From Ureaplasma urealyticum serovar 8 str. ATCC 27618 (GTDB lineage Bacteria; Bacillota_I; Bacilli_A; Mycoplasmatales; Mycoplasmoidaceae), in NCBI RefSeq assembly GCF_000169535.1, contig NZ_AAYN02000002.1, positions 550,642 to 614,641 of the forward strand: 64,000 nucleotides of DNA, written 5' to 3'. The position numbers and the translations under genes are program-made. Below are positions 1-64,000 of this stretch, in pieces (positions within the stretch are counted from its first letter, which is position 1; every line of letters begins with the position of its first letter). The notes beneath the pieces are model-generated. The model was not told where the DNA came from and did no database searches. It worked only from the letters and a program-made list of their open reading frames with translations.

Positions 1-69
1 TAATTCATTTAAAGAAATCTTTTTTAGTTTTGGACTAATCTTATGCAATAAATTTAAACTTAAAATCAT
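1..69 (-). CDS. pheT: Phenylalanyl-tRNA synthetase beta subunit, N-terminal fragment (runs off the window)
   Basis: Only the first 23 codons are present, read leftwards from an ATG at 67-69. The translation begins MILSLNLLHKISPKLKK, which resembles the start of mollicute PheT. An AAAGAG-like ribosome site lies just upstream. It follows pheS by about 30 bases in the same direction, the usual pheS-pheT order. Identification rests mainly on this position. Confidence 0.8.
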   Translation of the reverse strand, partial: MILSLNLLHKISPKLKKISLNEL

Positions 70-101
70 CTTTTTTTTACTCTTTCATTGAATTTAGGAA
101 T

Positions 102-1103
102 TTATTTAATTTGGGCATTAAATTTAAAGTTGTTTGAATATAAATAACGAATATCATCAATTTCATACTTTAACATAGCAATCCGATCAATACCCACACC
201 AAAAGCCATTCCTGTTTTAATATCATTAATATTAGCAGCTTTTAAAACGTTTTCATGTAACATCCCTGTTCCCATGATTTCAATTCATGTGCTTTTTTTA
301 CAAACAGCACATCCTTTTAAATCGCATTTAAAACATTGAACATCAACCTCAAACGAAGGTTCAGTAAATGGAAAAAAACTTAAGCGATAGCGTGTTTTTA
401 AATTCTGACCAAATAAATATTTAATTAAACTATCAATTAATCATTTTAAATTAGCAACGGTTAAACCTTCTTTAACTCATACAAAATCAACTTGGTTAAA
501 TTGATGACTATGAGTTGCATCATCATCATCTTTTCGATAAACATTACCAAAAGACATAATGCGAATGTCTTTGTGAGGATTGTTTTCTAAAACTTGAGCA
601 GTTGTGGTTGTACAATGAGTACGTAACATTTGTACAGAATTAATAAAAAAAGAATCAGCAGTTGCTCTTGCTGGGTGATTTTCATCAATATTTAAATGAT
701 CAAAATTATAAACTGGTGAAACAACTTCTGGGCCACTTACAATCTCAAAGTTTAGTTTTTTAAAAAATTGGGCAATATCATCAATAATGTTATTAATAAT
801 GTGATGATGCCCATTTTTAATAAAGGGAGTAAATAAAGTTTTATTTGCTCATTTTTTTAAATCAATTTGATCGCTTTTATTGTTTAATTCCACTAAAGCT
901 TGGTTTGTAATTAATTCAATTTGTTGCTTAAATTCATTAATTAACAAACCCATTTCTTTTTTGTTATCACTTTTTTTTAGTTCATCATATAGTGGTAATA
1001 AATGTTGTTTTACAAAAATATTTTTTAGTTCAATCAAATGACGTTCATTACTTGCATTTTGTAAGGTTTGTTTTAAATTTTGAATTAGATTAGCAATATC
1101 CAT
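102..1103 (-). CDS. pheS: Phenylalanyl-tRNA synthetase alpha subunit
   Basis: This is the catalytic alpha subunit of the class II alpha2beta2 enzyme that charges tRNA-Phe in the cytosol. The 333-residue product has a helical N-terminal arm (about residues 1-80) and then the class II core. The core includes a stretch with HPAR followed by the MLRTHCTT segment, FGNVYRKD, a [10 protein letters not shown] segment, and near the end the glycine-rich [14 protein letters not shown] motif 3 region. Several tryptophans are encoded by TGA, so the gene appears broken under the standard code. It lies 6 bases after an unknown membrane protein gene and just before pheT, at the end of a tightly packed leftward operon. 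Confidence 0.95.
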
Positions 1104-1109
1104 AAATAT

Positions 1110-1577
1110 TTACTCGCTTTCTTTTTTAAGATCTTCTTGTTCTTGTTTATCTGTTTTTTGAACTTTATTATTTTTTTGAAAATTACGGAACCAGTTTTTA
1201 ACTAGTTTTTTATCTTTTAATTCTGGAATATAAACATTCGAGTATGATCAATAAGCAAAAATATTAATATTAATAATAATGATTAAAAACGAACTTACAC
1301 CAATAATCGAACCATATTTAAACATTTTAATTTGATTATAAGGTGAATCTAAGCGAAAATCTTTTGTTTTAAAAATTTTAATAATATTTTGTTTTAGTTC
1401 ATTATAATCATCAATTCGTGCATAATAATCTTCAACATAATATGATAAGCGAACTGCTGATCATATAAGTATTGCTAATAAGATAGCAACAAAGATGTAT
1501 GAAATAATTGTAATTACTTTAAAACCCTTGATTGTTTTTAAAAAATCATAAAATTTTTTGCTTTTTTTATTATTCAT
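1110..1577 (-). CDS. Unknown membrane protein with two transmembrane helices
   Basis: I do not recognise this 155-residue protein. It has a basic N-terminus (MNNKKSKKFYDFLK), a hydrophobic helix at about residues 22-42, a polar stretch, a second hydrophobic helix at about 90-112, and a very charged lysine/glutamate-rich tail. Both ends are probably cytoplasmic. Its start overlaps the end of nadE by 8 bases and its stop is 6 bases before pheS, so translation is likely coupled within the operon. One tryptophan is TGA-encoded. No catalytic motif is visible. Confidence 0.8.
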
Positions 1578-2337
1578 GTTTAGTTCCTAATTTATAATTC
1601 AAAAATAATTTTTTCTTATCAAAAACAAAATGTTTATGAGCATTAATTTCATAGCGTTTTTTAATCATATCAGCAATTGTAGGATCAATTTTACGATATA
1701 GTAAAAATTGATCAAGATCAGCGTATGTAAAACCAAAAAAACTCTCATCTGTTTGATGTTCATCATCTTCGTTTGAAGGTGTTGGAGCACGATTTAAAAT
1801 TTTAGTTGGTAAGCTATAGTAAGCACCTAATTCATAAATGTGTTTTTTTAATAAACCAATTAGCATATGATAATCAGCAGCGCTATCACCATGTTTTGTA
1901 AAAAAACCTAAAATATATTCATCATAATTTAAATTACTTACAACAACACCTCTATACGCATTTGCCATTGCATATAAGTAGTTAGTGCGAATTTTTGGTT
2001 TTAAATTATAAAGAACATAATTATCATTTGTTTTTTTATTAATCAACAAACGATAACTATTATAAATATCAACAAGATTAATTATTTCAATATTAGGATA
2101 AACTTTTTTTAGTTCACTAACGCATTCATAATCTAAATTTGAATTGTGAATATCTAAAAAATAAGCATAGATATTTAAAGCATACTCTTTTTTTAAATCA
2201 TTTAAAATAGCTAGTGTTAATGCACTATCAACACCACCTGAAATTCCTAAAATAATATTATTAGTTTGAGCATCATTTAAAAACTTAATAAAATCATTTT
2301 TTAATCATTGTAAATATTTAACTAAATCATTATTCAT
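1570..2337 (-). CDS. nadE: NH3-dependent NAD+ synthetase
   Basis: NadE adenylates the carboxyl of nicotinic acid adenine dinucleotide and amidates it with ammonia, the last step to NAD+. The 255-residue product has the P-loop ATP pyrophosphatase signature SGGVDS at about residues 33-38. It also has the NadE-type segment with FTKHGDSAADYH and a later P-T-xxL stretch. The length fits the short form that lacks a glutaminase domain, so free ammonia would be the donor. In a ureaplasma that would suit urease-derived ammonia (inference). It begins 7 bases after obg. The nadD step is encoded in copy B of the duplicated segment. Confidence 0.93.
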
Positions 2338-2344
2338 AGTTTAC

Positions 2345-3652
2345 TTACTCTTCAAATTCTAATGTAATATCATATATTTTAATACTATCACCAGCTATTG
2401 CGCCAGCTTGTAATAATTGTTGGTTAAAATTAATACTTTGAAGTTTTTGATTAAACCGAATTAAATTATCTTGAGTTTTTAAAGGAATACGATGAACTCA
2501 ATATTTTAAATATTCACCAAAAACTTCAAAAACATGATCATCAACTTTGACGATTTTTATCGTTTTATCTAATTCTTTATTTTTAGGAGTATCACTTGCT
2601 CATTTTAAAATTTGATCAACTGGTAAATGTTCTTTTAAACGTTGTTCATAAATCTTTTTTTGATCAAAATAGATTTTTATCACATCATCTAACATTGCAT
2701 CAACATGTAAATTTGTTAATGCTGAAATAACTTTAATATATTGATTATCTTTTAAATGCTCTTTAAGGATTTGTAAATTTTCTAACGCTCCAATTTGATC
2801 AATTTTATTAGCAACTAAAACAATTGGTTTATTAACTAAACTTTGTTTGTATTGTTTTAGTTCATTAACAATAGTTTCATAAGCACTAATAATATCAGAG
2901 TTATCATTTGGATCTAAAGAAATTAAGTGAATTAATAAAAAACAACGCTCAATGTGTTTTAAAAAATCATGACCTAAACCAACACCAGTATGCGCTCCTT
3001 CAATCAAGCCTGGAATGTCAGCAAAAATAATCCGATTTTGATCACGATAAATTGTTCCTAAAACAGGATTTAGTGTTGTAAACATGTAATTAGCAGTTTT
3101 AGGTTTAGCATTTGTAAAAGAAGAAATTAAAGTTGATTTTCCAGCATTTGGTAAACCAATAATGCCAATATCAGCAATGGTTTTTAATTCTAGTACAACT
3201 TCAATATTTTCGCCCAATTCTCCTAATTCATAAAGATTTGGAGCTTTATTAAAAGCTGATTTAAAATGTGTGTTTCCATGACCACCCAAACCACCTTGAG
3301 CAACCAAATATTTTTGTTGGTCAATATTAATATCAGCTAAGATTTCATTTGTAATAGCATCATAAACAACTGTTCCTAATGGCACATTAATAAAAACATC
3401 TTCAGCATTCGCACCATGTTGATTTTTAATATCGCCTTTTTCGCCGTGTTTAGCACGAATAATTTTTTTGTATTTTAAAAATTCTAATGAGGTTTCATTA
3501 TGATTTCCAACAAATCAAATTGAACCACCATTACCACCATTTCCCCCAGCTGGACCACCTTCTGGAACATGGGTCTCACGTCGTCATGAAACAATCCCAT
3601 CACCACCATTGCCAGCAATTAATACAATCTTACATTTATCAATGAATGCCAT
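2345..3652 (-). CDS. obg: Obg family GTPase, ribosome assembly and stress
   Basis: Obg is an essential GTPase that binds the large ribosomal subunit and links ribosome maturation to stress state. The 435-residue protein has the glycine-rich Obg fold at residues 1-160, with clusters such as GGNGGNGGS. A G domain follows, with the P-loop GLPNAGKST at about 166-174, DIPG at about 212-215 and NKID further on. A C-terminal OCT-like domain of about 90 residues completes it. The start is the ATG at 3650-3652, because the Obg fold begins directly there (MAFIDKCKI). It is packed between an unknown membrane gene and nadE with gaps of 2 and 7 bases. Confidence 0.96.
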
Positions 3653-3654
3653 GC

Positions 3655-4473
3655 TTATTTTCCTTCATAATCATCTTCTACTTTATATTTTGTTTTTTCA
3701 TTTGCTTTATTACGTTTTTTTAATTCTAAACGTTTTTTGTTAAACTCATTATAGTATTGTTCTGAATCTTTGAACTCATTGTATAAATCTGCAGCATATG
3801 TTTCAAAATGTTTTGAACGATTCATAATTGCGTTTGTAATTTTTGCCATGATAAAGATTGGTAAAACAAAAGCCACTACTAAAATTAAAAATCGTACTAA
3901 ATATCCCCAAATTTGACTAGGAATAAATCCTGAGACAATTAAAATAAACATTCCAAACCAACATGAAACAACTGGAGTAAGAATATCTCAACGAATTTTT
4001 GGAGTACTAAAAGCTAAAATACTACATACAATAATTGCTAATCCTAATGTTGAGAACATCGCTACTCATACTGGATATGAACTAATAATGCTAGTTCCAA
4101 ATTCAACACCATGATTTCTTTCGTTAGTAATTTTAGTAACCAATGCTTGCATTTTTTCAATCATAAAAGCATCTGGTTTTGGTTTTAGTTGATCATATAC
4201 AATAGGATTTCAATGATAAAAATCTTTAACTCCTACAACTCATTGTTGGTGTTCATCTAACTTAAAACCTTCGCCATATCATCGACCATTTGCACCAACT
4301 ATTCCATTAAAACCTAAAAGATTTATCTCGCCATATAAAATAAAGAAAACAATCATTGGAATGACAACAAAAAATGATGTAATTAAAAATTTATATAAAA
4401 GAGGAGATTTAAAACGGGTATTGGTTTGAAAGGGTTTTTTAAATCAAGAAGTTTTTGAATGCTTTAAATTCAT
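3655..4473 (-). CDS. Unknown polytopic membrane protein
   Basis: I do not recognise this 272-residue protein. It has a short basic N-terminus, a first hydrophobic helix at about residues 29-48, a polar loop of roughly 85 residues with several tryptophans, then three close hydrophobic segments between about 135 and 215. The tail is lysine/glutamate-rich and ends VEDDYEGK. Four transmembrane helices would put the N-terminal arm and the charged tail on the same side. A good ribosome site (AAAGGA) precedes the ATG at 4471-4473. It directly precedes obg, so it may head this operon. TGA-encoded tryptophans split it under the standard code. Confidence 0.8.
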
Positions 4474-4523
4474 TTACTATCCTTTCTACGCTAATATTGT
4501 TAAATTATAACAATTTAATAACT

Positions 4524-5441
4524 CTAATTACTAAAAGGGTTTTTGCCATTTAATAAAGCTTTTGGTGCTAGGGGTTTTTTATTTGGTAGTTGAATTAATA
4601 ATAGTTCTACATTAAAATCTTGCGTGCTTACAAAAATTTGATGTTTAGAAATTGCAATTGTGCCTGGTTTTTGTGTTGATTTTTGATTCGTAATTTTGAT
4701 TTGATGAACCTTAATTAAGACATCATTATATTCCATAATAGCAATTGGCTTATCATACATAGCGTTAACAAAACGATTTACAAAAAAAGCGGGTTTATTA
4801 AAATCAATAATGTTTTGGTTTTTTTGAATATTATAAGCAAAACTAACATCGTTTTCATCTTGTTGAATTCCAACTAAATCTGATTTTACTAATTCTAAAA
4901 AATGCTCTTTGATCATTAATGCGCCAAGATTAGCTAATTCTAAGGTTAGTATTTTTGTTGTAGTTTGCTCATTAATCGCTAAAGATCTTTGAAACAAAAT
5001 ATTACCTGCATCCATTTTTTTAATCGTATGCATTAAAGTAATTCCTGTTTGTAAATCACCATTTAAAATAGCATAATGAATGGGCGCTCCACCACGTAAT
5101 TTTGGCAAAAGTGAAGCATGGACATTAACAATTTTGTATTTAGGAATATCAATAATTCCCTGGTTAATAAATTGTCCAAAAGCACAAGTAATAATAATAT
5201 CTGGTGCAAGGCTACGAATTTCTTCTTCAATTTCTTTAATTTTTTGTGGTTGAAACAATTTAATATCATGATCTAAACAAAATTGTTTTACAGGTGAGTA
5301 AACAACATTTTTTTTGCGATCAAAATGAGAATCTGGTTGACTTACAACACCAATCAAATTAACTTCAGGCATATTAAATAATGTTTCTAAAACAATTTTA
5401 GCAATCTCTGGCGTACCAAAAAACATTACATTGTATTTCAT
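4524..5441 (-). CDS. fmt: Methionyl-tRNA formyltransferase
   Basis: Fmt transfers a formyl group from 10-formyl-tetrahydrofolate to initiator Met-tRNA. The 305-residue product opens with [14 protein letters not shown]. It carries the formyltransferase triad at canonical positions: Asn106 and His108 in NVHAS, and Asp144 in KKMDAG. The substrate loop [13 protein letters not shown] sits in between. The C-terminal tRNA-binding domain is present but short. A strong AAAGGAG ribosome site lies about 9 bases upstream. A terminator at 5491-5517 separates it from the preceding gene, so it likely has its own promoter. The deformylase that removes the formyl group is encoded divergently at 6493 and again at 44179. 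Confidence 0.97.
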
Positions 5442-5490
5442 TTTAATAAACTCCTTTTAAATAGCATTAAAAACACTATAAAAATAATAA

Positions 5491-5517
5491 AATAACTCCT
5501 TTAGGATTGGAGTTATT
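5491..5517 (-). terminator. Hairpin terminator after the 5516-6241 gene
   Basis: Arms AATAACTCC (5491-5499) and GGAGTTATT (5509-5517) form a 9-bp stem with a 9-base loop. On the minus strand it is followed by a T-rich tail. The upstream arm overlaps the stop codon of the unknown membrane protein gene. Confidence 0.8.
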
Positions 5518-6241
5518 ATTTCGTTTTGCTTTTTTGTTTTTCTAATTGTTTTTGACGTCGTTCTGCTGCTTTTTGTTGTTTTTTCTTATCAGCTTCTAAT
5601 CTCTTGTTATAAATTTCATCATCTTTAGCTTTAATTGGTTCAATTCATAACATTTCTTCATCATAATCTAAAGCACGTACAACATCAATTTCACGACGAT
5701 TTTCTTTTTTATTAACCTTAACTAAACGTACTTCACATTCAATTGCTCGTGGTTCATCTACTACTAAAGTTTTAGCATTTCTTGTCGTAAATAAAACAAC
5801 ATATAATTCTTTAGGTTTAGCACGTTTTTCTTTTTTGATTCGCTCCATTTCAATTTTGTATTGCTCTGGATTAGTTGTTTTAAGTGCTTTAATAGCTTTT
5901 TGTTCGTTTTTGTAATCAATTTTTTGTTGTTTTGTCATTTGAGCTAAATTATGAGGCTCAGCACGTTTAACAACATATGAATCAATAACTTCTTTTCCCT
6001 TGTCATCAATGCTACGTAAATATTTTTTGATTGTGGCTCAAACTTCGTTTGTATCTGATTTATCTTTATTGTTAACGTTAGCTTGATTTTCACCATTTTG
6101 TTTACGTTTTTTACGCATAATGAAAACTACAACTAGTATGATAGGAATAATAATGATTAAAATCATTAAAAAATTACTATTACCACCCTTTGTAGCATCT
6201 GCTTGTAAAATCGATTCTATTATTTCTTGCTTATCAAGCAT
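5516..6241 (-). CDS. Unknown single-pass membrane protein with charged cytoplasmic tail
   Basis: I do not recognise this 241-residue protein. A hydrophobic helix lies at about residues 23-43 (ILIIIIPIILVVVFIM) and is followed at once by MRKKRKQ, which suggests the long C-terminal part is inside the cell. The rest is highly charged, with lysine/glutamate-rich, probably helical stretches at about 100-145 and 205-241 flanking a more mixed segment (about 150-200, with VLFTTRNAKTLVVD). A terminator follows directly. It is transcribed divergently from the def copy A promoter. Confidence 0.78.
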
Positions 6242-6383
6242 GTTATTCCCACCTAATCATTAATTTAATAACACATTATATTATTATATGGAAATTAAAA
6301 GAATATTTATAATTAATTAACATAATTAAAGCGTTTTTAAACAAGATAAATTAAATTTAGATAATTAGTTCATCAATAATATT

Positions 6384-6412
6384 ACATTGTAAACTTTTAT
6401 ATCATTTATAAT
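6384..6412 (+). promoter_or_regulatory. Promoter of the copy A def-parE-parC-yqeH operon
   Basis: TATAAT at 6407-6412 with ACATTG at 6384-6389, spacing 17. The same block, including TTTATATCATTTATAATTAT, is conserved upstream of def copy B. The flanking 250-base spacer (6242-6492) also separates the divergent membrane protein gene. An AGGAAG ribosome site lies about 10 bases before the def start in both copies. Confidence 0.6.
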
Positions 6413-6492
6413 TATTAAAATAAAGATAGGTTAATTTAAACAATAATAACCATCAAATTATAATTTGATTTCAAAAAATAGGAAGTAAGCAA

Positions 6493-7089
6493 ATGTATAA
6501 CGTTAAATTTTTAGATTTATTAAACGCAAATTTAAAACCAAATCCACAGTGAATCTTTAAAGATCCACATCCCGTTTTACGTGAAGTCACTCAAGATATA
6601 CAAGGTTATGAATTATCAAAAGATGATATTTATTATCTTAAAAAGATGGTTCGATACATTGATGTTTGTTATCACAACCAGGCTAAAAAATATAAAATTC
6701 GTGCTGGGATTGCAATTGCTGCAAACCAAGTTGGTTGAAACAAACGTGCAACTTATATTCATTTTGATGATGGAAATGAAGAACATCATTATTTATTAAT
6801 TAATCCACATATTACTAAACGTTCATCACAACGTGCTTATTTAAATCCTGGCGAAGGATGTTTATCTGTTGATCATGATCGTTCTGGATATGTAATTAGA
6901 TATGAAAAAGTTCATGTTAAAGCCTATGATTTGATTAGTGAACAATTTATTGATAAAGAATTTAGTGGAATTATTGCTATTTGTATTCAACATGAAATTG
7001 GTCATTTAGATGCAGGTTTATACTACGATAATATTAATCAAGACCAACCATTTTATACAGAACCTGATTGAGTAAAGATTGGAAGATAG
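6493..7089 (+). CDS. def: Peptide deformylase, copy A
   Basis: Def is a metal-dependent hydrolase that removes the N-formyl group from new proteins. The 198-residue product has all three motifs: GIAIAANQVG (about 72-81), EGCLS with the metal ligand Cys123, and QHEIGH with the ligand histidines 167 and 171 and catalytic Glu168. Glycine replaces the aspartate usual in QHExDH, and both copies share this change. Intact. It lies 6 bases before parE copy A and shares its promoter. It differs from copy B at about 20 residues, so the two have drifted independently. Confidence 0.95.
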
Positions 7090-9022
<1,933 letters not shown>

Positions 9023-9027
9023 AAACT

Positions 9028-11586
9028 ATGAGTGTAAATCAACAAAAAATTATTAATACACCATTAGACAACATTGTTGGTGAAAGTTATGCTAAATATG
9101 CAAAATATATTATTCAAGATCGTGCTTTACCAGATATTCGTGATGGTTTAAAACCCGTTCAACGACGTATTTTGTATGCCATGAGCGAATTAGGAATTTT
9201 TCATGACAAACCTTACAAAAAATCAGCACGTACAGTTGGGGAAGTAATTGGTAAATACCACCCTCATGGTGATTCATCAATTTATGAAGCTATGGTAAGA
9301 ATGAGTCAAGATTGAAAAAATAATTTATGCTTATTAGATATGCATGGTAATAAAGGTTCGATTGATGGTGATAACGCTGCTGCGATGCGTTATACAGAAA
9401 CACGTTTATCAAAAATTGCTAGTGTAATGCTAACTAATTTAAAAAAAGATGTAGTTAAATTTAGTCCAAACTTTGATGATAGTGAAAAAGAACCATCAAT
9501 TTTACCATCACTTTTTCCTAACTTATTAATTAATGGAGCAACAGGAATTGCTTCAGGATATGCAACAAGTATTCCACCTCATAATCCTAATGAAGTTTTT
9601 GATGCTTTAATTTATCGAATTGATCATCCAGATTGTAGTATTGAAAAATTAATTAAAATTTGTCCAGCGCCAGATTTCCCAACAGGGGGAGAAATTCATG
9701 ATTTAAATGGATGTGCAAATGCTCACAAAACTGGTGAAGGTAAATTTGTAATCCGAGCTTCAATTGAATTTAAAACAAGTGAAGCAAAAATTAATCAAAT
9801 CATTATTAATTCCATTCCTTATGAAACAAATAAAGCTTTAATTATTAAAGAAATTGAAGATATTATTTACAATAAAGAAGTTGCTGGTTTAATCGAAGTT
9901 CGTGATGAATCAGATGCTAAGGGTGTTAGCATTATCATTGATACTAAAAAAGATGTTAATTTAGAAAATGTTAAAAATTATTTATACAAAAAAACTAGTT
10001 TGGAAATTAGTTATAATACAAAATTTATTGCAATTGTTCATCGAACACCAACACTTGTAAGTTTATCAACGTATCTAGATGCGCAAATCAACCATAGTCT
10101 TGATGTTATTAATAAAGTTGATTTATATGATTTAAATAAAGTTTTATTACGTATTGAAATTGTTGAAGGTTTAATTAAATGTGTTGATTTAATCGATGAA
10201 ATTATTAAAATTATTCGGGCTAGTGATTCACGCCAAGACGCAAAAAATGCTTTAATTCAAACATTTGCTTTTACTAATAATCAAGCTGAAGCAATTATTA
10301 TGATGCGTTTGCATAATTTAACACGCACAGATATATTTGATTTAAGAAATGAATGAGAAAGTCTTCAACAACAAGCTAAAACACTAAAAGAGCGAATTAA
10401 ATCACTTCAAGTTCGCAAAAATTATTTAAAACAAAAAATGATTGAATTCAAAAAAGAATTTGGTTATCAACGTAAAACAAAATTATTTGATGAGTTTATA
10501 AAAGCTGAAGTTAATGAAGATCAAATGATTGAAAAACAAAGTTTAAATTTAGTTATTAGTCGTGATGGATATATTAAAACTGTTTCTAAAAAATCATTTG
10601 AATCTTCAAAATATGATGAATTAGGACTAAAAACTAATGATCTTCTTTTTTATCATAATGTAATTAATTCGCATGATCGAATTTTAATTATTACATCAAA
10701 AGCAAAATTAATTAATTTAATTGCACATAAAATTAGTTGTATGCGTTGAAAAGATGTTGGTGAACATTTAAATAATTATGCTAAATTTGATGCTAATGAA
10801 AAAGTTGTAGCAGTTTATGTATGCAATGAACAATTTAAAGTTGATGAACACCAATTAGTTTTAGGTTCAAAACTAAATTTAATTAAAAGAATTGAATTAA
10901 ATGAGTTAGATTTAAATAAAAATAGCAAACAAATTAGTATTATGAAACTAAATGAAAATGATGGTTTAATTAGTGCTAATTTAATTAAAAAAGATCATAA
11001 TCAATTTGTTGTTGCAATTTCTAAACTAGGGTTAGTGTTAATGTTTTTAGTTCATGAAATTAATTGTTTAAATCGTTTAGCAAAAGGGATTAAAATCATG
11101 AAATTAAAACCAAATGATGAAATTAGTTCAATTCTAATCGTTCCTAATAATGGTTATAGTATTCAACTTTTTTTAGATCAAGGTAATAAGTGTTTTAGTA
11201 TTAGTGAGCTAAAATTATCAAAACGTGCAATGACACCATCACCACTTTATTTACCAACAAAAAAAGCACAAAGCGTTTTAGCAGCATTTTTAGTTGGTAA
11301 TGAAAATGTTTTCTATTTATTAGATGAACAACAAAAAATAAATCCATACTATTTACCAAATCCAAAACCAATAAAATTAAATTCTAAAATTAATAAATAC
11401 GAAAATGATCTTATTATAACTGATGTTGTTAAAGATAGTTTTTTAAGTGATAGTGTTATAAGTGATTTTAAAAAAATTAGTATGTATGCAAATGAATTTG
11501 ATAGTGAATTATTAAAAACCAATGAAAATCAAGAGCAAGATGATTTGCAATTAGAATTAATTAATGAGAAAGAAGAAAATGATTAA
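9028..11586 (+). CDS. parC: DNA topoisomerase IV subunit A, copy A
   Basis: ParC is the DNA-cleaving subunit of topoisomerase IV, which decatenates replicated chromosomes. The 852-residue protein has the breakage domain with [29 protein letters not shown], read in two parts: the active-site tyrosine Tyr122 in AAAMRYTE and the quinolone-determining residues Asp82, Ser83, Ser84 and Glu87, all in the sensitive form. [11 protein letters not shown] favours ParC over GyrA. A beta-pinwheel C-terminal half follows. It is intact and differs from copy B at only about five residues. Its parE partner here is frameshifted. The stop overlaps the yqeH start (TAATG). Confidence 0.95.
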
Positions 11587-12661
11587 TGATAACAAATAAT
11601 AAATGTAAGGGTTGTGGCGCTTTTTTGAATGATGAAATTAACAAGATTGGCTATTAAATGATACAAAAACAAATTTATGTCAACGTTGTTTTAAACTAAT
11701 TCATTACAATAAACTTGAAAAAGTACATACTAATTTAAACCAAAGTATTAAAAATACAATTGATAATTTAGATTTTAGTAATTTACAAATTTTTATGGTT
11801 TTAGATATTTTAGATCTAGAACATACAATCATTGATGAACTAAAAAAATATCAAGAACAAATTATTTTTTTAGTCAATAAAATTGATTTATTACCACATC
11901 GTTACAATAGTGAATTAGTTAATGAAAATGTGATTAAAACACTTGTAGATCATGAATTTAATAATCAACAAATTGTTTATGTTTCAACACATTCAAACAC
12001 TAGTTTAAAAAAAGTTATGGATTGTATTAAAAACGCTACTAACAAAAAACAAAAATCTATTTTTTTAGGTAAATCTAATGTTGGAAAATCAAGCTTAATT
12101 AATGCTTTATTAGCATTAAATAAAATTAAAACTAAACTTACAATTAGTAGTTATACTAACACAACAATTAACTTAAATAAAATCAATTTATTAGAACACC
12201 AAATAATTGATGCGCCTGGGGTTTGTTTTGATGAAAACATTTTAAATTATGTGCGTGATGAAGATAATAAATAAATCATGATTTCATATGGTGCAAAAGC
12301 AATTAATTATCAAATTAATCCCCAACAAGCAATTATGATTTCTGGACTTGTTGGTATTCAATATTTACAAGGCCAAAAAACGACATTTACACTATATGTT
12401 TCATAACAATTAGATATTCATCGTTGTAAACTAGAAAACTTTATAACAAATTTTAATAATCGTTACTTATTAGCGAAATTTAACTATGTTGACCAAGACA
12501 TCGAATTTATTGATCATACAATAATATTAAATAAAAACCAAAAAACAAACATTTGTATTGCAGGATTGGGATTATTAGTTATTAACGCTAATGCTGAACA
12601 AATTTGCGTTCGTTTACCTAAATGTGTTGGACTAAAAGTTGCAAAATATGCGATCATTTAA
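11586..12661 (+). pseudogene. yqeH: YqeH GTPase, copy A, inactivated
   Basis: This is the degraded copy of the circularly permuted GTPase at 49274-50359. A 10-base deletion at 11654/11655 creates an immediate TAA after 23 codons. Two serine codons of copy B (TCA) have become TAA at 12272-12274 and 12404-12406. The P-loop region (GKSNVGKSS) and NKIDLLP are still readable in an internal frame from 11795. With three separate lesions, sequencing error is an unlikely explanation. Confidence 0.93.
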
Positions 12662-12688
12662 TTATTAATTAACAAAGAGAGTTTTATT

Positions 12689-12760
12689 ATGAAAATCATT
12701 TTATTTTGTGGAGCTTTTGATATGGTTCATAATGCTCATTATCGAACCGGAAAACATTAA
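12689..12760 (+). pseudogene. nadD: nadD 5' remnant, cut by the surface-protein block
   Basis: The first 17 codons ([10 protein letters not shown] nucleotide-binding motif) match nadD copy B. At 12739/12740 the sequence switches to a DUF1410-type gene, and the nadD frame stops at 12758-12760. The surface-protein frame here is different, so the junction is not a working fusion. The rest of nadD-yqeK and the 5' part of mtnN are missing until 43545. Confidence 0.93.
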
Positions 12761-13908
12761 GTTTAGAACGCAAATAAGTAAACCAAAACTTGTTTCAATT
12801 ACTAATGTTGATTCAGTTAATAATAACCAGATTGATATTAACGTAAAATTTGATAATATGAGTTCAGTATATAACAATAAAATCTTGTCATTAACTTATG
12901 AATATTTAAATAATGGTCGCAAATAACAAATTTGTCAAACTATTAAATTAGAAACAAATAAGGTTGATTATAGACTTCATTTTAGTAATTTAGTATACAA
13001 TCGTTCATACACGCTAAAAGAAGTTAAGATATTAACAAACGAACCAATTAATTATCAAATTAATTCATCATCTAATATTAAAAAGATTTTCATAACTAAC
13101 CCATCAAGAACAAGAATCGAAAGCTTTAAAGCTGCTAATGTACAAGGTTTTGAAAAAATTTCATTTAATATTTCAAATGATGATCAATGATATAACGGCA
13201 ATCCAAATGATTATGATATTGAAGTTAAAATTAAAAATAGAACTACAAATACATATGTTGAAGGGATTCTTACAAAACTTAATGATAATGGCAAATTAAA
13301 AGTTGAATACATCATTAATAATAATAATAATATAATTAATGACCATAACCAATTTATTCTAGAAAAAGTGCATTTTAATAAAAAACCACATAATGACTTA
13401 AATACAAATATTAATAATTCTGCGCAAAATATTGTTTATGAATACGATGATAATAGTAATGAAGTCTTTAGCTTTAACTTATTTGATAATTGCGGAATTT
13501 CGTGATTAACAGATCAAAAACTAATGTCAATATATAAATATTGAATATGATAAAGAAACTAATACAAATATTTTATACAAATTCGCTATTTCATTTACTG
13601 GTAAATTTGAAGACTTAAAAATCGATACTTCAACCGAAGCAAATCCACCAATTTTTGCAAGAATTGCATTGCGTAGTAAAAATGATGGAAAACTATATTA
13701 TTCTGAAAAAGGTATTATATATAATAATCAAAATTATCGCAATTATGCAGAACAAACAGAATTTAGATTAAAACAAAATAAAAACTGGCCAACTGGTGAA
13801 TACGAAATTTATGGAGTTAAATATTGAACTAATAAATTAGGTGAAGCAAACGCTTATATCGCACCTGCAGGTTATGCTAAATCAATTATCTCAATTGACT
13901 TAAGGTAA
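12740..13908 (+). pseudogene. 3' end fragment of a DUF1410-type surface protein gene
   Basis: Translated in pieces, this aligns collinearly with the last 390 or so residues of the giant protein: IEPENIKFRTQ matches IEPNKAKFKTQ, SVYNNKILSLTYEY matches SRYNNRKVRLSYVY, KLYYSEKG matches KLYYSSEG, and the end YGVKYWTNKLGEANAYIA matches WGIKYWGKTGEQDAYIA. It starts at the nadD junction without its own 5' part. A TAA lies at 12924-12926 and a frameshift near 13540. The last segment ends with TAA at 13906-13908. It has no start or promoter, so it is a relic of another family member, facing the giant gene. Confidence 0.88.
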
Positions 13909-13913
13909 AAAAT

Positions 13914-13944
13914 AAAAAAACACCTTTAGCTTAGGTGTTTTTTT
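13914..13944. terminator. Bidirectional terminator between the converging surface-protein genes
   Basis: The arms AAAAAAACACCT (13914-13925) and AGGTGTTTTTTT (13933-13944) pair around a 7-base loop. A-runs and T-runs flank it on both sides, so it can end transcription from either strand. The giant gene stops at 13959. Confidence 0.9.
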
Positions 13945-13958
13945 ATTTTCTTAATTTA

Positions 13959-16900
13959 TTAAATTTCTGCTAATCCTATTGGATTTGAAACAACTCCATC
14001 AATGTAGGCAATATAAGCATCTTGTTCGCCAGTTTTACCTCAATATTTAATTCCTCAAAATACATATGTACCTGATGTGAATTTATTTTGTTTATTAACA
14101 CGGAAGTCACTTCAACCATTAAATCCAATTGTGTTATTTCCTTCAGTACTTAATTTACCTTCAGATGAATAATATAATTTATTATCTCTTAGGTTTTTAT
14201 AAACTACACGAGCATTTAAAACAGGTTCATCTCCTGGGTTAAAAATGTTTTCAAAATAACCACCAAATTTAACATGTCTTTCAGGATAGTTGGTAATTTC
14301 AAATTCATTTTTAATTATAGATTTAAAGGTTCCAATAAATCTACTTTGCGTGAATTTATAAACTGCATCAGATTCATATAATTTATTAACATTAGGTTTT
14401 GCATTATATTCATAAATAATGTGTTGATTACTATTATTAATATTTTTATTTAAATCATTATTAGGTTTTGAATTAAGCCAAACTTTCATTAATTGATATT
14501 CGTTTTCTTCACTTAAATCATTAGTTGAACCAATATAGATTTTCATAATAATTTTTTTAGTTATAGGGTCTTGAGTAATTTCAGGTGAAGCGAAATAATC
14601 AAGATTATATTTTATATTTTTAGTTACATTTTTAATATAAACTTTTGGTATTATACTTTGCCCTTGAGCTAAAATAAAGGCTTTGTCTTTGTTTGAAATT
14701 TCAAACATTAAGTATTTATATCCTTGGTCATTTTCATAAGTGTAATTTGATAAACTAGTTCGACTAGGTTCTAAAGTGAATGATTTTTGAATTTGTTGTG
14801 CTGATTTATCAAACTGCTCTTGAACTGTTGTATTATTTTGATTCAATAGTTCAATTTTATTTAATGTATAAACACGATTAGCAATTAAATTATTAAATTC
14901 AATTTCATAATTTTGCCTTCTACCTACTAAACTAATTTCTTTAGTTATCGACTTTTGACCTTGGTCATTATATACATAGCTTAATCGCACTTTTCTATTG
15001 TTATAACGACTATCAACATTTTGTAAATTTAAATTAATTTGTTGTGTTGTTTCATTAATATTTGTTGAAGTTAATGAAACAATTGAAGGCGTTACATCTT
15101 GTGTTTTAAATTTAGCTTTGTTTGGTTCGATAATATTTATATTAGTATTGTATACTAAATCAAATGTACCATTTGCCATTGGTCTTGAAACCCTAATTGA
15201 AGATAGAACATATTCTGTATTTGATTCTAAATTAAATAATTCACCTTTAAGAATTCATTTATAACCTTCACGCACTAAATTAGTTACTTGTGTAAATGAT
15301 TTAGTATTATCACCAACCTTATTAAATACTAATTCAAATTTAGAATTTGTATTTAACATTGTTCCATTATTGGTTGTTGTAATATTAAATTTATATTTTG
15401 CAGAAGTTGTTGTTGGCGTTTCTCAAACACCTTCTTTTGTAGCATTGTAATTACCAGATAACATAAATGTATATCTTTCACTACTTGCAGATGATGAGAA
15501 AATTTCATTATTAGCATTTTCGTTTGGACCATAAGCTAATTTGCTTGGTCTATTAACTAGAATAACTTTATCTAAGTAATATTCTCTTAACTCATCTAAA
15601 TTCGTTAATTTATGTATTAAATTAGCTGAATTATTATTGTTTCAAACTTCACTTACTCTTGCTGTATATTCTTTTGTATGCGATGTATCTCTTGTTGATC
15701 TAAAAATCAATCTATATTCTTGATTTTCTTCAAAGAATTTATCTTGTGAATCAATACCAAATTCCACTGTTGCTTCATTAACTTTTGTATCATTTTTAAA
15801 TGTTTTGCCAGATCGAATTGAAATTCTTGTTTGAGATGGTTTGTAATTAAATTCATTTTGTTTATTCGTATTATCAATAAATGTTTCTCAACTTGAACCA
15901 TTTTGAATTTCAATACGTTCAAATTTATATCTTCTATTAGGTAACAATCTTCTTAAACTAAATTGATATAGTTTATTAGCATTATTAGTTGTTAACTTAA
16001 TTGGATCTGATTCTCAATTTGTACGATGACCATTGTTATTATCTATATAAGAATATACAATACGTACATTTTTATTATTGAATTGATTTGCAACTCTTGA
16101 TAAAGTAACATCAACTTTACCTAATTCCATGTTTGGATTAAATAATGTAATTAATCCTGGATTATTTACATCACCACGAACAATACTTACAATAGTTGGT
16201 TTAGCATTTAATGTTTTGAATTTGTATGTTTGAGCACCACCAAATACAACATTGTTTTTATTAGCTGTTAGCATTCATTTTGCTAAAGGTGGTTTGTTAA
16301 CAAATTTAACGTTTGTTAATTTATATTCAGTTTCTGGTTTTAATCCTGTTAGGATTCAAGTAATTTTTGCGTTGTTTTTATTGTTTACATTAACACCACT
16401 TAATTTACCAACAAATTTCTTTGTTTCTTGTGGTGATTTCATTGAAACAAATGTTGCTTCAACTTGTTGATCATTTTCAAATACTTGATCAGTTGAAGTA
16501 ATATCAACGCTAATATTAGCTCCATTCTCACTAATATTAGTTGCTCAACTTGAGCTATTAATAGTTAGATATGAATTATATGGAGTCACGCCAAATTTAT
16601 GTGTAATACCAGTTGTTGTTAAATCACTATAATTATTTGAATTGTTTGTATTAGTAATTTGTGCTTTAAAGAATGTGTATTCACGGTTAGTTGTTAAATT
16701 GTTTAAATTAAAGCTATAGTCTTTTTTGTTATTAGCAGCTAATGGCACTTCATTTGTTCAAACAATAGTTCCATTATTGTCTTTATAAGCTAATTTAATC
16801 TTACGTCCAACATAACTATTGTTTACTCCAGAAACAACCACATTAATTGTTTGGTTTGTTTCTTTAACTTCAGATTTTGTTGAACTAATACTTCTAATAG

Positions 16901-19900
16901 TTGTAGGACCTGAAATCGTTGTAAATTTATGATTTGAATTAATTTCATTATATACAACGTTATTAGTTAATAAATTCTCATAAGCTTTGGGTGGTTTTTG
17001 TTTAAACTCAACCTTAACAACACGATACTCAGTTTGTTCTTCTAATCCACTTGATATATCAATATTTAAATCAGCTTGACTTCCATCAGATTTAACATTT
17101 GATAATCGTTTTGTTCATTTAAATGATGGAATAATTTGGGTTTGACCTTGTTTTAGTAAATAAACACTTACTTCTTGATCGTTTGCTAAAACTTTATCAG
17201 CTGATTTAATTGTTAACTTAAAGGTTGCATTCGTTGCACCTAAAGTTGTTGGAGCAGAATATTCAATACTTGTTGCTGATGGACTACGTTTAAAGATATT
17301 AGTTAAACTATTATTTTTACTTAAATCAACAAAACTATTATCGTTTGATGTACTACTAATTTGAACTTTTTCAAAAGTATAATTTCTATTTCCCACTAAA
17401 TTATTAATAGTAAAATCATAATTCTTTTTATTTTTAGTTAATGTGATTAAACCTGTTTCGTATTTTTCATTGTTTTGATCACGATAAATTAGTTTTACTT
17501 TACGGTTATTATATTCATTATTAACACCAGAGAAAACAGCATGAATTGTTTGATTACTATTACTAATTGTACTTTGATCAACACTTAAACTATTTAATAT
17601 TGTTGGTCCAGCTTCTGTTGTAAATTTATAATTTGCATTAGTATTAGGAATTGTATTACCAGGTGATAAATTTTCATTCGCTAATCGTGGTTTTGATGTA
17701 AACATTACTTTAAGTAGTTTATACTCTGTTTGTTCATTTAATCCACTACTAATATCAACATTAATTGTAGCTTCAGTTTTATTTTGATTTACACTGCTAA
17801 TTTTTCTTGTTCATTGTAATGGTGTACCATTTGGTTCACTTGTTTTTACAAGATAAACAACCACATCTTGATTAGTTTCAAAAACTTGATCTGCTGATTT
17901 TAATTTTAGTGATAAATTAGCGCCATTGTGTGTAATATTTGTTGGATTAGTTCATTCAATACTTGTTGTTGAAGGTACACGTTTAAAGGTGTTATTAACA
18001 TTTGTTGCTTTTGATAAATCAGTGAAATTAACACTATTCGTACGATCATTAATTTTAACATTTACAAAACGATATGATCGGTTAGCAGGTAAGTTATTTA
18101 ATACAAAATTATATGTATTAGTATCTTTAACTAATGTTACTGTTCCAGTTTCATAAGTTTGGTTATTATTGTCTTGATATACTAATTTTACTTGACGATC
18201 TTTGAATTGATCATTAACCCCTGAGAATGTTGCACTAATTGTTTGTATATCAGTACTAATATTTTGGTTTGTAACACTTAAACTATTTAGCATAGTTGGA
18301 CCTGCTAAAGTTTTAAATTTATGAGTAGAATTTACATCTTCATAAATTACATTATTTGTTAATAAATTAGTGTGTGCTTTTGGTGGTTTTTGAGTAAATT
18401 CAACTTTAACAACTTTATATTCAGTTTGTTCATTTAATCCACTACTAATATCAATACTTAAATCACCTTGACTACCATTATTATTAACGTTTGTTAATGT
18501 TCTTGTTCATTTAAAGTTTTGATCAATACTATTACTATTTTTAGGTAATAAATAAACACTTACTTGTTGACCATTTGCTAAAACTTGGTCATCTGATCTA
18601 ATTGTTAATTTAAATGTTACATTATTTGCACCCAATGCAGATGGTGCACTATATTCTATAGTTGCTTGTGATGGTTGACGTGTAAATGTATTAGTTAATC
18701 CACTAGCTTTTTGTAAATCAGATGAATTATTATCATTTGTATTTTTAATTTTTACGCTATCAAAACGATATGAACGATTCGCTGGTAAATTATTTAATGT
18801 AAAAGTATAATTTTTATTATTTTTTGTTAATGAAACTCAATTAGTTTCATATGTTGCATCATTATTATCTTTATAAATCAATCTAATTTGACGATTGTTA
18901 TAACTATCATTAACTCCAGATACCACTGCGTTAATTGTTTGACTATTAGTATTAATATTATCATTTGCTACAGTTAAACTATTTAAAACAGTTGGACCAG
19001 GTTGGGTTTTGAAACTTGCACCATACAATGTTGCACTAATGTTTGTGTAAATATTACTTGATTTTGTAACTGAGATCGTTGATAAATTATATGTTGAATC
19101 AACATCTAAACCTGTTAATTCACCTTTAATAAATCATTTATTACCTTCTTTTGATAGATTAACAGTTGTGGTTTTTGATGAACCACCATTTTTATTAAAT
19201 GTAACAGTAGCAGTAGCATCAGTTCCTAATTCACCATCGTTATCATTAGTTGTAACTAGGAATTTAAAGTTTACACTAGTATCAGTTGTTGGTCATTCAC
19301 CTGATTTTTGAATTGTTGAACTTGATGGTTTAATTTGTACTTCACGACTAACATTATTTTCTTTTGAAATAATATTAGCATCAACAATGTTATTTGAATT
19401 TGCATCAGTTAAGTAGTAAACATCCACTAATGTATAAAGTTGGTTTGCTTTTAGATTATTTAAAACAAAGTTAATTGTTGAAACACCATTAGTATTATTT
19501 AAAGAAGATCCATTAACAACATCTGTTTCAACTATTTCATTATTTGTTCCTCTAAATTTAGCTTTGAAAAGTAAATTATTGATAATCTTAGGATTTGATT
19601 TTAGTTGGAAACTGATTTGAACATTATTTTTTTGATTTGCTTCTTTAACAATTCTTATATTACTTGTTGGACTTGTTAATTTAAAGTCGTTACTAATTGT
19701 TAAAGTAGGTGATGAACCATTGTTAATAATATTATTATCTACACTTGTTCCAATGTTTTGGGCTGCAACACTTGGTTTTGTAGCAAAACTAATATTTGAA
19801 ATATTTGTATTAGTATTAAATTCTAAATTAGTTAATGTTGTTTGTAAGTATTTTTGATTTCCACTAACTACTACATTAGTTGTTACTGATTGATTATTAC

Positions 19901-22900
19901 CATATCTAATTGTTGCTTGATCATTTGCTTTTAAAACATTATCAGGATCGTTTAAAACAATCTTAACTGTTGTTGATTTTAAATTATTAGCAACACGATT
20001 GCTTGTTTCTTCAATGCTAACTGCACTAACTGCAGCAGTTCTTGTTGTAATAAAACTATCTTTTAAATTAGTTTGTTTTGGGAAAGTTGTTACACTTGTG
20101 TCATCAACTAAATTAACACCAGTTAAAGTATAAGTTCGATTACGTTTTAAACCAGATAATGTAGCACGATAACTAGTTTTATTTTGTTCAATATTAATAG
20201 TTGCTGAAATTGTTTCGCTTGAATCACTTGATGAATATACTAGTTTTAATTGTTTACCAACTCATGCTTTTTTTACACCACTTAATACTAAATCAACATC
20301 TTGCGAAGTTGTATTGATTGATGGTGTTGATGTAATGCTTGTTAGTTTATGATCACCAATTTTTGTTGTAAATTGATAATTTGAACCATTAATGTTATCA
20401 ATAATAATGTTATTTTCTTTATTATTAACATTATTTTTAGCTTTAGTAGGTTTATTTTTAAATTGTAATTCAACAAGTTGATAAGTTGTTTCTTCTTTAA
20501 AATCATTACTATTACTTAAGTCATGACTTCAAGTTGCTTCTGTTTTATCAGTATTTACATTACTTAAAGGTCGTGTGTATTGTAATCAAGTACTTTGATT
20601 ATCAATACTTTCTTTTGGTGCAAATCAAGCAATTACTTCTTGATTGTTTTCTAAAATTTTATCATCTGATTTAATTTTGAAATTAAAGTTTACACCACGT
20701 GTGCCAACAATTGTTGCACTTGCATCTGTTCATTCAATACTTGTATTTCCTGGGTTAATAGTGAATGTATTAGTTGCATTATTTTCTTTTTGTAAAGAAT
20801 TAAATTCAGCACCATTAGGAATTGTATTGACTTCGATTTTATCAAAACGATACTCACGGTTTGAAACTAAATTATTTAAAACAAGATCATAATCATTTTT
20901 ACCTTTAACTAAATCAACTGTACCACTAGTATATACTTGATCATTATTATCTTTATACACTAATCGAATTTGACGATTAGCAAATTTAGAGTTAACACCA
21001 GATAAACTAATGCTAATTGTTTTTTGATTATTAGCATTATCTGATTTCTTACTAATTGTTTTTAATACAGGATCACCAACTTGTGTTGTGACACTAATAT
21101 TTGGTTTATTAGTAATATTTATTCTAAAGTTATCATGAACACTGCTTGGTTTTGATAAAGTAATATCTTCTAATACATATTTCGTATTAGGTGTTAAATT
21201 AGTTAATTTACCACTAATTGTTCATTTATCACTTTCTTTTGCTAAATTTGCAGCACTTACAATTGTATTTGATCCATTTTTAAATTTAACAGTCGCAGTA
21301 ATTCCATTAGACAATGTACCATTATTATCTTCAGTGCTTACACTAAATTTATATGTTGCTTCAGTATCACTTGGTTCACTTCAATTACCTTCTTTAGCAA
21401 TTGTTGTGTTTCCTGGACTAATAAGAATTGTTCGACTAACACTATCATTTGATTTAACTACTTTATTAGCCTCAACAATAGCATTGTTATTTAAATTGTA
21501 GTAAAGATCAGTTAATGTATATAGTTGATTTGCTTTTAAGTTTTTTAAAACAGCATTAATTGTTTTTTGACTACCATTTGTAACCACACTATTACCATTA
21601 ATTACTTCTGATTCAACAACATCGCCATTTGTAGCTGTGAATTTAGCTTTTAGTTTTAGATTATGAATAATTTCTTCATTTACATCTAATTCAAGTGTTG
21701 TTGTCACTGATGCTTTTTCACTAGCATTTTTAGTAATTTGAACATTAGTACTTGGACCACTTAATTTAAAGTTGTTATTGATTGTTAGTGCATTGTTTGT
21801 ATCAATTGTACTATCATAAATTTTATTAGTATTACTATGACCGATAGCAACTGCAGCTTTAGGTGGTTTTTGACTAAATTTAATTTTATTAATTGTTGTT
21901 ATTCTATTTAATGCTAAGTCAGTTAATGTTGCGCTAAGTTTCTTTTGACCATTAGCAACACTAATTGTACCTGTTACAGTTTTGTTAGTATTATAAGTAA
22001 TTGTTACTGTTAATCCATTTGTTAGTACATCATCTTGATCATTTAATGTGAATTCAACATTAGCAGTTCCTAAAGCAGTTGCAGCACGATTTTGTGTTTC
22101 AACAATATTTACTACACTAACTTTATTATTTGAACTAATTGTAAATACTTTATTTAATCCATTATTTTGTGGTAAGTTAGATACTGCATTTTGATTATTT
22201 GGATTAATTAATTCAATCTTTTGTAATGTATATGTTCGATTGTGTTTTAATCCACTATTAATTACAAAATCATAAGATTTTTTACTCTTAGTTAAAACAA
22301 CTTCATTTGAACTAACACTAGTACCATCGCTTGATGTATAAGTTAATTTTACTTTTTGATTAACTCATGCATTTCTAATACCACTTAATGTTAAGTTAAT
22401 GTTTTGTGATAAAGTAGAACCAGGTGTTGTTGTATAAATTAAATCGCTTACTTTATGATCACCAACTGAAGTTGTGAATTGATAACTTGAGTTTTGGTTT
22501 TCAAAAATAATATTGTTATTAGTATTAGTTGATTTTAAAGCTTGGTATGCTTTCGTTGGTTTATTAACAAATTCAACTTTAACTAGTTTATAAGTTGTTT
22601 CTTCATCAAAATAATTACCACTTCTTAAATCAAGCGATGCAGTCGCTTCAGTTTTATCATTATTAGTTTGAGAAAGTTTAGCAGTTGAGAACATTTTTCA
22701 ACTATTTTGATCACTAACACTATTAGCAGGTGCTAATCAGAATCGAATTGTTTGATTATTTTCTAATACTTTATCAGGTGATTTAACTTTGAAACTAATT
22801 TTTACTCCAGTCGGACTAATTTCAGTAGCACTTGTTTGTGCATTTCATTCAATACTTGAATTACCAGGTTGGGTAGCAAAATTATCAACTACATTATTTT

Positions 22901-25900
22901 TAATATTTGTGTATTCAACTTCATTAAGTCCATTTTGAACATCAACTTTAGTTAATGAATATTGTCGATTTAATACTAGATTATTTAATGTTAGTGAATA
23001 GCTTGTTCTATTTTTCTCTAAAGTTAATTCGCCATGAATATCTTCACCAGAATTACTTCTATAAGTTAATTTTAGTTTACGTCCTGCATATTTTGAATTA
23101 ACACCACTTACATTAACAGTTACAGTTTGTGTATTAGTGTTAATTGAATCAGCAGTTTGTACAGAAACTAATGTTGTTGCATCAACTTCTGTTGTAAATG
23201 TAATATTTTGTTTATTACTATAAACAATTTTTAAATCACTATGTACTTTTGTAGGTTTGCTTAAACTAATGCTTTCTAGTGTGTATTGACTATTTGGACT
23301 TAATCCACTTAAATTACCTTTAATTAAGTATTGACTACCTTGTTTGATGATATTAACTTTAGTTTGTTTTGTTTGATTATCTTTTTTAAATACAACTGTT
23401 GCTTCTAAATTATCTAAAACATCATTACCATCTAAACTAGTTACTGTAAATTCAAAACTAGCACTATTTTCACTAACTGTTCAATTGCCATGTTTACTAA
23501 TTGTTGTATCTTTTGGTTTAGTAATAATATTTTTAACAACATTATTATCTTGTGTTAATTTATTGCTTTCTTGTGGAGTAGCATTTGTATTGTTATCACT
23601 ATAATAGTAAATTCCATTAAATATATATTGTTGATTTGATAAAAGATTTTTTAAACTAAATTCAACAATTTGATCGCTTCCACTCATCTTAATCTTAGTA
23701 TCATCTAAAACATCACTATAAACAGTATCACCTTTTGTATTTGTGAATTTTAGTTTAAACTTCAAGTTTTTACTAATGTGTTTGTTGATTTTAACTTTAA
23801 TTGATTGACTAGTTTGATTTGGTGTGTGTTCAATAGTTTGTGAATCGTTTTGAATTACAACTTTAAAGTCATTATTAATAATTAATTTATTATTTTGTGG
23901 TGTGCTATTTGTTAATTCATAAATAACATTATTGTTTGCACCAATATTAGTTCCTGCTTTTTGTGGTTTAGTTTTAAATTCAATTTTATTAATCTCAAGA
24001 TTTTCATTAAATACTAAACCACTAATTGTTGCTTGTAAGTATTTTTTGCCTTTTTCGCTAACAACAGTTCCAACAACTTCTTGATTGTTTTTGTATGTAA
24101 TTGTTGCAGTTTCATTATCTGTTAGTACATCTTCTGGATCACTTAATTCAAAACGCATAGTTGCTTGTTTTAAATTATTAGTATTTCGATTAGTTGATTC
24201 ACTAACACTAACAACACTTACATATTGTTTACTATTAGTAATAAAACTATCACTTACACTATTATCTTTAGCAAATGTTGTTTTATTATTACCATCTACT
24301 AATTCAACTTTATTAAATGTATAAGCACGGTTTGGTTTTAAACCATTTAAATTAATAGTATAGGTTTTATTAGTTTTTGATAATGTAGCTTCACCAACAA
24401 TATCTTGACCATCAGATGATTTATATGTTACTTTAAGTTTTTTATTAACTCAACCATCATTTACACCATCTAAATTAACTGTTATATTATGTGAAGTACC
24501 ATTAGTTGTTGCATCTGATGTAATACTTGTAACTTTAAAATCACCAGGACTAGTTTTAATACTAATTGGTTGTGTTGGTTGTACTAGTTTTAGGTTGGTA
24601 TGTGTTTTTGTTGGTTTATTTAATAATTCTATACTTTGGAAAGTATAAGTAATTTCAGGACTTAAATTACTTAATGTTCCTTTTATGAATCAATTGTTTC
24701 CTTCTTTAACTAAATTTACTGTTTGTTCTTTATTAGTATTATCAGAACCTTTAAATTTAACTTTAGCTTGAAGACTATTTTCTAAAACATCGCCATCTTG
24801 GGTTTCAATTTTAAATTTGAAATCAAAACTATTTGGTCCAACATTGTTTGAATCATTAGTTTTAGTGATTGTACTATTACCAGGGGCAACAATAATTTCT
24901 TTAACCACATTATTAGCTTTAGTTAATTTATGATTTGAATTAATAGTATTGTTGTTTTGATCAACTAAATAATATAGTTCATCAAAACTATATTTACGGT
25001 TAGCATCTAAGCTACTTAAATTAAATTCAATAACTTTTTTATTACCTACTGTTTTAATTGCAGAACTTGCAATTGATACACTATCTTTGTTTTGTTGATT
25101 ATTATCTTTAAAACGAGCAATAAATCTTAAGTTAGGAACAATTTTTTCATTAACATCTAAATCTAAACTAATGCTTACATTATTTTTGTTGTCATAAGCA
25201 ACATTCATTGTTTTAGATGCTTCATTACTTAATGGTCCACTAACTTTAAAGTTATTTTTAATTACTAATTGTTGACTATTATTAGTTGTTGAATCAAAGA
25301 TTTTATTTAAATTATTTAATCCAACATTAGCATGAGCTTTAGTTGGTTTAGTATTAAATGTAATTGTTTTAATAACTGCATCTTGATTTAGTACTAATTC
25401 AGATAATGTTGCTTGTAAATACTTATTATTACCTTCAACAACAATTTTACCAGTTGCATTTTTATTGTCATCATAAACAATTGTTGCTTGATCATCAACT
25501 ACTAATACATCATCAACATCAGTTAAAGCAATTTTAACTTGTGCACTTGTTAGTACATTAGCATTTCGATTTTGTGTTTCAACAATGCTTGTTGCACTAA
25601 TTGCTTGTGATGGATTAACACTAAATTTATTTGTTAAAGCATCATTTTTTGGGAAATCAACTTTAGTGTTGTTTGGTCCAATTAATTTAATTGAAGTTAG
25701 TGTATATTCACGATTGTGTTTTAATCCATTTAAACTAAAGTTAAATGTTGATGTTGTATTATTATCGTTACTACTATTGTAATTTGTTGGTTTTGTAATT
25801 GTAACTTCATTACTATTAACAACATGTCCATCATTTGAAGTATATACTAATTGAACTTTTTTATTAACTCAATCGTTTTTAATACCACTAACAGTCATTG

Positions 25901-28900
25901 TTATATTTTGTGTTGTTGTATTAATACTACTATTTGATGTTATGTTATTAGCTTTATGATCACGAACTTTAGTTGTAAATTTATAAGGTTTTTCTTGACC
26001 TTGTCTTCATTCATACACTACTTTATTAGCATTTGCTGGTACATTACCATATGGTAAATTGCCTTTATCACTATTGTGGAATTCTACTTTATAAATATAG
26101 TATTCAGTTTCTTCTTTAAAACTATTTAAATTTACTAAATCAGCAAGTGAGGCTTCACTTCCATCACCATTAGTATTAGCTAATTTTCTTGTTCACTTAA
26201 TTGTATCTACTCTAGAATCATTATCTGATCTAAATCAAACAGTTACTTCTTTATTATCAACTAATGATTTATCTTCTGATTTAATCTTAATGCTTAATGA
26301 ATTTAAACCTTGATATGTGATTTGGTCACTAGTTGGCTGTGTAAATTCAAAACTTGTTTTTCCTGGGTTAACAGTGAATGAGTTTGCTAAATTAGCTTTT
26401 GTATTTAAATCAACATAATCTGTTCCATTAACTGTTGTTTGAATTTTTGCTTTAACAAAACTATAAACACGATTTGGAACACTAATTGGTAAACTAACAC
26501 TATAAGTTGTTTGATCTTTTTGTAATGTAATCGCATTTGATTCAACTTGAACCATGCTACCACGATAATTGTATTGATAAACTAATTTAACAAGACGGTT
26601 AGCATAACTATCATTAACTCCTGAGAATGTTGCACTAATTGTTTGATTATTAGCATTATTTGATACTCAAGTTAATGGTGATGTTGCACTTAATTCATTT
26701 AAAACAGTATCTGCAACTTGGGTTCTAATATCAATGCTTGGTAGTGTACTAATTAATAAATTAGTATGTGTTTTTGATGGTTTTGAAATACTAATTGATT
26801 TTAGTGTATATGTTGTTTGTGGTTTTAAATTACTTAAATCAGTTTCAATAATTCAATCATTACCCACTTGTTTTAAATTAGTTGTTAATGTTTTTGTATC
26901 TTTTGGATTACCAGTTGTTGATTCATAAACTACTGTTGCTACTATATTAGTATCTAAAACATTGCCATCAGCAGATGTTAATTTAAAACTAATTTTTGTA
27001 GATTTATTTGCAAGTGGTGTTTGTGATAAATCACCATATTTTTCTATTGTACTATTACCAGGTGCGACAATAATTTCTGATTTCACATTAGATTTTAATG
27101 TAACGATATTACTTTCATTTACATTTGTATCTCTTGATGTTAGATAATAAACGGCTTTTAGTTTATATTTACGGTTAGTTTGTAAATTACCTAAATTAAA
27201 ACTAATTTTATTATTAGCAATATCGTCCGCACTTAAAACATTACTATAAACTGCTTCAGATGCATCATAAATACTTTCATTACCTTGATCATTAATTGGT
27301 ACATATTTAGCTTTAAAGAATAAATCTTTACTAATATGTGTATTAATGTTTGAATTAAGATTTAAACTAATAGCATTAGTATTTTTAGCATTTGTTGCGC
27401 TTACATTTTTTACACTTTCAGCATTATTTGATGCTAATGGTCCATTAATTTCAAAATTATTATTAATTACTAAAGGAGTTGCACTACTATTAGTGTTTTG
27501 GTAAATAATATTATTTGATTTACTAATTCCAATATTTTCACCAGCATAAGATGGTTTTTGTTTAAATGTAATTGTTTTAATTGTTGTATTAGTATTTAGT
27601 ACTAAACCTGTTAGTGTTGCTTGTAAATATTTATTACCATTGTCAACAATTACAGTTCCATCAACAGTTTGATTATTATCATAAGTAATTGTTACTTGTT
27701 CATTTCCTACTAAAACATTATCAGGATCAACTAAAGTAATTTTAACTTGTGCACTTGTTAATGCACTTGCTAAACGATCGTTTGTTTCAATAATACTTGT
27801 AGCAGATACTGCATTAGTTCTTTCAATAATAAAACTATTAGTTAAATTATTGTTTTTTGGGAAATCAGTTATGGTTTGATTATTAACTAATTTAATACCA
27901 TTTAATGTATATAAACGATTTGGTTTTAAATTATTTAATTGAAGTGTATAACTTGTCTTATCTTTTTGTAAACTAAGAGGTTGACTTTCAACACTTGAAC
28001 CATCAGAACTTGAATAAATAACTTTAATTTGTTTACCAACTCATTCATTTTTAACACCAGATAGTGTTAAAGTAATGTTTTGTTTTGTATTTTGATTATT
28101 AACTTTAGCATTACTAATTGCAGTTACTTTATGATCACCAGCAATTGTTGTAAATGAATAATCATCACCATTACGTTTAGTATATATAATTCCTGTGGTA
28201 TTTAAATTTTTGTGAGTTTTTGCTGGTTTTGTTTTGAATTTAACTTCAAATAATTGGTATTTTGTTTCTTCATCAAAATGATTTTCATTACTTAAATTAT
28301 AAGTAACTGTACCTTCAGTTCCATTAACATTAACTGATGATAATGATCTTGTAAATTCTAATTGACCAGTGCCATCAGCTTTTTTAAATACAGCAACAAC
28401 TTCTTGATCATTTGCTAACGCTTGATCGTTTGTTTTAATTTTAAAACTAATGTTAGCACCCTTAGCTTTGATATTTGTCACAGCATTTGATTTATTTCAT
28501 TCAATGCTTGAAACACTAGGTTCATAAACAAAACTATCATTTAAACCAGGATTATGTGTTAGTTTTTCATAATTATTATTTCCAACAGCTGTTTCAACTT
28601 CAATTCGTTCAAAAACATAATTACGGTTTGGAATTAAACCAGTAGTAATTGATAATGTATAATCGTTTGTTGTATTTGATAATGGTGTAGTACTTGAATT
28701 AATTAAACTACTTCCATATTTATAAACAACACGGATTTTACGATTATTAAATTTATCATTAACTCCAGAAACCGTTACATTAATTGTTTGAGATGGATTA
28801 CTAATTGAATCAGTCGAATTTATACTTGTTAAAACAGTATCAGCTGGTTGAGTAGTTAAACTAATAAAATTTTTGCCACTAATATTTACATTTAAGTCAG

Positions 28901-31900
28901 TTTGCGTATTTGCTGGTTTAGTTAAAGTAATATTTTTTAGTGTATATGTAGTATCTGGTTCTAAACCTTCAATACTTCCTTTAATTAATCAATTGCCACC
29001 TTCATTTACTAAATTAACAGTTTTTGTTTTAATATTTTTATTAGTTGCTTCAAAACTAACTGTTGCACTAATTGTATTGGCTAGTGCACCAGTATCTTGG
29101 CTTTCAACTTTAAATTTAAAGTTTGCTGAATTAACTCCTGCTTTTGATCAATTTCCATGTTTACTAATTGTTGTTGCACCACGTTTAACATGAATTTTTT
29201 TAACTACATTATTGTTTTTTTCAAGTTTTTGTTGTTCATTAACATTATCATTATTTGCTTGTTTATCCAAATAATATATTTCATTAAATGTGTATAATTG
29301 ATTTGAATCAGGATTTGATAGTACAAATGTTAATGTATGATTATCACTTGTTCCTTTTACAATAGCACTATCTTGAACAACTTCACTATATTTAACATCA
29401 TTTTTATTATTAGTAAATTTCAATTTGAATTTTAAATTTTTACTAATGTGTTTATTAATTTTTAATTCAATTGTTGAATTTACACTTGCTTTATTTGTGT
29501 ATTCTACATCTTGAATTTGATTATTTGTAGGTCCAACAACTTTAAAATCATTGTTGATTGATAATGTTTGATTATTATTAGCGTTAGTATTATCATAAAC
29601 TACACCAACATTATTAATTGCTTTAGTTGGTTTTTGTTTGAATTCAATTTTTTTAATAATTGTATCTTTATTAAATACAAGATTAGACAATATTGCTTGT
29701 AGATATTTTTTGTTATTAGAACTATCAATTACAACTTGAGCATTTACTTCTAAACTATTAGTTCCATCACTACTATATGTAATAGTTGCTTGATCATTAG
29801 CACTTAAAATATCATCAGTATCAGTTAATTCAAACTTCACTGTTGCTTCTTTTAATTTATTAAATGCACGATCAGTTGATTCACTAACACTAATAACACT
29901 AATTGGATTTGCGCTAGCAGTTACTGTAAATGTATCATTTACATTTGATTGTTTGTCAAAACTAATGTCTTGTGCATTAACATCTTTAATTTTTATTTCA
30001 TTTAAAGTATATGTTCGATTACGTTTTAAATTATTAATTGTAAAATTATAAGTTTGTTTACCCTTTTCTAAACTAATTTCATCAGTTGTAATACTATGAC
30101 CATCATTTGAAGTATAAGTTAAATAAGCTTTTTTATTAATTCAAGCATTTTGAATACCAGTAATAGTCATTGTAATAGTTTGATTTGTTGTATTAATACT
30201 ATCATTTGAACTAATGTTTGTTACTTGATGAGCAAAAGGTGTTGTTGTGAAAGTATGTGTTGAATTAGCATTATCAAAAACAACATTGTTTTGATCATTT
30301 AAAGCTTTGTATGCTTTAGTTGGTTTTTGTTCGAATTCAACTTTAATTAGTTTATATTGTGTTTCTTCAGTTAATCCACTTAGACTAAATTCTAATTGAC
30401 CTTCATTAAATGAACTATTTACACTACTTAAGTTTGCTTCAACAATTTTTTGATCATTTGCATTATTAACTGCAACAAAAGTCGCTTTAACAACTTGGTT
30501 ATTTTCTAATACTTGATCATTTGTTTTGATTTTAAAACTTACTTTAGCAATATTAGCTGTGATTTCTTTAGCTGCATTAGTACCATATTCAATACTTGTT
30601 GTTGATGGATTATAAACAAATGAATTGCTTACATTACTTTCTTTTTGTAATTCAATATAAGTACCACTATTAGCTGTATTTTCAATCTTAATGTTTTTGA
30701 AAGTATATTGACGGTTTGGTAATAAATTACTTAGTATTAAACTATATGTTTTTTGATTTAATGTCAATGCGATTGGTTGACTTTCGATTTCAACATTATC
30801 GTTTCCATAAGTATAAACAACTTTAATTTTTTTATTAGCATAATCACTATTTACACCAGATAATGTAATATTAACGCTTTGTGTTTGATTTTGATTATTA
30901 TCATTTCACGTTAAATCATTTGCACTAACTTGTGTTAATACAGTATTTGATTGTGCAGTTGTAATATTGATTTGATTTTTATTAGTAATTTCAATTTTTA
31001 AACCACTATTTGTTTTTGAAGGTTTGCTAATTGTAATTGAATCAAGTGAATATTTTGTTTCTGGATTAAGATTATCTACATTACCTTCAATAATTCATTT
31101 GTTTGAACTTGCATCTTTTTTTAATTTTACAGTTTTTTGTTTTAAATGATTTTGAGAATCTTTAAAAGTAACTGTTGCATCTAAACTATTATCAAAAACA
31201 TCGCCATCATTTGTAGTTACACTAAATTTAAAGTGAGCACTATTGTGTTTTGGTGGATTTCAACTATTTTCTTTTGTAACAATTGTTTTATCAACTTTAA
31301 TTTCAACAAAACGATTTGCATTTAATTTTAAGAATTTAGTTGTTAAACTACTATTGTTTGTTGGACTAGTTGGACTATAGTATAGTTCTTTAAATGTGTA
31401 TAAACGATTTGATTCTAAATTATTAGACAAACTAAAAGTGATTATTTTTTTATCACCACTTGTTGTAATTGCAGTTGAGCTAACTGGTGTACTTCACACT
31501 TCATCGTTGTTGTTATCAACAAACTTAGCAACAAAATGTAAGTTTTTTGCAAGATGATCATTTACTTTTAATTCTAATGTTGTAGAAACATTATTTTTTT
31601 GAGTTGGTTCAAATGTTTGTTTTTGATTTAAACTTGGACCACTAACTATTAAATCATTGTTAATTCTTAAACTAGAATCATTATAAATTACATTTGAATT
31701 GTTTAAACCAATATATGAACCAGATTTGCTTGGTTGTATTTTAAACTCAATTTTATTAATATATGTTTCGTAATTTACTACTAAATTATTTAAAGTTGCT
31801 TCAAGATATTTTTTACCATTAACTGTTTTTACAATACCATTTGTAGTTCGATTATTATCATATGTAATTTCAGCTTGTTCACCATTAGTTAAAACATCAT

Positions 31901-34900
31901 CATTATCATTTAATTCAAATTGAACTTTTGCAGTAGTTAAATTATTTGCTTCACGATCAGCTATTTCACTAACATTAACAACACCAACATGGTTTTGTCC
32001 TAAAACAGTAAATGAATCACTAATACTTGCATCTTTAGTAAATGCTTCAACAGTATTTTCATTAACAAGTTCAATTTTTTCTAATGTATAAGTTCGATTA
32101 GGTTGTAAATTAGTTAATGATACTTCATAACTTAATTTATTTGCTTCTAAAGTTACTAATCCACTTGCAACTTCATTATTACTTGTTTTATAAGTTAATT
32201 TTAGTTTTTGATTAATTCAATCTTTTCTTAGACCATCAATTGTTACATCAACTATTTGTGTTGTATTACTAATTGAAGGTGATTTTGCTTTAATTTTTGT
32301 TGCTTTATAATCACCAGGGGCAGTAGTGTATGTAATTTGGTCTTGATTTGTAATTTTAACATTTAAATCTAAAGCAGCTTTGTCTGGTTTAGTTATTGTT
32401 AATGATTTTAGTTTATAAGTTGTTTCAGGTACTAAATGATCAATACTTTCTTTAATAATTCATTCATTATTTATTTGACTTATATTTGTTGTTAATGAAT
32501 GCTCTTGTTGTTTATCATCTACTAAAACTACTGTAACAGGTGTACTTTGATCTAAGACACCTAAATCCTGTGTATCAACTTTAAATTTAAAGAATACTTT
32601 AGTTGATGTATTTGTTAAACCAGGCTCTTGTTTTATAATTGTAGTAGCCCCAGGTTTAACAAGAATAGTACGATTTACATCATTATCATTAATAACTTTA
32701 TTTTTATCAATTGGATTAGCACTTATATTATTATCAACATAATAATATAAACCAGCAAAAGTATATAGTTGGTTTGATGATAAGTTTGATAAATTAAAAG
32801 TTAGTGTATATTTATTAGTTCCAGTTGCTGATTTTGTGATTTGATCATCACTAACAACTTTACTATAAATAGTATCACCTTTAGTATTAGTGAATTTTAA
32901 TTTGAATTTTAGATTTTTACTAATATGTTTGTTTAATGTCAATTCAATTGTTGAACTAACATTATCTTTTTCATTGTAATTTATTTCTTTTTTAGCATCT
33001 AAATCATTAGCGTTTGGTCCGCTAACTTTAAATTCATTACTAATTGATAATGCTTGTGCATTTGAAGTTGTATTATCATAAATTTTATTAGCATTACCAA
33101 TATTAAAAGCAGCACGAGCTGGTTTTTGAGCAAAAGTAATTGTTTTAATTGAAGCAGTTTTATTTAATTCTAAATTTGTTAATGTTGCTTTTAAATATTT
33201 TTTATTTGAGTTAGTATCTTTTCTAATAGTACCAGTTGTAATTAAATTATTATTATCTTTTGTTGTATATGTAATACTTGCTTGTTCATTATCACTTAAT
33301 ACATCATCAGCATCATTTAATTCAAAACGCACTTTTGCAGTTGTTAAAACATTAGCTTGTCGATCTTCATATTCTTCAATGCCACTAACACTAACAGTAT
33401 TAGTTGTATTAATATTAAATGATGAGTTATTTAAATTATTGTTTTTTGGTAATTCAACTTTATCTTGACCATTTATTAATTCAATCTTTTCTAATGTATA
33501 TGAACGATTGAATTTTAAACCATTAGAAATTATTAAATCATAACTTAGTTTATTTTTTTCTAAATTTTGTGGAGTTGTTGTGACTTTTGAACCATCACTT
33601 GAGACATAAGTTAATTGAATTTGTTTATTAACTCATTCATTTTTAATACCACTTAGTGTTACATTAATGTTTTGTGTTTTTGTAGGTGTTGGTTGAGTAG
33701 TGTATGTAATATTATTAACTTTATGATCTGCAACTTTTGTTGTAAATTCATGTTTTTGCATACCAGTTTTGTATTCGTAAATAATATTATTAGCACTATC
33801 ATTAACATTAGTGTGTGCTTTTCGTGGTTTTGATACTAATTCTACTTTTCAAATGTAATATGTTGTTTCATCTTTTAAATTATCAAAAACAGGATTACTA
33901 ATTGAAGATTCATTACCATTATTAACTACATTAACAATATCTCTTGTTCAAACAAGTTGTCTTTGATTATCAGTATCAGATTTGAAATAAATTCTAATAT
34001 CTTGATCATTTTCTAAAGCACGATCAGTTGTTTTTATTTTTAATTTAGGTAAACTAACTTGATTTGTTTGGATTTCACTATCAGTTGGATTAGTGTATTC
34101 AAAAGTTGTTGATCCAGGTTGAGTTATGAAATTATTGCTTACACTAGTTGTAAGAATACTAAAAGTATTTGAACCAACACTTGATTCAATCTCAACTTTA
34201 TGAAGTCTATAATTTCTATTTGTAATTAAATTATTGAAACTAAAACTATAATTTACTTGATCTTTAGCTAAAGTTTGTTCAGCACTAATTGATTCATTAC
34301 CATTATTATTACTTACATAAGTTAATTTAATCTTACGACCAGTGTATTTTGAGTTAACACCACTTACAACAGCATTTATAGTTTGAGTTTGTGTACTAAT
34401 TGGTGATGTAGCATTTAATGATACTAATGTTGTTGGTCCAACTTCAGTTTTAATAGTAATTAATGGATTATTATAATCATTTAATAGCAATGAACAATAA
34501 GTTTTAGGTGGTTTTGTTAAAGTAATGCTATCTAATGTATAAGTTGTATTAGGATTTAAATTATTTAAATTACCTTTAATAATGTATTTGTTTTGTTCTT
34601 TAGTTACAATTGCTGAAACTGGTAATAATTTTTGATTACCATTTTTAAATGTTACTATTGCACTTAAATTCTCTAATACATCATTACCATCTAAACTATT
34701 GATTTCAAATTTAAAGCTTGCAGAATCATCACTTACTATTCATCCATCACTTGCTTTAGTAATTGTTGTAGTATCTGGCGCAATTTCAATTACACGTTTA
34801 ATATCATTAGCTTTTTCTACTTTTTTATTTTCATCAATATTATCATTTGCACTACTATCTAAATAGTATAAATCAACAAAAGTATATGATCGATTTGAAT

Positions 34901-37900
34901 TTAAGTTAGTTAATTTGAAATTAATTAAATCTTGACCATTGTTATTAGTAATTAAATTAGAAGGTAAAATAGAACTATATACTATATTGCCATTATTATC
35001 TTGAAATTTAAGTTTAAAACGTAAATTTTTACTAATATGAGGATTAACTTTAAATTCTAATGTTGATGAAACAATATATTTATTGTTAGCCACCATATTT
35101 TGTGTGGTATTAGAATTTGATGATAATGGTCCAATAACTTTAAAATCATTATTAATTTCAAATACTTTAGCATTTTGAGTTGTTTTATCATAAACAATAT
35201 TTGAATTATTAGCACCAACTTTAGTATGTGTTTGAGCAGTTGTTTTAAATTCAATTTGATTAATTACTGCATTTTGATTAAAATCTAAACCACTTAATGT
35301 AGCTTGTAAGTATTTTTTATTACCTTCAACTACAACTGTTCCTGTTGCTTTTACATTACTATTATATGTAATTTCAGCAATATCATTTGTTTTTAGAATA
35401 TTATCAATATCTTCTAGTTCAAAACGAACATGAGCTTTTTGTAATTCGTTTGCAACACGATCTTGGTATTCTTCAATATTTTTAACACTAATTGGATTTT
35501 GTAAGTTTACATCAAAACTATTGGTTACACCACTATCTTTTGTAAACTCAACACTTTGATTTTGGTTAACATTTAAAACATTAACTTGTTTTAAACTATA
35601 ACGACGTCCTGGTTTTAAATTAGATAAAGTGAATTTATATTCTTTTTTTGTGTCACTTAAAATAACATCTTGATTGTTGTTATTAACAAGATGTACGCTT
35701 GTTTTAATATCTTCTTCACCACTTACATTTGAACTATAAACTAATTCAACTTTTTTATTTCTTCAATCACGCTCAATACTATTTATTGTCATTGTGATTT
35801 CGTGTGAACTAGTATTTGTAATTGGATCAGATGTTACACTAATTACTTTATTATTAGCTTTGTTTGTTTTAAATGTGTGTGTTGAAGATGGATCTTCATA
35901 AACAATATTTCCGCTATTTAAATCTTCATAAGCTTTGCTTGGTTTTTGTACAAATTCAACTTTTGTTAATTTATAAGTTGTTTCAGCATTTAAACCAGTT
36001 AAATTAGTTGTTAATGTAACTTCATTATTATTTGTAACATTGCTTAAATTAATTTCTTGAGTAATTACTTGACCTTCATCAGGTGTTAGAGTAATCTTAA
36101 CTTTTTGATTATCTTCAAACACTTGATCATGTGATGTAACTTTAAAAGTTAATGTAACACTATTATCAGTTTGATTTGTTGCAAAATTATTATTATCAAC
36201 AACAATATTTGTTTTTGAATGAGCATAAGTTATTGAATTTTCTAAATTACTATCATGTTCTAGATCAATAAATTTATTACTTCCAACACTATTTTCAATT
36301 TGAATTTTTTTGAATTTATAAATTCGATTAGGAATTGATGGAGTTAGTGTTAAACCATTATAATTTGTTTGATTTTCAACTAATGTTGTAGTTGTTGTTT
36401 CAATTGTACCTTGTTCATCATTGCCATTACCATATGCATAAATTAACTTAATTTTTTTACTAGCATATTGTTTATTAACGCCAGAAACTACAATACTAAA
36501 ATCAACAGTTTTATTAGTGTTTGAACTATTGTTATCTAATTGTAATGTTAATTTATTAGGTGTGATTGATTCTAATACAGTTTTATTAGCTGGTGTTGTA
36601 AATTTAATTTGATCTTTATTTTGAATTTCAACAACAGGTACTTCATTAGCTTTTTTAGGTTTGTTAATAATTTGTACAGATTCTAAACTATATTCTGTAC
36701 TTGGTACTAAATCTGTAATTGATCCTTCAACAACTCATTGATCATTTTCTTGTTTTAGATTTGCTTCAAATGATTTGTTGTTACTAAAATTAACTTTAAC
36801 TCTTGTTTGCGCATCTAAAGTATCTTGATCTTGTGAAATTAATAAAAATTTAAATGTTGCAACTTGTGTATCTGGAACTGCATTAACTCAATTATTAGAA
36901 CCTTTTTTAGTAAATGATGTTTGACCTTTAATTGTTTTAATTTGTAGATCTTGATTATTTGTATCAATTAAAACTTTGTGGCTTTCATTTAAATCTTGAC
37001 TTGTAGCATTTTTGTCAAAATAATATATGCTATCTAATTTATATAATCGATTACTTACTAAAGTTTTAAAAACTAATGGAAGTTTGCTTACTCCATTTGT
37101 ATATGTAATATCAGTTGGTTGTAATATTTCACTGTAAACAACATCAGTTTCATCATTGACATTAACATATTTAGCTTTAAATGTTAGTGTTTGAGCAATT
37201 TTTTGATTAAATAAACCTTCTAAATTAATTGTTTTATTACTTAATTCAGCAACAGTAACTTCTTGAGGGTTAGCTATTGTTGTAGATGTTGTAATTTTTA
37301 AATTATTGTTAATAACTAAATTAAAATTTGAAACTAATGCATTATTGTAAATAACATTGTCTTTGTTTTTACCAATTGCACTTGGTGCATTCTTAGGTTT
37401 TGTTTTGAATTCAATTTTATTAATTACACTATTTTTGTTTAATACTAAATTATTAAATGTGGCTTCTAAATATTTTTTGCTATTTTCAACAATAACTTTA
37501 GCATCAACACTACGATTAATATCGTATGTAATTGTTGCAACTTCGTCTTGTGATAATAAATTTTCATTATCATTAACTTGGATTCTAATTTTAGCTTCAT
37601 TTAATTTGTTGAATGCACGATCTTGTGTTTCAACTAAATTAATTGGTGCAATTGTATTTTGTGATAGTACTTCAAAACTATCTTTATTATTGTTTACACT
37701 ATTACTTAATGGAAAATCAATTGTTTGTTGTGGATTACCAAAACTTAATTCAAGTTTTTTAAATGTATATTTACGTCCATAATTTAAATTATTTAAAGTA
37801 AATGTATATGTGTTTGTAGTGCTATCTAATGTAATTTCTTGTGAAACAACATCATTTTCATTACTTGCATTTGAACTATAAATAATCTTAGCTTTCGTAT

Positions 37901-40900
37901 TAGTACGTCATTCTTTTTTAAGTCCACTAATTTTAACTTGGATGTTTTGACTTGTTGTTGCAATTTCATCATTACTTGTAATAGCAACTACTTGGTGACC
38001 ATAACTTATTGTTGTAAAACTATGTTCAACAGCATTATTTTTGTATTCATAAACAACGTTGTTTGTATCACTGTTTAAATTAGTATAAGCTTTGGTTGGT
38101 TTTGTTTTAAATCAAACTTTAGTTAGACGATATTTTGTACTTTCTTGTAGTTGACTTAAATTATAAATAACATTTGATTTATTGTTTTTGTATACAAGTT
38201 TTGCTTCTTGCTCAATTGTTTGAGTTTTATCACCATTAACGGCTTCAAATGTCGCCATAACAACCTGATCATTTTCAAATACTTGATCATTACTTACTAA
38301 ATCAAAGCTCACTGATGCATAATCTGACTGAGTGTTTGTAGCAAAACTATTGGTTTGTACATCAATTCTTGTTGTTGAAGGTTTAAAGACAATATTACTT
38401 GGTGTTATTTGTGATGTGAAATTAATTTTTTGTTCATCAACTGCATTTGCGCTTGTATTATTGTCAAAATAATATAACCCCACAAACTCATAAGCACGGT
38501 TATTGATTAAATTATTTAAATTAATTGTTAAATTATTTTTGTTAAATAATGTTGGTTCGCTTCAAACAATTTCATTATCACTTAAACGTTTGAATTGTAT
38601 ACGTAAATACTTATTATTTAATAAATAATCATCTGCTTGAATTTCAACTTGAATAGGTACTGATTTATTAGTTTCATCAATACTTTGAGGTGTGTATTTT
38701 AAACCATTAATTTCATTTTTAAAGCTAATTTTTGATAGTGTATCGTCTGTAAAAATAACGTTATTATTTTTGTTATTAGCAACATTAAATAAAGCTTTTT
38801 GTGGTTTATTTTTAAATACAATCCGTGAAATAGCATAATTTTGATTAATGCTTAATCCACTAAGTTTAAATTGGAAATATTTTTTATTATTTTCAACAAT
38901 AATTTGGGTTTCAATTCCTAATCATTCTTGATCATTAGCTGAATTAGTTGATTTATAGAAAACATCAAATTGATCTGTTGTAGTTAAAATATCATCAACA
39001 TCATTAATTTCAAGTTTCGCAATGATTGATGAGTTTGTATTATTTTCTAATGAACGATTAATGATTGATAAATTATTATTAGCTAAACTAACTGCATTAT
39101 TACTTGGATCAATACTAAAACTATCTTTAATGTGTGATAGTGTTAAACCATCTTCATTATTATTATTAACATAAACTCATTTTTTAAAATTATAAGTACG
39201 ATTTTTTAATAATTGTTCAAATTCAAAACTATAAGATTTTTGATCTTTTAGTAATGTAATTGGTTTTGATTTAATTTCTTTATGATCAGTTGATTCATAA
39301 ATTAATTGAATTTGTTGATTATCTTTAAAGTTTGTTCCAATACTAATTAAAGCTTGACCTAATACTTTTTCATTGTTTGCAAAATGATCTTTAGTTACTA
39401 AATTTACTAATGTTGTTTTTGCATAAGCAGTCTCAAAACTATTAGCATTAGTATCTAATTCATTAAAAATATAAGGTTTAATACTATCTGGATTTTTTAC
39501 TAAAGCACTAAAACGTTTTAGTGTGTAAACTGTTTTTTCTTTTAAACCAAATAAACTAAATTGAATTTGATTATTTTCAATTACTTTACCATAAGCAATT
39601 TGAATAATTGGTTTACCATTTTCAAGATATTCGTATTCTAATTGGATTGGATTGTCAATCTGTAATTTTTGATCTTGATCATTATAATCAACAAAAAGAT
39701 TAGTGCTATTAGCAAAAATTTCTTGTTTACTATTATTCTTATCAAAACTTACATCAATTGCATTTTGGTTTGTAATAAAGCTTTGTTCATATTTTGTTAC
39801 ATCATTTTTAAATAAATAAACTTTATTATTGTTTTCATCTAAATAATATAAGTTTTTAATACTATATTTACTATTACCTTTTAAACTAGTTCCTTTTAAT
39901 TCAACAATACCATTAGTTTTATTAAAACTAATACTTAGTGTTGGTTCATTTAAATCTTCAAGTTTATTATTTAATAAACTCAATTCACCATAAATTTTTT
40001 GATCATTTTTTAAAACATTATGTTCGTCATTAATTTCAAACGTTAAAGTTGTGTCATTATTGGCTTTTACATTAGCATTAAATTTAGTTCAAATCGGTTC
40101 ATTAATTCTAATTATTGAATTTGTAGTAAATTCAAAGTTTAAAACATCATCTTTAACTAGTTTAATTGGTTTTTCTTTGTTGTTTAATTCTAATAATTCA
40201 ACATCAACAACTTTATACTTTGTATTTGCATCTAAATGTGTGAAATCAAAGTTTAGTTTGTAATTATTAGTTTCTGGATCGTAAGTGGCAATGTATTTTT
40301 GTGTATCACTTAAATCACTAACTTTAGCAATTGTTAGTGCAAATTGACGATTATGAGATAGTTTATTTAAATCAAATAAACTTATTTGAAGATTAACAGC
40401 ATTTGGTGTTAAATTAGAAATTGTCGGTGTTTTTAAAACGATCTTACGTGCTTTAGTTAGATCATCATTAATTGTACCAACATCTTTGTTAATACCATTT
40501 TTATCTAAAATAGTTTTGTTTGGATGTTGACTTGGATCAATAATCTTATCAAACTCATAAATTTTGTTAGAATCAAATGGACTGTTGTTTGGATCAACAA
40601 TTGCTTTACCTTTATCATCGGGTTTAATTGGAACATGAATTTCATTATTGTTTTTATCTTTATAGATACCAATTAAATCTTTATTTTTTTGATTTGGTAT
40701 ATTAAACTCGTGTTTATTATCACCATTAATATTACCATTTTTTTGTTTATTGATAATTCGATCTACTAATGGAATTTCTTCAATATTAGCAACGTTTTTA
40801 TTATCAGCTTCAATTTTTGTTAGTGTGTATTTGTGATTTGGTTCAAAAGTTGTATCATCACTTGTTTTAAAATTAGCTTTACCATCTAATCCAATCGTTG

Positions 40901-43268
40901 CTTCAATAGTTTTTGTATTACTATCGTTATCATCAGTTTTAAATGTTAATTTAATTTTTTTATTAACTAAATTAGGATTTGAAAAACTAATTTCATAATC
41001 ATTATTTTCTTTAACTTTAGCAACTACTGTTGGTTTTTGGAATGAAGTATGATTATCACCATTTAATTGTTTTTCACCAATTAAATCTGTATTTGGCTGA
41101 CCATTTTGTTTTAATACTAATTTCTTTAGTGTATATGTATTTGGTTTTGATGGATCACCATTTGGTAAATTTTTTGTTTTAACAATAACTTTACCATTTG
41201 TATCAACACTTGTTTCAACTTCGTGTTCAACACCATTTTGATCAACAACAATAGCTTTTGTACTACCATTTGTTTGTGCTTTTTGTTTTAAATCATCACT
41301 TAATTCTTTTGGTAATTCAGTGTGGATTTCTAAATTTCCTTCATTATCGTATTCAAAACTTGGGCGTGAAGTTGGTGAACTTGGATAACGTTTATCAATT
41401 GTTATATCTTTTAGTTCAAAATCATTTGTATTAACAACTTTATTTAAATCATTGTTTTCAACTTTACTTAAATGATAAATATAACCTTTTGGTAAACTAT
41501 CACTTTCAAAAACAATTTTATTATTTTGATCAACAACACCAATCACTTTGTATTCTTTGTTATTGTTATCAACAAAAGTAGCAATTAATTTTTGATTAAT
41601 TAAATCATCATTTAAATTTTCTAAAATTTGTGCTTTTTTAGTTGCATCAATACTTGGTTTAGCTGCTGGTTTTTTAATTAATTGTTTTTGTTTACGTGCT
41701 AAATCAAAGTTTGAAACTAATACATTTTTTGGATTTGAAATTGAAACAATTCTATCTAATGAATAATTGTCATGGTTTTTTAGTAAACCAGTATCAAATT
41801 CAACTGTACCATCTTTTTTAACTTTTGCTAAAACTTGGTGTTCTTTATTATTTTGATCTTTAAAAATTCCATATACTTGTTGGTTAACATAATATGGCGC
41901 TACTTTAGCTATTAGGTTAATATCACCATTTTTTGTGTATTGATATGGTGTGTTTAGTTCATCAGAGTTTAAATTATTAATTATTTTGTTGTGGTATGGT
42001 ATATCTTGAAGGTTAGTAACGCCAACTTGGTTTGGTTTTTTAATACCAACAACTTCATATAAATTGTTATCACCTAATGATGAAACATCAAAAACAGCTC
42101 GTCCCATTTCATCTGTTTTTGCGTTAATTTTAATTTTTTTGTTATTTAAATCTTTTAGTGTTAATTCGATTGGTGTATTTTTTAGTTGTGTTCCTAAATC
42201 AACTTCATACACTTTTTTATTTTCAACAAATTTAACACCAGCTTTAGTAGGTTTTTCAATACTAAACTTGTGTTCATTTACTAATTCATTATTTGGTACT
42301 AAAACCTTGTTTAAATCCACATTATCAATAATTCGATCTAGTTTGTATTTGTGATTTAGTGGTAATTTTTTAGTATCAAAATGTGCTGCACCATTTTTTG
42401 CATTTGTTGCAGGTATTAAATGTTCTTTACCGTTTTCATCTTTAAAAACAGCAATTGATAATGCTGGATTTTTAATTTTATTTGTTAAATCAACTTTTAA
42501 AACAACATTACCATCTTTATTGTAAGTATGTGTCTTGTCAATTTTTTTAAAACTTGGATCAATATCATTAGTATTTACAACTTTAGTAATTGGATTAGAA
42601 TCTTTTAAGATGATGTCAGTTAAATGATAAACATTTCCATCTTTTAACCCACTTGTATCAAGATCAACTTTTTCATCTAAACCAACACGTGCTTCAATAG
42701 TATGGACTTGGTTGTTTTGATCAACAAATCTTGCAATTAAAGTTTTATTAACAAGTACTTTGTTTACTTTTGCTTCAATGTGTTTTTCATCTTTTTGATC
42801 TTCGTATATATTAACTAATGTAGGTTTTGAAATACTAATTTTTTGTTCTGGTCTTAATTTATCGTTTTCATGAATTACATTATTGTTTGAATCAACGATT
42901 TTATTTAATTTGTATTTACCTGGAACTGGTAAAGTTTTTGTATCAAATTCGAATTTGCCATAAGGATCAACTTTAGCTTCAACTTTATGTTCTTTGCCAT
43001 TTTCATCAACAAAAACACCATAAACATACTTATTAGCATATGTTTTTGGTAATTGTCCTTTAATGATTAAATCTCCATCATCATTAAAACCATAGAAATC
43101 ATTATCACTTAATTGATCGCTATCTTTTAAACGTAAAACAATCCCCGTAATAACACCAGCTCATGCTAAGTTTAAACTAGCAAGTAAAAAGAAAAGGCGT
43201 TGTTTGCGATTTTTCTTATTATTTTCGCTTTTTGTTATTGGGACTTTTTTTGATTTTTTACTATCCAT
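13959..43268 (-). CDS. Giant modular surface protein, DUF1410-type, 9,769 residues
   Basis: I read every codon from the ATG at 43266-43268 to the TAA at 13959-13961 and found no in-frame TAA or TAG. With TGA as tryptophan this is one frame of 9,769 residues, near 1.1 MDa. A basic N-terminus is followed by one hydrophobic helix at about 25-46 (SLNLAWAGVITGIVLRL). Next come nine repeats of about 100 residues (about 70-910, typified by FKDQNNKEH and YKLxKI). Then come about 35 repeats of about 230 residues, each with an NRxYxF-type motif, and a C-terminal unit ending GLAEI. A good AAGGAG site lies upstream. There is no catalytic motif, cysteine pattern or LPxTG. It is probably anchored by the N-terminal helix and exposed outside (inference). 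The DUF1410 assignment is from memory of ureaplasma families. Confidence 0.92.
14800..39980 (-). repeat. Array of about 35 units of about 0.7 kb in the giant gene
   Basis: The motif LxxNRxYxFxKI (or NQLYTFxxLYYL in every second or third unit) recurs with a spacing of 0.66-0.75 kb. Approximate positions include 16680, 17380, 18075, 18780, 19440, 20135, 20860, 21520 and so on to 39190. Each unit also holds VLxNDQ and KPxKAY-type segments, suggesting two beta-sandwich-like domains per unit. The units have diverged at DNA level, and I saw no long identical stretches. Confidence 0.85.
40500..43065 (-). repeat. Nine repeats of about 100 aa in the N-terminal part of the giant protein
   Basis: Each repeat has a line like xxGxFxDxNNxEHxVxA, a GKxxFDTxxL stretch, then YxLxKIV. 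Examples are GVFVDENGKEH, ARFVDQNNQVH, AVFKDENGKEH, GIFKDQNNKEH, ATFVDNNNKEY, VVDQNGVEH and GIYKDKNNNE. Repeats 7 and 8 are nearly reproduced in the gene at 52939. Repeats 1, 3, 4 and 5 have close counterparts in the gene at 55302. Confidence 0.85.
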
Positions 43269-43274
43269 AAATAA

Positions 43275-43366
43275 CTCCTTGCACACATAAAAAATACTAT
43301 TTTTATAACATTAAGAACTGCAACTAAAAAATGCTTATACAATGATAGCAAAAAAAAAAAAAAAAA
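43275..43366 (-). promoter_or_regulatory. Upstream region of the giant gene with a 17-T run
   Basis: Reading leftwards: 17 consecutive T's (A's on the plus strand, 43350-43366), a possible -10 TATAAG at 43334-43339, then the ribosome site AAGGAG at 43275-43280, seven bases before the ATG. A homopolymer of this length beside a promoter is a classic slippage site in mollicutes. The remaining spacer 43367-43544 is AT-rich with no gene visible. Confidence 0.6.
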
Positions 43367-43544
43367 CGCTCGCTATTCAGATTAACACCTTTAAAATCAC
43401 TAAAAATCAGCATAATATGCTTATAAAATAAGGTAAGAAAATGTAACAAAAACTGTTCTGTGTAAATTTTTCGTGTAAATTAGGTGGTTTTTGTCAATTT
43501 TTTGAGTTAAATTGAACCTTAAAAACGATTGATTATTTTTATGA

Positions 43545-44038
43545 GTTTAATAATTAAAATTTTAATCCTAAAGTTATTTTAAATGTTGGTAGTTGTGGCG
43601 CATTAAATAATCAACTAAAACTATTAGATGTCGCAATTGTTAACCAATGCCAATATTTAGATGTTGATGTTATTACTTTTGGTTATTTAAAAATCAAATT
43701 CCACGCTTAAACAAAATCTTTAATTTAGATAAAAATGCATTGAGCAAATCAAAAAAGAATTAGTTAAAAAAGAATTAAAATTTTGAATCGCTAATGTTGG
43801 TAGTAGTGATAGTTTCATCAACCAAACTAATGCATCCAATTTTTATGATGAACAAATCGATTTAGTTGATATGGAACTAGCTGCAATTGCACATGTATGT
43901 ACACGTATGTTAACCCCTTTAGTAAGTATTAAAATGGTTAGCGATCATATTATGCATCCAAGTTCAAATCAAGAACAATTCAATAAAAATTTGGTATTAA
44001 TCGATAAATGGTTTAATAAATATTTATTAGAATGTTAA
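43545..44038 (+). pseudogene. mtnN: mtnN 3' remnant closing copy A
   Basis: This matches the last two thirds of the intact gene at 51575-52267, including NVGSCGALN, DQCQYLDV-like, ANVGSSDSF, VDMELAAIAHVC and the VSDH segment. A one-base loss after GYLK (about 43695) shifts the frame. The first third is missing, replaced by the surface-protein block. It lies directly upstream of def copy B, which shows that copies A and B were once adjacent complete segments. Confidence 0.9.
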
Positions 44039-44075
44039 TAGAGTTTAAATAATTTATTTAATTAGTAACAATCAT

Positions 44076-44104
44076 ACATTATAAACTTTTATATCATTTA
44101 TAAT
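44076..44104 (+). promoter_or_regulatory. Promoter of the copy B def operon
   Basis: TATAAT at 44099-44104 and ACATTA at 44076-44081 with 17-base spacing, in a block conserved with the copy A promoter at 6384-6412. Confidence 0.6.
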
Positions 44105-44178
44105 TATTATTAAAACATGGTTAATAAAATAAAAACCAATCAATTATGATTTCATTTCAAAAAATAGGAAGTAAGTAA

Positions 44179-44775
44179 ATGTACAATATTAAATTTTTAG
44201 ATTTATTAAATTCAAATTTAAAGCCTAACCCTCAATGAATTTTTAAAGATCCACATCCCATTTTACGCGAAGTAACTCAAGATATAGAAGGTAATGAATT
44301 ATCAAAAGATGATATTTATTATCTTAAAAAAATGGTCCGTTATATTGATGTTTGTTATCATAATCAAGCCAAAAAATATAAAATTCGTTCAGGAATTGCG
44401 ATCGCTGCAAATCAAGTTGGTTGAAACAAACGCGCAACTTATATCCATTTTAATGATGAAGCCAAAGAACATCATTATTTATTAATTAATCCTCATATTA
44501 TTAAACGTTCATCCGAAATAGCTTATTTAAATCCAGGCGAAGGATGTCTATCTGTTGATGATGATCGTTCTGGATATGTTATTAGAAATAAAAAAGTTCA
44601 TGTTAAAGAATATGATCTAATTAGCGAACAATTTATTGATCAAGAATTTAGTGGTATTATTGCAATTTGCATCCAGCATGAAATTGGTCATTTAGATGCT
44701 GGTTTATATTATGACAATATCAATCAACAGCAACCATTTTATGCCGAACCTAGTTGAACAAAGATAGGAAGATAA
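44179..44775 (+). CDS. def: Peptide deformylase, copy B
   Basis: This intact 198-residue deformylase has the same three motifs as copy A: GIAIAANQVG, EGCLS and QHEIGH. It differs at about 20 residues, mostly polar, including VDDDRSG for VDHDRSG. The unusual glycine in place of aspartate in the QHExDH motif is present here too, so it predates the duplication. The conserved AGGAAG ribosome site precedes the ATG. It is followed 6 bases later by parE. Fmt, at 4524-5441, supplies the opposing formylation step. Confidence 0.95.
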
Positions 44776-46710
<1,935 letters not shown>

Positions 46711-46715
46711 AAACT

Positions 46716-49274
46716 ATGAGTGTAAATCAACAAAAAATTATTAATACACCATTAGACAACATTGTTGGTGAAAGTTATGCTAAATATGCAAAATATATTA
46801 TTCAAGATCGTGCTTTACCAGATATTCGTGATGGTTTAAAACCCGTTCAACGACGTATTTTGTATGCCATGAGCGAATTAGGAATTTTTCATGACAAACC
46901 TTACAAAAAATCAGCACGTACAGTTGGGGAAGTAATTGGTAAATACCACCCTCATGGTGATTCATCAATTTATGAAGCTATGGTAAGAATGAGTCAAGAT
47001 TGAAAAAATAATTTATGCTTATTAGATATGCATGGTAATAAAGGTTCGATTGATGGTGATAACGCTGCTGCGATGCGTTATACAGAAACACGTTTATCAA
47101 AAATTGCTAGTGTAATGCTAACTAATTTAAAAAAAGATGTAGTTAAATTTAGTCCAAACTTTGATGATAGTGAAAAAGAACCATCAATTTTACCATCACT
47201 TTTTCCTAACTTATTAATTAATGGAGTAACAGGAATTGCTTCAGGATATGCAACAAGTATTCCACCTCATAATCCTAATGAAGTTTTTGATGCTTTAATT
47301 TATCGAATTGATCATCCAGATTGTAGTATTGAAAAATTAATTAAAATTTGTCCAGCGCCAGATTTCCCAACAGGGGGAGAAATTCATGATTTAAATGGAT
47401 GTGCAAATGCTCACAAAACTGGTGAAGGTAAATTTGTAATCCGAGCTTCAATTGAATTTAAAACAAGTGAAGTAAAAATTAATCAAATCATTATTAATTC
47501 CATTCCTTATGAAACAAATAAAGCTTTAATTATTAAAGAAATTGAAGATATTATTTACAATAAAGAAGTTGCTGGTTTAATCGAAGTTCGTGATGAATCA
47601 GATGCTAAGGGTGTTAGCATTATCATTGATACTAAAAAAGATGTTAATTTAGAAAATGTTAAAAATTATTTATACAAAAAAACTAGTTTGGAAATTAGTT
47701 ATAATACAAAATTTATTGCAATTGTTCATCGAACACCAACACTTGTAAGTTTATTAACGTATCTAGATGCGCAAATCAACCATAGTCTTGATGTTATTAA
47801 TAAAGTTGATTTATATGATTTAAATAAAGTTTTATTACGTATTGAAATTGTTGAAGGTTTAATTAAATGTGTTGATTTAATCGATGAAATTATTAAAATT
47901 ATTCGGGCTAGTGATTCACGCCAAGACGCAAAAAATGCTTTAATTCAAACATTTGCTTTTACTAATAATCAAGCTGAAGCAATTATTATGATGCGTTTGC
48001 ATAATTTAACACGCACAGATATATTTGATTTAAGAAATGAATGAGAAAGTCTTCAACAACAAGCTAAAACACTAAAAGAGCGAATTAAATCACTTCAAGT
48101 TCGCAAAAATTATTTAAAACAAAAAATGATTGAATTCAAAAAAGAATTTGGTTATCAACGTAAAACAAAATTATTTGATGAGTTTATAAAAGCTGAAGTT
48201 AATGAAGATCAAATGATTGAAAAACAAAGTTTAAATTTAGTTATTAGTCGTGATGGATATATTAAAACTGTTTCTAAAAAATCATTTGAATCTTCAAAAT
48301 ATGATGAATTAGGGCTAAAAACTAATGATCTTCTTTTTTATCATAATGTAATTAATTCGCATGATCGAATTTTAATTATTACATCAAAAGCAAAATTAAT
48401 TAATTTAATTGCGCATAAAATTAGTTGTATGCGTTGAAAAGATGTTGGTGAACATTTAAATAATTATGCTAAATTTGATGCTAATGAAAAAGTTGTAGCA
48501 GTTTATGTATGCAATGAACAATTTAAAGTTGATGAACACCAATTAGTTTTAGGTTCAAAACTAAATTTAATTAAAAGAATTGAATTAAATGAGTTAGATT
48601 TAAATAAAAATAGCAAACAAATTAGTATTATGAAACTAAATGAAAATGATGGTTTAATTAGTGCTAATTTAATTAAAAAAGATCATAATCAATTTGTTGT
48701 TGCAATTTCTAAACTAGGGTTAGTGTTAATGTTTTTAGTTCATGAAATTAATTGTTTAAATCGTTTAGCAAAAGGGATTAAAATCATGAAATTAAAACCA
48801 AATGATGAAATTAGTTCAATTCTAATCGTTCCTAATAATGGTTATAGTATTCAACTTTTTTTAGATCAAGGTAATAAGTGTTTTAGTATTAGTGAGCTAA
48901 AATTATCAAAACGTGCAATGACACCATCACCACTTTATTTACCAACAAAAAAAGCACAAAGCGTTTTAGCAGCATTTTTAGTTGGTAATGAAAATGTTTT
49001 CTATTTATTAGATGAACAACAAAAAATAAATCCATACTATTTACCAAATCTAAAACCAATAAAATTAGATTCTAAAATTAATAAATACGAAAATGATCTT
49101 ATTATAACTGATGTTGTTAAAGATAGTTTTTTAAGTGATAGTGTTATAAGTGATTTTAAAAAAATTAGTATGTATGCAAATGAATTTGATAGTGAATTAT
49201 TAAAAACTAATGAAAATCAAGAGCAAGATGATTTGCAATTAGAATTAATTAATGAGAAAGAAGAAAATGATTAA
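46716..49274 (+). CDS. parC: DNA topoisomerase IV subunit A, copy B
   Basis: This intact 852-residue ParC is nearly identical to copy A. The substitutions seen are Ala to Val in NGVTG, Ala to Val in SEVKIN, Ser to Leu in SLLTYLD, and two near LKPIKLDSK. It keeps Tyr122 for DNA cleavage and the sensitive-type Ser83/Ser84/Glu87. It sits beside the working parE, so it is the natural partner. The stop overlaps the yqeH start as TAATG, which implies translational coupling. Confidence 0.96.
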
Positions 49275-50359
49275 TGATAACAAATAAGAAATGTAAGGGC
49301 TGTGGCGCTTTTTTGAATGATGAAATTAACACGATTGGCTATACACCAAAACTAAATGATACAAAAACAAATTTATGTCAACGTTGTTTTAAACTAATTC
49401 ATTACAATAAACTTGAAAAAGTGCATACTAATTTAAACCAAAACATTAAAAATACAATTGATAATTTAGATTTTAGTAATTTACAAATTTTTATGGTTTT
49501 AGATATTTTAGATCTAGAACATACAATTATTGATGAACTAAAAAAATATCAAGAACAAATTATTTTTTTAGTCAATAAAATTGATTTATTACCACATCGT
49601 TACAATAGTGAATTAGTTAATGAAAATGTGATTAAAACACTTGTTGATCACGGATTTAATAATCCCCAAATTGTTTATGTTTCAACACATTCAAACACGA
49701 GTTTAAAAAAAGTTATGGATTGTATTAAAAACGCTACTAACAAAAAACAAAAATCTATTTTTTTAGGTAAATCTAATGTTGGTAAATCAAGTCTAATTAA
49801 TGCTTTATTAGCATTAAATAAAATTAAAACTAAACTTACAATTAGTAGTTATACTAACACAACAATTAACTTAAATAAAATTAATTTATTAGAGCATCAA
49901 ATCATTGATGCACCAGGGGTTTGTTTTAATGAAAACATTTTAAATTATGTGCGTGATGAAGATAATAAATCAATCATGATTTCATATGGTGCAAAAGCGA
50001 TTAATTATCAAATTAATCCCCAACAAGCAATTATGATTTCTGGACTTGTTGGTGTTCAATATCTACAAGGTCAAAAAACGACATTTACACTATATGTTTC
50101 ATCACAATTAGATATTCATCGTTGCAAACTTGAAAACTTTATCACAAATTTTAATAATCGTTACTTATTAGCGAAATTTAACTATGTTGACCAAGACATC
50201 GAATTTATTGATCATACAATAGCATTAAATAAAAACCAAAAAACAAACATTTGTATTGCAGGATTGGGATTATTAGTTATTAATGCTAATGCTGAACAAA
50301 TTTGTATTCGTTTACCTAAATGTGTTGGCATAAAAGTTGCAAAATATGCGATCATTTAA
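49274..50359 (+). CDS. yqeH: YqeH, circularly permuted ribosome-assembly GTPase
   Basis: YqeH helps assemble the small ribosomal subunit. The 361-residue protein begins with a zinc-binding module (Cys7, Cys10, Cys35, Cys38). A permuted G domain follows, in which NKID (101-104) precedes the P-loop GKSNVGKSS (165-173) and DAPG (212-215). A C-terminal domain of about 140 residues completes it. This order is the family hallmark. The neighbouring nadD and yqeK fit the yqeH-nadD-yqeK cluster common in Firmicutes. Copy A is a pseudogene, so this is the only functional yqeH here. Confidence 0.95.
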   Translation: MITNKKCKGCGAFLNDEINTIGYTPKLNDTKTNLCQRCFKLIHYNKLEKVHTNLNQNIKNTIDNLDFSNLQIFMVLDILDLEHTIIDELKKYQEQIIFLVNKIDLLPHRYNSELVNENVIKTLVDHGFNNPQIVYVSTHSNTSLKKVMDCIKNATNKKQKSIFLGKSNVGKSSLINALLALNKIKTKLTISSYTNTTINLNKINLLEHQIIDAPGVCFNENILNYVRDEDNKSIMISYGAKAINYQINPQQAIMISGLVGVQYLQGQKTTFTLYVSSQLDIHRCKLENFITNFNNRYLLAKFNYVDQDIEFIDHTIALNKNQKTNICIAGLGLLVINANAEQICIRLPKCVGIKVAKYAII

Positions 50360-50386
50360 TTATTAATTAACAAAGAGAGTTTTATT

Positions 50387-51565
50387 ATGAAAATCATTTT
50401 ATTTTGTGGAGCTTTTGATATGGTTCATAATGCTCATATTGCAATGGCTAAATATGCCATTGATTTAATTAAAGCTGATAAATTAATTTTCTTGCCATCT
50501 AATTTTAAATTTTTTAAACCAATTAATAAAGATGATAATTTAGAATATGAAAAAACAAAACTAACGCATGGTCATCATCGTTTAGCAATGCTAAAAATTG
50601 CAACTAAAAATTTAGTCAATACTGAAGTAAGTGATTATGAACTAAATCAAGTTAATAAATCTTATACTATCAATACAATTGATCATTTTAAAAAATTATA
50701 TGGTGCTGAACACGAATACTATTTTATTATAGGAAGTGATAATTTAGAGCGTTTTAAACAATGAAAGGATTGAGAGCGAATCTTAAAAGAAGTTAAGATT
50801 ATTTGTTTTAAACGAAGTGGTGTTTGTCTTAAAAAAACTTGTTTTCAAAATCAATGTAATTGTGAAAATTTTAATTTTTTTGAACATGAGATTATTTTAG
50901 TTAATGATTTTAATTACAACATTAGTTCTACTGAAATTAAAAAACAGCATAATTTAGCATCAGGAATAGATCCAGCAGTCCTTGATTATATTAATGAACA
51001 TGGTTTATATGCTTTGTGATTATTAGAAAAACATTTAATTTCATATGATAATTTTAATAATTTAGAAAAAAAAATTGCACGCATCAATCATTGTCGCCGC
51101 GTTGCTCAAATGTGTGTTGATTTAATGAATGTCTATGATAAAAAACTAATTGATCAAGCTTATTGTGCGGGAATTTATCATGACATACTAAAATGTTTAG
51201 ATGAACAAGAAAGTATTGCATATTTTAATGAACATAAAAGTGAATTAAATATTGGTGATGATTTTATCTCTTGAAGAATCTTACATTCATATCTTGGTGC
51301 ACATTTATTACAAACCCAATATGGTTTTAAAAATCAATTAATTTTAAATGCTATTCGTCGTCATACAAGACCTTTTGATTTTATTAAAGATTATAGTGAA
51401 TTAACTACTTTAGATAAAATTCTATATTGTGCTGATAAATTAGAGCCTAACCGTAGGGAAGAAATTGATCAAATTAACATTGATTATTATCGAAAATTAG
51501 TTTTTGAAGATCTAGATAAGGCATTTATTGAAGTTTATCAATATCAACAAAGACAAAGAAAATAA
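50387..51565 (+). CDS. nadD: NadD-YqeK fusion: NaMN adenylyltransferase plus HD-domain hydrolase
   Basis: The 392-residue protein joins two enzymes. Residues 1-190 are NadD, which makes nicotinic acid adenine dinucleotide: [11 protein letters not shown] at the start, [10 protein letters not shown], and ISSTEIKK as the (I)SST.IR motif. From about residue 220 a YqeK-type HD domain follows, with [15 protein letters not shown], the RRHTRP segment and ADKLEPNR as metal-ligand blocks. YqeK proteins hydrolyse diadenosine tetraphosphate. Separate adjacent genes in Bacillus, they are commonly fused in mollicutes as I recall. NadE at 1570-2337 performs the next step. An AGAGAG-like ribosome site lies about 10 bases upstream. 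Confidence 0.92.
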
Positions 51566-51574
51566 GGTAGAAAT

Positions 51575-52267
51575 ATGATCAGTTTAATTGTGGCATTAAA
51601 TAGTGAAATTAAAACTTTTTTTAAACAAATTAAAAAGAAAGTTTATCAAATCAATAACATTGATTTTTACTTGTGCACTCATCAAAATATAGAATTTGTT
51701 TTAGTTTTTACGGATGTAGGAAAAACTAATGCGAGTTTTATTACTGCATTATTAATTAATAATTTTAAACCTAAAGTGATTTTAAACGTTGGTAGTTGTG
51801 GTGCACTAAATGATCAGTTAAAAGTTTTAGATATTGCTATTATTGATCAATGCCAATATTTAGATGTTAACGTTAGCGCTTTTGGTTATTTAAAAAACCA
51901 GATACCACGTTTAGATAAATTTTTTATTTTAGATAAAAATTATAACCAACAAATCAAAAACCAATTAATTAAGAAAAAACTAAAATGTTGAATTGCAAAT
52001 GTTGGAAGCAGTGACACATTTATTAACCATGATAACATCTCATTTTTTTATGATCAACAAATCGACTTAGTTGATATGGAATTAGCAGCTATTGCTCATG
52101 TATGCACAAGGATGCTAACACCACTAGTAAGTATTAAATTAGTTAGTGATCATATTACTCTTCCCAATTCCAATCAAGAACAGTTCAATAAAAACTTATC
52201 ACTAATTGATAAATGATTTAATGAGCATTTAACATCCATTATTGAAGCAATTTTAGAGATCTACTAA
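51575..52267 (+). CDS. mtnN: 5'-methylthioadenosine/S-adenosylhomocysteine nucleosidase
   Basis: MtnN cleaves adenine from methylthioadenosine and S-adenosylhomocysteine, clearing the by-products of methylation and polyamine chemistry. The 230-residue product starts MISLIVALNSEI. It has the NVGSCGALN phosphate/ribose segment, ANVGSSDTF, VDMELAAIAHVC with the purine-site glutamate, and the VSDH segment holding the catalytic aspartate. It follows nadD-yqeK by 9 bases and probably ends the copy B operon. A damaged paralogue remnant lies at 43545-44038. Confidence 0.92.
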
Positions 52268-52326
52268 TTTATTTTTGTAAAAAAATATTAAAATTACAAA
52301 ATCTACTATTATTTTTTAAATTGTTT

Positions 52327-52364
52327 TATAATTTACGTATATAAAAAGTTAGTTAAATAAGGAG
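52327..52364 (+). promoter_or_regulatory. Promoter and ribosome site of the 83-aa gene
   Basis: TATAAT at 52327-52332 and AAGGAG at 52359-52364, ten bases before the ATG at 52375. No clear -35 box. Confidence 0.6.
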
Positions 52365-52374
52365 TAGTTTATTT

Positions 52375-52626
52375 ATGATTTATAAAGAAATTGTTCGTAA
52401 TATTATCAAGCATCCATTAATCTTACCAGAAGGAAAACATTACCATTTACATAAAATTCTAACTTCAAAAGATGAATTACGTAAGGGTGAAGTTAGTTTA
52501 GTTGCAGAAAATGGCAAAGAATATACTGTTGATTTATCTGTATTTGTTGACTTGTTAGTTGATGGTGATTGCATTATTGATGATAATCATTCACTTGTTG
52601 CTTTATACTTTGATGAAAGTAAATAA
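52375..52626 (+). CDS. Small unknown protein, 83 residues
   Basis: I do not recognise it. The product (MIYKEIVRNIIKHPLILPEG...) is acidic, hydrophilic and soluble-looking, with no signal peptide or membrane segment. A basic/aromatic patch (KHYHLHKI) near residue 20 precedes alternating strand-like stretches (EVSLVAENGKEYTVDL). Its own consensus promoter, strong ribosome site and a strong terminator (52650-52694) make it a free-standing, probably well-expressed gene. It is outside the duplicated segment. Confidence 0.8.
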   Translation: MIYKEIVRNIIKHPLILPEGKHYHLHKILTSKDELRKGEVSLVAENGKEYTVDLSVFVDLLVDGDCIIDDNHSLVALYFDESK

Positions 52627-52649
52627 AAAGTAAAAAATATTAATTTAAG

Positions 52650-52694
52650 AAATCTTGCTTAAACACACCAGTAGGTTTTAAGCAAGATTTTTAT
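52650..52694 (+). terminator. Strong terminator after the 83-aa gene
   Basis: AAATCTTGCTTAAA (52650-52663) pairs perfectly with TTTAAGCAAGATTT (52677-52690), giving a 14-bp stem with a 13-base loop, followed by T's. Confidence 0.92.
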
Positions 52695-52854
52695 TTGTAA
52701 AAAATTAAGTATTTATTATGTTATTTATTTTATGAAAATAAAAAATAAATAAAATCACTTTAATAATAATTTCAATTATTATGGGTTTTGTTTTGTGTAA
52801 ATTTTTAGTTTTTATGTTAAAATGTTTGTGTTATTTTATTAAAACATTATTGTA

Positions 52855-52871
52855 TTTTTTTTTTTTTTTTT
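52855..52871 (+). repeat. 17-T homopolymer upstream of the 52939 surface-protein gene
   Basis: Seventeen consecutive T's, 67 bases before the start codon. Its length, coding-strand orientation and distance resemble the tract upstream of the giant gene. The surrounding spacer (52695-52938) is AT-rich. A possible -10 TATAAA lies at 52916-52921, and no gene is visible. Confidence 0.85.
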
Positions 52872-52938
52872 GAAAAATATGAGTAAACAAATGTTTTGTT
52901 TTTATCTGTTTATTTTATAAAAATGTGGGAAAAATTAT

Positions 52939-55263
52939 ATGAAATCAAATAATAAAAATTACAAATTTTTGAACATAAAAAAACGGAAATATCGCATTTT
53001 TTTTATGTTGTGTTCTTTAAATTTAATATGAGCAGGCGTTATTATAGCTATTGTTCTGCGTTTAAAAAATGTTAATAAACAATTTGGTAAAGATGACCAT
53101 AAAATTGCTCGTCCGACTTGAGAGTATGATAATGATGGAAATTTAGAAATTCACACTAAATTAGCAAATGATTTAAATGATGATTTAAAACAAAAAGCTT
53201 TAAATAATGCAAATGTCAAAGGAATTGTTGTTGACCAAAATGGTGTAGAACATGAGATAGATATAAGTATTGATGCTAATGGCAAGGTTATTATTCCAAC
53301 AAAAGATTTAGTAAATAATGACCCAACTAAACCTAATATATACACACTTAAAAAAGTTGTTTTAAAGCAACATGATCAACCAAATATTGATCTAATTAGT
53401 GAAGAGCAATTAAGTGGTGATAATCATATTTCATTTAAAAAACCAACAGTGGTTGCCCAAATTAATGATAACAATGATTATATAATGCATTTTACGAATC
53501 CTAATTTAGTTAACAAGAAAATTAAATTAACATTTAAAGTTGATGATCAAGATGATCATACAAAAACCATTGAAGCTATCATTGGATTAGATGGAAAGGC
53601 TATTTTTAAAACAAGTGATAATACAATTTTTGCACCAGATCATAAATATACACTAACAAAAATTGAAGCTAATAACAAAAAAGTTGCTAATATTAATGAA
53701 ATTCCATTAAAAAATAAAATCGTTGATAAAAATCCAATTAAAAGAATTAACTTAACACAACTAAAAGTTGCTAAAGATTTAATTCTTTGAAATAATACAA
53801 ATCAAAACCAATTCATAACTGCTACTTTTAAAAATATAAATGACGATTTTGATGATTATATTGTTAAATTAATTTATGAATACAATTATCGTGGAGAAAT
53901 GAAAGAAATTGCATCACAACCTTTCAAATTAGAAAAAAACAAAACAACATATAACAATATTCTTTTACCAATTAGTATTCCAAATCGCTTATATCATTTT
54001 AAAAAAGTAGTAATTCAAAAATTAAATCAACCAAATAAATCTATTGATTTAGATCATGATCCAAATTTAAAATCTTTTTTTATTGTTGGTCCTGGTAAAA
54101 CAGATTTTGTATGAAAAAAACCAAATGATGGTCAAATTACATATGATGGTTTAAAGAGATTAAATATTGAAATTACTTCTGAAGATTATGCATTACAAAA
54201 TGGTAAAAAAGTTATGGTTTGATTTAAATCAGATGCCGAACCAAATAATAATTCACTTAAATTTATAGGTCAATTATCTCAAACTAACGCCAATGGAACA
54301 GCTGCTGTCATTAATAACTTAAATAATTTATACGGTATGAAAGAGCAAACAGAGTATTACATCTATAAAATTCAGTTTATAGATGAATTAGAATATTCAA
54401 AATTACCACCAAATCGTAATAACATTGTTTATGAATATAATAAAAATATTGCACGTAATTATACATTCAGAACTAAAACTGCCCCTTTAATTTTAGAAAA
54501 AATAGAAAAAGATGATAATGGCAGCGTTGGAGGACAAAATTTTTATTTTTATCTAAATAAAGCTAGTGATGATCCTAGTTCAATCAAGAAAGTTACTATA
54601 TATTGCCGTGATAATAACAATGAATTATATACTTCTGATAATCAAGAAATAAATTCTGATCTTGTATATCATTCTTGAATTCATGATTTAAAATGAAATC
54701 GCGAATATGTTTTTGATCATGCTGAAATACAAACAACATATCCTGATGATCCTGAATATGGTGGCGAAACAAACGATTTAGAAATTAAAAGAGGATTGAC
54801 TTTCAAATTTTATACACCACCAAGTAAAACAGAAATACAATGAAAAAATCCTATGAAAATAACTAATAATGGGGCAATTTTAGATATTCAATTACAATCA
54901 AAAGATCGGGCATTTGAAGATAAGCAAAAATATCGAGTGACATTAGTTGAAGCTGAAAATCAAAACAATGCTGTTGTTGGTGACTTTTTACTTGCTGGTA
55001 CTTCTATTAATAAAGATGATAGCCCAATTGGTGATAATAATGATAAGAACAAAGATATAGCAACTTTAAGCTGTAATTTTGAAAACAAACTAAAAAAAGG
55101 AACTAAATACCTATTAAAAGAAGTTCGATTTATTGCTAATCCAAATGAAGAAATTAGTGCTAAACCTACTAGAGCTGCTAGACCATTTAATAATGATAAT
55201 GTTATTTATAGTTTGAATCTACGAATAAATGATCCCTATGACTTTACAACTTTAAAAAACTAG
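52939..55263 (+). CDS. DUF1410-type surface protein, 774 residues
   Basis: This is a short relative of the giant protein. The membrane anchor at about residues 20-41 (SLNLIWAGVIIAIVLRLK) matches that of the giant. Two repeats of about 100 aa match giant repeats 7 and 8 (VVDQNGVEH; IGLDGKAIFKTSDN). It then jumps to modules resembling the giant's 26.5-26.0 kb region (IYEYNYRGEMK; ISIPNRLYHFKKV; EYYIYKIQF), and ends with a unit shared with the next gene (EDKQKYRVTLVEAE). The order is collinear with the giant, but most units are missing. TGA tryptophans keep it open, and the stop is TAG. There is no clear ribosome site, so the start was chosen by homology to the giant's N-terminus. Confidence 0.88.
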
Positions 55264-55284
55264 TTTAATCCTTAAATTCTTAAT

Positions 55285-55302
55285 TATATATATATATATA
55301 TA
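55285..55302 (+). repeat. (TA)9 dinucleotide run at the start of the third surface-protein gene
   Basis: Nine TA units abut the first possible ATG (55302), and the second ATG lies at 55323. The run is in the 38-base gap after the previous stop codon, where it could affect promoter spacing or initiation. Confidence 0.9.
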
Positions 55303-58300
55303 TGAAAGTGAATAAAACAATTATGAAAAAAAGAGTTAATAAAATATATAAACACCATATGTTTATTTTGCTAGCTACTTTAAATTTAGTGTGAGCAGGC
55401 GTTATTACAGGAATTGTTTTAAGACTAAAAAGCAAAAATTACTCAAAACATACTATTTTAAAAGAATATTATTCATTTGATAAAAACGGTAATTTAATTC
55501 TTAAAGGTTATTTAAAACCACATGATAATACTAATTATGTTTTTGGAATTTTTAATGATGAAAGCAATCAAGAACATAAAATTCAAGCACTTGTTGATGA
55601 TAAAAAAGAATTTGAATTTAACACCAAATTATTACCACTAAACCATAGTTACAAACTTAAAAAAGTTATAAGTACTAATGACTATAACCATGTTTTATTA
55701 ACAAATGATGCTTTAGTTAGTCAACAAAAAATTTGTTTTAGTAAGCCAGTTGATGCAAAAGTTAACTTTATTAATAATAAAAAAGTTTATCAAGTTAAAC
55801 TAAACACGTTATTAAAAAACACTTTAATTCAATTAACACTAAAAGACTTAGAGCATAACGTATATAAAATTACAGCCAAATCAAATGATATGGGAGAAGT
55901 TAGTTTTGATGTTTCACAATTAAAAAATAATAATTTATATGAGGTAATTGCTTTACAAACACAAGACCAAACTAAAATCGTCAATGTTAATGAAATTGAA
56001 TACAACAATAAGATCATAAATAATTTAAATATTGATGAACTAAATACACCATACCAATATAGCAAAAATGGTGATCTTAACTTAATTGCTAAAATACCAG
56101 TACGCTATGCTAATGAACAAGTCTATGGTGTTTTTGAGGACCAAAATAAGCAAAAGCATTTAATTTCTGCCGTAAATAAAAATGATGGAACAATAATGTT
56201 TGATACTCAAGTTTTAACTAAAGATCCCAATAAAAAATATCATTTACAAAAAGTTGTTTTAGCAAAAAATCAAAATCAAATTTTAATACATAATTTTGAT
56301 TTAGTAAGTAATCAAAAACAAGATATCTTCTTAAAAGAATATAAAGTTATTAGTATTAGTGATCTAGAAAATGATGCTGATAAAACTAAAAGAGAAATCA
56401 ATTTAAAACTATCTAACATAAAAAACGACTGAGTTAATAAGCAAATTAAAGTTATTTATTCAAGTTCAGATGGTTCAGATGTTCAAACTCAACCTTTAGT
56501 TTTAGAAAAAAATCAAACAAACTATGTATTAAAACTAAATAATTTAAAAGCAAATCGTTTATATAAACTAAAGGCGGTTGAATTAATAAATAACAATAGC
56601 AAAACTAATTTACCATTAGATACTAACTTAACTAATAATTTTATGGTTGAAAGAACTAGTGCTGTATTAGCAACAAGTATTAGTGAAATAAGTAATCGTT
56701 TGGGAACTGCTTTAACAAATGCGCAAGTTAAAATCACTTTAAAAGATACAGATGATGTTTTATTAGCTAATCAAAAAGCGATTATTAACTATGATAATAA
56801 TCAAAAAAGTGAAGCAACTGTTATTGTTAACAATGGTGTTAAGTATCTAATAGCAACCTTAACTAAATTAACATTAAATACGCCTACAATAATTAAATCC
56901 ATTACATTTGAACAAAAACCAACATGTGCTATTGAAAATATTGGGTTAGATAAAACAAATAACATTATTTATAAAAATACACATGAAACAGCAATTCCTT
57001 TAGTAATTAATAATAATTTTGAAATTAATGGGCCATTAGCATCAAGTCATGAAAGTTTAAAAAGTATTAATGCATCTGATGCTAAAAAGGTAAATGCAAT
57101 TAATTTAACCCTTGACTTTAATACCAATGAACATATTTATAAAAATTTATTTTTTAAACTAAAATATGTCCCTATTGACAATCAAGGTAATGAAAATATT
57201 TATAACGCATCAGAAGCAATTTATAGTGATATTTTAAGTGCAACTAATATAGTTGCTAATAGAATCCAATTTAGTTTAGGTAATTTACAAACTAATCGTA
57301 AATATAAATTAAAAACAATTTATTATTTAACCTCAAAAACAGCACCTTTAGATGATCATAACGTTGTAATGATCAAACCAAATGTTAAATCCGAAATTAT
57401 TGTCGCCCCTAATGATAGTACGATTGTAAAATATGGTAATTGAGATCAAGATTCAATTACTAATGGATCAAAGGCCATTTTTAAAATTAATTGTAATGAT
57501 GGTGATATTTTAAGTGAGGATTTAAGTGCTACACTTGTTTATGAATCTAATGATCCTCATGATATACAATCATACACTACAAAACTAAAAAAAGTTAACA
57601 ATGATTGGGTGATTGATTTTAATTTAAACAATTTGAAACCACAAACCACTTACCATCTAAAATCAATAACAATAGCAAAACCAAATAAAGCATATACTAA
57701 TTTAAAAATTCAATCACTTCCACAAGTGGATATTAAAACGCAATTGCCTAATTTAATCTTGCATGATTTAAAAGCCACAAGTGCAGTTTTAAAATGGGAT
57801 TCTACTAACAATGGTAAAAACAATCACCAAACAATTCAAGCAACTTTTTCTCATGTAAGTGCTAATTATGATAACCTTAATGTTAAATTGGTTTATGAAT
57901 ATAATTATCGGGGTGATATCAAAACAGTTGAATCTGATTTAGTTACTCTTAAAAAAGACCAAAATATTTATCAAATAAATTTACCAATTAGCGTTCCTAA
58001 CCGAAAATATATTTTCAAAAAAATTCTAATTCAAGAACGCAATAATTTAAATAACTATGTGGATTTAAATAAAAAGATAAACTTAACAGATTCATTTGTA
58101 GTTAGCCCTGGAAAAACAACATTTGAATGAACACAACCAACTAGTGATCAAATTAGTCAAACAACCCTAAAATCATTAAAAATTAAAATTCTTTCAGAAG
58201 ATAAAACGCTTGATAATAATGTTAAGGTTATTGTGTGATTTAAATCCCATACAGATTCAAATGATGCACTTAAATGAACACGGGGAACTTGGGAGGTTAA

Positions 58301-59243
58301 TAGTGATGGATCAGAAGCGATTATTAATCAATTAAATAACTTAAGTGGATTTAAAGCAGGGACCCAATACTATCTTTATAAAATTGCATTTGTCGATAAT
58401 TTACAATATGGAAATGCGCAAGCAAATGATAATAAAGTAATTTATGAATGAAAAGCCAATGATACTAAAGAATATAAGTTTACAACCAAAAGTGCACCAA
58501 CAGTTTTAGAATCAATAAAATTTGATCATTGTGATGCTGATGGTGTAATTAATAGTGGAGACGAAGGTATTGCAGAATTTTCAATGACAACAAACAAAGT
58601 TAATGATGATTTTGCTAACCGAAAAGTTAAATTCATATATCATGACAATAACAATGTTGCTTATGAAACTGATGGTTTTCCGTTAAGCAGATCAGAAACA
58701 AGTCTTCATTTTTCTTTATGAAACATTCCTAACAATCGTGAATATACTTTTGATCATGCTGAAATTGAAACTAGTCCTAATAGCAATAAATATGAAATTT
58801 GACATTCTCAAAACAAGATAATATCTAAGTTCAAACTTAAACCAGCTCAAACTTCTGTAAAATATATTGATAAACAAGAAAGAAATAATAATAATGTAGA
58901 TTTTGAACTTCATTTAGGTTCAAGAGACTGTGCATTTGAAAATAAGCAAAAATATCGTGTTACACTAGTGTCAGTAGACGCACTCCAAACCGAAATTTCT
59001 AAGGAATTTTTACTTTCTGATGTTAAATCAGATTATAAAGATGGTAATATTGGAATATTAAAATGCCATTTTGATAACTTAACACCAAACACTGCATACA
59101 CATTAAAAGAAATTAAATTTCTTGCTAACTCAAATGAACAACAAAGTGCAAAACCACATAAGGTAATTAAACCTTTTAATGATGATAACAATATTATTAT
59201 CGATAAAAATTATTCTTGAAAATGAGTTATTTACGCTTCGTAA
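55302..59243 (+). CDS. DUF1410-type surface protein, about 1,313 residues
   Basis: The frame runs from an ATG at 55302 to TAA at 59241-59243. An in-frame ATG at 55323 is an alternative, and neither has a clear ribosome site. The anchor at about residues 20-40 reads TLNLVWAGVITGIVLRLK, the family signature. N-terminal repeats match giant repeats 1, 3, 4 and 5. DUF1410-like units follow that match the giant's 27.4-25.9 kb stretch in order (KYVPIDNQGNENIYNASEA; VKSEIIVAP; YEYNYRGDIK; SVPNRKYIFKKI). The last unit resembles the end of the gene before it. A tandem neighbour in the same direction follows the same plan, so these are probably co-varying surface proteins. Confidence 0.88.
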
Positions 59244-59269
59244 TCATTAATTTTTATTAATATAGTAAG

Positions 59270-59318
59270 ATATCAAAACTCCTCTAAAGAACTTTTTCTA
59301 GTAGAGGAGTTTTGATAT
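59270..59318. terminator. Bidirectional terminator between converging genes
   Basis: A 17-bp perfect stem: ATATCAAAACTCCTCTA (59270-59286) and TAGAGGAGTTTTGATAT (59302-59318), with a 15-base loop. It separates the surface-protein gene from the leftward lipoprotein gene. Confidence 0.93.
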
Positions 59319-59335
59319 TATTTAGCATTTTAATG

Positions 59336-61180
59336 CTATCGTTTTTTAATTTCTTCAATTAGTTTTGTTAATCTTTGAATATAAAGATTAAGAGTATAAG
59401 AAGAAACATTTTCATTACTTATTCCTTGTTCAACAAAACTAGTGAATTTTTCTAATCGTTGTAATTTTGTTTTATTATTTGCGTGCTCATCTTTTGTTTG
59501 AATAATTTTTTTGCTTTCATCAATTAATTCTTTAGCTTTGGGAATATAGAGTTTTTTATCAATGATAGTAAAAACTCTAACACTAAGATTTTCAAGTTCT
59601 TTGCTAAATTCTCTTTCTTGATTATTATTTAATTCTAAATAAGCGATTAATTCTTGTGGTTTTTGCAGCGAATCAGAAGCATATGTTAAATCAATTTTTT
59701 CAAGATTATTTACTGTTAATACTTCGTTTGGAGCAAGTTTTAAATTAATTTTAGTATTTAAAAATAAATCCTTTTCATAACTTTTTAAGACTTCTTGAAT
59801 GGTTTGAATTCGATTAGCTTTTTTTATTGGATCATTTTCATTATTTAATTCAATATTAAACTCTTTTAAATGTTTAATGAAGTCCTTAAATAAATAAGTT
59901 TGTTTAAAATTTGATAAAATGGTTTGTTTAATTTGAATCACAACTTCATTAATTTGTGAATTAGCTTTTTGAAATTTTTTAATTAATTCATCATTAAGAT
60001 TATAGATTGCATCAATTGATAAATTAGTAATGTTAAAATCAAATAAGTTAATGATTGATTTTAAACTTTTAATTTGGTGTTCTAAACCATTATATGTTGC
60101 TTGAGAATTGTTTTCATCTTTTTGCTTATTTTCTTGTTTTTCAATACTATAGTAAGGATTATAATCATCTGGTTGTAATGATTCAATAATACTGATTAAT
60201 TTGTTAACACTATTTTCACTTTCTAACGCAATCATTTTTAAACCTTCTAAGTAATTTTGAAGGTCAAATAAAAGTTGATTAGTTAAAGTTTTAATTTCTT
60301 TGATCTCTAATGTCTTTTTAGCATTTAATACATGATTTATATTCTTTATTAAAATTTGTCTTAAATTTGTTAACTTAGTTTGATCAAATCATAAAAAATG
60401 ATGATTTTGTTCATAAATAGTATTAATAACATTAACTATATCATCTAATTTTTTAATAAAAGGTAAAGCTTTTAGTTCTTTGTTAATTAAGTCATTAATA
60501 TCATTTAATTTAGTGTAAATTAATTTAAAATCTTCATATAGTTTTTTAAAATTAGCTTTTGTGTCATTATTAACTAATTTTTGAATATCATTTTCAAGCT
60601 CAACAATGTTTTTATTTAATCCAGATGTTTTAATTAGGCTTTTAATTTTATTAGCTAAATCTAAAATTGTTTTTTGAATTAAAGCTTTGGTGTCTAATCT
60701 TTTTTGATGAGCATCAGATTTTAGTTTATCAATTATTGTAGTATCAACACTTGCTTGATTAAGTAATTTTTCATATTGATTTAAAAAATCTTGTAATTGT
60801 TTTTTAGTGTTTTCTAATTCAACAACATCTATTAAATCACTCATGTTTTTGATTGAATCTAATTCATTTAAAACACTAACTTGTGTAATTAAATTTTTAA
60901 TTGTTTGTTGTTCTTGTTTTAATTTTTGCTCTGATAATTTATTAATGTTTTCTAAATTTGATTTAAGAGTTTGATTATATATTTTTTTAAAATCTTCATA
61001 AGAAGATTGATCAACAATTTCTTTTAATAAAACAGCTTTATTTAAACTTGATTGTAATTCTTCTTTAGCTTTTTGTTTTGTATCAACTTTTGCACAAGCT
61101 GTAATTATTGTTGCTAACAAAGGTATAGCACTAATCATACTTAGTTTCAATCAAATTGATTTGTATTTTTTGTGTTTCAT
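59336..61180 (-). CDS. Lipoprotein with long helical, coiled-coil-like body
   Basis: The 614-residue product has a basic start (MKHKKYK), a hydrophobic stretch, and a lipobox ending TAC with Cys29 as the predicted lipid-modified residue. The mature protein would therefore be anchored on the outside of the membrane. The rest is rich in Lys, Glu, Asn, Leu and Ile with heptad-like spacing and no catalytic motif, suggesting long alpha-helices. I cannot assign a function; surface antigen or adhesin roles are only typical possibilities. TGA tryptophans (residue 10 and midway) keep the frame open. It is downstream of the Res gene, after a terminator. Confidence 0.85.
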
Positions 61181-61284
61181 ATTTAAAACTCCAAGAATTA
61201 ATTATTCAATTACTAGCTTAACTTATTAGTTATTTAAGTATTATTCGAATTAAACGCTTAAATATTTTAACATTATTAAAATAA

Positions 61285-61316
61285 AAATCTACTCTAGTTT
61301 TATCCTAAAGTAGATT
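61285..61316 (-). terminator. Probable terminator after the Res gene
   Basis: AATCTACT and AGTAGATT form a stem, extended by TTTAG/CTAG-type pairs with one wobble, and a T-rich tail follows on the minus strand. It lies just beyond the stop at 61336. Confidence 0.65.
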
Positions 61317-61335
61317 GATCTAAAGTTAGATATTC

Positions 61336-63810
61336 TTAAAGTAAGAAATCTAATAAATGTTTAATGTCAATAATAAATTTTGCTTTATTCGCAACTAGTT
61401 GTTCTGGAGTTTTGTTAATACTTGTGTTTTTTAAAAGATCAAAATTAACTTTTTTATTTAAAACATCATTTGAACTAGCTCCATAAAAATAAAAATCTTT
61501 TTGATTTTTCATATTAATATAACAAACTAAAATCGTAATTTCTGCTTTGTCTAATTCATCTAATATTAAATTATCGTTATTGTTTTTATTTTCAATATAT
61601 CGTTGATATGATTCAATTAATAATTTTGTTTTTTCATAATCATAATCACTATATAAATTTTTTACTTCAATATATAAATAATGATCTTTTTGATCATGTG
61701 TTTTTATTTTTAAAATAAAATCAGGGTATGAATTACTTATTTGACCATCTTCATTAAAATATTGATATTTTAATCCATGAAAAACAGGATTTTTAGTCCA
61801 AAGTTCAACATTATTTTTAATTTTATCATTATCATTTGATAATGAAAGGAAACGATTTGCAAATTTAGATTCAGTTAAAGAATCAAAATAGTGATTTTGT
61901 TCTTTAAGATCTTTATATGCATACTTATCACAAACATTTAAATCTAACATGTTTTCACATTTTTTATATTTTTCAATGGGAATAAAAATTTCATTTTGAT
62001 TAGGTAAATTTTTATTATTTTGCAATTTAAAAAGTAATTCATGATTATCTTTTTTCATTTGTTCTAATGAATTTTTATATATTTTTTCAATTTGATCAAG
62101 ATATTCTTTAATGATAACATATCAATACATGTTGATTCTTATGTTTAATTTTCATCTTTTTTCTCACTCATTAAACTTCGTTTCAAGAAAATCAATAATT
62201 TTTTGAGGAAATAGATGTTTGTATTTTCTTAATTGTTCAATAATATAAAGTTCAAGTTCGATTGAATTTTTAATTTTAGTATAAACACGTGTTTTACCTT
62301 CAATTTTTGAAGTTTCGCCTTCTAAGTATTTATTTTTTTCATATTTCTCATAAATCTTATTAACATGGTATTCAAAATTACTAATTGAATCTTCAAACTC
62401 CTCTACTATTTCTTCTCTATAAGTTTCTCCATTTAAATAGTTATTAACTTTCTCTTGATTAATTTCGCCATAAAAAAATCTGTCATTTTTATATTTGTCT
62501 TTTAAAATCAAAGTTTGACGAATTTTATCTTCTGAAATAATATTAGAATAAATAAAATATTGATTTGATATGGAATTATAGCTAATTTCGTTTTTGTCAA
62601 AGCTAGGATTTGGAAAACGCTTAATTCTTCCAATTGTTTGTACTGATAAATTTTTTGAAGAAACGTTTCGCAATTGTACTAACATGCAAGCACGCGGAAT
62701 ATTTCAACCAGTTGCAGGACCAATTTTAAACAAAATTACATCCACATTTGAAGTCTTTTTAGAAATTTCTTTTAGAGAAATTTTATTATTTTTTTTATTA
62801 ATTAAAATATTAGTTTGAACCTCTTTATCATTAGAAAAGTATTTAACTCATGATAAATTATGTTTTTCCAAAATTTTAATAATTTTTTCAATTTTATCTA
62901 AAAATTCGCTTTTTTGTGGTTCTTTATTAGGTTCATTTTCAACTTGAATTAACATGGCTGGACGAATATTTTTTAACTCTTTTGCTTTTGGATATTGCTC
63001 TTTGATTTTTAAAAATTGCTCACAAGCAGTTGTTAATAATAGTTCATCATCAATGTTTTCTTCTTTTAGTTCTTTAATTTCTAGATTATAAACATGTTCA
63101 TCTTTTAACAATTTTGTATCATCATCCATTAAATCTTTTTCATCAATGAATACTAATTTATGAATTCCTTTAGGAGTTGCTGTCATTTTAATAATAAAAG
63201 ATGCTGCTTCTTGAATTTTATATTCAAATCGTGTTTCTTCTTTTTTAAAAGAATTTTTGTGTATTTTTTCATCAAAATCTTCAAATATTTTTGTTTTATT
63301 AACATTACCGCCATGATGAGCTTCATCACGGATATAAACTAATGTATATCCTTGTGATTTAATTTCATCTAAAAAAGCATCTAAAATTCCTTCTTCTGTA
63401 ATGATTCTTCCTTTACCAAATGAAGAAGACCCAAAAATAATTACTTTATTTTCTTCAGCTAAAATATTGTAAGAACTATCTTTTTTAGCACTTTTAGAAG
63501 ATGGTGATTCTTTAAGTTCGACATCAAATAAACCATTAATATAATATTTATACTCATTCATATTTTGTTCTAATTGAAATGGTAAATCAGCTGATGATAA
63601 AGTCGCAATTACAAAAATTAATTTTTGAGGACTACCATTAGCTTTGTTTGTCTTAATAATTTCATTAATAGTATTGGTAATAATAAAGGTTTTACCAGAT
63701 CCTGTTGGTGCTTGAAAATCAATAATTTCTTTTTTATTGTTATTCACGCTTTCTAAATAACAATTAACTAATTGACTAAAAGCTTTTTGTTGTGATTTGG
63801 TTAATTTCAT
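61336..63810 (-). CDS. res: Type III restriction enzyme, Res subunit
   Basis: Res couples ATP-driven translocation to cleavage of unmethylated DNA when complexed with the Mod methyltransferase. The 824-residue protein has superfamily 2 helicase motifs: APTGSGKT (about 34-41), DEAH (162-165), TATPKG, and QTIGRIKR (from about 391). Near the C-terminus a PD-(D/E)xK nuclease site is visible, with YPDF (Asp697) and EVK (715-717). TGA tryptophans would split it into three pieces under the standard code; I found no TAA/TAG across the joins. AAAGGA precedes the ATG. The end of the upstream gene is 5 bases away, as expected for mod-res. Confidence 0.88.
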
Positions 63811-63815
63811 AGATT

Positions 63816-64000
63816 TTATTCCTTTTTTTCAATTGGCTTTAGTGTACTTAAATTAATTAATAATTCGCGTTGCTTATTTTCAAATAAACTTGATTGACTT
63901 GTATTATTAAAATCAACTAGCATTTTAGTAAATGCTTCTTTAATTTCATTATTATCAATCTTGATTGGATTTGTATCAAAGTATTTTAGATCATAGACAT
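63816..64000 (-). CDS. C-terminal end of the gene upstream of res (possibly mod)
   Basis: Sixty codons plus a TAA stop (63816-63818) remain, ending NLSTLKPIEKKE. The fragment is too short to identify by sequence. Its position 5 bases before res suggests the Mod methyltransferase of a type III system, but this is inference from context only. Confidence 0.55.
   Translation of the reverse strand, partial: VYDLKYFDTNPIKIDNNEIKEAFTKMLVDFNNTSQSSLFENKQRELLINLSTLKPIEKKE

Follow-up and report, generated by a model that had tools for sequence, protein, structure and literature searches.

The window analysed here, a stretch of 64,000 nucleotides of Ureaplasma DNA, contains a giant gene. A def-parE-parC-yqeH-nadD-mtn block is duplicated here; the gene is located within the copy that has decayed, with direct repeats of 6.4 kb on both sides of the gene. 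The following features were assigned:

6347–12739, plus strand: copy 1 of the block, def-parE-parC-yqeH-nadD', with small deletions breaking parE and yqeH
12738–13866, plus strand: broken 3′-end remnant of another DUF1410-family giant, convergent with the giant gene and fused to the first 23 nadD codons
13909–13949, both strands: bidirectional intrinsic terminator, 10 nt past the stop codon of the giant gene
13959–43268, minus strand: giant gene, 9,769 codons (table 4), 1,093 kDa
13962–14402, minus strand: non-repeat C-terminal cap, residues 9623–9769, beta-rich in a low-confidence model and without Pfam match
14403–40106, minus strand: about 73 fibronectin-III-like domains of about 118 aa in two alternating classes, residues 1055–9622
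40107–43079, minus strand: about 10 short domains (about 95–100 aa) of DUF1410 type, residues 64–1054
43128–43202, minus strand: predicted N-terminal hydrophobic anchor, residues ~23–47, RLFFLLASLNLAWAGVITGIVLRLK, without lipobox Cys, a motif common to the paralogues
43275–43280, minus strand: ribosome-binding site AAGGAG, at -12 to -7 of the ATG
43299–43307, minus strand: candidate -10 element TATAAAAAT, putatively assigned and also conserved ahead of the 5,754-aa paralogue
43350–43366, minus strand: T17 homopolymer, at -98 to -82 of the ATG, candidate phase-variation switch
43547–44026, plus strand: mtn-like (nucleosidase) pseudogene remnant, end of copy 1
44046–50437, plus strand: copy 2 of the block, intact (def, parE, parC, yqeH and the start of nadD)
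52939–55263, plus strand: DUF1410-family paralogue, 774 aa, with a T17 tract at 52855–52871
55302–59243, plus strand: DUF1410-family paralogue, 1,313 aa, with (AT)8 immediately 5′ of the ATG

Translation with NCBI table 4 yielded a minus-strand frame of 9,769 codons from the ATG at 43268 to the TAA at 13959, encoding a protein of 1,093.3 kDa. The original prediction of a single open reading frame was exact in coordinates and length and had put the protein near 1.1 MDa; the strand, which it did not state, is minus. As it had also claimed, no in-frame TAA or TAG precedes the stop. Its estimate that genetic code 11 would yield about twenty proteins is fair, because 28 of the 65 resulting pieces comprise at least 100 aa and 18 at least 200 aa. 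Reading TGA as tryptophan was right as well, with a TGA:TGG ratio of 19:1 in seven housekeeping genes of the window and 64 TGA-encoded tryptophans beside one TGG within the giant frame. Measured from stop to stop, the frame comprises 9,783 codons (13959–43310). An in-frame GTG at 43286, upstream of the ATG at 43268, is a possible alternative start, but it is the ATG that has AAGGAG at -12 to -7. The giant is the largest member of a family with paralogues of 5,754 and 5,806 aa in the same genome; thus the size proposed as exceptional is indeed so, but it is not a sole case. In a second Ureaplasma genome, 13 such domains lie in an open frame that extends over at least 4,698 aa.

The region 13959–43268 is, judged from its sequence, one intact and constrained gene, for which the whole megadalton product is predicted. 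Domain homology runs uninterrupted in a single frame through residues 64–9623 and codon-position bias is uniform from end to end; together with a dN/dS of 0.26 this agrees with the earlier view that all pieces form one constrained gene. Several genes misread as one were excluded, as domains cross every TGA and gaps between residues 64 and 9623 do not exceed about 20 residues. The gene has a single ribosome-binding site and a single terminator. A search for terminator-like sites inside the giant on the minus strand returned only one 5-bp stem, which is at chance level, and the search for internal starts only one weak SD-like site, preceding Met 9521. Internal start codons are few, methionine making up 0.24% of the giant as compared to about 1.9% of housekeeping proteins. 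At the base composition of the gene itself, each codon has a stop probability of 0.076, and the log10 P of meeting no stop by chance is -336, in line with the proposal that selection keeps the frame open; the other five frames of the locus contain 188–1,477 TAA or TAG codons. Without selection, about 170–840 stops would be expected at 0.1–0.5 substitutions per site, and none was observed. Purifying selection is indicated to act on the N-terminal 1,050 codons (dN/dS of 0.26 against the 5,754-aa paralogue for the first 1,050 codons, and of 0.44 against a second paralogue); the value of 0.85 among internal domains lies close to saturation and carries no information.

The protein consists of 83 contiguous tandem domains (residues 64–9623) followed by the short C-terminal cap. 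DUF1410 (PF07198) matched its two halves with 351.3 and 101.7 bits in 20 and 11 stretches, respectively, far above the Pfam gathering cut-off of 25.5 bits. Beyond residue 1,054, the domains belong to two diverged, longer classes which match the DUF1410 model more weakly. Residues 1055–9622 are ordered in six-domain (FGDIFH) and four-domain (FGDI) modules with (FH)n at the end, and the pairwise identity of repeat units is mostly 20–65%. From the order of this repeat pattern, the array is shown to have grown by duplication of domain pairs, then of four- and six-domain modules and then of blocks of, for example, 22 domains, with divergence since. An NCBIfam search of the giant gave nothing significant, matches to DUF3828 and CsgH were weak and under their cut-offs, and the C-terminal 646 aa had no match among nine other Ureaplasma genomes.

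An AlphaFold2 model of three domains (residues 4198–4558) with a pLDDT of 93.3 revealed fibronectin-III-like sandwiches. The best structural matches included the FNIII arrays of fibronectin, PTPRD, contactin and the insulin receptor (VIA Z 8–10.8), and the top match was 6xi3, a "large adhesion protein" representing a bacterial adhesin extender (Z 10.8). With this long adhesin the giant shares tandem beta-sandwich extenders, while a sequence relation is undetectable; long bacterial adhesins of the 6xi3 type use other secretion and anchoring routes. As the fn3 sequence profile (PF00041) scored 14.5 bits, under its cut-off of 25 bits, the giant was left out of this sequence family; the modelled domains share the FNIII-like beta-sandwich fold without PF00041 membership. 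A profile search of PDB sequences found nothing significant (best E 0.08, azurin). The C-terminal model reached a pLDDT of 68, still lower in the cap, whose model was too uncertain for a structure search.

A Lys/Arg-rich head followed by about 24 hydrophobic residues is conserved in the N-termini of the paralogues. The only cysteine among the 9,769 residues is distant from the N-terminus, and a lipoprotein attachment site is absent. By the positive-inside rule, an N-in/C-out topology is predicted, with the N-terminal 47 residues as putative membrane anchor, and the giant is probably displayed on the cell surface. After putative Sec export, the approximately 83 FNIII-like domains would form an extended extracellular chain with a distinct small cap at its free C-terminus. 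If each domain spans 3.5–4 nm, a spacing taken from other FNIII arrays, this chain would be about 0.3 micrometre long; it would probably function as a long filament for shielding, spacing or adhesion.

The T17 tract is located 5′ of the likely -35 region, at a distance of about 45–60 nt from the likely -10 element, and does not clearly fall into the -35/-10 spacer. Genome-wide, A/T run lengths are bimodal, being either at most 9 or 13–17 nt; lengths of 10–12 and 14 are absent and a single run of 13 was found. Only 14 runs of 15–17 nt occur on the main contig, and for 12 of them an ORF with a surface or membrane N-terminus begins 46–125 bp further on; these ORFs are membrane or lipoprotein genes. 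In Mycoplasma hyorhinis, switching of the vlp surface-protein family by a homopolymer tract in the promoter region has been proven (PMC10502178). Gain or loss of T residues would probably switch transcription of the giant at random in the same manner, so that the giant is possibly phase-variable by promoter slippage at T17. The 5,806-aa paralogue lacks a poly-T tract, so members of the giant family can do without one.

We consider it rather probable that one gene encodes a membrane-anchored 1.09-MDa surface filament of about 83 FNIII-like domains under the control of a putative T17 switch. It is somewhat unlikely that the poly-T tract is instead a fixed UP-like promoter element and expression not phase-variable. 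Upstream elements rich in A/T can enhance transcription with no slippage involved, and the distance of the tract from the likely -10 element would suit this role, but such an element would not need the narrow, slippage-prone class of runs described above, nor does it fit their position before membrane or surface ORFs and the vlp precedent at the same type of site (PMC10502178). We give almost no credence to an assembly error or a decayed pseudogene. The gene is repetitive and flanked by the 6.4-kb repeats, but the longest exact repeat inside it measures 31 bp, much less than a Sanger read spans, which rules out collapse or expansion; the published assembly has 9.9x coverage and its 874 kb compare with 890 kb by PFGE (PMC3511179). 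Against a pseudogene speak the intact frame and the uniform codon-position bias.

Two further explanations accept the gene and dispute the filament. Long mollicute surface proteins are often processed, and a repetitive array could tolerate cuts between modules; the giant might therefore be translated whole and then cut into smaller surface proteins, leaving no megadalton filament. We judge this improbable, since neither an anchor nor a signal or lipobox was found inside the chain, which has one cysteine, the domains adjoin without long linkers and freed pieces would lack membrane attachment. Quite improbable, too, is a role as sequence reservoir recombining into the 774-, 1,313- and 5,754-aa paralogues for antigen variation, in which length as such has no function. 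The DNA similarity of 70–81% to neighbouring paralogues over 0.6–2.1 kb, an exact match of 63 nt to one paralogue and the adjacent remnant of another giant would agree with it. Yet the repeat units are mostly too divergent for frequent exchange between them to be likely, the giant has its own promoter region, ribosome-binding site and terminator, and its N-terminal 1,050 codons appear to be under purifying selection.

The giant shares its domain match with other DUF1410 proteins of Ureaplasma, of which this genome has many, including in the MBA region, but with 83 domains it is far larger. The DUF1410-type domain is common to proteins of the MBA locus (C2:450847-456699), a surface antigen context; unlike the MBA superfamily, the giant is without near-identical tandem repeats and has a putative signal-anchor rather than a lipoprotein signature. 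The 25-nt MBA recombinase site, repeated in the mba locus, did not occur in the window with up to 3 mismatches allowed. A parC search of genome contigs, the window's own genome excluded, returned only distant Bacilli. Vlp proteins resemble the giant in the homopolymer tract of the promoter region (PMC10502178); they are short lipoproteins with proven switching, whereas switching of the giant is only predicted and its tract consists of T and lies further upstream. Apilactobacillus kunkeei likewise has a set of very large extracellular proteins, Giant1–5, of 3,000–8,000 aa, occupying about 6% of a small genome (PMC12863079). Those proteins combine beta-solenoid heads with helical rods and bind the wall through SH3b, in contrast to the FNIII-like beads and predicted membrane anchor of the giant. 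In the literature searched, the giant gene, a public sequence, is not discussed, and DUF1410 gave no matches in the open-access texts searched.

In this genome of less than 0.9 Mb, the three giant genes for probable surface proteins take up 7.3% and this giant alone 3.3%, a cost which suggests that they greatly benefit the cell where it meets its host. We tentatively propose, with doubt slightly prevailing, that a near-minimal human-associated bacterium randomly switches a titin-like megadalton surface filament of 83 FNIII-like domains and about 0.3 micrometre, the switch being one among roughly a dozen poly-A/T15-17 promoter switches that, across the genome, control membrane and surface proteins. 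The locus illustrates how a giant array can grow in a reduced genome, from domain pairs through modules to 22-domain blocks. If the proposal is true, a wall-less cell would carry a filament of about its own length, and the poly-A/T15-17 tracts would form the short-list of a surface-switching programme.

Translation of the whole frame revealed one uninterrupted open reading frame of 9,769 codons at 13959-43268 of the window, exactly as the original prediction had placed it, running from the ATG at 43268 to the TAA at 13959; the orientation has to be added to that claim, as this giant gene lies on the minus strand. No in-frame TAA or TAG precedes the terminal TAA, and the computed mass of 1,093 kDa for 9,769 aa agrees with the proposed protein size near 1.1 MDa. 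Reading TGA as Trp was likewise correct for this organism, with a TGA:TGG ratio of 19:1 in seven housekeeping genes of the window; the giant itself contains 64 TGA and one TGG, and translation with code 11 divides its frame into 65 pieces. Given the gene's own composition, the chance of meeting no stop was calculated as log10 = -336, and the remaining five frames contain 188-1,477 TAA/TAG.

The sequence features of this region indicate that the giant is one gene under constraint. An AAGGAG motif is located 6 nt ahead of the ATG and a strong bidirectional terminator 10 nt past the stop codon; within the gene, just one weak terminator-like stem was found on the minus strand. Internal Met accounts for 0.24% of residues, compared to approximately 1.9% for ParC and 2.1% for a housekeeping-type protein of 1,305 aa from elsewhere, and of the 67 ATG/GTG/TTG codons inside the gene only one is preceded by an SD-like site. 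Third-position GC is 6-10% throughout. Comparison of the first 1,050 codons with the 5,754-aa paralogue yielded dN 0.142 and dS 0.55, and comparison with the 1,313-aa gene dN 0.30 and dS 0.68. Neutral evolution over 0.1-0.5 substitutions per site would be predicted to introduce about 170-840 new stops. Domain-versus-domain comparisons inside the giant are near saturation and leave constraint unproven.

The protein begins with a Lys/Arg-rich head followed by a hydrophobic stretch, RLFFLLASLNLAWAGVITGIVLRL, common to the paralogues, and carries no lipobox. It is poor in Met (24 of 9,769 residues) and has almost no Cys (one residue), a bias also observed in the 5,754-aa paralogue. A profile made from the giant protein itself detected 83 consecutive domains without long gaps (residues 64-9623). 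The first ten or so are short and match DUF1410 (Pfam PF07198), while the later ones, at approximately 118 aa, belong to two classes in alternation. When the clustering was refined, with classes denoted by letters, it resolved modules FGDIFH (six domains) and FGDI (four domains), with (FH)n at the end. Inter-domain similarity is maximal at offsets of 6, 16 and 22 domains, and residue-level autocorrelation at 2,589 aa, which equals 22 domains. An AlphaFold2 model of residues 4198-4558 shows three beta-sandwiches (pLDDT 93.3), whose closest solved folds are fibronectin type III (FNIII) arrays and the bacterial large-adhesin extender 6xi3 (Z 10.8). As the giant does not reach the fn3 sequence cut-off, it is classed here as FNIII-like in predicted fold and not as an fn3 member.

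DUF1410-type genes encoding 5,754, 5,806, 1,313, 1,152, 1,025 and 774 aa occur in the same genome, together with additional proteins carrying one to four such domains; the three giants make up 7.3% of the genome. Weaker family matches were found in three Ureaplasma genomes (G001, G003, G004), and G055, from a different family, gave one match. In G003, an open frame on contig C7 (1-14094) is at least 4,698 aa long, resembles a lipoprotein and carries 13 related domains within its C-terminal region. The last 646 aa of the giant matched nothing in any other genome compared. Just past the DUF1410 genes, a Type III restriction (Res) gene lies beside two methyltransferase-like frames (window 61336-63810 and main contig C2:614457-617802).

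Relatives that were examined have one copy of the def-parE-parC-yqeH-nadD-mtn block, in a syntenic position; the window has two, at 6347-12739 (copy 1) and 44046-50437 (copy 2), with 94.8% identity. By its sequence, copy 1 has decayed: parE has two 1-bp gaps, yqeH has lost 10 bp, nadD is truncated after codon 23, and mtn persists merely as a broken remnant ahead of copy 2. The giant occupies the space between the truncated nadD and the mtn remnant, next to the following feature:

12738-13866, plus strand, broken remnant of the 3′ end of another DUF1410 giant, joined to nadD at codon 23 and convergent with the giant

This arrangement places the giant in the decayed duplicate copy and in a hotspot for the DUF1410 family. 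The two copies form a mosaic, with dS of approximately 0.6 across def and the 5′ portion of parE versus 0.006 for parC, which suggests gene conversion or import out of a diverged lineage. As the parC copies are 99-100% identical, they could mislead quinolone-resistance genotyping in this strain.

Upstream of the giant, a T17 run spans -98 to -82; the 5,754-aa gene is preceded by T15 at the corresponding place. In a 290-kb sample, A/T runs of 6, 7, 8 and 9 nt numbered 1,124, 426, 56 and 1, those of 10-14 nt zero, and those of 15, 16 and 17 nt 2, 6 and 6. The sample was partly picked around family genes; the long runs were also counted by pattern over the whole genome, where besides these 14 the single further run of at least 12 nt has 13 nt, with none of 12 or 14 nt. 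Twelve of the 14, on the main contig, end 46-125 bp ahead of an ORF whose N-terminus is hydrophobic or of lipoprotein type; of the other two, one lies in the multiple-banded antigen (mba) locus and one is a terminator T-run. Examples among the 14 are:

C2 593991, long A/T run
C2 603496, long A/T run
C2 640642, long A/T run
C2 802202, long A/T run

Runs of at least 15 nt also occur in most Ureaplasma relatives compared. The set resembles a complete collection of contingency loci, and the T17 tract is a possible switch for the giant. Promoter homopolymers switch the vlp genes of M. hyorhinis (PMC10502178). DNA inversion is an established mechanism of phase variation in Ureaplasma, and for UU171/UU172 a poly-AT tract has been put forward in the past (PMC3047005). 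We found no paper on the long A/T tracts or the giant gene in the open-access literature, which is weak evidence of absence as the search covered such papers only. For the 1,313-aa paralogue, (AT)8 at window 55286-55301 immediately precedes the ATG and overlaps the expected RBS place, possibly a second switch type.

The assembly comprises 881,828 bp in two contigs, the window being C2:550642-614641. The tandem repeat periods at the mba locus (24, 45, 213, 252 and 276 bp) are the combination given for U. urealyticum serovar 8 (PMC3511179). The small contig represents an alternative mba arrangement, of a sort described for serovar 8 (PMC3511179), with the 24-bp repeat array present twice, and is evidence of a rearranged subpopulation. 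Both features point strongly to serovar 8 as the source of the genome.

Beyond its established gene structure, domains, family, predicted fold and tract statistics, the giant would be anchored N-in/C-out and form a filament of approximately 0.3 µm (83 x 3.5-4 nm), which may act as shield, spacer or adhesin under ON/OFF control of its expression. Shielding by the long Vsa surface proteins of M. pulmonis, which influence biofilm formation and phagocytosis (PMC10502178), provides a precedent for the proposed shield role. Giant bacterial surface proteins (PMC12863079, PMC11573180) and promoter-switched mycoplasma antigens are already known; new here is the combination of a giant surface protein with a candidate switch of the promoter type in a near-minimal genome.
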